64,000 bases of DNA, from assembly GCA_013115135.1 (NCBI GenBank), contig JABANP010000094.1, forward strand, positions 1 through 64,000. Reading direction: 5' to 3'. Source of the DNA: Perkinsus olseni (Eukaryota; Perkinsozoa; Perkinsida; Perkinsidae). The translations under genes were made by a program, and so were the position numbers. Numbering within the stretch: the stretch's first letter is position 1; each line of letters opens with the position of its first letter. The notes under the pieces are model-generated. The model did no database searches. It was given only the letters and a program-made list of their open reading frames with translations, and was not told the origin of the DNA. Shown piece by piece: positions 1-64,000 of this stretch.

Positions 1-453
1 CACTCCGACGATATCTGTCGGTTCATCAGTCTCGGGTCCAAGGGTTTCTGGCGAACTTCGCTGGTGAATTTCCATCGTTCGGCCGTACAGGCTGAGCTGA
101 GCCTCATCCTTCTCGACCCATCGAGTTAGACAATTACAGCGCACGCGCGGGAAGCTTAGCGTAAGTTGTATGGCGCACCGGCTGACTGCCTCTGCTCCAG
201 CTGCTGAAGTGGCGACGAGATGGCCTTTACATGCGAAGCTGGCATTGCCAACAGAATAGATGGACCCGAATCTGACAAACTCGAGACAAGATAACGAGAG
301 AGTATCATGAATGAGATTCCTGTAGCGGGCCTTTTGTCAAGACCAAAACTGTCCTGAGGAGCGGAACCGATCGTCCGTGGTTGCTCGATCCCTTTCGATC
401 AGCATGTGCCAAAACCGGAGCGGACGCGCTGTGAAATATGAGAGCGAAATTTC

Positions 454-2198
454 ATGCTGAAGTCTGCTATTGCTGATCTCAATAAAAACCAGCAACATTG
501 AAGCTTTCCAACAGGCCATCGAAGACTTGGCTAGTCTAATCAAAAGTTCGTTAAGCCCAGGCGTCGAAGCAAGTCACTTCTCCACCTCTCCGTCCCTCTG
601 TTTTTAAGTCCTTCATGGAGATATTCGGCATTGACCATCAGGAGATCCAAGCGATCATGTCAATGCTAACAACTGGCACACCTCTAGGCATAAAATGAAC
701 CTATCCCGTATTCCGTTTACTGGCCTACTGCCAAGCCCAAAGCACAATGTGATGTGCGAAAAGTCAATAGAGACTATAAAAGTGTTCTCTTGAACGAACA
801 CGTCGTCAATCAAAAATTCCAGGATGAAGTCTCCAAAGGTTTTTATGAAGTGGCTCTCTAAAGAAGAGCAACAGCATAGAGACTTCGCGCCCATGGCCCT
901 CCTAGTCAAGTCCAACGCCCCTGAGAACGAAGCCGATAGAATTGTAGCACACTAACGGGTGATAGAAGACTACACTCGGAGTCTCCTTAACCGAAAAAAA
1001 GTCAATGCTTTCAAACAATACTACTCCCTAAACTACAAGACGTGTTGAGGACGTTGTCCTCTGTTGTCAGGCCAGGCGAGCAAGCGTGGTGTCTGAAGTT
1101 GGACCTGGCATCAGCATTTAGGCACGTGCCTATTAGCAGTGCAGAAGCTGCCTTTTTAAAATGTTAGAACTTTCTCACTAGCGGCCCAACACTTGGTGTT
1201 ACCGTTCGGGCATAAGGCTTCTCCCTATTTATTCTCTAGAGTGAGTGGCATGTGCCCTCGTCTCAGTAAACTAATTCTGTCAAATTTGTATCATCCTCAT
1301 CCACAGGCCCCTTCCCTACTCTATGTGGACGATCTCCAATTTTTTTCGGGGAGATGTCTCAAGCTCCTCGGCCTTAGTAACAGTTCTACTATGGTTGACT
1401 TTTCGGATTCAAGCTCCAGCTCGAAAAAGTTTCGATCAATGAGAACCCAACCAACTTCATCGGCTGCTCAGTCGAGTTCTCTCCATCCGGCAATGTGAGT
1501 CTGAGCATACCCAAGGACAAGACCGAACGGATGGTACGGTCCCTCTCTCATATCATCAAGCAATCTTCCTGCTCTAGACATGAACTGGAGTCATTATCCG
1601 GGAAGCTTAATTGGGTATGCAATCTAGTTCCTCACATGCGAATGTACCTTGGTAGCTTCTACGGCGGCCTGGCAGTCATGAGCCGCAGAAAACTCAAGTA
1701 TTTGAAGATCGGCAGTCACCTGAAGACTGACCTTTCACTCTGGTTGGAAGTCCTCAAGGACCGGAGCGCAAACTGCAAATTTGTAGTCAGACCTGTCGTT
1801 GCTTTGCTGTCGAAGGTCCCTACTCAGAGACCCCACAAGACCCAAGTCTCACGACATGGTCACACTTGAACTTCTAAGCGCCCTACATGGTCTAAAAACT
1901 TGCTGCGAGTTGCAGCCCAGGGACTAGGTTCCCAACCTTCCTAGCGGTCGACAGTAAAGCAACGAAAGGCATTCTCGAAAAATTGTATTCAAAAAAACCC
2001 CTCCTGCGCAAGCTGCTCATCTCCACTATACCACGCATCGTCAATTCAATGTTATCATTTCACGTAGCCCTCCTGAAGTCTCAGGAAAACAAAATAGCTG
2101 ATACACTGTCACGGAACGTCGAAGTCAAACTTCGACTTCGACGTTCCCTCAAAATGGTGTCGCTTGACGGAGAGTCCGGAAGAGTCTCTAACTTCTAA
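454..2198 (+). pseudogene. Reverse transcriptase/RNase H remnant of DIRS-like retroelement, unit 1
   Basis: Same sequence as the pol region at 12,037-13,774 but broken into many frames. Readable pieces include the palm segment with YVDD near 1320, the thumb/connection region 1495-1869, and an RNase H-like end (1983-2198) with an IADTLSR motif. Relative to unit 2 it carries one-base expansions in homopolymers near 485, 693, 841, 995, 1156, 1340, 1397 and 1892. Most frame breaks come from these. The in-frame TAA after the VAH residues near 955 is shared with unit 2, so it predates the duplication. This is either a decayed copy or one with uncorrected homopolymer errors near a contig end. It is not functional as written. 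Confidence 0.85.
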
Positions 2199-2324
2199 CT
2201 CAGACTAGTACCCTTCGCAGCTTCCGTCGTCAATTGGCGTGTTCAACCTCTTCCTGTAAGGTCTTTACTATACCTATTCCTAGATACATCAAGCTAACAA
2301 CATCGAAGTAAGAAGTCTTCTACC

Positions 2325-3463
2325 TTGCCACGTGATCAATCTGCTGCACTAGCGGGGGCCCTATGGGAATCGGAAAATGCAAGTGAGCACATCGATCACT
2401 TTGTCCATACTTCAAGAGCTGCGTCGACTCAAAGAGCTTCTCAATCAGCAATTAACCTATTCTTCAAATGTATACCGTCGGGCGAAGCCGCCTTTCCACT
2501 GCGAATTCAGCATCTGATAGGCTTCATCATGATTATGATACATAGTGGTGCTTATCGTTATTCAACAATGACTAACTACGTATCACATTTAAAAGTAGTT
2601 AATCGTCAAAAACATCACTCAACTCTCTCTGAACTAGACGAGAGACTACTGAAAGATGCCTTCAAAGCTGCGGCCAAAAAATGTCCACCTAAGTCTCCTA
2701 CACAAAAGAGGCCCCTAACAGTATATGAGGTTACCTCACTCGCCAGTTGAACGACTACACCAACACCAAAGTCCAAGCCCTCGTCGTAGCCTCATTGACC
2801 GCTATATTCGGCCTGTTACGCTCAAAAGAAACGCTGAACTTACAACGCCGCGATGTGAAGTTTCACATTAACGGCAACTGTGAGGTTTGCTCGATCTTTC
2901 TGAGATATTCAAAAACCGATCAAACTGGCCAAGGGCATACGGTCCAAATCGGATGTATCGAACAAGCCCCTAACTGCGTGTCACCACACTGTCCGACTCA
3001 CCGACTTAGAAAGTTCCTGTCCCGGCGTAAAGCCGCCGCGAATAGTGTCGCTAAAGTGTTCAACTTATCGGCGGATCACTGGCGCAAAGGTCTGCGTGCA
3101 GCGTCAGAAAAAATCCACGGCCGGTCACTTGATCACGAACCGCTGGGGACCCATTCACTGAAGCGCACCGGTTGCCAACTGTTGTACCTGTCCGGCTTAT
3201 CCATGTGGGCCATTATGGAATACGGCAGGTGGACAAGCTCAGCCGTGTTTCAATACTTGACCGGTATCACATTGCAGTCTTCGCCGTGTTACTCCCAGAG
3301 AATGGTGAGCAGTCCGTCCCTCGGGACTGGTGACTACAAGGAAATTACATCTCAAGGGTCTTCGGCTGGGTCAGAGGTACAACAGCACACTCCCTCCGAA
3401 CTGGCAAGCGAGTCTCTCACATCAGGCAGTGACCAAGCTCACAGCGATGGCGACTCAGACTAG
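2325..3463 (+). pseudogene. Tyrosine recombinase of DIRS-like element, unit 1 (disrupted)
   Basis: Matches the 382-residue recombinase at 13,901-15,049. A 10-bp deletion near 2747, between short direct repeats, shifts the frame and splits it into 2325-2750 and 2747-3463. The conserved His-x-x-Arg box reads HSLK here against HSLR in unit 2, so the second catalytic arginine is changed to lysine. The first catalytic Arg (LLRSKE) and the tyrosine (QYLTG) are kept. Both the frame break and the R-to-K change make this copy inactive by family knowledge. Confidence 0.85.
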
Positions 3464-3716
3464 CATCGGCTGTCGGTGGTTGTATCTCGACGGGTGCTCC
3501 ACTGCCTTGATACGTAAAGTATCGTTCGGCGTGGTGTGTGTGAGCTGAGCCCACTGGGCTTCACTCCCACTCACACGAGTTACAACCCATACGCTCAGGC
3601 CGATAATCAGCCAGGAGTAAAAGTGTGCCTTAGTTAAGGCACTCCTTCTTATTACTCATTAATTGTAATTGTTGGGTCAGTGAAATGGGACGAGGTGAGC
3701 TTAAATACTCCGTACT

Positions 3717-3738
3717 TCCAGTCAGACTGGACCAGTCT
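3717..3738. repeat. Inverted-octamer insertion, S=TCCAGTCT
   Basis: a-T-b'-T'-a'-T-b structure with T=CCAGTC, both 1-nt loops complementary to the flanking bases. Shared with unit 2 at 15,303-15,324. Confidence 0.9.
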
Positions 3739-3781
3739 GGAAGTTCCAGATACTATCTGAGATAGTGTGTGACACACTCTC

Positions 3782-3803
3782 TGTCCATGATGGACAGTCC
3801 ATC
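3782..3803. repeat. Inverted-octamer insertion, S=TGTCCATC
   Basis: Perfect structure with T=GTCCAT. Shared with unit 2 at 15,368-15,389. A decayed neighbour (3763-3784, two substitutions) overlaps it. Confidence 0.9.
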
Positions 3804-3956
3804 CTCGTCCACATCGTGAAGCTTTAATTAATCTGTGCTGCGACCAGTGCTAATTTCGTCGCCTGATTTGTGATATGAAAGTTCACTTTGCTGGATCTCG
3901 TTGAATTACTCTGAAGTTCGATTAGAACTGTTCGAGTGATAACCACCATAACTGGC

Positions 3957-3978
3957 CGACTCACTGAGTCGGACTCAG
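3957..3978. repeat. Inverted-octamer insertion, S=CGACTCAG
   Basis: Perfect structure with T=GACTCA. Shared with unit 2 at 15,542-15,563, so it is older than the duplication. Confidence 0.9.
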
Positions 3979-4966
3979 AATAACGCAACGAGAAAGTGGG
4001 TCCACGGGTTAATAACTCCGAGATATGGAACCCAACTCTGAACCGACGAGATACGAGCCTTGATCAACTAGCAGTACTAATGGTCTTCCACCCGGCTCTA
4101 ACACCATGATGATGGTAGACCCTGGAATCGTGTTTTCATGCCAGGCGCACTCGGTCTGGTTAATCGCACTGGATAACTGCGCGGGAGAGCGCGTTATCGC
4201 CCGGAGTGTTCGATTTCATCGTTTCAACAGAACCCACGAAATTTCATGAAATTTCACCGCGAAATTTCGGGGCTCGTGCCCTGCGGGCAGATGCTGCTTT
4301 CGATGTTACGAAGACTACATTGATCGTTGAACTATGCGGTATACTTGCGAGGGAACGGCAGGACCGGCAAGGTGGAGCAGCCCTGCTGACTATACTTGAG
4401 ACATTCCGACTCGCGCTGCTGTGAAGGTTGGGCTGAGAAGTAACAGGGGCCCAGCTACAGGGTCTCCTTACGGGCACCAGGCCAGTAGTCTCTTGGCGAA
4501 ACTACGATTAAACATGGTGTCCATCGGCTACCGTTAGCCGCTCACCCGAGGTCTCAAGTACGAGATAGCGAGAGATCTTGCGCGGTCTAGGTATAGAGTT
4601 GGTGTACTCCTGGATAATGATGGTTACCAGAACTTGAGTTTATCACTAATAGCTAGCAATACTACAGAAGAACACAACTCCCCAACGGCCGCCGAAGACC
4701 GGGAGCTTGGACCGGGGCATCTCTACTACTTATTCTTGGGAGGTCCCGTCGCGTCAAAGTAGAGCCGAAAGACGCGAGAAGATGAGGCAGCTAGCATCAA
4801 GGTATATAGCAAGGTGACCTAGCCATTGCCGAGTCACCGCATAGGGGGACGTACGGGTAGGGCAGGTTCGATTTCTACTTAGTACTGGAGAGTCCGGTCA
4901 CCCTCACACGACGATGACGCGTAGAGGCCCCCGGAGGAAGAGCAGCTATCGAGTCTAGAGTTGTCA

Positions 4967-4988
4967 ATGCTTTAAAAGCATTGCTTTT
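4967..4988. repeat. Inverted-octamer insertion, S=ATGCTTTT
   Basis: Perfect structure with T=TGCTTT. Shared with unit 2 at 16,552-16,573. Confidence 0.9.
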
Positions 4989-5020
4989 TACGTATGAGCA
5001 CCCGCCTAGGATCGGCGCGT

Positions 5021-5039
5021 TGAGTTCAACTCAGAGTTG
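5021..5039. repeat. Inverted-heptamer insertion (12 bp), S=TGAGTTG
   Basis: Same geometry with a 5-nt core (GAGTT) and a 12-bp gain. Unit 1 only; the unexpanded TGAGTTG is at 16,606-16,612 in unit 2. Confidence 0.9.
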
Positions 5040-5042
5040 CAA

Positions 5043-5064
5043 GTCGCAGACTGCGACTCGCAGT
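5043..5064. repeat. Inverted-octamer insertion, S=GTCGCAGT
   Basis: Perfect structure with T=TCGCAG, 14-bp gain. Unit 1 only; the unexpanded octamer is at 16,616-16,623. It lies 4 bp from the previous event. Confidence 0.95.
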
Positions 5065-5603
5065 TTGTCCTCAGATTTGCGACATAATCCACCAGTGGCG
5101 AAAACTCAGCCGCGGTGCGTCCGGCTCCCACGCTTTGGCTTACGGATGGGCCTAGAAGTGGTTGATTTCCTCTGGTTTAATGTTTTTCCTATTTTTCCCT
5201 GTTTTTCCACCGTTTTGTTGCGGAAGGAAATTTGCCGAAGGAAAGACTGGCAAACTGGAATTGCTGCCATTTTGGAGCACCCTGAACTCACGGAAGCTAC
5301 TGAATATGAGCGACTCAGCATAAGTCCACGACCGAGCACAGACTGGAGCCTCCAGCCTGGTGGAGGATTGCGGAGCCTCAGTGGAGGCTCGAGAGAATGA
5401 AGGAATCTGTATCGCGATCAGTAACGCTCATGAGTGTACCCCAATACACCCAACGGTTCCCACTCAATCAGATGCCTGATCTGAGGTGGTTGCGCACCGG
5501 AGAGCCCGTATAGCAGAAGCCGCCTGGCTGTCACAGGTTACCGCGTCACAACCTCAATCTAGAAAATCCATGCAGTCGATGCTCGAGCCGTTCTCGCTCG
5601 TCA

Positions 5604-5625
5604 CTCAACGGCGTTGAGTCAACGC
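5604..5625. repeat. Inverted-octamer insertion, S=CTCAACGC
   Basis: Perfect structure with T=TCAACG, 14-bp gain. Unit 1 only; the unexpanded octamer is at 17,163-17,170 in unit 2. Confidence 0.95.
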
Positions 5626-5727
5626 CCAGTAGCTCACTAGGTCACTTTGTGAGACACAACGAGGGCTTGGAGTGTTGTGGATGGACGAGTCATCCATCCA
5701 TCCATCGGATGACTGGATGACTGGGTA

Positions 5728-6120
5728 GGTATGTGGATCCTGATCCACGGATCTGCGCGGTGATCCGGGAGCACGATTGATCCGGCTCCGTGAACCAGAT
5801 CACTCCAAAATCCGAAAAGTCTGATCCAGATCCTGCAATAACGATTCTGAGCCGTGATTCCTGATCCTGCACCTTAATGCATGAGCCGGAATCTTGATCC
5901 GCGATCCTGATACGCGATTCGTGATCCAGATGACGCCTGATCCAGATTATTGACTCCGATCTTTGATCGGTGAGACAAATTCGTGATCCGTGATCCATGG
6001 ATCACTTGCATGAGGAATTCTCGGGGGTGGATATTTCGGTGATCCATGATCCAGTTGCTCAGTAGATCAACGTAGGTGATCTGGGTCATCCGAAGGTACG
6101 GCGTCATGATCCGAGGATCG
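5728..6120. repeat. GATCC-rich degenerate repeat, unit 1
   Basis: About 390 bp with roughly 25 irregularly spaced TGATCC/GGATC words, in both orientations, preceded by an ATCC run near 5690. No single period is visible. The minus-strand ORFs through it are artefacts of the repeat. The same block is in unit 2 (17,288-17,670). Confidence 0.75.
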
Positions 6121-6877
6121 TCTCACGCACAGAATCACTCTTTTGTAACGTGCTATAGAGGCCCGATCCTGTTACGGTGGTATTCCTTAGCGGTACCCTC
6201 AAGAAGATTTGATCCTTGATCTCCCTGGGTCTTAGGACAGTATTTAAATTGTCGACGGTGAGGATTGAACCCGGAACGTTTGCTTGTCCGACAGACGAGT
6301 TTTCCAGGTGCATGCTCAGCTGTGGTGAGGTATAAGGAGAAAGCGTCAGTGTCAATGACCTTCTTCGACACCAGCGGCTCGACTAGTGTCTTAGGCCCAT
6401 CGTGAGAGTTCCCGCTAGATCTAAGGCAGAGACCAGCGTGCGGCTCATTCTTCGGCGACTCGGATTTGTAATCCGCGATCAGACCGAAGTCAATGGAAAG
6501 TTTCCATTGGAAACCTCTGCAACATCGAAGGCGAATTTGCCTGTGTGGTCGAATAAAGTCACCTCTGAGCCATCAGTAAAAGACAGTTCGTAGGTGGAAC
6601 CTTTCACGCACGGCTCGGGTGTGCACTCATAACACCCGTACAGGATAGTCTCGCATCCACCAGGCACAAGGCCATTGAACCAATGCCTCCAGACCAAGAA
6701 GGTTTCTCGAGCACCAGTGTCTACCACCGCAGATACGTCTTGACCGTCAACCTTCAACTTAGCGACGAGGGCGTAGCTCAAACCCTCAAGCTCTCGTGAA
6801 ATATCAACCTTGATCACCGCGGCACCAACCAGGAATGACACGGCAGTGGCTGTCCACAGAAGATGGACGAATACCAT
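6104..6877 (-). pseudogene. Secreted aspartyl protease (pepsin family A1-like), unit 1, frameshifted
   Basis: Starts at 6877 with a hydrophobic signal peptide (residues about 1-20), then a pepsin-like N-lobe with the catalytic VVDTGARETF box (DTG, around residue 55) and a Cys-rich loop. In unit 2 the frame continues through a C-terminal part with an FSLYL segment typical of A1 proteases. Here a 14-bp inverted-octamer insertion (6493-6514) shifts the frame and ends the ORF at 6479. Downstream sequence to about 6104 still resembles the C-lobe in another frame. The family length is about 330-400 residues, so the second catalytic Asp region is not readable. Likely a secreted digestive or virulence-type protease gene that is dead in this unit. 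Confidence 0.75.
6493..6514. repeat. Inverted-octamer insertion in protease ORF, S=ATGGAAAC
   Basis: Perfect structure with T=TGGAAA, 14-bp gain, inside the aspartyl protease coding region. Unit 1 only; the unexpanded octamer is at 18,046-18,053 where the frame stays open. Confidence 0.95.
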
Positions 6878-7028
6878 TGACCAATATAGAATGACTGAGG
6901 ATTAAACTTCCGCCCCTCGGCGTTGGGGCCGAGTGCGAGACTGCCGGCGGCGGCGGCGGCGAGGGGAAGACACGCAAGACGCGTCAAAATCGTGCTGGAT
7001 CGGCAGGTTCCCGCGAAAAACCCAAGTG

Positions 7029-7050
7029 CTCCTGGCCCAGGAGTCCTGGG
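7029..7050. repeat. Inverted-octamer insertion, S=CTCCTGGG
   Basis: Perfect structure with T=TCCTGG. Shared with unit 2 at 18,565-18,586. Confidence 0.9.
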
Positions 7051-7209
7051 GCCTGCAGCTCAACCACGGTTGAGAAGGAAAAGTGGAGGAGAGGAACCCC
7101 AAACCACGGCGAGCCCCACTAGAAATTCTAGCTGCGATCACCATCACTTCCAGTGCCCGAGAGGAGCGGAGCTAGAGCTACTAGCCTCAAAGGCTATGGG
7201 TTACTACGA

Positions 7210-7231
7210 GCTATGAGTCATAGCCTATGAC
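7210..7231. repeat. Inverted-octamer insertion, S=GCTATGAC
   Basis: Perfect structure with T=CTATGA. Shared with unit 2 at 18,746-18,767. Confidence 0.9.
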
Positions 7232-7477
7232 CCATAGTCGCTGTCGCACTTGTGCCAGCAGTCGCGGTTCCAAGCGCGGCTCTGTCGAAAAGTAAACTTT
7301 CCAACGCTGTCTCAACCGCGCATAAGCTACCTTTCTCTCTACAGTATAGAGTCTATGCTCCTCCGTCCGGTTTAGGGCATGAGATCCAGTGAATCATTCA
7401 TTCGTCAAGCTTAGCGAATTTCCGCTTAGCCCAGTTTGAGTCTCGATCTCCCGTTCATCAGTGAGGAAGTCCAACAA

Positions 7478-7499
7478 AGTCCACTGTGGACTGTCCACA
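7478..7499. repeat. Inverted-octamer insertion, S=AGTCCACA
   Basis: Perfect structure with T=GTCCAC. Shared with unit 2 at 19,013-19,034. Confidence 0.9.
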
Positions 7500-7612
7500 A
7501 TATGGTCCGAGTTTAGTTCGGATGAGGAGAGGAGGTAACTGCCTCTCCCGGCCTGAATTTCTTGGATTTCTAGGCCACACTTTATAACGTCTTCCCCTAC
7601 GCTGGGGACATC

Positions 7613-7919
7613 TGCACTATAGTGACAGCATAGTGACGCCTATAGTGTTAGCTATGTTACAGCTAGAGCCTGGTTTAACACTACTCAGCTATTAGACTAT
7701 CATCGCTACACTTACCTTCACTGCTGCTGCGTATCATTAGTCTCAGATAACCATCTGATCTTATTCTGCGCTTTGCACTAGCGTCAATGAGTATACGTGC
7801 TGTCCTAAGCTTAGCGTAGTAAGCTGTAGTGCACATCATCACTAAGCTTCTCTCGAGTCCAATCTTACCTTTCTTTGAGCCCCGTCTCAAATAGCCACAC
7901 TGTACCGAGTTATAGTGCA
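7613..7919. mobile_element. MITE-like element with 9-bp TIR and CATC target duplication
   Basis: A 307-bp segment begins TGCACTATA and ends TATAGTGCA, an exact 9-bp terminal inverted repeat. It is flanked by CATC at 7609-7612 and 7920-7923. Unit 2 has the empty site with a single CATC near 19,146-19,149. No ORF for a transposase lies inside, so it is non-autonomous. The superfamily is not assigned; a 4-bp duplication is unusual enough that a 5-bp reading (ACATC with a one-base-shorter end) should be kept open. Confidence 0.88.
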
Positions 7920-8012
7920 CATCGGGGACATGCACGTTTCTCATCCTCGGCTAGCGAACCAGTTTTGCGGTGATGGCTCAAATATCACTAGGCAGACTAG
8001 TGAAACTCAACA

Positions 8013-8034
8013 AGCGAATCATCCGCTGCGGGTG
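8013..8034. repeat. Decayed inverted-octamer insertion, S=AGCGGATG
   Basis: Two substitutions away from the perfect structure seen at the matching site in unit 2 (19,237-19,258). Confidence 0.75.
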
Positions 8035-8462
8035 TCTTGGGCCAGCCTAAGCCGACACCACTGCCCTATAACGGAAGTAGCCTTGCAATGCACTTCAGCT
8101 TGGCAGCCGATCCTCCGCCTAAGCATCCCGCTAGTCAAGACGGTCGGTATTGGTATCATGATGAGCCACACCTCCAATACGTAGAGTGACGAGCCATGAA
8201 GTATGATACTCTGAGTATCGGCTCCGAGCCGACGGACCTCCAGCGACTCTTCGTACAGTTTCAGCCCGTACTAAGTTTTTTTCGTACTTTCCAGAGATTT
8301 CGTACAGATTGGGCCGCCCAATTTGGGCGATTTGTCGGCATCATTATTGCGCCAAAAGGATGCGAACAAGTCGCAACTCCCGCAAGTTTCTCAATGATTG
8401 CTGCCAGGATAGATCCTGGTTCTACCGGTAGAAATTCGACCATAGACTCTACCTGGTAGATG

Positions 8463-8484
8463 GCAGACAGTGTCTGCCAGGCAC
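8463..8484. repeat. Inverted-octamer insertion, S=GCAGACAC
   Basis: One substitution here; perfect in unit 2 at 19,687-19,708 with T=CAGACA. Confidence 0.88.
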
Positions 8485-8715
8485 TACCGCTGTGAACCAA
8501 GATGACGTAGCCAAAATGCGAGACGAATTTGTAGCTTGTTACCTGGTATGCGCTATTTTCTGAGCCCTCTGGCTCCACATCTCTGAGCGTGAGCCCCTTT
8601 TATTTGCAGAGGACGCGAGCTGGAAAGGTTTTCCGATGATAGTATGGGTGTAAGAATTTTACAGTAAAATTCACCGGCGGATGTTGGACCCTCTTGCCTT
8701 CTGGATGCGCTATGG

Positions 8716-8737
8716 CTTTTAACTGAAAAGTTTTCAG
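8716..8737. repeat. Inverted-octamer insertion, S=CTTTTCAG
   Basis: One substitution in the first arm, otherwise exact. Shared with unit 2 at 19,952-19,973. Confidence 0.8.
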
Positions 8738-9553
8738 GTGAGGAGCCTTGGCGAGTGGAATATCTCCTTCAGAAAATTGGCAATTTCTGTCGTGCCTCGA
8801 CCCGTGGCATCGGAGCAACTAGCTTTCTCTGATTAGTCTTGCGTAATGAAGATGTCATCATATCTATTATGCGTTTAAGCAAGGCTTATGTCCAGAACCA
8901 ACCTGCTGAGTCGGCTATTTATCTGTCTGTTCGCTGCGTCATCAACGTGAGATGATTGACGCTACCAAAGCTGCATCCGCGATGTGCCTCACATCATGTG
9001 AGAACGGCTCCCCGGGAACAGTAGTTTTGCTAATTATCGCCTTGGCGGCCCGGCTTGGCTGGACGCTCATTCGGATTAGTTGAACCACTCTTGAGCGAGT
9101 TCTTCGAGTCCGAGTGCTTCTGACCTCGCAATCTGACGAAGGATTGCGACACATGCCCTTCCCGAGTTCATTCCAGCTCTCCTTTTTCAAACTTCTAACT
9201 GGTTTCCCCTCCTGCAAAGCACTTAGTTCGACAGCATACATTCCTGTCGATTCTTTCTTATTGCCGATATTCTATGTTCGAACTTTCCCTTTAGACTCGT
9301 TCGGAAATTTTCGCTTCAACAGTATGCCACAGCCAGTACGGGTGAAGCCACCCAGGTCGGATTCGCAATTGATGTTCCCAACTGAGCCGCTCCTGCGAAG
9401 ATGTGTAACTCTCGACTCACTCAACAAGCATAGTATCGAGATGAGTTCGAATAGAATAAATGAGCAACGGTTTTCCCTCTAAGCAACTCGTTTTCTCAAG
9501 ACTTCACCAGCCGCTAAACGTTAAATGAAGAGAAGCTGGTCACTCTACTCTGT

Positions 9554-9575
9554 GAGGCTGGCAGCCTCAGGCTGC
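9554..9575. repeat. Inverted-octamer insertion, S=GAGGCTGC
   Basis: Perfect structure with T=AGGCTG. Shared with unit 2 at 20,794-20,815. Confidence 0.9.
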
Positions 9576-9728
9576 CCACCGCTGAGCAGAGGACAAGATA
9601 AAATGTTCATTCTACTCGGAGAGGCTTTCCGCCACTTAACATACGATGGAAGTGGAATATTCATGCTGTCTCAAAGACAATCATGAGAATCTCAAATAAA
9701 TGAAAGAATCGCCGGAGAAGTAGCTCCC

Positions 9729-11396
9729 TCACACCCCTGGGGTACCGCCGAGCAGCTGACCATCGATTCTACTGTCACCAAAGGCTATTTTAAAGAACCC
9801 ATGGTCACCCCAATCTTCATTCCAGGAGTTGGCAACTAGCCAGTAGCCTTCGCCATTCTCCTCGCCATACCCGATAATCTTCACAGCATGTCCACCGAGG
9901 AGAGAACCAGAAGTATGCTTATAGACACCGGACTTGTAGGCGAGGAAATCTTCATAAACGTCGAAAGCCGCAGACACCTGATTGACGGTCAATCATTCAC
10001 CCCAGATAGGAACGACAATAGATCTCTGCTCACCGGCCCATCAGTTGAAATGGCTTTCTTGGCGTCTTCAACACTCGAGTATTGGTGCGGGGACGACTCC
10101 ACCATGAAATGACGATCTCTGAGATCGATGATCATCATATATCTCCAAAGACTCCACGGCGAAGAGTCGCTCACTTCGGGCGACTTTCAAGTAGAGCGAC
10201 TCGCTTACTCTTTCACACTGGCTGGGTACTTTCCATTGTGGCATTGCTGAACACATTGAGGTGCGCTGTAGTCTTTCTAAGCTTGAAAAGAAATCATCGA
10301 CCCAGCAATGCCATCTCCCACTCACCTCCGGGCATGCTGGATATTTTGTGCTCTTAACATGATGAGCGCACGGGCGGAAGTCGTACGGCCAGCACCCATC
10401 AGCTTTGGTCATCTCACCCGTCTCAACGTAATCTCCGCCTGAGAAGGGTGGAGCCTACTCGAGATTGGCACGTGAAAGAATATACTCACCAGTTGCGATC
10501 CCTGCGTCATGCAACCACTTCCATGCAGCGCGCGGGTACCCACCACCGCAACCAAAGGACCTTAGGAGGAATACATCGTCAAAAACAGAGGGAAAAATAA
10601 GATCCCAGGTGTTAGACTGTCTTACGGTGCGCAGGCATTCATCTCCCCAGCCGAGAGTAGCGCTGTGAATTTCCCATCCGATTTGATACACAGACGATCG
10701 TTGAAGGCCTCAGTGGGGCCGAAGGCCCAGCAGCTGCCGCAGGCCGATTGGTCTCTGAAGGTGCAGTACACTCGCCGGAGGTAGCACCACCCGGTCCTGA
10801 ATCCCCACCTGATGTGGCCGATAACACCCGAGCACTTGGGGAATTCACTGCGTGCGTCGAAGTCGGTAGGGAGGTCCTTCAACTCCTCTGGGGCATAGAC
10901 CTTCTTAGTGAGTCCACTCGCGGCCTCGCGTAACGTCCCACATAACCTCTTAGCGTCACGAAGGCTGAAAGCTGAGGACAATTAGCTCAACGTCTCGGCA
11001 GGAGCTCCAACAGAGTTACTCTCGAATCTTCCTTGCTCGATGGATGCAGTCCACGTCTTCTGCTTGGAGTTGATCTCATCAACGAAGCTCTGCATAATAG
11101 CTGGTCTGGTCTCGTCGTATAGCTCGGCCACATCTTCTGTCGAGATGAACTCGGCCTGTGCCTTCAAGTCCTCCTCGAAGCGAGCGAGGTGCTGAGCTTC
11201 TTCCTCGGGAGTGTACACCAACCCTGAAGCCTCGAAGCCTTCAAGTTGAAGGGTAGATCAGCTACATAATGAAGCTTGGCGCACCTTTCTGAGCCTTGAG
11301 ATCCTCGAAAGTGCTCTTGAGATCCCATATAGCGAGGACTGAGGTACCGTAGAGAAGCCACAAGCCGATGCTAGTGGCGAATAGCTGGTGGACCAT
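9729..11396 (-). CDS. Cathepsin B-like cysteine protease (papain family C1A), unit 1
   Basis: A spliced gene starting at 11,396 with a signal peptide. A C1-type propeptide follows ([11 protein letters not shown] segment, typical of cathepsin B). The mature domain then begins LPTDFDAR. The catalytic Cys lies in [12 protein letters not shown], the cathepsin B-type GCGGGYP and HHV segments follow, and the last exon carries the active-site His (GGHAVKIIG) and Asn (NSWNEDWGD). Exons are separated by short introns, for example one just before DQSACGS and one before [11 protein letters not shown]. The first intron contains a 14-bp hairpin insertion (11,231-11,252) that unit 2 lacks. All catalytic residues are present, and reading frames appear continuous after splicing. 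The protein is probably lysosomal or secreted. Confidence 0.88.
11231..11252. repeat. Inverted-octamer insertion in cathepsin intron, S=CTTGAAGG
   Basis: T=TTGAAG with one substitution in the first copy; both loop bases fit. Unit 1 only. Unit 2 has a nearly identical unexpanded octamer at 22,557-22,564, and the alignment gap is exactly 14 bp. Confidence 0.88.
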
Positions 11397-12036
11397 CGCT
11401 GTCGCCTAAAGTCGTCTCGATGACTGCGTCAGACACTTCACTATACTTGATGGGCCCATTCGACAGCAGCAGGCAGTCAAGACAGATTTCTTTCTCCTCA
11501 CCTTGACCCATCGAAACCAGCTCTGCACGCGAAAACAGCGACGCTACGAATGCAGGCGGCATCATGCAGCGTCAGTTGGTCTTGGGGGATCCCACACTCC
11601 GACGATATCTGTCGGTTCATCAGTCTGGGTCCAAGGGCTTCGGCGAATCCCGCTGGTGAATCTCCATCGTTCGGCCGTACAGGTTGAGCTGAGCCTCATC
11701 CTTCTCGACCCATCGAGTTAGACAATTACAGGCACGCGCGGGAAGCTTAGCGTAAGTTGTATGGCGCACCGGCTGACTGCTCCCCTGCTCTGTGCTGAAG
11801 TGGCGACGAGATGGCCTACATACGAAGTTGGCATTGCCAACAGAATAGATGGACCCGAATCTGACAAACTCGAGACAAGATAACGAGAGAGTATCATGAA
11901 TGAGATTCTGTAGCGGGCCTTTGTCAAGAAACTGTCCTGAGGAGCGGAACCGATCGTCCGTGGTTGCTCGATCCCTTTCGATCAGCATGTGCCAAAACCG
12001 GAGCGGACGCGCTGTGAAATATGAGAGCGAAATTTC

Positions 12037-13774
12037 ATGCTGAAGTCTGCTATTGCTGATCTCAATAAAACCAGCAACATTGAAGCTTTCCAACAGGCCA
12101 TCGAAGACTTGGCTAGTCTAATCAAAAGTTCGTTAAGCCCAGGCGTCGAAGCAAGTCACTTCTCCACCTCTCTCCGTCCCTCTGTTTTTAAGTCCTTCAT
12201 GGAGTTATTCGGCATTGACCATCAGGAGATCCAAGCGATCATGTCAATGCTAACAACTGGCACACCTCTAGGCATAAATGAACCTATCCCGTATTCCGTT
12301 TACTGGCCTACTGCCAAGCCCAAAGCACAATGTGATGTGCGAAAAGTCAATAGAGACTATAAAAGTGTTCTCTTGAACGAACACGTCGTCAATCAAAAAT
12401 TCCAGGATGAAGTCTCCAAAGGTTTTATGAAGTGGCTCTCTAAAGAAGAGCAACAGCATAGAGACTTCGCGCCCATGGCCCTCCTAGTCAAGTCCAACGC
12501 CCCTGAGAACGAAGCCGATAGAATTGTAGCACACTAACGGGTGATAGAAGACTACACTCGGAGTCTCCTTAACCGAAAAAGTCAATGCTTTCAAACAATA
12601 CTACTCCCTAAACTACAAGACGTGTTGAGGACGTTGTCCTCTGTTGTCAGGCCAGGCGAGCAAGCGTGGTGTCTGAAGTTGGACCTGGCATCAGCATTTA
12701 GGCACGTGCCTATTAGCAGTGCAGAAGCTGCCTTTTTAAATGTTAGAACTTTCTCACTAGCGGCCCAACACTTGGTGTTACCGTTCGGGCATAAGGCTTC
12801 TCCCTATTTATTCTCTAGAGTGAGTGGCATGTGCCCTCGTCTCAGTAAACTAATTCTGTCAAATTTGTATCATCCTCATCCACAGGCCCCTTCCCTACTC
12901 TATGTGGACGATCTCCAATTTTTTCGGGGAGATGTCTCAAGCTCCTCGGCCTTAGTAACAGTTCTACTATGGTTGACTTTCGGATTCAAGCTCCAGCTCG
13001 AAAAAGTTTCGATCAATGAGAACCCAACCAACTTCATCGGCTGCTCAGTCGAGTTCTCTCCATCCGGCAATGTGAGTCTGAGCATACCCAAGGACAAGAC
13101 CGAACGGATGGTACGGTCCCTCTCTCATATCATCAAGCAATCTTCCTGCTCTAGACATGAACTGGAGTCATTATCCGGGAAGCTTAATTGGGTATGCAAT
13201 CTAGTTCCTCACATGCGAATGTACCTTGGTAGCTTCTACGGCGGCCTGGCAGTCATGAGCCGCAGAAAACTCAAGTATTTGAAGATCGGCAGTCACCTGA
13301 AGACTGACCTTTCACTCTGGTTGGAAGTCCTCAAGGACCGGAGCGCAAACTGCAAATTTGTAGTCAGACCTGTCGTTGCTTTGCTGTCGAAGGTCCCTAC
13401 TCAGAGACCCCACAAGACCCAAGTCTCACGACATGGTCACACTTGAACTTCTAAGCGCCCTACATGGTCTAAAACTTGCTGCGAGTTGCAGCCCAGGGAC
13501 TAGGTTCCCAACCTTCCTAGCGGTCGACAGTAAAGCAACGAAAGGCATTCTCGAAAAATTGTATTCAAAAAAACCCCTCCTGCGCAAGCTGCTCATCTCC
13601 ACTATACCACGCATCGTCAATTCAATGTTATCATTTCACGTAGCCCTCCTGAAGTCTCAGGAAAACAAAATAGCTGATACACTGTCACGGAACGTCGAAG
13701 TCAAACTTCGACTTCGACGTTCCCTCAAAATGGTGTCGCTTGACGGAGAGTCCGGAAGAGTCTCTAACTTCTAA
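12037..13774 (+). pseudogene. Reverse transcriptase/RNase H region of DIRS-like retroelement, unit 2
   Basis: ORF 12,037-12,537 is the N-terminal RT region, ending at an in-frame TAA. The same frame resumes directly (RVIEDYT) to 13,446 with the palm motifs LDLASAFRHVP (motif A Asp) and YVDDLQF (motif C). A frame change near 13,430 leads into an RNase H-like domain ending in NKIADTLSRN (to 13,774). This RT/RNase H layout upstream of a tyrosine recombinase is that of DIRS/Ngaro-type elements. The TAA is shared with unit 1, so it was in the ancestor. The frame change between RT and RNase H is also shared and could be either decay or programmed frameshifting. Confidence 0.88.
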
Positions 13775-13900
13775 CTCAGACTAGTACCCTTCGCAGCTTC
13801 CGTCGTCAATTGGCGTGTTCAACCTCTTCCTGTAAGGTCTTTACTATACCTATTCCTAGATACATCAAGCTAACAACATCGAAGTAAGAAGTCTTCTACC

Positions 13901-15049
13901 TTGCCACGTGATCAATCTGCTGCACTAGCGGGGGCCCTATGGGAATCGGAAAATGCAAGTGAGCACATCGATCACTTTGTCCATACTTCAAGAGCTGCGT
14001 CGACTCAAAGAGCTTCTCAATCAGCAATTAACCTATTCTTCAAATGTATACCGTCGGGCGAAGCCGCCTTTCCACTGCGAATTCAGCATCTGATAGGCTT
14101 CATCATGATTATGATACATAGTGGTGCTTATCGTTATTCAACAATGACTAACTACGTATCACATTTAAAAGTAGTTAATCGTCAAAAACATCACTCAACT
14201 CTCTCTGAACTAGACGAGAGACTACTGAAAGATGCCTTCAAAGCTGCGGCCAAAAAATGTCCACCTAAGTCTCCTACACAAAAGAGGCCCCTAACAGTAT
14301 ATGAGGTTACCTCACTCGCCAGAGTAAGCGAGTTGAACGACTACACCAACACCAAAGTCCAAGCCCTCGTCGTAGCCTCATTGACCACTATATTCGGCCT
14401 GTTACGCTCAAAAGAAACGCTGAACTTACAACGCCGCGATGTGAAGTTTCACATTAACGGCAACTGTGAGGTTTGCTCGATCTTTCTGAGATATTCAAAA
14501 ACCGATCAAACTGGCCAAGGGCATACGGTCCAAATCGGATGTGTCGAACAAGCCCCTAACTGCGTGTCACCACACTGTCCGACTCACCGACTTGAAAAGT
14601 TTCTGTCCCGGCGTAAAGCCGCCGCGAATAGTGTCGCTAAAGTGTTCAACTTATCGGCGGATCACTGGCGCAAAGGTCTGCGTGCAGCGTTAGAAAAAAT
14701 CCACGGCCGGTCACTTGATCACGAACCGCTGGGGACCCATTCACTGAGGCGCACCGGTTGCCAACTGTTGTACCTGTCCGGCTTATCCATGTGGGCCATT
14801 ATGGAATACGGCAGGTGGACAAGCTCAGCCGTGGTTCAATACTTGACCGGTATCACATTGCAGTCTTCGCCGTGTTACTCCCAGAAAATGGTGAGCAGTC
14901 CGTCCCTCGGGACTGGTGACTACAAGGAAATTACATCTCAAGGGTCTTCGGCTGGGTCAGAGGTACAACAGCACACTCCCTCCGAACTGGCAAGCGAGTC
15001 TCTCACATCAGGCAGTGACCAAGCTCACAGCGATAGCGACTCAGACTAG
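13901..15049 (+). CDS. Tyrosine recombinase of DIRS-like retroelement, intact
   Basis: A 382-residue ORF. The C-terminal catalytic domain shows Arg169 (FGLLRSKE), the His280-x-x-Arg283 box (HSLR), Trp306 (YGRW) and Tyr314 (VQYLTG), in the order expected for tyrosine recombinases. The N-terminal part (about 20-130) is helical and fits the SAM-like core-binding domain. In DIRS-type elements this enzyme integrates a circular double-stranded DNA intermediate without target duplication. It lies 126 bp after the RNase H end. The Ser-rich acidic tail (340-382) is not catalytic. This is the only retroelement ORF in the window that is open throughout. Confidence 0.9.
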   Translation: MPRDQSAALAGALWESENASEHIDHFVHTSRAASTQRASQSAINLFFKCIPSGEAAFPLRIQHLIGFIMIMIHSGAYRYSTMTNYVSHLKVVNRQKHHSTLSELDERLLKDAFKAAAKKCPPKSPTQKRPLTVYEVTSLARVSELNDYTNTKVQALVVASLTTIFGLLRSKETLNLQRRDVKFHINGNCEVCSIFLRYSKTDQTGQGHTVQIGCVEQAPNCVSPHCPTHRLEKFLSRRKAAANSVAKVFNLSADHWRKGLRAALEKIHGRSLDHEPLGTHSLRRTGCQLLYLSGLSMWAIMEYGRWTSSAVVQYLTGITLQSSPCYSQKMVSSPSLGTGDYKEITSQGSSAGSEVQQHTPSELASESLTSGSDQAHSDSDSD

Positions 15050-17287
15050 CATCGGCTGTCGGTGGTTGTATCTCGACGGGTGCTCCACTGCCTTGATACG
15101 TAAAGTATCGTTCGGCGTGGTGTGTGTGAGCTGAGCCCACTGGGCTTCACTCCCACTCACACGAGTTACAACCCATACGCTCAGGCCGATAATCAGCCAG
15201 GAGTAAAAGTGTGTCTTAGTTAAGGCACTCCTTCTTATTACTCATTAATTGTAATTGTTGGGTCAGTGAAATGGGACGAGGTGAGCTTAAATACTCCGTA
15301 CTTCCAGTCAGACTGGACCAGTCTGGAAGTTCCAGATACTATCTGAGATAGTGTGTGACACACTCTCTGTCCATGATGGACAGTCCATCCTCGTCCACAT
15401 CGTGAAGCTTTAATTAATCTGTGCTGCGACCAGTGCTAATTCGTCGCCTGATTTGTGATATGAAAGTTCACTTTGCTAGATCTCGTTGAGTTACTCTGAA
15501 GTTCGATTAGAACTGTTCGAGTGATAACCACCATAACTGGCCGACTCACTGAGTCGGACTCAGAATAACGCAACGAGAAAGTGGGTCCACGGGTTAATAA
15601 CTCCGAGATATGGAACCCAACTCTGAACCGACGAGATACGAGCCTTGATCAACTAGCAGTACTAATGGTCTTCCACCCGGCTCTAACACCATGATGATGG
15701 TAGACCCTGGAATCGTGTTTTCATGCCAGGCGCACTCGGTCTGGTTAGTCGCACTGGATAACTGCGCGGGAGAGCGCGTTATCGCCCGGAGTGTTCGATT
15801 TCATCGTTTCAACAGAACCCACGAAATTTCATGAAATTTCACCGCGAAATTTCGGGGCTCGTGCCCTGCGGGCAGATGCTGCTTTCGATGTTACGAAGAC
15901 TACATTGATCGTTGAACTATGCGGTATACTTGCGAGGGAACGGCAGGACCGGCAAGGTGGAGCAGCCCTGCTGACTATACTTGAGACATTCCGACTCGCG
16001 CTGCTGTGAAGGTTGGGCTGAGAAGTAACAGGGGCCCAGCTACAGGGTCTCCTTACGGGCACCAGGCCAGTAGTCTCTTGGCGAAACTACGATTAAACAT
16101 GGTGTCCATCGGCTACCGTTAGCCGCTCACCCGAGGTCTCAAGTACGAGATAGCGAGAGATCTTGCGCGGTCTAGGTATAGAGTTGGTGTACTCCTGGAT
16201 AATGACGGTTACCAGAACTTGAGTTTATCACTAATAGCTAGCAATACTACAGAAGAACACAACTCCCCAACGGCCGCCGAAGACCAGGAGCTTGGACCGG
16301 GGCATCTCTACGACTTATTCTTGGGAGGTCCCGTCGCGTCAAAGTAGAGCCGAAAGACGCGAGAAGATGAGGCAGCTAGCATCAAGGTATATAGCGAGGT
16401 GACCTAGCCATTGCCGAGTCACCGCATAGGGGGACGTACGGGTAGGGCAGGTTCGATTTCTACTTAGTACTGGAGAGTCCGGTCACCCTCACACGACGAT
16501 GACGCGTAGAGGCCCCCGGAGGAAGAGCAGCTATCGAGTCTAGAGTTGTCAATGCTTTAAAAGCATTGCTTTTTACGTATGAGCACCCGCCTAGGATCGG
16601 CGCGTTGAGTTGCAAGTCGCAGTTTGTCCTCAGATTTGCGACATAATCCACCAGTGGCGAAAACTCAGCCGCGGTGCGTCCGGCTCCCACGCTTTGGCTT
16701 ACGGATGGGCCAAGAAGTGGTTGATTTCCTCTGGTTTAATGTTTTTCCTATTTTTCCCTGTTTTTCCACCGTTTTGTTGCGGAAGGAAATTTGCCGAAGG
16801 AAAGACTGGCAAACTAGAATTGCTGCCATTTTGGAGCACCCTGAACTCACGGAAGCTACTGAATATGAGCGACTCAGCATAAGTCCACGACCGAGCACAG
16901 ACTGGAGCCTCCAGCCTGGTGGAGAATTGCGGGGCCTCAGTGAGGGCTCGAGAGAATGAAGGAATCTGTATCGCGATCAGTAACGCTCATGAGTGTACCC
17001 CAATACACCCAACGGTTCCCACTCAATCAGATGCCTGATCTGAGGTGGTTGCGCACCGGAGAGCCCGTATAGCAGAGGCCGCCTGGCTGTCACAGGTTAC
17101 CGCGTCACAAGATCAATCTAGAAAATCCATGCAGTCGATGCTCGAGCCGTTCTCGCTCGTCACTCAACGCCCAGTAGCTCACTAGGTCACTTTGTGAGAC
17201 ACAACGAGGGCTTGGAGTGTTGTGGATGGACGAGTCATCCATCCATCCATCCATCCATCGGATGACTGGATGACTGGGTAGGTATGT
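15050..17287. other. Noncoding tail of the retroelement core, unit 2
   Basis: Counterpart of 3464-5727. No supported gene. It lacks the unit 1-only hairpin insertions near 5030, 5050 and 5610, and so gives their empty sites. Confidence 0.6.
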
Positions 17288-17670
17288 GGATCCTGATCCA
17301 CGGATCTGCGCGGTGATCCGGGAGCACGATTGATCCGGCTCCGTGAACCAGATCACTCCAAAATCCGAAAAGTCTGATCCAGATCTTGCAATAACGATTC
17401 TGAGCCGTGATTCCTGATCCTGCACCTTAATGCATGAGCCGGAATCTTGATCCGCGATCCTGATACGCGATTCGTGATCCAGATGACGCCTGATCCAGAT
17501 TATTGACTCCGATCTTTGATCCGTGAGACAAATTCGTGATCCGTGATCCATGGATCACTTGCATGAGGAATTCTCGGGGGTGGATATTTCGGTGATCCAT
17601 GATCCAGTGGCTCAGTAGATCAACGTAGGTGATCTGGGTCATCCGAAGGTACGGCGTCATGATCCGAGGA
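17288..17670. repeat. GATCC-rich degenerate repeat, unit 2
   Basis: Same block as 5728-6120, preceded by a longer ATCC run (near 17,240). The ATCC run length differs between units, as expected for a microsatellite. Confidence 0.75.
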
Positions 17671-18416
17671 TCGTCTCACGCACAGAATCACTCTTTTGTA
17701 ACGTGCTATAGAGGCCCGATCCTGTTACGGTGGTATTCCTTAGCGGTACCCTCAAGAAGATTTGATCCTTGATCTCCCTGGGTCTTAGGACAGTATTTAA
17801 ATTGTCGACGGTGAGGATTGAACCCGGAACGTTTGCTTGTCCGACAGACGAGTTTTCCAGGTGCATGCTCAGCTGTGGTGAGGTATAAGGAGAAAGCGTC
17901 AGTGTCAATGACCTTCTTCGACACCAGCTGCTCGACTAGTGTCTTATAGCCCCCGTGAGAGTTCCCGCTAGATCTAAGGCAGAGACCAGCGTGCGGCTCA
18001 CTCTTCGGCGACTCGGATTTATAATCCGCGATCAGACCGGAGTCAATGGAAACCTCTCCGACATCGAAGGCGAATTTGCCTGTGTGGTCGAATAAAGTCA
18101 CCTCTGAGCCCTCAGTAAAAGACAATTCGTAGGTGCGACCTTTCACGCACGGCTCGGGTGTGCACTCGTAACACTTGTACAGGATAGTCTCGCATCCACC
18201 AGGCACAAGGCCATTGAACCAATGCCTTCAGATCAAGAAAGTTTCTCGAGCACCAGTGTCTACCACCGCAGATACGTCTTGACCGTCAACCTTCAACTTA
18301 GCGACGAGGGCGTAGCTCAAACCCTCAAGCTCTCGTGAAATATCAACCTTGATCACCGCGGCACCAACCAGGAATGACACGGCAGTGGCTGTCCACAGAA
18401 GATGGACGAATACCAT
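17657..18416 (-). pseudogene. Secreted aspartyl protease (A1-like), unit 2, nonsense mutation
   Basis: Same gene as 6104-6877, starting at 18,416 with the signal peptide and DTGARETF catalytic box. A TGG-to-TGA change just after ETFL (near 18,230) ends the first ORF. The frame then reopens from 18,206 and reads on through the segment broken in unit 1, including FSLYLTTAEHAPGKLV. Beyond that, a further intron or truncation ends the homology near 17,706. The two units are thus disabled by different mutations. Confidence 0.72.
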
Positions 18417-19236
18417 TGACCAATATAGAATGACTGAGGATTAAACTTCCGCCCCTCGGCGTTGGGGCCGAGTGCGAGACTGCCGGCGGCGGCGGCGAGG
18501 GGAAGACACGCAAGACGCGTCAAAATCGTGCTGGATCGGCAGGTTCCCGCAAAAAACCCAAGTGCTCCTGGCCCAGGAGTCCTGGGGCCTGCAGCTCAAC
18601 CACGGTTGAGAAGGAAAAGTGGAGGAGAGGAACCCCAAACCACGGCGAGCCCCACTAGAAATTCTAGCTGCGATCACCATCACTTCCAGTGCCCGAGAGG
18701 AGCGGAGCTAGAGCTACTAGCCTCGAAGGCTATGGGTTACTACGAGCTATGAGTCATAGCCTATGACCCATAGTCGCTGTCGCACTTGTGCCAGCAGTCG
18801 CGGTTCCAAGCGCGGCTCTGTCGAAAAGTAAACTTTCCAACGCTGTCTCAACCGCGCATAAGCTACCTTTCTCTCTACAGTATAGAGTCTATGCTCCTCC
18901 GCACGGTTTAGAGCATGAGATCCAGTGAATCATTCATTCGTCAAGCTTAGCGAATTTCGCTTAGCCCAGTTTGAGTCTCGATCTCCCGTTCATCAGTGAG
19001 GAAGTCCAACAAAGTCCACTGTGGACTGTCCACAATATGGTCCGAGTTTAGTTCGGATGAGGAGAAGAGGTAACTGCCTCTCCCGGCCTGAATTTCTTGG
19101 ATTTCTAGGCCACACTTTATAACGTCTTCCCCTACGCTGGGGACATCGGGGACATGCACGTTTCTCATCCTCGGCTAGCGAACCAGTTTTGCGGTGATGG
19201 CTCAAATATCACTAGGCAGACTAGTGAAACTCAACA

Positions 19237-19258
19237 AGCGGATCATCCGCTGCGGATG
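19237..19258. repeat. Inverted-octamer insertion, S=AGCGGATG
   Basis: Perfect structure with T=GCGGAT. The matching unit 1 copy (8013-8034) has two later substitutions. Confidence 0.9.
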
Positions 19259-20658
19259 TCTTGGGCCAGCCTAAGCCGACACCACTGCCCTATAACAGAA
19301 GTAGCCTTGCAATGCACTTCAGCTTGGCAGCCGATCCTCCGCCTAAGCATCCCGCTAGTCAAGACGGTCGGTATTGGTATCATGATGAGCCACACCTCCA
19401 ATACGTAGAGTGACGAGCCATGAAGTATGATACTCTGAGTATCGGCTCCGAGCCGACGGACCTCCAGCGACTCTTCGTACAGTTTCAGCCCGTACTAAGT
19501 TTTTTTCGTACTTTCCAGAGATTTCGTACAGATTGGGCCGCCCAATTTGGGCGATTTGTCGGCATCATTATTGCGCCAAAAGGATGCGAACAAGTCGCAA
19601 CTCCCGCAAGTTTCTCAATGATTGCTGCCAGGATAGATCCTGGTTCTACCGGTAGAAATTCGACCATAGACTCTACCTGGTAGATGGCAGACAGTGTCTG
19701 CCAGACACTACCGCTGTGAACCAAGATGACGTAGCCAAAATGCGAGACGAATTTGTAGCTTGTTACCTGGTATGCGCTATTTTCTGAGCCCTCTGGCTCC
19801 ACATCTCTGAGCGTGAGCCCCTTTTATTTGCAGAGGACGCGAGCTGGAAAGGTTTTCCGATGATAGTATGGGTGTAAGAATTTTACAGTAAAATTTACCG
19901 GCGGATGTTGGAGTCACAGTTGGACCCTCTTGCCTTCTGGATGCGCTATGGCTTTTAACTGAAAAGTTTTCAGGTGAGGAGCCTTGGCGAGTGGAATATC
20001 TCCTTCAGAAAATTGGCAATTTCTGTCGTGCCTCGACCCGTGGCATCGGAGCAACTAGCTTTCTCTGATTAGTCTTGCGTAATGAAGATGTCATCATATC
20101 TATTATGCGTTTAAGCAAGGCTTATGTCCAGAACCAACCTGCTGAGTCGGCTATTTATCTGTCTGTTCGCCGCGTCAGCAACTTGAGATGGTTGACGCTA
20201 CCAAAGCTGCATCCGCGATGTGCCTCACATCATGTGAAAACGGCTCCCCGGGAACAGTAGTTTTGCTAATTATCGCCTTGGCGGCCCGGCTTGGCTGGAC
20301 GCTCATTCGGATTAGTTGAACCACTCTTGAGCGAGTTCTTCGAGTCCGAGTGCTTCTGACCTCGCAATCTGACGAAGGATTGCGACACATGCCCTTCCCG
20401 AGTTCTCCTTTTTCAAACTTCTAACTGGTTTCCCCTCCTGCAAAGCACTTAGTTCGACAGCATACATTCCTGTCGATTCTTTCTTATTGCCGGTATTCTA
20501 TGTTCGAACTTTCCCTTTAGACTCGTTCGGAAATTTTCGCTTCAACAGTATGCCACAGCCAGTACGGGTGAAGCCACCCAGGTCGGATTCGCAATTGATG
20601 TTCCCAACTGAGCCGCTCCTGCGAAGATGTGTAACTCTCGACTCACTCAACAAGCGTA

Positions 20659-20680
20659 GTATCGACTCGATACTATCGAG
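20659..20680. repeat. Inverted-octamer insertion, S=GTATCGAG
   Basis: Perfect structure with T=TATCGA, 14-bp gain. Unit 2 only; the unexpanded octamer is at 9433-9440 in unit 1. Confidence 0.95.
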
Positions 20681-20968
20681 ATGAGTTCGAATAGAATAAA
20701 TGAGCAACGGTTTTCCCTCTAAGCAACTCGTTTTCTCAAGACTTCACCAGCCGCTAAACGTTAAATGAAGAGAAGCTGTTCACTCTACTCTGTGAGGCTG
20801 GCAGCCTCAGGCTGCCCACCGCTGAGCAGAGGACAAGATAAAATGTTCATTCTACTCGGAGAGGCTTTCCGCCACTTAACATACGATTGAAGTGGAATAT
20901 TCATGCTGTCTCAGAGACAGTCATGGGAATCTCAAATAAATGAAAGAATCGCCGGAGAAGTAGCTCCC

Positions 20969-22708
20969 TCACACCTCTGGGGTACCGCCGAGCAGCTGAC
21001 CATCGATGTCACTGTCATTAAAGGCTATTTTAAAGAACCCATGGTCACCCCAATCTTCATTCCAGGAGTTGGCAACTAGCCAGTAGCCTTCGCCATTCTC
21101 CTCGCCCCATCCGATAATCTTTACTGCATGTCCACCGAGGAAAGAACCAGACGTGTGTTTATAGACACCGGACTTGTAGGCGAGGAAATCTTCGTAAACG
21201 TCGAAAGCCGCAGACACCTGTTAGACTTCAGACTAGAACGGATATGGGTCTCTTCTCACCGGCCCATCAGTTTGAATGGAGATCTTGGCGTCGTTAACAC
21301 CCGAGTATTGATGCGGGGATTCCTCCGCCATGAAATGACGATCTCTGAAACCGATGATCAGCATATGTCTCCGAAGAGTTGCTCTATTCGAAATTCTAAT
21401 CTAGAATCACTTCGGCCGATTTCTCAATAGAGCAACTCGCTTACTCTTCCAAACTGATTGGATATTTCCCATTGTGGCATAGTTGAGCGCATCCAGGTGT
21501 GCTGTGGCTTTCCTAAGCTCGACAAAGAATTATCGAACCAGCAATGCTTTAACCCACTCACCCCCTGGCATGACGGATATTTAGTGCTCTTAACATGATG
21601 AGCGCACGGTGCAAAGTCGTACGGCCAGCACCCATCGGCTTCGGTCATGTCATGCCTTGTAACATTATCTCCGCCTGAAATGAGGAGAATGCCGACTATT
21701 CTCCCGTGACACAGGAACTAGGGCAGCGAGGATATGCGACTTGTTCATGGAATGTGTAATTCATGTGAAGCTAGATGAGGTCAGCATGATATGCTGAGCA
21801 TGTGAATATACTTACCAGTTGCGATCCCTGCGTCATGCAACCACGTCCATGCAGCGCGCGGGTACCCACCACCGCAACCAAAGGACCTTAGGAGGAATAC
21901 ATCGTCAAAAACAGAGGGAAAAATAAGATCCCAGGTGTTAGACTGTCTTACGGTGCGCAGGCATTCATCTCCCCAGCCGAGAGTAGCGCTGTGAATTTCC
22001 CATCCGATTTGATACACAGACGATCGTTGTAGGCCTCTGTGGGGCCGAAGGCCCAGCAGCTGCCGCAGGCCGATTGGTCTCTGAAGGTGCAGTACCCTCG
22101 CCGGAGGTATCACTACCCGGTCCTGAATCCCCACCTGATGTGGCCGATAACACCCGAGCACTTGGGGAATTCACTGCGTGCGTCGAAGTCAGTAGGGAGG
22201 TCCTTCAACTCCTCTGGGGCATAGACCTTCTTAGTGAGTCCACTCGCGGCCTCGCGTAACGTCCCACATAACCTCTTAGCGTCACGAAGGCTGAAAGCTG
22301 AGGACAATTAGCTCAACGTCTCGGCAGAAGCTCCAACAGAGTTACACTCGAATCTTCCTTGCTCGATGGATGCAGTCCACGTCTTCTGCTTGGAGTTGAT
22401 CTCATCAACGAAGCTCTGCATAATAGCCGGTCTGGTCTCCTCATATAGCTCGGCCACATCTTCTGTCGAGATGAACTCGGCCTGTGCCTTCAACTCCTCC
22501 TCGAAGCGAGCCAGGTGCTGAGCTTCTTCCTCGGGAGTGTACACCAACCCTGAGACCTTGAGGGATAGATCAGCCAGCCATTGAGGCTGGTTGCACCTTT
22601 CTGGTCCTTGAGGTCCTCGAAGGTGCTCTTGAGGTCCCTTATAGCGAAGACTGATGTTCCGCAGAGGAGCCACAAGCCGATGCTTGCAACGAATAAGGGG
22701 TGGACCAT
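20969..22708 (-). CDS. Cathepsin B-like cysteine protease, unit 2
   Basis: Starts at 22,708 with a strong signal peptide ([18 protein letters not shown]). A 47-nt intron then leads into the propeptide ([10 protein letters not shown] to [11 protein letters not shown]). The mature domain carries CGSCWAFG (catalytic Cys), [21 protein letters not shown] (His) and NSWNEDWGD (Asn). Intron positions match unit 1, including the 43-nt intron before [11 protein letters not shown]. Several amino-acid differences from unit 1 lie in exposed stretches. Both copies look translatable, so this is a tandem cathepsin B pair, probably secreted or lysosomal. Confidence 0.88.
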
Positions 22709-23058
22709 TGCTGTCGACTAAAGTGGTCTCGATGACTATCTCAGACTCTTCACTGTACTTGATGGGGTCAGTCGGCAGCAGCAGGCAGTCATGACTGACC
22801 TCTTTTCCCCTCACCTTGATATCTTCTCGCGATATCTGTCCCTGAAGTCCCCATCGGAGCCGGCTCTGCACGCGAAGACAACGACGCTAGCAATGCATTA
22901 TGCATTATGCAGCGTCAGTTCGGTGGGGGGCTACGATCTGGGCGAGCCCACATTCCAACGATATCTGTCGGCTCATCAGTCTGGCTCCGAGTGTATCACT
23001 GACCGTAAATCCCCATCGTTCGGCCCTACAGGTGGACCTGAGCTTAATTCTCCTCGGC

Positions 23059-23080
23059 CTGTCGACTCGACAGTATCGAG
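23059..23080. repeat. Inverted-octamer insertion, S=CTGTCGAG
   Basis: T=TGTCGA, one substitution in the last copy, both loop bases fit. Third unit only. Confidence 0.8.
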
Positions 23081-23597
23081 GTAGACAATCGCAGGCGCGC
23101 GCTGAAAGCTTAGCGTAAGCCGGATGGTTGAGGACAAATTGGCGCGGAGGCTGACTGCTCCCCTGCTCTGTGCTGAAGTGGCGACGAGATGTCTCACATG
23201 TGAAAACCTCTGGCTTCAGGGACGTGGGAGGTAGAGAAACTCAGCTGACGTGAGAATCTCGAAACCTCGGTTTATGCGTGGAGGGCGAGGTGGGGTCTCA
23301 AAACTGATCGGTTAGTCGGCGCGACCCACGCGTCACCGCAGGAGGCAGCACGACACCGAAGTGCCAATTGATGGCGCAACACCAGAATAACTGGAAACTC
23401 TATTCTATCTTTCGGTAGTTACTATCCAATTGGGACACTCTGTCCCTATCCCGTTGTGCGGACCTCGAATTTATGAGAAAGACGTCCCCTCATAAGGGCT
23501 TTCAACTGCGATAAAGGCGAACCTTTATTTCTGCATCAGCAGAATAGCTGGGCCCGGATCTGACAAACTCAAGCCAAGATAACGAGAGAGCATCATG

Positions 23598-23619
23598 AAT
23601 GAGAATCTCATTATGAGAT
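23598..23619. repeat. Inverted-octamer insertion, S=AATGAGAT
   Basis: Perfect structure with T=ATGAGA. Third unit only; the unexpanded octamer is at 11,899-11,906 in unit 2. Confidence 0.93.
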
Positions 23620-24896
23620 TCTGCATCTGGCCATTGTCAAGAGACCGTCCTTAGGAACGAAACCGATCGTCCGTGTGTACTTGGTGGCAATCCTACGCAG
23701 GAGGATCGGCGTGAGCGAAATTACCGAGCAGAGATCATGCGCGCACAAAGGAGTTGTGCGCGGGAGTAGGTTGCGCGAAGAGGGGTGCGGTACTTCAACT
23801 GATTCAATGCTAGAGCTAGCGACGAGTGCTAGCAATAGATCCAGCCATAAGTTGTAATGGCTGTGATAACGGCGGATGTGAGCTCGACCCAGCCCTCCGC
23901 TTTCTGGATGTGGAGGTAGGACACTGGAGGCTGCTGACTCAACCCAGACTGGGTATGGAGTCGGGCAGTCATCTAATGTCCTACTGATAACGGATCTGAT
24001 GCAGATACCTCCTACTGATGATATCCTTGAGTAGGAGATGGGCAACTGGACCAGCGATAGAGTAACCAAAGCTGTACTCTGATGATAATAGTAGTTGATA
24101 CGGCGGACGGGATGATCACTCGCAGAAGGAGCGAGGATCAGGGCAGATCGGACGTGGTTGGTCGGCGTTCACCGTCAGATCGCTCTAATCCCTTTCGATG
24201 TTACGATTTGTAGCTTACGAAGGCTGCAATGATCGTTGAACTCTCGGTATACCTGCGAGGGAACGGAAGGACCGGCAAGATGAATCAGCCCTGCTGAGTT
24301 TACTTAGGACGTCCCGGCTCGCACACCTGTGAAGGTTGGGCTGGGAAGTGACAGGGGCCCTGCTACAGGGTCTCCTTACGGGCACCAGCCCAGTAGTCTC
24401 TTGCCGAGACTACGATTAAACGTGGTATCCACCGGGCACCGTTAGCCGCTAATCCGAGGTCTTAAGTACGAGATAGCGAGAGTTCCTACGCGGTCCAGGT
24501 GTAGGGTTGATATCCTCCTGGATAGCTGTAATGATTATCAGAACTTGAGTTACTTTAGCAAAACTTACGGACGCTACTGAATATGGGCGACTTAGCATTA
24601 GTCCACGGCAGAGCATAGGCTGGAGCCTCCAGCCTGGTGGAGGATTGCGGGGCCTCAGTGAGGGCTCGAGAGAATGAAGGAATCTGTATCGCGATCAATA
24701 ACGCTCATGAGCGTACCCCAATAGACCCCACGGTGCCCACTCAATCAGATGCCTGATCTTAGGTGGTTGCGCACCAGACAACCCGTATAGCAGTAGCCAC
24801 CTGGCTGTCACAGGTTACCGCGTCACAACCTCAACCTGGGAAATCCATGCAGTCGATGCTCGAGCCGTTCTCGCTCGTCACTCAACGCCCAGTAGC

Positions 24897-26330
24897 TTGC
24901 TAGGTCACTTTGTGAGACACAGCGAGGGCTCGGAGTGTTGTGGATGGACGAGTCATCCATCCATCCATCCAGGATATCCTGACGTCTTCTGTGAGGACGT
25001 CACTGCTGCTGAAGATGCCCCAGCTCTATGTGAACTGTGGAGGCCTTCATTCAATTGGCTCGCTGATGAGATGATCTACACTTACCCCATCGGTGATGAG
25101 GTAACAACGTCATGGTTCGACCCACTCATCGACTGGGCGATGATCAGTATGGCAGCCAACATGGACCATGGTCGAGTGTTGATGGAAAGGAAAGAGTTCA
25201 AGCACCAACTCCCTGTCAGCGTCGGCGCGTCAAGGGCTGCACCAAAGCATTGCTCTACACCTAGCGCCGACGACATCGAGTCTCCTACTCCTTCCGCCTA
25301 CAACTCTCCCCCCTCGAGCCACGATTGAACCGTGACGGACCGTCACTGACGGTTCGAAGGTCTCACAGTCGGCGACATCTTCATCGGGATCGGCCATCCA
25401 GGGTGAACCACTGTCCAGATTTGGACATTGTCCATCTGCAATTTTGCCGCAATTTGCGGCAAGAAAAATAATAGGCGAAAAATAGGAAAAATACGAAAAA
25501 TGCCAAAAAAAGCCTAAAATTTGAGCCTCGAGCGTACACAAGTGGGCCGAGTGCCTACAGGTCATCACCTTCGCCCGTAAGCGTGATTGACAGTTGTATC
25601 AACGACGGTAATACCGCTGCACACTTGTTTCCCTCACGGCAAGCCTTGCGATGCGAACCGATGCAAATTGCCATCGATCAGGTGGGCGCGCGCCAAGTTC
25701 ATGCGCTGCTCGACGAGTGCGATGCGTTGCATATGGTTCGGAAGTTGTTTATGCGGGCCACGGGTGCTCGTGATGCCCCGCGATAAGCGTAGCGTTGCCT
25801 GCTCCTTCCATGATCACCTGCATCGCACTAGTAGCACTCGGATCGTCTCGGTCGCCTCGACAGAGGCGACAGGAAAAGTTTTCGTATTTTACGGCTATTT
25901 TGCGCATTTTGCGAGTATTTTGCGCAAATTTCTTGCGGAAAAATATTTTTTTATTTTGCAGGACATTGGTGCACCCTGCGGCCATCCCATATGATGAGCT
26001 GAAGAAGAAGATCAAGTGCATCGTTGAAGACCCTCCTTCGGCCGACCACTTTCTCACAGGCTCTGACAACTATGTGCAGTGGCGGGTGACCATTCTTGAG
26101 ACCCTTGCCGATGCCGACGAGGCCCCTAACAAACTTCTGGCCGAGGCCGTCATTTCATGTCTAAAGGGTTCCTGGAACCCTTTAGACATGGCAGGAACCC
26201 GTTAGACATGGAACCCGGTTCCATCAAAGCATTCATCAAGCGCCAAGTCAGCCGTCAAAATATGGTTGACGATGGTGCAATGGCCGTCATAGCTGTCTTC
26301 AAGGGATATTAACGATCCGTACACTGAAAC
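24897..26330 (+). pseudogene. Broken gag-like ORF, probably retrotransposon-derived
   Basis: Open frames at 24,897-25,328, 25,583-25,786 and 25,980-26,205 read protein-like sequence, with an SDNYVQWR segment reminiscent of gag proteins of LTR retrotransposons. The family call is tentative. AT-rich stretches at 25,440-25,510 and 25,870-25,960 resemble each other in inverted orientation. The ORF is interrupted at 26,166-26,223 by a complex hairpin insertion, after which the coding sense resumes in another frame. No protease, integrase or RT follows. Confidence 0.45.
26166..26223. repeat. Complex hairpin insertion with restarted reverse run
   Basis: A 17-bp arm, a 1-nt loop (T at 26,173) and its exact reverse complement. 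Two further restarts at GGAACC follow (26,194 and 26,210), then a 1-nt turn and GGTTCC. Both turn bases complement the outer flanking bases, exactly as in the simple octamer events. Confidence 0.85.
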
Positions 26331-26386
26331 CTCGCACACTTAACACTAAGTGTGAAACACTGAACTGAACATGAAGTGTTAAACAC

Positions 26387-26560
26387 TTCATCTATGCAAA
26401 TCTCATTCACTGATATCTCCTACATATATATTCGGTACATTTGTGTTCCATGACGGAACTTTCATCTATGAATAGCTCTTACGTAGGCGATCCGTACACA
26501 TAAGACAAGTTCATTAACACTTCGTCTACCAAGTCCTCGTATACTATCGATTGGTACACT
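26387..26560 (+). repeat. Degenerate tandem repeat, about 60-74 bp period
   Basis: TTCATCTATG at 26,387 and 26,461 and TTCGTCTACC at 26,521 each precede, after about 30-45 bp, a GGTACA or CGTACAC word (26,433; 26,493; 26,553). Confidence 0.55.
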
Positions 26561-27651
26561 TCAAACTCATACACAGAAGTCTACCCACGGACCACTAGGC
26601 GGACCACTACCCGTATGCGGGAAGTCCCCTGTTCGAAACCGGTCCGGGCCAGTTCTTTGTTTTTTACGGATGATCTGCAACCTTGTTTAAATCACCATCG
26701 TTCTTGCTTGAAAATTCTCCTAGCAGAACGAGCGAGTCTGCTATGCTTGAATTTTACCCATCTAGCTTGGATTGGCACCATCACCCACCGATCGCATTTA
26801 TCAGTTCCTTCACTGTAACGCTCGAAGATACCACATAATAAGAAGATAAACTTTTGATTCCAGTCGTAAGCATGTCGATTCTTCCAACCACGGGATTGTC
26901 ACACACTGTCCTCTGCGCTGGCCTTTTCGATTGATACCTCACGGAGATGCACTGTCTTTTCCCCGAGCGCAGCGAGCGACGTGGTCCCTCTGACTAAGAG
27001 CTAGAGAACCCGGACGGGTTCTGCTAGTAGAGACAATAGTTTGCGCAACAGCTTGTTTTGAGAACCAGGCTAATGCATTGTATGCCATACAGTCAGATTA
27101 GCAAGAATCATATCTCAGTCCAACTGGATTAGACTTGCTGTTCCATCCCGATTTCCACTCTAATAGAGCAACTCTATTGCATAGTATTCGTCCGATAGTT
27201 CCTCGGCAGCTCCTCGCTCGCCGATGAATCAGGGTGCTGACTCCAACATCCCGAGCAAACTATTCTCCTTGAATAGAGGACGTCAAACATTGAGTTAGCT
27301 CCTAAGGAGTCACTACACCCTTCCCAGATCTACTTAGTAAAACCCAAGAGCAAATTAATAAAGCCCAGCCAAATTAGTGAAAACCCAGAGCTACCCTGGG
27401 ACCTGCCCTAGCAGGGCGATTTAAGGAAGCCCAGACTAAATCAGAAAATCCCCAAAGCAATTTAGTTCCATGAACGCCGCTCGATGGCCCAGTAACTGGC
27501 TAGGCCACTCCGTGAAACACAGCCAGAGCACAAGGAATCCGTGCTCATCGTGTACCTCTACGTAACCATTTTAAGCTGGATGATATAGCACTTCAAAACC
27601 CCTCTGCAGACCCTCACCTTCGGTTATGACTGATCGTCGGCCCGTCCTCGG

Positions 27652-27673
27652 TCTCAGACTCTGAGACTCAGAG
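27652..27673. repeat. Inverted-octamer insertion, S=TCTCAGAG
   Basis: Perfect structure with T=CTCAGA, outside the tandem array. Confidence 0.92.
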
Positions 27674-27891
27674 CGAACAAGAACCGAGCATCGCACCCAA
27701 CCGAGACCTGACGCGCGTATGAGCCTACAGTCCACCGCCACAACCGGCTTAGACTTCGCCGATGTGCTCACTTCCTGTGAGATTCTTTCACCAATTGATA
27801 TGAAGTGATTATAAGAGTCCTGATGAAGTATGTCTACACATTGCGTACTTTTACGCAGCATGCCACTTTACACTGAACGCAAAAGCTATGA

Positions 27892-28701
27892 TTAGGAGGA
27901 GGCATCATAGTCACTAGAATTTTCGACAGATCCGCCATCCATTGGAGCATCTGCTGTGACAAATTCGTCACCTGAAAGGGTCGGCCAAGGTGGCGTAGCC
28001 TCCCATGCATACTCCGAGTTCACGCCGCTCACTGTCTCAGCGTAAGTGGACATACCGTCAGCGCCTCGAGTGACAGCCTCGAAGACGTCCCCAGAGACAC
28101 CCCGCCGCCTCTTCGCCGATGAAAAAGCATCATTATATCTGTTTTCACTCCGAGGGAGGGTGATGTCCAAAGCCAGGCTGCTTGCTGTCATCGCATCAAC
28201 TATCTGAAACCACCATCACAGTTCTTTCAATTCCCAGCGACACCTACCCCTCCGGACGGGATAGTCAGGGCATTGGTCGGCAGAGTTCTCCGCGCTGTCA
28301 TGTGCTCCTGCACTTCGTGAGAAAGCAACGCACAGAGCAAATCGAGGGCCTGAGATGAATCCACAATCGCCTCGACTGTCGAGGCTCGACACCACCGTTT
28401 AAAGGGTCCCACCTGCTCTGTGTACTCCTCCACCCCGTGGCTCTTCAATGATCGCTCCACAAGCTCCCGTCGCTTGGACTCCGCAGTTTTCAGCGCCTGA
28501 GGCAAACTCGGCCGTGAAGGCCTTTCGAGAGACTACAGCTCCACCTGCCTTAGTGTTATTAATAATAGCCTTCAGGGAACCCGGCACAGAGACCAGCAAA
28601 TTGCCCCCTCCTCCACCGCCGTGGTAGCCATGATAGTGATGGGCGCCACTCGCTGCAGCCGCCGCTGCTGCAGCTGCCGCAGTGAGGTTCGATAATGACA
28701 T
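27892..28701 (-). CDS. Uncharacterised protein with poly-Ala and poly-Gly tracts
   Basis: Start at 28,701, then an Ala10 run, a His/Tyr/Gly stretch and a Gly6 run. A 40-nt intron (GTAGTC...CTCAG) joins to ALKTAESKRRELVERSL, a probable helical or coiled-coil segment. A 44-nt intron (28,204-28,247) then joins to IVDAMTASSLALDITL and an acidic C-terminus. No family is recognised. A perfect inverted-octamer insertion (28,370-28,391) lies in the second exon. Being 14 bp it would shift the frame, so part of this exon may be younger, or the model may be wrong there. It lies 138 bp downstream of the aminopeptidase stop on the same strand. Confidence 0.5.
28204..28247 (-). other. 44-nt intron with antisense tRNA-like string
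   Basis: GT...AG intron on the minus strand. It shares 14 of 15 bases (GTCGCTGGGAATYGA) with the unrelated DDX60 intron at 61,521. Confidence 0.6.
28370..28391. repeat. Inverted-octamer insertion, S=CCTCGACA
   Basis: Perfect structure with T=CTCGAC, in the second exon of the uncharacterised gene. Confidence 0.92.
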
Positions 28702-28838
28702 TAAACAGACCCTCTACTGGCAACACGTGGAAGGGTCCAGAATTCAGCGCCGGCCAACTCGAGCTGCCCTCAGACGTGCAAACAATCGTTCACGTAACTG
28801 GTAGGAGAAAAGAAGGCAATTTCGGCGACCGCCATCTG

Positions 28839-31774
28839 TTAAGGAAAGCCGCTCTGAACGTACTGCAGTAGAGCGTTCGCGTATCCGAACTCCTCGTCGA
28901 GTGCCTGAGAAGACTGTCCATCAGCACAGACAAAGCTGGATCGAGCTTACAGCAGTTATCCCATCCGCTGGTCCTGAAACTGGATCCCTTTTGGGTCCGA
29001 AAACTTGTCGGAAGGCTTCCCATCGTCTTGTCTCGATACGTCTTTGCAATTTCTCAATTCTCCGACGGCTTCTGCCGACCGCGGCGTCATAAACTTCAGG
29101 AGCGATCTCCCCTGATTCCAGTCGACGGACATCATCCTGCAGTCGAAGGACCTCCAAGGCGGCATCCTGAAAGCGACCATGACACCGGAGGGGGAGCTCG
29201 CGATGGATCTCACCTCGCACTCAGCTTCAACAGCCGTGTAGAAGGCTCCAGCCGCCGATAGTTTTCCACCATCAGAAGCCGCAGCGATTGACCACAGAGC
29301 CGGCCAATACCACTCCTTCTCCAAATCGCGTGCAACTTCACCACGGGACTCTCTGCGCCGTTTAATATCAAGCGCCAATGAGACAACCAAAGCGCACTGC
29401 TCTACTCGACTGAGTTGACGAGGGGCCGGCAGCGTCTCCTGACTAGGAGGCGGACAGAGCGCAAAACTCTGAGAAGAATTCAACAGCTATAAGGAGCGGA
29501 CCGCACGGACGATTCGATCGCTACCTCGAGCTCGGGGTTGATAAGCAGTGCCAGCTCACAATCAGGCACTGTCGGACGATCAATGAGGACCTCTAATGGG
29601 CTCCCAGTGACATGACACGGCTTGAGCCAGCACTCAAGAGTATCTTCTTTTATGACTGATCCGTGCTTCAACCACCAGACCTTGATCTTCAAAGGAACTC
29701 GTCTCGGGCTAAAGTGGCCATCGAATTGTGCTTCGCTCCGCTTGTCCCTTTCAGAAACCCATGGAGGGCGTTTAGATATAACGCCGGGAGTGTCCAGTTG
29801 CCACAGCCTCAGAGCGTAGCCAGAACTCATCACCTCCACGACCGAGTACACCACTGGAAGGCCTGGCTCCCGCAGCCAAGCAGTCATCCAATCGGTAATC
29901 TCATGGGCTGCCCAACCACTGGCCTCGGCCATGGCTCGCCAGAGATCTTCCTCCGTGTAAGTGGATTGGCAGTGTCTCTTCAACAGGACCCCTGAATAAA
30001 GAATGCTACTAGCCATCCTGAACGCGTCATGCGGTTCCTACGCAAACCGTCGATGAAGCGCTCCTCCCCGACCGCGCTTCGAAGCATACGGAGCACGCAA
30101 GCCCCCTTGCCGTACGCGATACTGTCGAACAGGACTTGACTGCCCCCCACAGCGCTCTGCTCAGGACACGTCAAGCTCCCCTTCTTGACCTCGATCGGAT
30201 GAGACTCTGACAAGACCTCGTCCTAAAGTAACGCAGCAGAGAGGAGCATTCGCTACTTGAAGGCGACGCGTCAGCAAGCATCGCATCGAATTGGACTTCA
30301 GTGATGAAGTGCTCCCAAATGCTCTGGCCAAGGCAGGGATTCAACCTGAATGCTCACGTGCCATCAAAGACATCTGACCGTAGCGTTCCTACACCTGCAG
30401 CTCGTCCACCGAGATTCGATCGTCTTCCTCCCAGCCCGGCATGAGCTCACACATGATGAACTCGAGTAGCCTCGCCATGCCCTCCTTCAGCCAGAGCTGC
30501 TGGAAACTCCTCGGCGTGAGCATGTCGCCAAACCACATGTGAGAAACCTCATGGCACATCAAGCGGGCCACACGTCGCCTTCGACTGAGCTGCTCCGACA
30601 GGTGCTTGAATTTTGGAGCACCGGGGTTGCCGGGGCATCGTCGACGCTCTCGCTCCAGACCGTCCATCTCGTCAGCGATCTTCGGTAATATACAGTACGT
30701 GTCCTTCACGGAGATGCTGCCGAAAGTCTCCAGGCCGAGCCCTCGGTGATGCGGAAGTGCAACGATCCGTAAAGGGTTGGGTGGAGGGGGATAGGACGCA
30801 ACCTCTCCGAACCAAAGCATCATCTGCTCGAACGCGAACGCCGCCGCGTGACCAGCCACGACAGGAGAGAGCCCGTGGCCACTTTGGTTGTGACGTTGCC
30901 GTTTGTCCAGCAATTCCAAGCTAGAGGTGTCAGAAAAACCATCTTCCTTAGAGAAGTAAGCGACTCGGACTCGTGAGCTCGCCTCGTACTCAGAGAAGGG
31001 GCCGATGAAGAGCCCGACAGTGTACGTGGGGAGACGGAGGTCCCCTGGAGTACTGAACTCGACCCAGTCGCCAGTTCGGCGCGGCGCACTTATCGAAGTG
31101 ACCATCATGTCAGCGACCTCCTTCTGAGCAACCCGCAGAGTGAATGTCGCCTTGAAGCCTGGATCGTCAACGCATGGAAAGACCCGTCTCGCGTGCCTCG
31201 GCTCGAGGCTCGTACCGATATAATAGTCCTCCGACGCGTTATTGAGTTCACTCTCGTCCACAGGCGACTGAATATCGCCTGCATCAAGGCTGCTGATGTG
31301 GCCTTTAGCATTGCAGTCAGCGATGAACAGCCCTCTCGGAGCGACAGCCACTGAGCTTCCGTCAAGGGAGCTCTTCAGTACTCCACACCTAGTCAGCTGC
31401 CCAGTGTATTCTATAGCGACTTCAAGGTCATCCTTAATCGCAGGGACCTCAATGGCGAGTAAACCCTCATCGAGCTCATACCGTACCGCAACTCCGCCAA
31501 CTCGCAGTGAAATAATCTTCATTCCAACAGCGTGCAAGGACAGGATACTACGCTGTTGATCCGCGGCGTGCCGAGCCGAGCGGGCGGACTTGAGGACCAC
31601 TCGACCGCGAAATCGGCCCTTGGACCGGTCGAAGTTGCTCAGCGATATGTCGTATGACACAGGTACGAACTCATCACCAGGCATGCCCGCTCGGGCAGAA
31701 AGGTTGTCGACGGGGAGCCGGTCATCAGACGGCAATTCGGTAGGAGCCGCTTCATGGTGAAACTTGAGAGTCAT
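28839..31774 (-). CDS. M1-family aminopeptidase (gluzincin), divergent GAMEN motif
   Basis: Starts at 31,774. Exon 1 (30,395-31,774) encodes the N-terminal beta domain (PVSYDISLSNFD; RRVFPCVDDPGFKATF, as in aminopeptidase N) and the catalytic domain. The zinc site HEVSHMWFGD-x-LT and the second-shell LWLKEG (HExxH-x18-E) are visible. The substrate-anchoring GAMEN motif is replaced by GLETFG. Later short exons carry the ERAP-like helical part: SHPIEVK, FDSIAYGKGACVLRML, then TYTEEDLWRAM and GLPVVYSVV, then a helical tail (DAALEVLRLQDDVRRLESGE) ending QYVQSGFP. Introns are 40-71 nt. One junction near 30,260 lacks an obvious GT donor and may be non-canonical. The enzyme trims N-terminal residues from peptides. 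The altered GAMEN suggests changed specificity. Confidence 0.9.
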
Positions 31775-32056
31775 GAGGCTTTAGGACATGAAGAGTTGTT
31801 GTGGGTGAATTAAAACTGATGCGAAGAAAAACTACTGCCCGGTACGGCTTTCCTCAGGCGCGTTCATACCAAAATTAGTTTAACGGGCTGCACAATATCT
31901 GAGGTAGCCTTGTACCAGACCCACTGTATTGATTGAGCCAACTCGAGAGGTTTAACCCTTAGAGAGATCAACTTAATCCGACCAAGCGAGCTGGGGAGCC
32001 GATGATATGAGCGAAGCTAGAAGATGCTGACTCAAGTAGTAGAAGAAATTCCGACA

Positions 32057-32101
32057 CAGAGGAGTCCTCTGTGTCGGAATTTCTGTGTCCTCTGAGAGGA
32101 C
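32057..32101. repeat. Complex hairpin insertion
   Basis: The outer 19-bp arms (32,045-32,083) meet at a 1-nt loop at 32,064. A restart at TCCTCT (32,088) is followed by a 1-nt turn into AGAGGA. Turn bases G (32,064) and G (32,094) complement the flanking C's at 32,101 and 32,057. Confidence 0.85.
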
Positions 32102-32803
32102 CACCCATCACTACGACTCCTCCCGCCAGCTCCCTGTCCCTTAATGACGAGAGTCGCATGACAATGACAGCATCACTATGATGGATCGGTAGGATGCCGA
32201 TCCATCAGTGCTGTTGGCAACGTTCCTCTAGCAGTTCAATCACCGGCGGCCAACCGAGCCTTGCGATATTACCTAGAAATATACTCAAAATTGAGACCAT
32301 AGAGAATAACTGTCAAGCCAGGGTTGGTTGAACAGCAACTCCCGTGCTGTGTCCGAAACCCGTTGAAATGCTCAAGGCCCGGGAAAATTTCCCGAGAGAA
32401 TTAATACGGAATCACACCTCGTCTCCATTTCCGGAAATTCTTGCCGCCCGAAAAGCCTCGTGCGGAAACAGCGAACGAGGACTCGAGCGGTCAAGTTTTC
32501 CGTGCGCTGCACCCTTGCTGCGAGCGCTGGAGCGCACTGCTACGTCCGGGCTTCATTCTTCGCGAACGAAGTACGTCGTGGAGAAACACCGGATGCCATC
32601 CTGGGAGCCTTCCGGGCTGCCGCCTTCCGGGATACCATGGAGTGACATAACATAGGTTCGAGGGCCCTACGGGCCCGTCAAGCCTCAAGGCTTGACGCTT
32701 GATGACATACAGACATTCAGCCTTCGCGTTACAAGCCCTATCGAGTAGTAGGCTGCTTAGTAGCTTAGTAGCCGCTACTACTAGTAGTAGCTCGATCGTG
32801 TTA

Positions 32804-32825
32804 CTCTAACGGTTAGAGTCTAACC
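32804..32825. repeat. Inverted-octamer insertion, S=CTCTAACC
   Basis: Perfect structure with T=TCTAAC. Confidence 0.92.
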
Positions 32826-32883
32826 TATTCACGCTGATGATGGACGAATCACTAGTCAGTTGAAAGCAATTCAACTCTAGCTC

Positions 32884-35663
32884 ATGGTCCATCGGCGCCT
32901 GGCTCTGGTGGCCGTCACCCTGCGAGGAATTGACACAGCATTGAGAAGTCCCTCAGTCAGTAAGAGCAAGCGAAGTGCACACTTCTCAGTCCGTCGAACA
33001 GGGTTGAATCAGATGAGTTGGATGACCCGACCTACCCCCCTGGACAAAACTGCCTCTTGCTGCCTGGATTCCCCACTCTTCGTGGTGATGCATGCAGCCT
33101 TCAGGACGAAGGGTGGATCCACGGATTCATCAAGCATAACGAGAAAGGGCAAGGGTGAGTTGGGCGGACTCGAATCTGACTGGAAGCTCCTACAGGTATT
33201 TCTACCTGGCCGCGAAGGCCGAGGATCGACCACCGGAGACTGCCCCTACTTTCATACAGATGTTCGGAGGTCCTGGGATTAGTTCAGTTGGTGGCGCATT
33301 GACATCGACTGCCCCCTGCTATGTTTCCGAGAGTGGAGAATCTCTCGTCACCAATCAGTAGGGCGAAGGGATCGCCCGAATCAGATTCATCCAGTAGGTA
33401 TTCGTGGACGAAGAACGCGAATGGGATATGGATAGATGCCCCTGGCGGTGTTGGACTCAGCGACGAGCTCAATGATGACACTATTTCTGAATACGTCCAG
33501 CGGATGTGAGACCTGCTCCGCTGGTTATATGATATTCCGCATTTGATGTACGGTAGTCTCCTCATATATAGCTTCACACGGCTTCTAGTTGATGGTTGCC
33601 AAGTGTTCTGAACGCTGTGTTGCGCCCGTCCGACACCTGGGCTGAGCCTTGGCCGCCAAGGCTTGGCGTCATTTGCTCTCGTAGGACTCTCACCATCGAA
33701 GGCATACTCAAGAGGCACCCCTACCTGGGGAAGGAACTATACGTTATCGGACATTCTTTCGACAGTAGGAGGCAAGCCAGTACTCGATTCTTGTCTCCAC
33801 GCTTGGAATGTCCGTATGAGCGCACGACGACCTCACAGGCGGTCAACGCCCGAGTTCAGGTTCAATCGCAATTCTGGTAGCTTCCCAGCTGATGGAGCTG
33901 TCCTTACCAGTGAAGGGCGTTTACAGTGTTGACGGATTGAATGGACCAGCTCAAAGGTGGCGGACCTCCGCGGCCCGTAGGCGCTGGAAACGTCCACGCG
34001 CAGGTGCAGCGGGTATTTAGAGGTAGCGACTCGTCGAAGCCTGGTGGAAGACCCTGAGTAAGGCCGAGACTGGTGCAGTCGAGAACTTCCAACCGACAGT
34101 CGGTTGGAAGTCGGTTACCGACTCATTCAGAATTCGGGAAATGAAGCAAGCGCTCGAAAGCTGTCGTGCCAAGCTTGAAGAGTGTCAGACGAACTGGGAG
34201 TTTGACAGCGGTAAGAACGGATCGCCCGAAGCCAAGCTGGGTTGAAGTAAGGTCATTCCCCCAGGTGCGTGTAAGAGTATCCAAGCACTGTGGTCGGAAG
34301 TGTTTCTGAATCCCGTTAAGGACAACTTTGTGTCGTTGTCAAACTTGAGGAGGGATGAGATGCAAGCATCTTCAGGTACGATATGAGGACTGTACCGGCA
34401 GGCGAATGCTTCTTCTTCAAATTTCACCCCGGCGATGTAGTCTGATAACGTCGATTCGCGCTAACTGTTCTGCCACGACGCTTACCAGTTGGAGAGTGGG
34501 CTTGCTCAGCACACCGTGCAGCACGGTCCGCGCTGGGTGTTCTTCCCTCTTGTTCATTCATCGCCAACCTGCATTTGACAGCGCTGTTGCTGCGCTTAAC
34601 TGAAAGCTGTCGTGCATCAAAGTAGCACCGTTTGGATTTGATCAGGTTGAGGTCTTCCTCAACCAGAAATCAATCCGAGAGCAACTTGGCGTTTCCAGGG
34701 AATTCAAGGCTCTCAACAAGCAGGTGGTGTACTCGGGAGCGATCTGACCTCACGAGCCAATGGGCAATCATCCCAGGTTCTTTACAAGTACACACAGCCC
34801 GATACGACTCCTGCTTTGGTGTCTTTGCTCGATGCAGGGCTGAAGGTGAGCACTCAGTCAACCACAGTCCCTCTTTGATTCAAATACCATTTAATACACA
34901 CCATGCTTTCATGAAACCTTCTAACGCGTCTCATACCGGCAAAAGCCTCCCACAGAGGAGCCCAAATGCCTTGAACACATCCTCAGTGGCCCCTGTCATC
35001 TGAACTGAACTACTTTTCCCAATCGGAAGCTCCAATGAAAATAAGATCATTGTAAAACTTTCTGGTACCTTTTCAGGTCCTAATTGCTGTTGGGTCCGAG
35101 GACTACATAGTGAATACGAACTCCACTCTGATGTGGATGAGGACACTCAGGGGAGAGTATAACTACAGTACTGTCGTCCTGCAACAAGCAACAACGTTGA
35201 AGGTATGGAATGGGCTTGTTGGCTGACGGCAGCTCAGATTCAAAATATGCGGTGTGACGATTTCCATCGCCGAACACTCTCCGTCGCATTGACGAAGACA
35301 GCGTAATTTTCCGTTCAGACGTCCAGGGACGAAACCGTAGGGGATGTGCGGAAGGATATTTTCGACAACAGAGCGAAGCTCGCATTTATCGAGGTGAATG
35401 GCTCTCTCACGCTGAGCCCCCAAAAGTCCCCAGAATCTTTTTGACCTGGATTTGTCTCCATTCCGCGCCACCACTCTGTCTGGCCCGGGGACAGCCAAGC
35501 GTGAACGATAAACTTACCGAGCAACTTACTTCAGATAACAGAAGCCGGTCACATGCCATACATGAACAAGCCCGCTGAGATGGAGTGGCTCCTCGGAGCC
35601 TTCATAGATGGGAACCTCTGGTCAGGCGATGCAGGGTTAAAGCAGACAAGGCCCCATAGTTGA
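32884..35663 (+). CDS. Serine carboxypeptidase-like protein (peptidase S10), possibly damaged
   Basis: ATG at 32,884, a short hydrophobic N-terminus, then a 42-nt intron (32,960-33,001) and a 41-nt intron (33,155-33,195). Exons encode GWIHGFIKHN, then FYLAAKAEDRPPETAP and the S10 oxyanion motif MFGGPGISSVGG, then NANGIWIDAPGGVGLSDE. The nucleophile region reads ELYVIGHSF near 33,745 in place of the usual GESYGG, and the frame changes right after it. The C-terminal half has a VEVFLNQKSIREQLGV segment, then an intron to VLIAVGSEDYIVN (catalytic Asp) and AGHMPYMNKPAEMEWLL (catalytic His), ending at 35,663. All three triad regions are findable. The break after the nucleophile Ser may be an intron or a lesion. 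Confidence 0.75.
34091..34123. repeat. Complex hairpin insertion inside S10 gene
   Basis: 12-bp arms around a 1-nt loop at 34,098. The reverse run restarts at GTCGGT (34,110), then turns at 34,116 into ACCGAC. Both turn bases complement the outer flanks. Confidence 0.82.
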
Positions 35664-36313
35664 TCGAAGGACACAATAGAAAGGCGAATGCGACTTTCAT
35701 TAGTCCGTGTGACCATTATCCGATGAGTTGTTTGCAATGTGTGTCAGTAATGTTGTTGCTATCAGCACCGCGTGGAGTTAGCGGGAAATGGTCAAAATAC
35801 TTCGTAAAATACACCTAGTCTACGATCGGCCTATCAATCAGATAATCCAATTGATGGGAGCTGGGTGAACCAGATCCTGATGGGATCCAAGCTTGGCACT
35901 GGGGTTCTGAAAAGGCGTGTGTCACTCACTGATGCAAAGCTCGATGCGGTCATCTTCATCAGTGGATGAATTCAGTGGATTAGCGGAGCCAAGTTTCGTA
36001 CGATGCCCTTCGCTCTGTTCCACTTGAGCTGGCCTGGTCAAATTAATTTCATCCACTGCAGCGCCGGGGAGCGATTACTCGGAACATCTCAGTCAGAAAC
36101 GTGAGATTGAGGCAGAACAGGCCCCAAACCCGATTGCCCAGCGATTTAGCGGCGCCAAACCATGGAACTGTCGGAGCAATTCGACCGTCCGCTAATCGAG
36201 CCGGTAGAGTAGAGAACTTCTTGCAACTGTCGAAGTGACGATGTTGTGATCCATGCCGCGCAGGGCAGACCGATGCCTGCACACCTCGCTTGCGAATTAC
36301 ACTTGGTCCGTGA

Positions 36314-36335
36314 TCCGCGTTACGCGGACCGCGTA
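36314..36335. repeat. Inverted-octamer insertion, S=TCCGCGTA
   Basis: Perfect structure with T=CCGCGT. Confidence 0.92.
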
Positions 36336-36543
36336 TCCAAGCTTGATCCTGGGAACTTACGGATTCTGTCGCGCGCGAATTGACTAGATCATTTTCTTGA
36401 CTCGGTAGAGTTTAAACTAGCGCATCCCGCCAGCTGGGACTTTCGTCGTGACGAAAGCCCCCGAGGTACTGCACCCAAGCCAGTGTGAGCAGCAGGTCTG
36501 AGCTAGCAAGTTTCATCCACCCCACCGCGGTCTTGGAGAATAC

Positions 36544-36606
36544 AAAATTCTCAATATTTGAGAATTTTCCGTCCCCGCGGATGAAATTGACTTAATTTCA
36601 TCCGCG
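36544..36606. repeat. Two adjacent perfect hairpins
   Basis: 11-bp arms with a 3-nt loop (36,544-36,568), then 13-bp arms with a 5-nt loop (36,576-36,606). They lie just 3' of the small secreted ORF on the minus strand. They could act as an RNA 3' end structure or be mobile-element remnants. Confidence 0.7.
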
Positions 36607-36617
36607 AAGACTGCCGG

Positions 36618-36815
36618 TCACGACCGGTCCAGCTCAGCTAGATCAAATGCACCATATCGCCAGCCCCCGAGAACTTCATGATAGTACCCGTTTCTTTCCA
36701 CCGCACTGATGACTGCCTCTCGACAGGCTTCAAATAAGGGCAACTGAGACGGTGAGGCAGCCGATAATGACAGACTTAGAAGCACAACACTCACAGCAAG
36801 ATGATATGAAACCAC
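36618..36815 (-). CDS. Small predicted secreted protein
   Basis: A 65-residue ORF with a clear signal peptide (LAVSVVLLSLSLSAASP) and a short mature part with one Cys. A related but broken sequence lies downstream of the second ARF gene (near 37,960-38,060), including the same start region. The ARF and small-ORF pair therefore seems to have been duplicated together. No family is recognised. It could be the first exon of a longer gene. Confidence 0.4.
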   Translation of the reverse strand: MVSYHLAVSVVLLSLSLSAASPSQLPLFEACREAVISAVERNGYYHEVLGGWRYGAFDLAELDRS

Positions 36816-36985
36816 CTCATCTAATGAGGGCGTTAATGAAGGTCATTGAGAAGAGGGTAGTGCAGGGTATTGACTGGACTTGAAAGAATTTTGAAATAGT
36901 GCTCCCACCGGGCCGTGAGCCTTCGCATCTGCCCGCACAAGGTTCCCACATGCTCCCACTAAGAAGGAGCACTGAAAATTAGGAC

Positions 36986-37869
36986 CTAATTTCCAGGGCA
37001 TAGGGTCCTGTTGAGCCAATCCAGGCCCTCGCGAACACCATCACCCGTCGTGGCACAGCACGACTGTACGAACCATCGCCGGTCACGCACAGACTGTAAG
37101 TCTAAATGATCTGCCACCTCGCTGGTCTTCATAGCGTTGGGAAGGTCCTGAAGGCTGACCAATACCGACCCAACCTGACGGCTTCTTCTAGGAGAAGGGA
37201 CAGATGTGCTCCACATGATCACCTGTTTGTTAGCGAGAACCAGCAAGACTGCATCTTCGAGCTCTTCCTCATACATCATTCGCTGCAGCTCGTCCTTAGC
37301 ACGGCTAATACCTATTCGCTGAGGATACTGTAAAACGGTGGCGGTCTGACGCCCGCCTTACCGTCGTTATCGGTGGAGTCTACGACGAAGATCAAACCGC
37401 GTGTGTTTGGATAGTAGTACCTATTCACCAAGGACGAGTCAATCGTCAACCTGATTGATATTGAAAATGTTCAGCAGACTATTTCTGAAATTCAGAATCG
37501 AATTTTGTGCGTCCAATGTGATTCCAGAATTGACTCGGAGCTACAAAATCAGTCGACCAAACACCCCCGTTCCCTCTCCTACGCCACCAGAAGTACCTCC
37601 ACAACGGTCTGATGCTGTCCCTTCGACCAACGACCCACGAGGTGAAGGTCATATTATCGCCTTCAACCGTCTCCACGTCAAAGCCGATGGTCGGGGTGGT
37701 CGTGACCACCTCCCCCAACTTGTGCAGGATGGTGGTTTTACCTGACCGCCCTCGGCTGCTCAACCGCGGATTTCCCGACTTTACCTGTATCGTTGAGGCC
37801 CACCATCAAAATTCGGAGCTTCTTTTTGCCGAAAAAACGGTCCCTCAGCGACGAGAATTTAAAGCCCAT
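36986..37869 (-). CDS. ARF-like GTPase paralogue with ruined switch II (ARF-A)
   Basis: Five exons: 37,785-37,869, 37,597-37,741, 37,362-37,420, 37,223-37,311 and 36,986-37,147. Introns are 43, 176, 50 and 75 nt. The spliced frame is open for 179 residues. Intron positions are identical to ARF-B. It keeps Gly2 (MGFKFSS), GKTT, the NKQD box (ANKQ|D across intron 4) and a CATTGDG region. The WDVGGQ G3 motif reads WVVGRR: the magnesium-coordinating Asp is lost and the catalytic Gln is now Arg. Two residues (one KL repeat) are missing after GKTTILHKL. It is either a GTPase-dead or repurposed ARF, or an early pseudogene that still splices. Confidence 0.85.
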
Positions 37870-38166
37870 CGAGAAAAGTCAACGACACTTTAAGAGGACA
37901 GTTCGTAACTTAGTAGTTTGTACCAGTACTTCATCCCACTTGACTTCGCCGATGCTGGGCTGTCGCTGAGCTTCAAATGAAGGGAAACTAACACGGTCGG
38001 GCAGCTGATAATGACAGACTTCGTCGCACAACAGCCGGGAAAATGATATGAAACCACCTCATTAAAAACAGCGTATTGCTGAGTACTGATTGGATTCGAA
38101 AAATGTTGCAATAAAGCGCTCCCACCGAGCGGTGAGTATCTCCCCATGCAAATTTCCATCATGCTA

Positions 38167-39026
<860 letters not shown>

Positions 39027-39191
39027 CCACGACCAGCAAAAGAAGAGGAAGTCTACAACAACACGGACCAAAATTCGTCAAATTCGTCGCGAATTCGAAA
39101 ACACTAGCGCTCGCCCGGCGCAATGTTTGACGATCATCGTCGAAAATTTTTACGAGTCCATTTGCCTTCTACCAGCCCCTTCTTTTTTAAC

Positions 39192-39672
39192 ATGCGGTCC
39201 ACTGTGAGCGCCCTCGCCTGTTTTCTCTTGAAAGTGCACGCTTTGCAGCGTATCGGCTCCAGCGTTAGTGACAACGCACCTTGGGGGACCGGCCTTAAGG
39301 TTTTCCAGGCTGTAAGTTCAGCCGGGTTCGATCCCCTGTTGGGGTACCCTTCTTCTATTCAGAGCGACGGTTTAGTTTGCCAGCTTGAGTCCACGGGCTA
39401 TGTCCTCGCGGTGAATCTTGATACGCCAGAGGTTCTGGTCGAAGTCCCCGGCAAGGAAGCTATAAGGTGAGTCGCCTGACTTCCTTCAAGGGCTCAGCGT
39501 GTGTTGTTTCAGAACCGAGATTGCTTTCCCTGACGACTCTCCCACCGAGGACGACCATGACCGCTGCGTTGACGCCATCAACAACCTCGAGGGTGACATT
39601 GAGGCCTCAGACACCATCGAGACGGTCGTCACAACCACGCACGCTGCTCTCGCCGCTACGGACCTGCAATAG
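39192..39672 (+). CDS. Predicted secreted protein, 127 residues
   Basis: Three exons: 39,192-39,311, 39,363-39,466 and 39,513-39,672. Introns are 51 and 46 nt, and the spliced frame is 384 nt. The N-terminus (MRSTVSALACFLLKVHALQ) is a signal peptide. The C-terminal part is acidic (EDDHDRCVDAINNLEGDIEASD). Three Cys in all. No family is recognised. Intron 1 is a multiple of three without a stop, so retention would insert 17 residues. The first exon is head-to-head with ARF-B, with only 165 bp between their ATGs, implying a shared promoter region. Confidence 0.7.
39312..39362 (+). other. 51-nt intron with sense tRNA T-arm-like motif
   Basis: GTAAG...TTCAG intron containing GGGTTCGATCCC, an exact match to the Pol III B-box consensus GGTTCRANNCC. 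Confidence 0.7.
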
Positions 39673-39860
39673 AGCATGTTTCGCGTGTCGTGTCATGTTC
39701 ACTACGGTTGAGAGCCTTCGCCATGACTAATCATGTTCGCTTGTCACTTCTGTTGCTTGCTGACTTGCTCTTGTTAAAGTCGTCAGAATTTACTTCCGGC
39801 GACGATATCGAACCTGACTGATTATAAGAACCCGACCTCTCCTCACGCAGTAGCTGCGTA

Positions 39861-41123
39861 ATGACCATCACCCGTAAAAGTGCTGTGCGTAACTCCAGGC
39901 ACAGCCGTCCTCGCAGGGCACATGAAAAACCTGTCACATTCACAGACCTTCCCGACCTAGCCCTCCTCACGATATTCGCCCTGAGCGGTCAGCCTCTGGT
40001 CTGCTCCCTCATCTGCACACGGGCGTTACAGATTTGCGATGCCTCCTCTGGCCGGTCACTGTGGCGAGGGTGTCGGGGAGGGCGGGTCGAGTACGCCCGA
40101 CGCCTGCGGGAAAGGCGGACGGCTGTTGCGAGCAAGCTCCGTAGAATGACCCGAAAGGACCTGCTCCCCAACCTAGCGAGGCAATGCGACTTTTTACACC
40201 TTCACAAGTGGACGCTCCACGTTCGAGAGGGGAAAGCTGCCCGTGACGCAGGGCCCTTCAAGCACACTCCCATCGAATGGACCTTTGAGCTCTCAGACCC
40301 CGGCCCGTTCGTGGTCTCCGCCTCTGGTACCGTCTTTCGCCTAACTTTCTCCGCTCACCGGAGCGATCGGAAACCCCTCACATGGGGCCTGGTCCGGGAC
40401 GCCACCTTCCGACTTAGTGCCCGATCAGCGGCACTACTGGGCGTGGAGGCGGACGTCTGCTTGGCGAAAGTTGAGGCTCTCGAGGAGCCAGTTGAAGGCT
40501 GCGACGAGGTGTCGCTGATGTCCGCTGGCCGAGTGGCGGTCGGGTTGTGGTCGGACGACGAGGTTGCGGTCATCTACCTCAACGTTCCCTTCTACGACAT
40601 AGTCCGAGCGTTCGGCCTTGCCACTAGAGTGCCGTCCTATCGATTGAAGGGAGTCCCTGACGAGTTGGAACCCTTCGCAGGGCTCAGAGGTCTCACTGTG
40701 ATGATTGCGCTCAGGGACGGCGCAACGGTTGTGTTCAGCAACACCTTCTACCGTGTTGACGCTGAGGACCGGTTCACACAGCAACCCGAGCCAGCTGCGC
40801 TTTTCAACGTTTTACGACCGCATCAATCGGGCCGTGCCTTTGAGTTCCCCATCGACGGCAGTCTTCGATTGGCTTGGCAGACCAGGGCCTTCCGAAGGTG
40901 CTGGAATGCCGTTACCGTCGACGTTGTGGTCTTCAACGAGCAGCATGAAGTACTGTGGAGTGCCAGCGAGGTCGCTCCACTAAGGCTGTCACCCTCGTGG
41001 GTTGATGATGGAACGATCGATTTTGACGCCACTGAGGACTGGCTGCATCACTACGTCCCTGTGGTTCATCCGAAAGTGGCGGCCCTTGAAGCCCAAGCGC
41101 TCGAGTCAGGCGATGGGAAGTGA
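39861..41123 (+). CDS. F-box-like protein
   Basis: Single-exon ORF of 420 residues. A basic N-terminus (1-25) is followed by an F-box-like segment at about 26-70 (FTDLPDLALLTIFAL ... CDASSGRSLWRGC). The remainder (about 100-410) is a mixed alpha/beta region with no recognised repeat. F-box proteins bind SKP1 and bring substrates to SCF ubiquitin ligases. The substrate domain here is unknown. It starts 188 bp after the secreted-protein stop, on the same strand. Confidence 0.65.
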   Translation: MTITRKSAVRNSRHSRPRRAHEKPVTFTDLPDLALLTIFALSGQPLVCSLICTRALQICDASSGRSLWRGCRGGRVEYARRLRERRTAVASKLRRMTRKDLLPNLARQCDFLHLHKWTLHVREGKAARDAGPFKHTPIEWTFELSDPGPFVVSASGTVFRLTFSAHRSDRKPLTWGLVRDATFRLSARSAALLGVEADVCLAKVEALEEPVEGCDEVSLMSAGRVAVGLWSDDEVAVIYLNVPFYDIVRAFGLATRVPSYRLKGVPDELEPFAGLRGLTVMIALRDGATVVFSNTFYRVDAEDRFTQQPEPAALFNVLRPHQSGRAFEFPIDGSLRLAWQTRAFRRCWNAVTVDVVVFNEQHEVLWSASEVAPLRLSPSWVDDGTIDFDATEDWLHHYVPVVHPKVAALEAQALESGDGK

Positions 41124-42743
41124 GTCATCACCGATGGCGGTTGGCCATGCTTTTCTCTGGCAGGCACTGGCGTCTTAATTCCATCACTATGATGATTGCG
41201 TTGGAACACCTCGATGCATTCTATGGGACTAGCTATTCGCATAGAGCAACGGTCACTGAGTTGTGATGGAAGATGAACTTGTGTTCACGAGTCGAGGGAA
41301 CTGCTCGCGGGGGCCGCGATGCCGTGGATCTCAGCGACTATCAAGGATAGTAAAGCCAGCCTAGCAAGCGTCGATGGATAAATTAACCACATCATTGCTG
41401 TGCTTTCGAGGGTGCACTTGCTCGGTGCCAAAAGCATAGGAGACGAAACGATGGAATGAGTGCGGTGCGAACTTATTCACGGACCAGTGCACGACAAGCC
41501 ACCATGCGACAGGAGCAATAGGCCGCCAAAAACACCAAAAAATTTTGAGGAATTATGAAATGGTGTTGTGGTGTTGGTTGTTGAAGTTTGACGCCGAAAA
41601 GAAGGACAAGCCGAAATGGAGCCGCTGTGCCAAGCAGGGTTATTACAGCGGTCGAACAATTGAAAAAATGGTAGACGGAGTACCGAGTGCTGTCTCGAAT
41701 CTCGGCTGCTGTCACGAGGCATGGTGGATGCCTCATTTTCGCATGGTGGATTTTACCGTTACACACTCCTACTCAACGCGATAGTGAATTATGAGCTAAC
41801 GCAACTGACACGATCGGAGAGAAAATTTGCAGCCCGGGACCGCTGAGAAATGCGAACCTTTCCCGTATAACTGCGTCAAGCCGCAATGCTGCGATGGAAC
41901 CGCACCGAATAGCGACGATTACATCATAGAATCAAACCAGAGTTCTCTGCACGGTTGCCGTAGCGGTCAGTACTAAGATTGTTTCACAAGGTTTAAGAGA
42001 ATCCTAAGGAGCTCCCAGATTAAAGGCGTACTTAAGTGGGACCTGAAATCGCAACTGAGAGAGCAAACTCAGTAATTTTCTGGTGTATGGCGGGGAGGAA
42101 TGTGTCTGTTCAATAGACTCTGTTGAATATTATGGACGGTTTGGTTGAGTGGTCATGGTTTGGAGTTTCGACGGGCTTGATTGCAGTACGATCCTGGCGA
42201 TTATCAGTATTGAAGTGATTAATCTACACGCGCGAGAAGTTCTGGCAGAACTGTCCTGCCAGTTTGATGCCGTTGGACTTCGTAAGTTAGAATGCGCTTC
42301 AAGCTGGGCCCCCCACCGCGAGGGACACTCGTAACCACCAGTGGTTGTTCACCACACTGTCAGTGAGAACAATAATAGGATATTTTGTATGTCACCCGCT
42401 CGCTCCACTAGAAGAACGCAAGACAAACTCGATGGCGATAAGGCTTTCCTTCCGCAAAACCTAGTAGTGCTGCTGGTACTGCTATTACTGAGACCCACAT
42501 GGCAAATGAAATTATACCACTACATCCGTAGTGAAAAGATAAGACTAGTTCATCTTCATGATACACACCCTTAACCTTCCCGTAGGGTGCAAAGCCCTTC
42601 TGAGTAATAAATAATACATAATTGAAGCGAAGGCACCAAGTGGTCATGCGAGGCACCGGCAATCAGAGAGAATCGTGGATTTACACCACCACCAGCTCAA
42701 CGAGGCGACGACATTTATATTATAGTTCGATCAATGCGGCCAA
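41124..42743. other. Intergenic region
   Basis: No convincing gene. A 79-codon ORF at 41,545-41,784 has no recognisable family. The stretch 42,447-42,743 is the 3' flank of the AP2-like gene, shared with 50,380-50,690. Contains one octamer insertion (42,238). Confidence 0.5.
42238..42259. repeat. Inverted-octamer insertion, S=AGTTCTGC
   Basis: T=GTTCTG with one substitution in the last copy; both loop bases fit. Confidence 0.82.
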
Positions 42744-43997
42744 TCAGCTGTGCATAATCGGCATGATAGTTTCCTGGTTATCAGCACCCCCTGTGGGAAG
42801 AGGAGGCATTAGATCACCATCATTGTGGATCTGACTTGATGGTGATGGAGCTTCTGCGACCTGTCTACGAGGACCCTGATGGTGGGGATAGACACGATCC
42901 CTAAGGGTCTTAACGAAAGCCCTCATGCCAGGAGCGTCCACTACGTGACGATACTTCATCATCTCAGCTCTATCACAGGTAGCATCAGCAACCTCCTGTC
43001 GGAGTGGGCCATATACCTCTCTACCACTTACTCTAACACTTGCTCTGAAACCCTTATGCATTCGTCTGACACCAATAGGGGCCGCGTAGTCCAACTTCTT
43101 CGGCTTTTTGATTAATAGCGTGGAAGGATGCCGATCGGTGACATGCTTCATTTGCTCGAGAAGCTTCATCACTTCCGGCTTAGTCATACCACTCTCAACA
43201 CGCAGTCGATGAACCTCCTTCTGGTCTTCAACACACTGATGGACAGTCTCACGATACGGTCCAGTAGCCTGACGACCACCATTCCTCAGTATTGTCACCC
43301 AACCGTGAGCTCGGCGAACAACCCTAACCGGGCCGTTTGCATCATCAGTTGTGATATTCAAAGCGCCTGCGAGCTTACTAGACCCGACGTGGCCTCTCGG
43401 GCGAGTACGCCCGATGGTGGGTGTGAAAACATTTGCAGCCGAAGACGACTGACTACCACTGCCAAGTGCAATGGACGAAAACAACGTCGGTTCCAAAACC
43501 AAAGGCGGGCCGGTCAAGGTTGAGGCCCTATGAGAATCGTACCCTGACAGTACACTGGGGAACTGTGAGGTCATCGAAGAGGGAGGGGGCCGCGTTTCAG
43601 ACGGAGGATAGACACCATTGCCAGGGCGCAGACCATCGGATGAAAGAAGCCTTGCCAGTAGCGTCGAGCCATCATGGATCACCGGCAAGACGCTTCCGCG
43701 AGCGGCATCGTTGGACTGAAGCTGGTCACCAAAAGCCTCATGTTTGAAATCCTCGGAGTCGCCAACCTTCAACCTCTTCGTTGATCGTTCAAGAGGCGAG
43801 TCGTAGCCGGGGCCTCCCAAAGCAGCATGAAGGCTGAAAGCCTCAAGGTCGCTGCCGGTCATGTGAAGGGCCCCGGGAACAACCGACGAAGTCGTTCCGG
43901 GCACGGGGATAACGCAGCCCGACTGAGATTGACCACATTGCAATCCGGTGCCCTCATTGCGGCCGCTGTCGGAGTTTGTGTTGAAAGACACGTACAT
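42744..43997 (-). CDS. AP2/ERF-like DNA-binding protein, paralogue 1
   Basis: 417 residues from the Met at 43,997, the start matching paralogue 3 (M-Y/F-x-SFNTNSDSG). The upstream in-frame Met at 44,042 is less likely. The N-terminal half is Ser/Pro/Gly-rich with an STKRLKVGDSEDF basic patch. The C-terminal half has two AP2-like repeats: NGPVRVVRRAHGWVTILRNGGRQATGPYRE...VEDQ and IGVRRMHKGFRASVRVSGREVYGPLRQEVADATCDRAEMMKYR. The three-strand plus helix pattern, with GVRR and the YGPLR/A-x-x-DRA segment, fits AP2. Such proteins are transcription factors in alveolates, but transposon-linked homing versions also exist. Family call is by pattern. Confidence 0.65.
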   Translation of the reverse strand: MYVSFNTNSDSGRNEGTGLQCGQSQSGCVIPVPGTTSSVVPGALHMTGSDLEAFSLHAALGGPGYDSPLERSTKRLKVGDSEDFKHEAFGDQLQSNDAARGSVLPVIHDGSTLLARLLSSDGLRPGNGVYPPSETRPPPSSMTSQFPSVLSGYDSHRASTLTGPPLVLEPTLFSSIALGSGSQSSSAANVFTPTIGRTRPRGHVGSSKLAGALNITTDDANGPVRVVRRAHGWVTILRNGGRQATGPYRETVHQCVEDQKEVHRLRVESGMTKPEVMKLLEQMKHVTDRHPSTLLIKKPKKLDYAAPIGVRRMHKGFRASVRVSGREVYGPLRQEVADATCDRAEMMKYRHVVDAPGMRAFVKTLRDRVYPHHQGPRRQVAEAPSPSSQIHNDGDLMPPLPTGGADNQETIMPIMHS

Positions 43998-44594
43998 GCT
44001 TGTGTGTGCACGTGTGAACGCGAACTCGCGCGCAGGCGTCACGCCTTACTCTGTAGAGGAGACGCAAGATTGCAAGCTTAGGACAGGTGCTAAGCTCCGC
44101 TAGATCGACTACTCTTTCATGGTAGTGATCGACGAGATTGAAATTTTTCGGGAGTAGATAAGTTTTTCGCTCCCGCACGACGAAGACGATGTTTCATTGT
44201 GCAATTAGCCATTGGAGCATCTTCCTCACAAATGAAGCTAGTGCAGACCTTCGAGCTAATCGCTTGAAGCGATACTGGTGATTAATGTATGATGTTGGTT
44301 GTCTCGCACTCACCACACTCGGGCTGATTCTTGCGCGCTTCCCAACCCGATCCCTCGATGTAGAGGTAGGACTAGCGTTTGTCTTCAACGATACTTCATG
44401 GTGAATCTGCAGAGAGACTTTGATTGTGTTCGTTGTTTGAAACTCTCAGTGAGCTGCTCTTGTATTACAGGCTGTTGTGAACAGTCTGGGACACATGGAC
44501 CACTCTAGTTGTTTGCTGTGGGCAGTGCCACACGGTTTGTCCTAGCCACCTCGGCATATATCGGATGATATATTATACCATGATATATTGAAGT

Positions 44595-45068
44595 TGCACC
44601 CGTGTTGTGTAAAACGCGGGTGTTTCACGCGTTACGAAAAACACAACGCGTTATGAGCATGAATTTAGAGTATAACGCGTAAAACGCGTAATGGGCTCAA
44701 AACGCGATATGTATAAGGCGTGATGATAACGCCAAGAGTAATGTTGAGCGCTGAACATGAAACACAACCGGAAGGTTTCTACGCAAGAGAAACTATCAAG
44801 TCACGCGAGTGCGCTGAGCTGTGTTTAAGTTAGTGACGGATTCGGCAGTGGAAGAATAAATGCGAACCGCGGCAACGCGTTGTGTTATACGCGTTTTTCT
44901 ACCGCGGTAACGCGTAGTACGCGTTATAACGCGTTATGGCGTTGCCGTTTTACGCGTTATGGCGTTAAACGCGCGCGTTATACCGCGAAGTGGTATCACT
45001 ACACAACACATCGCGTTTTACGCGTGAAACACTTCGCGTAAAACAGTTTCACGCGTTTTACGGGTGCA
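44595..45068. mobile_element. ACGCGT-studded inverted-repeat element (474 bp)
   Basis: Begins TGCACCCGT and ends ACGGGTGCA, a perfect 9-bp terminal inverted repeat. Inside are twelve ACGCGT words, mostly in the context TAACGCGTTA or its variants, plus extra CGCGTTTTACGCG-like strings in both orientations. It is otherwise AT-leaning with no ORF. The layout (TIR plus many subterminal motif copies) fits a MITE with transposase-binding repeats. ACGCGT is also the MCB cell-cycle box in yeasts, so a regulatory role is possible. No target duplication is obvious. Confidence 0.75.
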
Positions 45069-46746
45069 TCTCCATTGATGTATATGGATATATGTATCAT
45101 ATCCATCTATTCCTCTACGTCATTGGAAATCTCCTAGCTTCGTAAGTATGCGTGTTTGTCTGACGAGGTTCTGTCGACAGATCGCATAGCTTTGGTGACT
45201 GTGTTGCCTTGGATACTATCTATACTTTTCCTCGCCTCTTAGTTGTAGTACATCTTTGAGTCGGGCTCGTTGTGTAAGAACTCCTAAAAACAGTGGTCCA
45301 GCAGTTTATCTTGACTCTAGATTCCTGATTTGGTCATGGGTCCCATGGCCAACTCAGGAATCTAGACATGACCTGGGGTCCATGACCCGGACTCGACATG
45401 AAAACGATGGGGAACTCCAGTAGTTCGCGGTAGTTCAGTGGCTGATCTCAATCAGTCAACGCGCGCGGTCTCTCTGTGCGAGATACACCCGTTTTAGATT
45501 TGTACATCCAACAGCGGCAGCGAATTAATTCAGTTCAGATGTTCTCAGGCGGAGAACCGACAGCTTTGGACTGAGTTATGCCGTGCATACTGGATGCGAT
45601 GTTCTCCTGATCCGAAGCTGAACAGTGACACCACGCCGCAGCCAACGGGCTCGGGGACAACTGAATGCGTGAAGTTTCCGAAGGAACGACCCGCTGAGTG
45701 AGATTTGATGGTTCGTAAACCTCACCCACCTCAGATTTCCTAAATTCATAGGCAGGGCCTGACTGAAGCCCCCCCCCCTCGCCTCTCGGCCGACACTACA
45801 CCATCAATGAGGCTTTCGGGTAGAGGGATAAGGCTAACTCACGAACCTCGGAGACGAGCTTCCGAGTGAATATCATCCCAACGTTCTCTCGAAGAAGCGA
45901 TGAGGGTTTCATGATTCGACCATTCCCGACCTAGAGGTGTAATGACAATTTCCCGCGCATGCAGCCTACTAACGATTCTACGTCGAATGAGCTGGTAGCT
46001 CTCATTATCAGAGTGGCGACCTGGATTTAGCTTTATGATATGCGTAACGGGCAGCCTGCAACAGTCAGACACCAAAATCCGTTACTGAGTTCGAGAACTG
46101 AACCCACCACCATCGGAATCTATTTCCCGGAAATCATTCCCGCATTTCGCCGAAATGAGGCTTGCTTCGGGCGTGCTGGCGAAATTGATTGTCCTACTGA
46201 CTCGTCTCGTCGGAACTGGTTTCACTGGCGAAACTGATTTTATGTCCAGTTTAGACATGAAAGGCTGTCTGAGACAGCCAGCCCCCTCCGCCGACAAGTT
46301 GAGGGCCTCGAAGATGGCCTTCAGATTCCCGTACGGCAACTTAAAAACCTTGTAATTCCCGCACCAACGACGATTACCTCGGACCTGAGACACCATTAGT
46401 AACCGCTAATAAGGGTGGTCCGGGACGTCTCTCGATAGCATCGCACGATCGGCCAGGCTCAGTCGGCCGCCCTTGGAAACTCATGTCGACTGCCACTGGT
46501 AACAGCTGGAGAAAACAGTCGTTTCCAGTGGTGGGAGCGAGCCAAGTCGCTCATAACGAATGCGCTGAACAGCGTCGTCAGAACGGACTAAATATTAATT
46601 CGGCCACAGAAGAGGTCCCTCATGGCAATGGAACGTTATGGCCGTGAAACTTTGACTAGAAGGGATGGACGAGGAAAAGAGAATACTGGAAATATGACGG
46701 GAGCTAGCCAGACAGGCCCTATGCCCCATGGGGTATGACGCGGTAT

Positions 46747-46768
46747 ACCTCAGACTGAGGTCCTCAGT
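46747..46768. repeat. Inverted-octamer insertion, S=ACCTCAGT
   Basis: Perfect structure with T=CCTCAG. Confidence 0.92.
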
Positions 46769-46910
46769 ATGCAGCCATCGCGGTGGTCGCAGTCACAGAG
46801 ACAGGCAAGTAATTGGCCCCAGCGACGATACCGATTCTGGCCCGACCTAGAGTGGCTGAACTGCAATAACGAACGCAGTATTCCGGAGGAGAACAGCGTA
46901 ACACCAATGA

Positions 46911-48677
46911 TCATGGTACAAAAGAGCGGGGATGCATTCCCGAGGGGAGCAGAGCGTGCAACGCGTCTCTCTGCTGCGAGGCTGCCGACCGAAGGAGAGA
47001 TAGTTGCTCCTTGAAGGCCTCGTCAAGGAGCTCATTCACCTGGCATGCCACTGCGGCAGCCGATACAAACCCGCTCCTACCATCTCTAAGGAAGCCGCTA
47101 CGCTCTGGGGAGGCGCGGGCGGTTGCAGCGGAGGGACTCCGCAGGGTTCGCGCGATCGCCACCCTACTAGTTGGCAGTAGTGTAAGCAACCGTCGGCGGC
47201 TGCGGCGGCGCAGGGATGGTGGCACCGTCCAGAACAATGTGAAAAGTGGTTGCCATCATCGCACACTGCCGGGGGTTCGTACTGGATTCCGACGCTCTGG
47301 GGGAGGCCATCGACCTGTAAGGGGGGCCTGTTGCTCGGCTCGAGGGAGGTCACCAACCTGGACCCCTCGTTCCATGCGGGTTCGAACCCGAGGGGAGCGG
47401 CCGGAGTCGTTGAAGGGGCGCCTTGCTGACCTCGGAGAGGATCTTGGAGTTTGGCGTTTTGTGACCGAGCGTGGAGTAGGAACTGAGAGAAACGCGGATA
47501 GCAGAGCGCCATACGGTCCATCACACCCTCGAGCTGCGACTTCGCCGTCGCGACGGCAGCATCGTCAGTGCTGGCAAAAGTGTCATCATGGACGAACACA
47601 GAAGACTCCTCCTCGAAGGCCTCGTCAGCGTAGCTGATCTCAACGCTTCGAGTCCTGAAAGGTATGACTGTCGAGCGAACACAGCTGGAGTTCTCACTCA
47701 GTCGTCGGGGACGGGAGCCCCCTTTGCTCCGCTGGGTCGATCGTGTCATCGGCCGCCCAAGACTCGCGCTCGAGCTCCTGGGACTCTTGAACAACGCTGT
47801 TGTTCGGGTCATCCGTAGCTGGCCGGGGGAGCTGCTCGGGTGTGCGAGGCCTTTCAAGGCTCCTCCCTCTGCCGCCAACGGCTGCCGCTACAGATGGTTT
47901 CTCATCGGCTGGTGGCCGGGGTGGTGAACCTCCGTCCGTCACTTCTTTTACGTCTACGTGGACGCTGGCGGTTTGCTCTTCAACTTCGCTAGCGGCTTCC
48001 GATGAGGAAAGGTCAGAGGGAAGCTCTAGTTGGTCGAACGTCATCACCCTAGCGCCTCCAACAGGGGAACTGCTGGCTTCTGGCGACCTAAGAGGACGCG
48101 GGTTCTAATCCCAGCAAGGGCATCAGCACAATACTCGGCTACTATCGACTGCATCTCGCGAGTGGAAGGCTCTTCTTTGGACGATCTGCCGAAGAGCGTC
48201 GAGGCGAAGTCCGAAAGCAGCGCCCGCTCACATCGATGGTGATGATAATGATGGCGACGAGTGCTCTCCTGACGAGTTGAGAAAATCAGACAAGGTCTCG
48301 CTGTGGGCGTCCTCCGAACGGCCGCGGCTGCACAAAGAAGGAACTCGAACGGTCCGAGCTAAGATGGCAGTTTACATGTGTCCGTGTTCTCTAGTCTCGG
48401 TTGTCTGATCTTCCCTGGACGTGGACGGCGGAGCGAAGCTCCGTCTGAGGGAGCCCTCGTCTTTCCCAGCGTTCGTCGTCGGCTTCCCAACCGAGCGCGT
48501 GTCCAGCAAGGAGTCGCTCGACCCGCGATTGAGAGAGCGTGAGCTGCTGCTAGAGTGACGCGTCAGACGCCCGACTCTACTCTGCGGCGGCAGGGTGAGG
48601 TCAACAGCATACGGCCCTCCTGAGGGATTTTCCAAGTCAAGCCTGCTATCGATGACAGCCCTTGTCCCCACCTTCAC
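46911..48677 (-). CDS. Uncharacterised multi-exon protein
   Basis: Protein-like exons on minus. 48,372-48,677 starts MKVGTRAVIDSRLDLENPSG and is Ser/Arg-rich. About 48,100-48,300 reads DFASTLFGRSSKEEPSTREMQSIVAEYCADAL. 47,694-48,047 is acidic and Pro-rich (DQLELPSDLSSSE). A 46-nt intron leads to 47,430-47,650, with ISYADEAFEEESSVFVHDDTF and helical LEGVMDRMALCYPRF. The last exon is near 46,911-47,060 (VNELLDEAFKEQLSLLRSAASQQRD). No domain is recognised, and exact splice sites are uncertain. Two tRNA T-arm-like strings fall at likely introns (near 47,380 and 48,107). Confidence 0.5.
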
Positions 48678-48744
48678 TGTATGTGTTACCGAAAGGGTCG
48701 TTAACCTCGTGGTGGCCGAAAGAAGTTGAGAAAGAAAAGGATGC

Positions 48745-48830
48745 TGGTGGTATTGAACCCGAGTGCCCCATAGGGGAGGAGTAGCTCACTGTAGAGCGCC
48801 GTACGCCGGGTGGAGAGGCCATGAACGGTC
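48745..48830. other. Chimeric tRNA-like fragment
   Basis: An antisense T-arm-like string (GGTATTGAACCC) is directly followed by a short GCCCC/GGGG hairpin. A sense D-arm-like string (TAGCTCACTGTAGAGCGCC), close to the Pol III A-box, follows. The two tRNA parts are in opposite orientation, so this is not a functional tRNA. Confidence 0.6.
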
Positions 48831-48983
48831 AACTTGGCCGGAGTATGATTATCGCCGGATGTCTTCTTCAAGGGGGACAGATAGCAAAGACGGCCAGCGC
48901 GACATCTTGAGATCTTGCACTCTTGCATTTCCTCTATGACGACAAAAAGTTGGCGCTTGCGTGCTAATTCTGTGTTCTGACGT

Positions 48984-50377
48984 ATGCACATACGCATGTC
49001 CACGACCATCGACCCGAAACTTGACGTTAAATCTGGCAGTGGTGATGACGGTGGCGGCGCTGTTGAGGAGACCTTGGGCGCCTCTGGTTTCGAACCGCCG
49101 GCTATGTGTGAGGACGATGACGCCCGTGACTTCGCCTCGGGAGTGCCTGAGGCCATTTACCTGCCCGGCAGCAACTTGAACGGCTCTGATTTTTTTCCTA
49201 CTCTTGAAGGGCTTGACGATGAGGCCCCTTTTGAGAGGGCTAGTAAGAGGGCTAAACTCGACGGCTCAGGAGAGTTCCCGTGCTCCGCCCCTCTTGGTGA
49301 CCACCTCGGCCCGAGTGACGCCGTGCCCGAGACGTCCCTGACCGAACTCAATGACAACTCAGCTCTTCTCATGAAGTTGCTGTCCTCCACCGATGTTGAA
49401 GCGGATCTTGCGCCGGAAGGCCTAGGCTCCAGTCACGCCATCTACTCTGCTCTGGTGGGGCTGGCCGCCGCCAGTGACAGCTCTAAACCCACTCAAGGAT
49501 CGTCGAGCTCTTCAACAAGCCCTCCTGTGCCGTCCTCTTCTGCTGCTGGTCATAGTCCTCGCAAGCGCCCAGCTCCCACCCAGGCTGCTCATAGCGGCCC
49601 TGCCCTCATTCTCTGCCCTGAGCTCTTCTCTGCTGCTGCCCCGACGCCGTCGACTGCTCAGCCGTCCTTGACTACTGTTGCCGCTGTGACCACTCCTACA
49701 ATCGGTCGCTCTACTAGGAGTACTCAGGCCAGCACTGGCACGGGCAAGTTCGCTGGAGCTCATCACTTTCCTAACGACGACGCCAACGGTCCGGTTAGGG
49801 TTGTCCGCCGAGCTCACGGTTGGGTTACGATATTGAGGAATGGTGGTCGTCAGGCTACTGGACCGTATCGTGAGACTGTCCATCAGTGTGTTGAAGACCA
49901 GAAGAGGTTCATCGACTGCGTGTCGAAAGGGGTATGGCCAATTCTGAGGTGATGCAACTTCTCGAGCAAATGAAGCATGTCACCGATCGGCATCCTTCCA
50001 CGCTATTAATCAAAAAGCCGAAGAAGTTGGACTACGCGGCCCCTATTGGTGTCAGACGAATGCATAAGGGTTTCAGAGCAAGTGTTAGAGTAAGTGGTAG
50101 AGAGGTATATGGCCCACTCCGACAGGAGGTTGCTGATGCTACCTGTGATAGAGCTGAGATGATGAAGTATCGTCACGTAGTGGACGCTCCTGGCATGAGG
50201 GCTTTCGTTAAGACCCTTAGGGATCGTGTCTATCCCCACCATCAGGGTCCTCGTAGACAGGTCGCAGAAGCTCCATCAGCATTAAGTCAGATCCACAATG
50301 ATGGTGGTCTAATGCCTCCTCTTCCCACAGGGGGTGCTGATAACCAGGAAACTATTATGCCGATGATGCACAGCTGA
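48984..50377 (+). pseudogene. AP2/ERF-like protein, paralogue 2, chimeric and frameshifted
   Basis: ATG at 48,984 opens a 322-residue frame with a unique, acidic and Ser/Pro/Ala-rich N-terminal half. It is related to the other paralogues only in short motifs (DDDARDF, RASKRAKLD). From about 49,780 the sequence becomes nearly identical to paralogue 1. A single G missing near 49,905 (GAAGAGG against GAAGGAGG) shifts the frame at the end of the first AP2-like repeat. The rest (49,934-50,377) reads as the second repeat in another frame. It is a pseudogene unless the missing base is a sequencing error. Confidence 0.7.
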
Positions 50378-50690
50378 TTGGCCGCATTGATCGAACTATA
50401 ATATAAATGTCGTCGCCTCGTCGAACTGGTGGTGGTGTAAATCCACAATTCTCTCTGATTGCCGGTGCCTCGCATGACCACTTGGTGCCTTCGCTTCAAT
50501 TATGTATTATTTATTACTCAGAAGGGCTTTGCACCCTACGGGAAGGTCAAGGGTGTGTATCATGAAGATGAACTAGTCTTATCTTTTCACTACGGATGTA
50601 GTGGTATAATTTCATTTGCCATGAAGATCTCAGTAATAGCAGTACCAGCAGCACTACTAGGTTTTGCGGAAGGAAAGCCTTTTCGTCAAC
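49780..50690. repeat. Inverted duplicate of 42,447-43,340
   Basis: About 0.9 kb covering the AP2-like repeats and roughly 300 bp of 3' flank, almost identical to the reverse complement of 42,447-43,340. Identity ends inside the genes on one side and in noncoding DNA on the other. Confidence 0.88.
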
Positions 50691-51846
50691 AAAGCTGTCT
50701 TTTGTTATTCCCAGTGGAACGAACCGGCGACATACGGGCTAGCTCATTAGTGGTTGATAATGTCAGTCCAGCAGGAAGTAGAAAGAAGGGCCAGAGAACA
50801 CTTCACGAGTGCTACGGCCATCGATGTTGTCGATATGGGTTCGGAGTGCTCCGGGGCGAAGGTGAGTTGAACGATCCGAACTCGACATTCGAGTATTGGT
50901 GGCGATCCGCTCTCACGCGCTGCCATCTTTATTGACTCTAGATTGGTCGTCATTGCAGTAACGTAGGCCTTTGAATGCAGTATTACCGTTTAACGAAGCT
51001 TGTGCAAGGCTTGCCGATCCCGGGTCTCCGACAAAATGTTACGAGTGACGTAGGGAGGGGGTGATTAGCGCCCAGCCAGACTGCTGTCTGGATTCCCGAA
51101 GGCTCCCAATGTCTTCGTTTGTCTGTTTTCCGGCGATATCGAATGACCATCCGCGTGCCTTGGTGGTGCGGCGACAGTCTCTCGCGTAAATTTGTCGGAG
51201 CGCTGATAGAACCTAGATTTCGCGTTGTGCAGTCGTCTGTGATGCATCGTCTTTTCAGTTGGCACTATTAGTGGTTGACCCGAGTTTTGAGGGGATGCCG
51301 ACCATCAAGCGTCATCGTGAGGTGGGGCCAAGCCTGTCCTCCTTCTCGATCAGTCGTCACTGATCTCAGGTCCAAGGGCTGATGAAGGATCTTTTGGACT
51401 CCGGCGAGCTGCACGCTCTTAGTCTCCAGGTGAGGATGGGTGTGGGTGGACAAGGTCGGCTGTCGTCCTTCTGCTTCTGGCCACGTTAGACTCTGAAATT
51501 GTCGCGCTGGTAAGAGACTGGCTGATTCGAGAACACAACACCCGAGCTTTGCCGTCTGGAATCCGATTTTTTATCTGCTGTCTTTTTGTCATCCGCCACT
51601 TGGCTTACCTTCCTATCGGACCAAAATAGGATCAGCGGGAAATACTTGACAGCTCGGCTGTGACTGGGGACTGACGTCCTGTGGTGGCCGAATCGTAGCG
51701 GTTTTTATGTATGAGTTCCCTCAGACCCTCGCACCCGCGCAGTGGGAGAAGAAGCAAGCCCAGTAAACGATAGGCGTTGGTTTCCGTGAGCTCGCGTTCG
51801 GAGTTGAGTGGGGCCCCTTCAAAAGTCTCACAGTTTTTTTCGATTA
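50378..51846. other. Intergenic region
   Basis: The first 300 bp is the duplicated AP2 3' flank. The ORF at 50,459 has an inverted twin at 42,408, but both lie wholly in the copied noncoding flank. No other gene supported. Confidence 0.5.
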
Positions 51847-54800
51847 ATGTCATCGACAAGTAAACCCAAGGAAACCGCCACTGTGGACTTCCCTCATCTG
51901 GTCTCGGTCTGCGTAACTGCCGCTCAGGGTGCTGCGGGAATCATACAGGACGTCTACGACAAAGGGTCGTTGGGATTGGTTGAGAAAGGTAATTACGGGT
52001 CTGTGGGAGCTCTTGCCATTCCGTTCTTCTTCGCGCCCATGCTGTTCACCAAACGATGAGATCCTGTCATGAGCAGCAACAATGGAATTGGTAGCGTGGG
52101 TAGATTAGAGAGGTTATCGTACACTGCTAAGCTTTGAGAGGTGCATCACAACCCATCCGAGGCGGATGGAGGAGTGGAACTATCGTATCATCGGGCGGAG
52201 TAGGGTAGCTTTGAGACCGTTTTCGCTGGAGAAGCGAGAACCTGCGCGGTGATTTTTCAATTTTGTAATGCCAACTTGAGATCATCTTGGGTATCGGGTG
52301 AAGATTGGATCCAACCTTGCCGGGCGTCGAGGTCAATCTTGCATAAGAATTTGCCTTCGAGAAACCGGCACTTGAATGGATAGTCATCGGTGACGCTTAG
52401 CTCCGTCTCACATCGTTTCTAGGGTGTACGAAAGGAAAACGTATGACGGGATACGCCTTAGTAGGGCGATGCCCCTTCCTTGGGAAGGGGCCTACTTCAA
52501 GTGGCGGAGTGTTTCGTCGTTGAGTTGTTGTGTACTCAGGTAATGGTGTTGATGCCTTCACCGGGAGGCCGATGGATGATCCGCAAACCGAGGCTGACAG
52601 AAGGGCTGAGGCCTTCATCATGTCCATCCTCAAATCGCAGGTTGCCTCTGTGCGCCGATGGAACTGCCGTTCAGGTGTCTCGCTAGGTGCCCAATCTCGA
52701 TCCGACGACTATAATTGGCGAGGAGAGCGAGGAAGGGGAGACTGAGGCGAGCCAATCGGAGGCTGTGGGGGCTGTCCGAGACTGTCGAGCTTCGCGAGGG
52801 AGTCCTGTGTTTTCGGAATCAGTGCTGAGTGCGTGGCCGGATGAGCTAAGTAGGAGTGGGGATGGTCTTTCATAGGAGGGGCGAAGGTTGAAAAATTCTG
52901 GCCGAACGGGCGTGAAGAGCAACTATTTGCGATCAATTTTTGGAGATTTGTCCGCCGTTCCTCATCTGCGTATCTTTCATGAGGTCGTCCTTAGGATGGC
53001 TCGGGAGAAAAGATACAATTCCCTCCCAGGGTTCGTAGTTCACTTTCGGGACTTGAGAAAATGGCGACTTCCTGAGCGTTGAGGTTCGGTGAGGGAGTCA
53101 CTTCTTTCAGAGTCCGTGGCGACCTCGTCGTTGGCACTGTGGGTTGACCCCTTGGACGGCACCTCTGAATTCACCAGAGGCAACCTAGGCAGCGTCACAA
53201 CACTCATAGGTAATGAGCTCGCACTCCACTGGTCTTAACAACGTCGGTCTGTCAGGAATCAGCGTTAATGGCAGAGCCACAGCTGGTGTAATTGTCCGAC
53301 TGGTCGATCGAGAGACTTTCGTCGGCGTTGTTGGTGTTGGTGTCTTCCGAACGTGTCCAGGGGGAGCCGTGGAAGCTCTGAGCAGGCCTGATCGTGTCAA
53401 GTCTAACATAGAGGATGGTCTTGATATATGCACCACCAGGTGACGTGTACGAGGCGTATCTTAGGTTGATGGTGGTGTTTCTCAGAACAAAATCAGCTCC
53501 TGTTGTTGTGGCAGCTTTCGAGAATCTCGGACCGAAGACCCGTACACTCAAACACGGAGGGGCCGGCAGGAAGTTCCTTGACGTCCTCACAGGCGTGGCT
53601 GATGCGTAAGTTCGATTTCGACGCTGAACGAGTGCTGGCCTGTCGGAACCGTTTTGTGAATATTTGCGGACCTAAGTGGGTCGACAGAGAGTTTGCACTT
53701 TCCGCGAAGAAGCCGATCGGAGTCGGGGATGAGCTGAGCTACTCGAATTGAATTCTGGGAGTGCCCCTAAGATTCAGTTGTTCGGCCATCGCCTTTCACT
53801 CTCGTACGCGGGCGAACGGTCTAATCGCAACACCCGGTAGAGTGATACTAAGATGACTCCCTGCCCCAAGCTCGGCCCCGCAACGCACCCAGGAATCCAC
53901 AGTGAGCTGCCCTAGAAAGATGAGAAAGCTCCACGAAGCAGTTGTTCTGACTGTAAAGTGTGTAACGGAAGAATCCACCACGCGAGAATGAGGCCACCGC
54001 GCCACATGCGAAAATGAGGTCATCGTACCACGCGGCGGCAACAAAGATTTGAGGCAGCACTCGGTACTTCGCCCATCGCTTTGTCGATTGCTCGACCGCT
54101 GTTATCACCCCGCTTGGCATAGTGGCCTCATTTTCTCATGTTGTGTTGTTCCGCCACAGACTGTGTTTAATATCCCACTCCTAGTCGCTGGTTTTGCTGG
54201 GACTTCCTCAGCTTCGTTCTGAAGCTGGAGTTATCCTTGGATTTTAGTTGGCGTACTCTTGTGACTGTCTCCCTGCGTACTTGTTTATTAAGTTGGGATT
54301 ACGCCCATATTAATCGATATTGCTAAGCTTGGATTACAAGGACTTTCGGGTCTCGTGCTTCCTCTGCTGAGTTACTCTGTGGGTTAATTCCCTCGGGACT
54401 TGACGGCTGCAACCTCCCACTCCATCTTGTTTCCTCGGGCACGAGAACTCCCATCACCGAGTGATCACCACTCCCGTTTTAGTTGATGAGGTGTATTGCG
54501 GAGGACAACCCAGGGTTACCCCGGAGGCTTGTCACAGTAGGAATCAGCTCAACCTGAATTCGAGCTGACCTACGACCGTCGCTGACTTGGGTTCTCAAGT
54601 GACTCGGGAAGTATTCACGCGAAGACTCCCACAACCTAGTCGGAACTCGCTCGCCCTACAGTTTCATCTCTCCACTAGGGAGTATTAGCAATTATCCGTG
54701 TCAGTCTTTAACCTAGGCTTACAATTGTAGCTTAAAATCAGGTACCTTTATCCGAGGCCTGGTACTAAAAGATGGGATAGCTGTGCAGGTTGGTCGCCAT

Positions 54801-55159
54801 TTTACCCAATGCGTTCTCTCAAGCTATTACTTCGCTAGGCGAGGCTCTCCTGGCGACTCTTGGCGGTAACGTCACTGATGCAATTGGCGACCCGATAGAG
54901 TACAACATCTACCGCAAGTCAACCGATAGACTAACCAATGGTGCAGACCCTGAACACCCGTATTTGAACGGTTACGGTCTGGTGGCGAGCATAAGGGGGT
55001 GAGTTTACTGCGTGCCCTTCGCGTGGTTCTCAGTTGAGTCATTCCCTCAGGCCCCATTTCCACTATAAGGTTTTGCTTCCTGCCGTTTACAAAGCGGTGG
55101 CCGAACATGCACCCCAATTCCCGTTGTCGGATGATCGAAGACCCAATGCTGCTTCCTAA
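51847..55159 (+). CDS. 3'(2'),5'-bisphosphate nucleotidase-like protein (IMPase superfamily)
   Basis: ATG at 51,847. Exon 1 (to 51,988) ends LGLVEKG. Exon 2 (52,540-52,640) reads DDPQTEADRRAEAFIMSILK. Exon 3 from 52,687 has PNLDPTTIIGEES (metal-binding Glu pair). Later exons give WVDPLDGTSEFTRGN (DPxDGT metal motif), ISVNGRATAGVIV, LKHGGAGRKFLDVLTGVADA, YLYPRPGTKRWDSCAG (WDxC metal site), GEALLATLGGNVTDAIGD, and a C-terminus ending at 55,159. The order matches BPNT1, which converts 3'-phosphoadenosine 5'-phosphate to AMP in sulfate metabolism and is lithium-sensitive. All metal ligands are present. Introns are about 42-50 nt, except 551 nt after exon 1 and 1,133 nt (53,609-54,741) inside the ADA|YLY junction. 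The exon near 52,920-53,080 is uncertain. Confidence 0.85.
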
Positions 55160-55684
55160 GTGTTTAGACCCGTACATAGTCTATTTTCTGTTGTGCTCGG
55201 CTCGCGTTACTTATACAGTGTGACAGTAGGGGTTGGAGCGTCGGAGAGAATGAAGACTTGAAGCTCACGAGTGTGAGTTTATCGAATCATCGTCGTCATT
55301 TCCTAATGTAGGGCTGTGATTCTCCAACGGATACTGAGTTGTCACTGGGAAGGCCCGTCTTTGAGCTCTAAGACTCTACATCCTGAAGTTACGCGGATCT
55401 ACAAGTAGCACCCTGGAACGTCGTCTTTAAATGACTAACAGAGCTACTCTTCTGAAGAGGCGCTTAGCAGTGCTGAGTTAGCACTCACAGCCTGCACATC
55501 ATGCATAACAAGCCTGCATAGCGTTTGGATGTTAGGGAGACCCTTCTTGCAGACATGCCGGCCTTGGCCCGTGCAGGACCGCTCCGCGGCGGTGGGGCAT
55601 CTTGAAATCTTGCGGTCTTGGATTTACTATGTTGATGGACGTGGACGCGTGTGCGCCGGTTCCACGTTCATACGTGTGCGCAGC
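55160..55684. other. Intergenic region upstream of AP2-like paralogue 3
   Basis: No gene. Around 55,590-55,620 is a string (ATCTTG..ATCTTGCGGTCTTG) resembling those just 5' of the other two AP2-like genes, a possible shared promoter element. Confidence 0.5.
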
Positions 55685-56887
55685 ATGTTCTTGTCTTTCA
55701 ACACAAACTCCGACAGCGGCCACAATGACGGATTGGAATGTGGTCAACCTCAGCCGGGCTGCGTTATCCCCGTGCCCGGAACGACTTCGTCGGTTGTCCC
55801 CGGGGCCCTTCACATGACCGGCAGCGACCTTGAGGCTTACAGCCTTCACGCTGCTTTGGGTGGGCCCGGCTACGACTCGCCTTTTGATCCATCAACGAAG
55901 AGGTTGAAGGTTGGCGACTCCGAGGACTTCAAACATGTGGCTTTTGGTGACCAACTTCAGTCCAACGATTCTGCTCGCGGAAGCGTCTTGCCGGTGATCC
56001 ATGATGGCTCGACGCTACTGGCAAGACTTCTTTCATCCGATGTTCTGTGCCCTGGTAACGGTGTCTATCCTCCGTCTGAAACGCGGCCCCCTCCCTCTTC
56101 GATGACCTCACAGTTGCCCAGTGTACTGTCAGGGTACGATACTCAAAGGGCCTCAACCTTGACCGGCCCCCCTTTGGTTTTGGAACCGACGTTGCTCTCT
56201 TCTTTCCCACCAGGCCAATCGTCTTCGGCTGCAAATGTTTTCACACCCACCATCGGGCGTACTCGCCCGAGAGGCTACGTCGGGTCTGGTAAGCTCGCAG
56301 GCGCTTTGAATATTACAACTGATGATGCAAACGGTCCGGTTAGGGTTGTTCGCCGAGCTCACGGTTGGGTGACTGTATTGAGGAATGGAAGACGGCAAGC
56401 TACTGGACCGTATCGTGTTGCTGTCCATCAGTGTGTTGAAGACCAAAAAGAAGTTCATCGACTGCGTGTCGAGAGGGGTATGACTAAGCCGGAAGTGATG
56501 AAGCTTCTCGAGCAAATGAAGCATGTCACCGATCCCCGCTCTTCTATCCAGAAGAAGCCTAAGAAGCATGATTATTTTGCTCCTGTTGGTGTCAGACGAA
56601 TGCATAAGGGTTTCAGAGCAAGTGTTAGAGTAAGTGGTAGAGAGGTATATGGCCCACTACGACAGGAGGTTGCTGATGCTACCTGTGATAGAGCTGAGAT
56701 GATGAAGTATCGTCACGTAGTGGACGCTCCTGGCATGAGGGCTTTCGTTAAGACCCTTAGAGATCGTGTCTATCCCCACCATCATGTTGAGCAAGGTTCT
56801 ACTGTCGTCAACTCGAACATGCTTGAGAACGTCGTCGCCAATAGTCAACCTCAAGATATTGTGGAGGTCCCGTTGTCAATTGTTTGA
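55685..56887 (+). CDS. AP2/ERF-like DNA-binding protein, paralogue 3
   Basis: 400 residues from the Met at 55,685, the start supported by alignment with paralogue 1 (SFNTNSDSG). The open frame extends upstream to 55,529, but that part is not conserved. The N-terminal half closely follows paralogue 1 (CVIPVPGTTSSVVPGALHMTGSDLE; STKRLKVGDSEDFKH). Both AP2-like repeats are present (VRVVRRAHGWVTVLRNGRRQATGPYR and VGVRRMHKGFRASVRVSGREVYGPLRQ). The C-terminus after RDRVYPHHH differs and the 3' flank is unrelated to the other two. This is the only paralogue besides 1 with an unbroken frame. Confidence 0.65.
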   Translation: MFLSFNTNSDSGHNDGLECGQPQPGCVIPVPGTTSSVVPGALHMTGSDLEAYSLHAALGGPGYDSPFDPSTKRLKVGDSEDFKHVAFGDQLQSNDSARGSVLPVIHDGSTLLARLLSSDVLCPGNGVYPPSETRPPPSSMTSQLPSVLSGYDTQRASTLTGPPLVLEPTLLSSFPPGQSSSAANVFTPTIGRTRPRGYVGSGKLAGALNITTDDANGPVRVVRRAHGWVTVLRNGRRQATGPYRVAVHQCVEDQKEVHRLRVERGMTKPEVMKLLEQMKHVTDPRSSIQKKPKKHDYFAPVGVRRMHKGFRASVRVSGREVYGPLRQEVADATCDRAEMMKYRHVVDAPGMRAFVKTLRDRVYPHHHVEQGSTVVNSNMLENVVANSQPQDIVEVPLSIV

Positions 56888-57445
56888 ACCTACTTATCAC
56901 TTTTTCTATCAGAATCGTACATGCGGTGTACTACATTATATGTCCATCATCTCTAGTCGTTTCAATCCCCACAGCGGATTCAGTCCTCAGCAGTGGCCGG
57001 CACACTCGCTTCTGTCACTTTCAAGTGGAGCTGTCATTGGAGGGCTTAGATCCCGGTCGTGAGGTTACCAACGGTATCTTACCATCTTTAACACGCTTTA
57101 GCGAGGTGTTATGAGAGTATGATCCTACATTTTCAAGCGAAACGCCATTGAAGTAATATTTTTCCAGAAGTACAGCTTCTCGACACCATTAGTGTTGTGT
57201 TTGTTGGAGTACAACTTCATTAGCGATCCACAACGGTGCTCAGTGCTCGTGCACATGTTAGACAGGAAGACTGCGCCAACGGATACTGCAGGGTTAGCCG
57301 GGGTTTTCATTCGAAGGGCCCAGGTTCGATCCCTGGGCTCTCCATTTTTGCCGTTCTCCATGGCGCTATCATTCTATCCACTGGACGAGTTGGTATTAAC
57401 GTTCCTCGGTAAGGCTTTTGTTGGTCCTTATTACCGTTTCTCCAC
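56888..57445. other. Intergenic region 5' of the DDX60-like gene
   Basis: No gene. It ends in a tRNA 3'-half-like string (57,318-57,349) about 100 bp before the start codon. Confidence 0.5.
57318..57349 (+). other. tRNA 3'-half-like fragment
   Basis: CCAGG-TTCGATC-CCTGG forms a perfect T-arm, followed by GCTCTCCA as an acceptor-like end and a T5 run. The matching 5' acceptor (GGAGAGC) and D-arm are absent, so it is a fragment. Confidence 0.7.
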
Positions 57446-60400
57446 ATGTCCGATTTCGACGCAGCTTCGTATGGTGGTGGTGATGACGACTTCTATGACG
57501 ACTTCGATGGTGCCGCTGAGGGCACCGAAACTGCTGCCGAGTCCGGCGAGGAGAGAGAGCTTGGGCTCGAGCAAGAGGCCCGTGGCAGAACCGCCTGGGG
57601 CTTCACACTCAAGGATGAGACCACAGCCGCCGATGCCTTGAGGGACTGGGTGTCATATCTTCCGGCCGGTAAGCTAGACTTGGCCTCGGACATCGGTGAC
57701 AGCCGGGGTATTTATGTCGTCCACATGGAGAGTCTCCTTATTAACGTATTGCAAACTGAGATGCCCAACTTCGACACGCAACCGATTTTCGCCAGGGCCT
57801 TGTTCTCGATAGAGCGATGCTTGTCCATTCTTGCGGAGCTCCGAGGGACCACAGGCATGAGGTTGGTCTTCTTCGATTGCTTCGAGGTCTTGTATAGGAC
57901 CAAGGCCAGCGTCTTCTGGACGCTTCGTGAGGCCTTAAGGTTGCATCTCTTGGCAACTAAGCCTACCCTAGTACGAGTATTCAAGGACTGGGTCAGCGAC
58001 CCGGCCTGGACGGCCTTCGTTGAAGAGCAGGGAGTAGCCTTCATGGTTTGCGGTGATAATGACGTGCCCTTCAACCCTCCTGAGGATGACGATGGTCAGC
58101 CTATGATGCCCAGCGATATGGTGGAGTTGGCCCCGGGGCTTTTGCAGTGCTTGGCGCTTGATATCGTGACAAAGCATCAAATCCGCGTTGCCATAATCAG
58201 CACCATGGAGAGGCGAGTCCATAGGCTCATGTCCGTCACCATAGGCCCCGAGCGAGGCCACCCTGAGGTCCTTGCTAGGGTCACTCCGGTAGTGGAGAGG
58301 CTTCTCAGCACTTTGAAGGACGACGACGAGGAAGAAGATGAGGAAGAGGAGGACCCCCAGGCTTTCGTTGAACAGATTGAAGGTGCTGTGAAGGACTATA
58401 CACAGCAGTTCGGTCCTGATGGGGGCGTTCGAGGATTCATCACTCGGATTGGTCTCGAGCAAACCTTGCAGGAGTGCGTCTCTCTAGTAGAGGAGGAGGG
58501 CGACGGCGAAGCTGGACCGGTGGAACTGTGTCTTCTCTTCGCCAAGGTTGTGGTGGCCTGCGAGGTGCTACTGGAACAGATGCCCCTTCATGCACGCTCC
58601 CACTGTACTTTCACTGACGAGATCTTCGCTTTGGTGTCCACTGGAGACATCGCCAGTGCTTTGGACGACTTCTTCGTGAACTGTCGTCTCATTCTGACAC
58701 CCCTAGCTGATTATATGAAGACCCATCCGGAGTACATGACCGCTATGGGCCTCACAAACGACATCTCCGACATGTTTGACTCGAGGCTCTTCCGGACGGT
58801 CCTGTACCTCGTCCTCGCCAACCCCCAGGAGGATGGTACCACCTACGACCTCAGCAAGATCTTTGGCTTCCAGGGCGCCTCTCTGGCCACCTATGAGAAG
58901 TTCTGGGCTTCGATAGTGGCCGATATTGACTTCCCGGATGCCTTGGACGTGCACGCTAAGGATGCCTGCAAGGCGGTTCTCTCGATCAAGATGGAAGTGC
59001 CCTCAGCTGGTAGGTTGTTGAGGTTACTTGGAGGGCGTATCTTTTGTTACAGATGAGCTTCCACCGCAGCCGGCTGAGGCACCAGCTCCCGTACTTATCC
59101 AGACCACAGTCCCTCTGGTTGACATGATCGTCAAGACGGCTGAGGACCCCAAGGGTAGGTTCGTCCGACCGGTTGTTTTGATGGGGTGTTCCTCAGTGGG
59201 CCAAGCCTTGACCAAGCTGGAGAGGGACGAAACCCAAGTCCTGGGGGAGGAGTTGGAAGATGTAATAACGAGGGCAGGGTCCATGTTGAGTGATTTCCGC
59301 TCTTCGTTTTAGTATCCGCAGTCCCAGCCGTTCGACTCGGTGGATGCTCTATTGAAGAAGCACGAGAAAGGAAAGTAGTAGTGGTCGTAGTTGAGTGGGT
59401 GGGGTTGGCTAAGGAAGATGTTGAGGATCGTGGTGATGTATGGAGGCGCGCTCACAAAGATGCTACCAATCGCAATGCCACGCCTCAATGCCTCGCCGTT
59501 ATTCGGGGCGCGCACGTCCCCTAGATGGTATAAGCCCTCACTGACTGAGTACTTGTAGTGGCCGTAGTAGACCGTTGGAAGGGGCGTGCTACTGCTGGTA
59601 CGGGTGCCGTTGCACTAATAGGTACACCATGGACAGCAAGTGGCTGGAGAAGCTGCCTCCACACAAGCGAGAGGCGGCCCGGAAGAAGTTCGAGTTGCGG
59701 ATGAAGCAGAGGGGGATGTACTCGACCCATATGTATTCGAAGTCCCTTGTTGGTAGGGGTCCATCTTGTCCTTACTAGAGACATTGTGAGGGCCTTTGTA
59801 GGTGCCGACAAGCTGCATCATCCTATTGTTATGACCGAGGAGGAGCAGAACGCCATGAGGGCTGCCAGCGACAAGGGCACGCAGAAGCTCAGCGCCAAGG
59901 CACAGCAGATCAAGGAGAAGAACGAGAAGCAGGCGGTATGAGTTGGGGAAGGTGTGGTATGGGTGGGAGGTGATTCTGTTTTAGTTGGAGAAGCAGAACG
60001 CCAGGGATAAGGAGCAGATGGAACCGTTGTTGATGAAGGCAGAGAGGCTCGGTGACATGGGCGACAGGCCTCCGTACGAAATCGAGAATTTCCTGCTGGA
60101 CTTGGTGGCTGGGTGAGGAAGAGGAATCTTTTCTGTGCGTCATTGCTCCCCTTGAAGGTTCGGGAGGATCCTGGATAGCTTCGACGGCTTCAACGGAATC
60201 TCGCAGTCTGTGAAGCTTCGGGAGAACCAAGTTGTGGTCCTCTTCGCTGTTATGGACAACCTGAGATCAGCGCTCAAGACAGTGGGCAGGTCGCTCGAGA
60301 TTGACTCATCAGATAGGTAGTGGCCTTTACCTCTCCTTCAGTCGGGTGGGAGAATCCTTTGCTGTGCGTTAGGTATCTTTTGGAGACCCGCCGGCTGGTG

Positions 60401-63400
60401 GCTCGGTGTATGAAGTTCACGTGCGATGTTGTCAAATCTTTTGGTAAGGTGGAGTTATTCTGTGAAAAGCATAGATCGACCTCGGATACAGGTGGCGATT
60501 TGACGCCGTCTCACATCAAGAAGGTTCAACAGCTCCTGCAGACCATCGGCGCCAAGAGGGTTAACAAGAACGTCTTCATTTTCTGGAAACAACACAGGGT
60601 GAGGGTGGAGGGAGGTTACTATGGTTAAAGACAAATTGAAAGATACCCGTACTCGAGAAGAGGATTTCCGAGCTCGAAGCGGAAGTTGCGGCGGCAGCCA
60701 AGCACGACAAGAAGAGCAAGAAGAAGAGTAAGGAGAGCAGCGAGTCCAAGAAGGGCAAGGGCAAGAAGGTGAGGGCCATTGGGGAGGGGAGGGGCGTCAT
60801 CGTGGATGGTCGTCAGAGTAAGAAGGCTCCTGAGACTCCTGAGGAGAGGTTGGAGGCTGCTAAGGAGGAGTTGGAAGACATTGATGAGTATTACAGTGAA
60901 GTCCGCAGCAAGAAGGTCGCTGTTGATGTGATCGGAAAGGACGAGTATCTTTTCATGTTGTACCATATGGGCCAGGTAATAGTAATAGTAGCATTCTGTG
61001 ATGTGCAAGCTTCAACCTAGGATATGGATCGTCCGGTGGGCAAGAAGGCTGATGACCGTGTGCTGTTCAAGCCTGATGAGTGGCAGAGACAGCTGCTTGA
61101 CGTGGTCGACAAGAAGGAGTCAGCTCTGGTAAGCCCATCCTTCTCCTCGTCGTTGGCATCACCACTGGGCAGGTCTGTGCCCCGACGAGTAGCGGCAAGA
61201 CCTTCATCTGCTACTATGCTATGGAGAAGGTCCTCCGTCAGAGCCATGATGGTGTGGCTGTTTATGTAGCCCCGACTAAGGCTTTGCTCAACCAGGTGCG
61301 TTTCGATTCCCTTGGGGGGAGCAGCAGGAGGCGGGGTCCGCTCTTGCGTTGCGAGGAGTCCCCGTCTTCACCGCCGATATTTGGTGAATTTATGGTATGA
61401 CTTCAGGTTTCGGCGGAAATCTACTCCCGTTTCTCCTCGAAGACGTATCCTAGTACGGTCCGTGTCGAGCTGGCTGGAACCTTCGCCAAGGAGTTCTCGG
61501 AATACCCGATGAACTGCCAGGTGCGGTCGCTGGGAATCGAACCTGCGACCTCTACGGTCCTTCCTTGTCAGGTCCTCGTGACTATCCCGGAGGTCTTCGA
61601 GCAGGTGATGTTGGCACCTTCTCAAGCGGAGTGGGTGAAGAAGATCAGATACGTCATCTTCGATGAGGTAGGGCCGCCAGGGGTACCCGAATCGACAATT
61701 TCGTGGCGCGCGGTCACGATTTTCGATATTAGAGAGGTCCTGTCGAGTTCAGCCCTGGTCTTTTTAGTTAATAGTAGTATCAGTCTCTTACATGTTACAC
61801 AAAATTGCCGCAACGTGAATCGCTTCGCTCCGCCTCATTTAATAACTCTCTCAGTCTATGACGTCAAAAAGGGTATCTTTCCGACTTCTGCAAAAGATAC
61901 GCTCCGTTGGCTCCTTCAGGTACATTGCATTGGCGAGGCGGAGAACGCTGCTGCCTGGGAGCATCTCATGCAGTTAACCCAAAGCCCGTAAGGCTCACAA
62001 CCTCGTTAATTTTACTACTACCCATTACGGGGTGGCAGGTTATGAGGAGCACCGTCGGGTGCTCGCCCGACGGTGCTCCCGAGCAAGCCAACGGTCGGGT
62101 GGTAGTAGTAGAACTCAATGGGTAGTAGTACTACCTATTACTACTAGCAATCAACGCATTTACTATACCCACTACGGGTATGGGGAGCCTGTTCTGGTGG
62201 CAGGTTCCTGGCCTTGTCGGCCACCGTTGGCAACCCTAAGGGCTTCTGCAATTGGCTCAACAGTGTGGCAGCTTCTAATCATGGTCAGAAGGTCAACTTG
62301 GTGGAGTATAAGGAGCGTTATAACGATCTGAAGAAGGTGAGAGGCCCCTTCTGCGGCTGATGTGGCGGAAATGTGGTATTGTTATTGTATTTTCAGTGGG
62401 TGTACATTTCGGGCTCGGGTCTGTTCGAGCTTCATCCAATAGCCTGCCTGACGTATCTCGACGTGAATGATGGTACTTTGCCGTCCGACTTGGTCATGAC
62501 TCCCGAGGAGGCCGCTGAGTGCTTTGTTGCCTTGAAGGCGGTTATGTTCGACAAGAGGAAACCGCGGTCGGAGAAGGATCAGGTAGTAGGAGTTGCGCGA
62601 GGAGTGGTATAGGGAATCTCTTCGTTTTTGAAGGCCTGCATGATTTTCTCGGCTGATGTTATGGCGGGAAGGTGACTCTTGCTGGGGAATCTTTCACGCT
62701 CGGCCGACTTGGAGAGGTCGCCAGTTTGTTGTTTTTAGGATATCATTCATTCCCTATTGGACAACCTTGAACCTAAGATATTCTTTAAGTTCGTGCGTGG
62801 CTGCATCAGCAAGAGACAGTTCAGGTTGGTTGGGTGCGGGCCAGTCGGCTTTCTCGATAATGTCATCTCCTCAGGTGGTACGAGAAGGAGCTCCGAGCTG
62901 CCCTGTCGACGATGTTGAAGGATGGCGTTTGTGATGCTGATGACTTCAATGAGCTCGTGGCGATTCTGCGGAACCCTAGCGCCCGGGGTAACCCGGTTGA
63001 AGAGAATAAGAAGTGGAAGAAGGTTACCGGTAGGCCCACGGCGGTGGTGTCTCTTTCTGATGATAGACGTGAAGCGGGGGTGGTTGTTTTTTGTCGTTTT
63101 TTCATCAGCAGCGCGAGTGAATTTGTTGGTGTGGCGATGAGGCCACTATGCTCGCCCCGAGTGGCTTCATTGTTGTCCGTATGGCAGTAGATTGATGATA
63201 CGCTCTTCATTCGTCCCATACATCCTAGTCGCCTAGCATCATCTTTAATCGCGGATCTTGTTCCTGGGAAGGGTCCACTCGGAAGCCGGGAGATGACGAG
63301 ACAGTCCTGCGGGCTGAACCTCGCCGGGTTTACTGCGGATTCTTTTTTCCGAATTCAAAAATTCCGGATTCACCGGATTCATTTTAAAATATTTTTCCGA

Positions 63401-64000
63401 ATTTCCATATGAATTTGTGACGATGTGTGATTGGTTCAGGCGAGGAAGACGTCTTGTCGACGGAGGCCTCGTCGAATGATGAGGAGGAGGAGGCTTCGTC
63501 ATCTGATGAGAAAAACGTGGATCATTTGGCGCCACAGTAATAACGTCAGGGAGATTTGAACCAGGGTCGCTTGCATGAAAGGCGTTGTCTCTGTCCAGTT
63601 TGTCTGAACTCGGCCGTGAAGCGACTTACCTCCGTCCGGCACGTACTGTGCAGCTCATCCGAGAGTTGGAGCATCTTCACCTTCTACCGACTCTCATCTT
63701 CAACTTCGATCGACATGATATTATGGTAAGAATCTTGGTGGAAATACGATTTTCGAGCGGCCACCGATTTACCTCAGGCGATGGTCAAGCGGTGTACTCA
63801 GTATCTTGCAAAGCAACAGTACGCTAAGTATCATGGCAGCGAGGAGAGGGACCATCGGACGAAAATGGAGAATAAGCGAAGGATGGAGGTGTACAAGAAG
63901 AAGGTCGAGCAAGTGAAAGTTATGGAAAAGATGGTATGAAGGGGGACAGGGGATTGTGTCGCGTGAGCCGCAGTGGGTCTTTGGTACTGAATCTCTCTCC
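57446..64000 (+). CDS. DDX60-like SKI2-family DExH helicase (5' part, runs off window)
   Basis: Exon 1 (57,446-59,009) gives 521 residues: an acidic Gly/Asp N-terminus, then the DDX60-type N-terminal region ([26 protein letters not shown]). Many short exons follow. The helicase core has the Q-motif-like [14 protein letters not shown], motif I APTSSGKT (61,175), Ia [11 protein letters not shown], and II DEVH, split by a 252-nt intron (61,668-61,919). Next come motif III FLALSAT (62,204) and later [44 protein letters not shown] and [22 protein letters not shown] (start of RecA2). DDX60 proteins are large (about 1,700 residues) RNA-sensing or decay helicases. Introns of 42-62 nt dominate; several hold tRNA-like strings. 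The gene continues past 64,000. Confidence 0.9.
61521..61571 (+). other. 51-nt intron with antisense tRNA T-arm-like motif
   Basis: Lies between PMNCQ and VLVTIPE of the helicase. It contains GGGAATCGAACCTGCGACC, the reverse complement of a tRNA variable loop plus T-arm, inside a GTGCGG...TCAG intron whose length is a multiple of three. Confidence 0.78.
62047..62078. repeat. 13-bp inverted repeat in a 216-nt helicase intron
   Basis: GAGCACCGTCGGG and its complement with a 6-nt spacer. The intron (61,988-62,203) also has GGTGGCAGGTT twice, near 62,032 and at its 3' splice site, as if a segment had been inserted with duplication. Confidence 0.65.
63537..63598 (+). other. 62-nt intron resembling an antisense tRNA 3' half
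   Basis: GTAATAAC...GTCCAG intron whose middle reads, on the minus strand, as a near-complete anticodon arm (loop TTCATGC, anticodon CAT) followed by GGTTCAAATC, a T-arm-like string with weak stem pairing. Confidence 0.65.

What the first reader, a model, noticed from the sequence alone, without database searches (positions are those of the whole stretch)
3717..46768. Uniform 14-bp self-inverted insertions making overlapping 1-nt-loop hairpins (about 25 sites)
At about 25 sites an octamer aTb has become a-T-b'-T'-a'-T-b, where ' is complement/reverse complement. The gain is exactly 14 bp (12 bp in one case with a 5-nt core). Fourteen bases per site are fully determined by the octamer, and 18 or so sites fit without a single mismatch; random expectation in 64 kb is far below one. 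Seven sites (5021, 5043, 5604, 6493, 11231, 20659, 23598) are present in one tandem unit and unexpanded in another, so they are insertions and not selected structures. Octamers share no obvious sequence. Others: 3717, 3782, 3957, 4967, 7029, 7210, 7478, 8463, 8716, 9554, 19237, 23059, 27652, 28370, 32804, 36314, 42238, 46747. The fixed 8-nt size suggests a double template switch with a set footprint, or repair of a 6-nt staggered break using an inverted copy of the site. I know of no described class with this exact geometry.
Basis: seen in the sequence. Interest (0 to 1): 0.96.

Follow-up and report, generated by a model that had tools for sequence, protein, structure and literature searches.

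The report
Uniform scars of departed jumping genes
This genome, probably that of a Perkinsus parasite, carries every few thousand bases a self-inverted 14-base insertion of one fixed pattern, likely the scar left when a hAT-type jumping gene cut itself out and the cell would have rejoined the two hairpin-capped ends through their duplicated 8-base target, so the genome would hold a readable record of past jumps.

Summary
The window holds 32 perfect 22-bp sites a-T6-b'-T6'-a'-T6-b (23 distinct loci). A 325-kb sample holds 113 perfect sites against 0.0 expected, none at unit sizes 9-12, 4 at size 7. Empty paralogues carry the single octamer; decayed and shared copies speak against an artefact. 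The fixed size fits the 8-bp target duplication (TSD) of hAT transposons. hAT excision leaves hairpins on the flanking DNA, and its footprints are palindromes centred on the complement of the base next to each transposon end; here the centres are exactly b' and a'. If the opened tails are aligned on their TSD copies, every tail pair long enough gives the same 22 bp. Support: hAT transposases, hAT elements and a 580-bp MITE with 8-bp TSDs (one copy in the window), octamer bias towards the hAT target nTnnnnAn, rarer P-nucleotide footprints with the same 8-bp relation, no Merlin match. Against: no site seen empty, filled and scarred; the classic 16-bp hAT footprint is not in excess; the source family is unidentified. 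The near-uniform product and its density are what is new to me.

The parts
3717..3738 (.). perfect 22-bp scar; same scar in the tandem copy at 15303-15324
3747..3765 (.). perfect 19-bp scar with 7-bp unit (5-nt core); tandem copy at 15333-15351
3782..3803 (.). perfect 22-bp scar; tandem copy 15368-15389
3957..3978 (.). perfect 22-bp scar; tandem copy 15542-15563
4967..4988 (.). perfect 22-bp scar; tandem copy 16552-16573
5021..5039 (.). perfect 19-bp scar (7-bp unit), absent from the tandem copy
5043..5064 (.). perfect 22-bp scar, empty in the tandem copy (single octamer)
5604..5625 (.). perfect 22-bp scar, empty in two paralogous copies (about 17164 and 24881)
6493..6514 (.). perfect 22-bp scar, empty in the tandem copy
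7029..7050 (.). perfect 22-bp scar; tandem copy 18565-18586
7210..7231 (.). perfect 22-bp scar; tandem copy 18746-18767
7478..7499 (.). perfect 22-bp scar; tandem copy 19013-19034
8463..8484 (.). scar one substitution from perfect; its perfect partner is 19687-19708
8716..8737 (.). scar one substitution from perfect; same string at 19952
9554..9575 (.). perfect 22-bp scar; tandem copy 20794-20815
9980..10001 (.). scar one substitution from perfect; +14 against the other unit in a diverged stretch
11231..11252 (.). scar one substitution from perfect; +14 against the other unit in a diverged stretch
19237..19258 (.). perfect 22-bp scar; decayed partner in the first unit
19687..19708 (.). perfect 22-bp scar; decayed partner at 8463
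19906..19925 (.). other footprint at an 8-bp target, TGTTGGA-G-TC-AC-A-GTTGGAC (two P-nucleotides each side, +12); unit 1 has the single octamer TGTTGGAC
20659..20680 (.). perfect 22-bp scar, empty in the first unit
23059..23080 (.). scar one substitution from perfect
23598..23619 (.). perfect 22-bp scar, empty in two paralogous copies
25391..25398 (.). left 8-bp target-site duplication CGGCCATC
25399..25978 (+). 580-bp non-autonomous element with hAT-like ends CAGGGTGMACCA; 11 near-full-length matches genome-wide at 92-100% identity, the window copy included
25979..25986 (.). right 8-bp target-site duplication CGGCCATC
27652..27673 (.). perfect 22-bp scar
28370..28391 (.). perfect 22-bp scar
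32804..32825 (.). perfect 22-bp scar
34091..34123 (.). long two-hairpin footprint with the same 8-bp relation (palindrome arms 13 and 7)
36314..36335 (.). perfect 22-bp scar
42238..42259 (.). scar one substitution from perfect
46747..46768 (.). perfect 22-bp scar; last perfect one in the window

Best explanation
Each 22-bp site is likely the excision footprint of a hAT-type DNA transposon that would have inserted in the octamer aTb and duplicated it (8-bp TSD). On excision the transposase would join flank base 7 to the complement of base 8 on the left, and mirror-wise on the right, capping both flanks with hairpins. Opened at a distance from the tip, the left flank would end ...aT-b'-T'a' and the right flank's other strand ...b'T'-a-Tb. 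These two 3' tails are complementary through the TSD copies (b'T'a' with aTb), so annealing, trimming and filling would give aT-b'-T'a'-Tb: 22 bp, gain 14. Left tail p and right tail q give this same string whenever p+q is at least 6 within the TSD and the tails are aligned on their full homology, so the size is set by the TSD and not by an enzyme's reach. Shown: the geometry and its excess, empty octamers, differing ages, target bias, resident hAT elements with 8-bp TSDs, and other P-nucleotide footprints with the same 8-bp relation. Inferred: that a hAT element sat in each site, the hairpin opening, and the annealing step.
For: Size: 113 perfect at unit 8 vs 0.0 expected; 0 at 9-12. Palindrome centres are the complements of the first and last octamer base (32 of 32); a blunt-hairpin product (24 bp) occurs 0 times in the sample. 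[quoted passage not shown] Target bias in 100 distinct octamers: T at 2 in 43 (p=2.6e-5), A at 7 in 36 (p=0.0096), both in 17 vs 5 expected (p=8.6e-6); Hermes prefers nTnnnnAn (PMC10368747, passages). C/G at the octamer ends is favoured in scars (67 and 68 of 100) and in the TSDs of resident elements (20 of 22 ends; p=1.4e-4). Two-hairpin footprints with the 8-bp relation and spacing 8-20 nt: 9, vs 0 in 3 resamples; one with spacing 5 is polymorphic between tandem units (19906-19925). Genome: 21 hAT dimerisation-domain matches; a 581-aa frame with DUF4371 + Dimer_Tnp_hAT; hAT elements with 8-bp TSDs in L025 and L027; 580-bp MITE with a perfect 8-bp TSD in 9 of 10 copies examined, 7/8 in the tenth. 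Merlin transposase: 0 matches. At C727 a resident MITE abuts two nested scars (28 bp = 2x14), absent from three paralogues. Density 32 in 60.8 kb near hAT genes vs 49 in 190 kb of other slices.
Against: No site was found in all three states (empty, transposon, scar). For 7 of 10 MITE sites a paralogue without the MITE was read; none carries a scar there (one search scored 39 of 79 candidates and cut its list). Queries from 11 scar sites showed no transposon-filled paralogue (40 of 382 candidates scored). Two paralogues of the L027 element's flanks were uninformative. The classic 16-bp hAT product aTb'a'Tb is not in excess (6 vs 5), unlike the mixed footprints known elsewhere. T2/A7 in 11 resident TSDs is 6 of 22, too few to differ from either background or the scars, so the source family is not identified. 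The L027 TSD unit is itself repeated in tandem on its right side, which weakens that TSD. Four perfect sites have a 7-bp unit.
Confidence: 0.87

Rival explanations
1. Short double template switch during replication: the polymerase switches strand after T, copies 8 nt back, and switches again.
For: The string can be written as one such event at every site. Small excesses at units 5, 6 and 7 exist (17 vs 7.0, 2 vs 0.3, 4 vs 0.1).
Against: Described template switches vary in size: in apes the copied piece has median 12, MAD 4.5, max 128 (PMC7954356, passages). Here unit 8 has 113 and units 9-12 have 0. It does not predict a transposon-like target bias or P-nucleotide footprints with the same 8-bp relation.
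Confidence: 0.05
2. Excision scars of another transposon superfamily with 8-bp TSDs (Merlin, P or an undescribed one), or cutting by a domesticated hAT transposase like Kat1 of Kluyveromyces.
For: 8-9-bp TSDs are shared with Merlin, which is reported from P. marinus (PMC8101967, passages); Kat1 makes hairpin-capped breaks (PMC4763223, passages).
Against: 0 Merlin transposase matches; the resident 8-bp-TSD elements found have hAT-like ends, two of them with hAT domains. The 1-nt offset fits hAT. P elements were not searched. A domesticated enzyme would need a TSD-flanked substrate at thousands of sites (inference).
Confidence: 0.06
3. Assembly, library or read artefact (fold-back).
For: Fold-back artefacts can make self-inverted insertions in principle (recalled).
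Against: Nine perfect scars are shared by tandem units 97.8% identical over the first 7.6 kb and 93% over the next 2.5 kb; sites with 1 and 2 violated constraints number 49 and 79 vs 0.1 and 1.0 expected, so they age; empty and filled paralogues coexist; a target bias is not expected of an artefact.
Confidence: 0.01

Closest known systems
Ac/Ds excision footprints in yeast, Candida and plants
   Same: 8-bp TSD, palindromic P-nucleotide insertions centred on the complement of the base next to each transposon end, frequent microhomology at the join (PMC5873905, passages and Discussion).
   Different: There footprints are many: 28 types in 128 C. albicans revertants, longest P insertion 3 nt; in yeast arms up to 20 nt. 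Here one product dominates: 105 of 131 eight-bp-unit footprints; of the 26 others, 17 have spacing 1-5, where about 7 are expected by chance.
Hermes (house fly hAT)
   Same: Hairpins on flanking DNA (stated in PMC4763223) and nTnnnnAn 8-bp targets (PMC10368747).
   Different: Transposase and ends here were not aligned with Hermes; the target bias is weak.
mPing (Tourist/Harbinger) excision repair by TSD-derived microhomology
   Same: The TSD copies guide the repair (PMC4561436, abstract).
   Different: There the site is restored precisely; no inverted copy is left.
Short-range template switches
   Same: Self-templated inverted insertion.
   Different: Variable size (PMC7954356, passages); no TSD relation.
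DNA-transposon excisions in rice
   Same: Genome comparison of excision scars.
   Different: Of 94 excisions 8 were perfect; deletions and filler of varied size predominate; 0 hAT excisions in its table (PMC4423477, passages).

Membership tests
hAT excision footprint | Unit equals the 8-bp TSD of hAT elements | tested here: met
   113 perfect at 8, 0 at 9-12, 4 at 7; hAT-like MITE TSD 8 bp in 9 of 10 copies, 7/8 in the tenth
hAT excision footprint | Palindromes centred on the complement of the base bordering each transposon end | tested here: met
   32 of 32 six-nt-core matches in the window; blunt-hairpin alternative 0
hAT excision footprint | hAT transposases in the genome | tested here: met
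   21 PF05699 matches, 6 PF14291 matches of which 4 are over the cut-off, two-domain frame
hAT excision footprint | Target preference nTnnnnAn | tested here: met
   T2 43/100, A7 36/100, both 17/100; weak. 11 resident TSDs: 6 of 22, not decisive
hAT excision footprint | Same site seen with the transposon and with the scar | tested here: inconclusive
   7 of 10 MITE sites had a readable paralogue, none scarred at the site; 11 scar sites searched, no filled paralogue among the listed matches
hAT excision footprint | Spectrum of P-nucleotide lengths including the classic short forms | tested here: inconclusive
   9 footprints with spacing 8-20 and one polymorphic short one, but the classic 16-bp form is not in excess, 6 vs 5
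hAT excision footprint | Hairpin intermediates | not testable with these tools
   inferred from the product
Merlin excision | IS1595-type transposase | tested here: not met
   0 matches
Replication template switch | Variable copied length without target bias | tested here: not met

The most novel reading that the evidence does not exclude
This lineage repairs transposon-made hairpin ends almost deterministically: long hairpin tails are annealed through the duplicated target and give one scar type, on the order of ten thousand times (extrapolated), so an ordinary assembly becomes a datable census of transposon departures. It would be a distinct way of closing hairpin-capped breaks, different from the heterogeneous end joining reported in yeast and plants.
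Probability: 0.5. Interest if true: 0.75.

Novelty: new variant of a known kind. Interest (0 to 1): 0.64.

Why it matters
When a DNA transposon leaves, repair is usually messy and the record hard to read. A single-form, self-verifying 22-bp scar can be found without a comparison genome, its original octamer read off, and its age judged by decay. If the reading holds, excision rate, target choice and repair fidelity become measurable from one assembly. It would also support the flanking-hairpin model of hAT excision in an alveolate, and it poses a clear question: why repair is so uniform here. Each scar adds 14 bp, which shifts a reading frame.

Tried and rejected
Absence of Ku-type end joining as the reason for the uniform product: one weak Ku match over the cut-off was found (C523, 28.3 bits), so absence is not supported. 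TIR-plus-TSD scans of the sample gave mostly pairs without hAT ends; only L025, L027 and the window MITE were kept because of their ends. A pattern search with the L027-type end gave 164 matches vs 89 for the reversed control, too few to explain the scars by that family. Three-state sites were looked for from both sides without success. Of 176 single 1-nt-loop palindromes outside perfect doubles, 37 have 5 or more of 7 third-arm matches and are read as decayed doubles; the rest are unexplained in part. The 311-bp gap between tandem units at 7613 was looked at as a source element: it is a different repeat, with a target repeat of about 4-5 bp. Depletion from long open frames (6 of 113 in stop-free frames of 200+ codons that cover 21.6% of the sample) is not used as evidence, because a scar itself breaks a frame.
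Full report
What is in the sequence. A scan for a-Tk-b'-Tk'-a'-Tk-b over core lengths 3-12 gives, in the 64-kb window, 32 matches at k=6, all 32 with both outer bases complementary as the pattern demands; 3 full matches (of 4) at k=5; none at 7-12. Nine loci are present in both copies of an ~11.5-kb tandem unit, leaving 23 distinct loci. The window lies in a 61.5-Mb, 968-contig genome. An open frame in the window is 66% identical to a Perkinsus marinus M1 protease, so a Perkinsus species is likely; this rests on one protein.

More than chance. I used 41 loci, 324,835 bases: the window, 19 ten-kb slices from contig starts plus one slice of the window's own contig (L004-L023), and 20 neighbourhoods of hAT matches (L024-L043). 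L001-L003 were left out as copies of the window. Perfect sites by unit n: n=5 17 (expected 7.0), n=6 2 (0.3), n=7 4 (0.1), n=8 113 (0.0), n=9-12 0; with one violated constraint n=8 gives 49 (0.1), with two 79 (1.0), with three 84 (12.9) (10 first-order Markov resamples). Palindromes with arm 7 or more and a 1-nt loop number 396, against 25-48 for each loop size 0 and 2-12. Density: 49 in 190 kb for the 19 slices, 32 in 60.8 kb near hAT genes, 0 in the 10-kb slice L023, and in the window 27 in the first 28 kb and 5 in the other 36 kb. Extrapolation from the 19 slices gives some 16,000 perfect scars in the genome; this is an inference, and contig starts may be repeat-rich.

They are events, of differing age. 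Where paralogues exist in the sample, empty copies have the single octamer and 14 bp less: window 5043, 5604 (two copies), 6493, 20659, 23598 (two copies), and sites in L018, L024, L036, L039, L040 and L042. Other scars are shared, intact or mutated, by both duplicates. Shared, decayed and polymorphic states together speak strongly against a read or assembly artefact; raw reads were not available.

Why hAT. (1) The unit is 8 bp, the TSD of hAT elements. (2) The palindrome centres are the complements of the last and first octamer base. [quoted passage not shown] passages, Discussion), and Hermes leaves hairpins on the flanking DNA (as stated in PMC4763223, passages). A blunt-hairpin version (24 bp) is absent, 0 in the sample. 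(3) The octamers are not random: of 100 distinct, T at position 2 in 43 (control 0.236, p=2.6e-5), A at 7 in 36 (p=0.0096), both in 17 (control 0.050, p=8.6e-6), C or G at the ends in 67 and 68. Hermes prefers nTnnnnAn (PMC10368747, passages). TSD ends of 11 resident elements are C or G in 20 of 22 (p=1.4e-4), the same end bias. (4) If the scar is a hAT footprint, other P-nucleotide lengths with the same 8-bp relation should exist. One search lists 131 such footprints after low-complexity rows were dropped: 105 canonical, 9 with loop spacing 8-20 (0 in three resamples), and 17 with spacing 1-5, against 7 per resample (21 in three, not filtered for low complexity). One of the short ones, window 19906-19925, is an insertion relative to the other tandem unit, where the octamer is single. 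(5) The genome has hAT transposases: 21 matches to the dimerisation domain, 6 to DUF4371 (4 over the cut-off), one 581-aa frame with both. Elements with hAT-like ends, a hAT domain and 8-bp TSDs lie in L025 and L027; the L027 TSD unit is tandemly repeated at its right side. The window itself holds a 580-bp non-autonomous element (25399-25978) with 8-bp TSDs; 11 near-full-length matches including itself at 92-100%; of 10 copies examined 9 have a perfect 8-bp TSD and the tenth 7 of 8. For 7 of 10 sites a paralogue without the element was read; the octamer is single and exact in 5 and differs by substitutions in 2. (6) Merlin, another 8-9-bp-TSD superfamily reported from P. marinus (PMC8101967, passages), gives 0 matches. 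(7) At C727 a resident MITE abuts two nested scars; three paralogues lack the MITE and the 28 bp, which is 2x14.

Why always 22 bp. Let the left hairpin give p P-nucleotides and the right q. In one search (40 of 117 rows printed) every listed pair with p+q minus overlap equal to 6 is the same 22-bp string; in general any p+q of at least 6 within the TSD, aligned on its full homology, gives it. So no fixed nick position is needed; it is enough that tails are long and joined by their homology. Tails longer than the TSD joined elsewhere would give the rare long footprints. Joins without homology, such as the 16-bp aTb'a'Tb, are not in excess (6 vs 5). This step is inferred. In yeast palindrome arms reach 20 nt and 88-89% of footprints show microhomology, by PMC5873905's account, so both ingredients are known; their near-exclusive use is what differs.

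What speaks against or is missing. No three-state site was found; those searches scored only part of the candidates (39 of 79, 40 of 382). T2/A7 in 11 resident TSDs is 6 of 22, which cannot be told from background or from the scars, so the main source family is unknown. Four perfect 7-bp-unit sites and roughly a hundred single 1-nt-loop palindromes beyond background are not fully explained. Ku is weakly matched, so loss of end joining is not the reason on present evidence.

Literature. Searches over open-licence papers listed nothing whose title or abstract start describes this uniform footprint or hAT excision scars in Perkinsus; only listings were seen except where stated. Papers not held, including the yeast and Arabidopsis footprint studies (one looked up and not held), could hold the 22-bp product as a minor class.

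Verdict. A real feature, spread through the sampled genome; most likely a known kind of event (hAT excision footprint) in a new, strikingly uniform variant.

Noticed in passing
window 12541-13446 and 13901-15049: Reverse transcriptase and a sub-threshold tyrosine-recombinase (Phage_integrase) match in neighbouring frames of the tandem unit, suggesting a DIRS-like retrotransposon.
   Followed up: no
window about 7613-7923: A ~303-311-bp insertion in tandem unit 1, absent from unit 2, with ends TGCACTATA and a 4-5-bp target repeat; 48 matches listed genome-wide (40 of 325 candidates scored), several in ~1.38-kb tandem arrays.
   Followed up: partly
G000 C601, C713, C380, C825, C650 and others: A tandem satellite with many of the 324 matches, into one monomer of which (C4) the MITE inserted; spacings of about 280-580 bp.
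   Followed up: no
sample L004-L043 and window: Roughly a hundred single 1-nt-loop palindromes with arms of 7 or more beyond background and without a third arm; perhaps one-sided footprints.
   Followed up: partly
window 3747, 5021, 15333 and L016 near 8018: Same geometry with a 7-bp unit (+12); may reflect a second TSD length.
   Followed up: partly
G000 C788 about 8743-9732 and C14 about 29301-30285: Two MITE copies are split at the same place with a 5-bp overlap, suggesting a nested element with another TSD length.
   Followed up: no
L006 6370-6587, minus strand: RNase MRP RNA gene.
   Followed up: no
window 36727-39027: Imperfect direct repeats about 1.2 kb apart, 75-86% identical.
   Followed up: no
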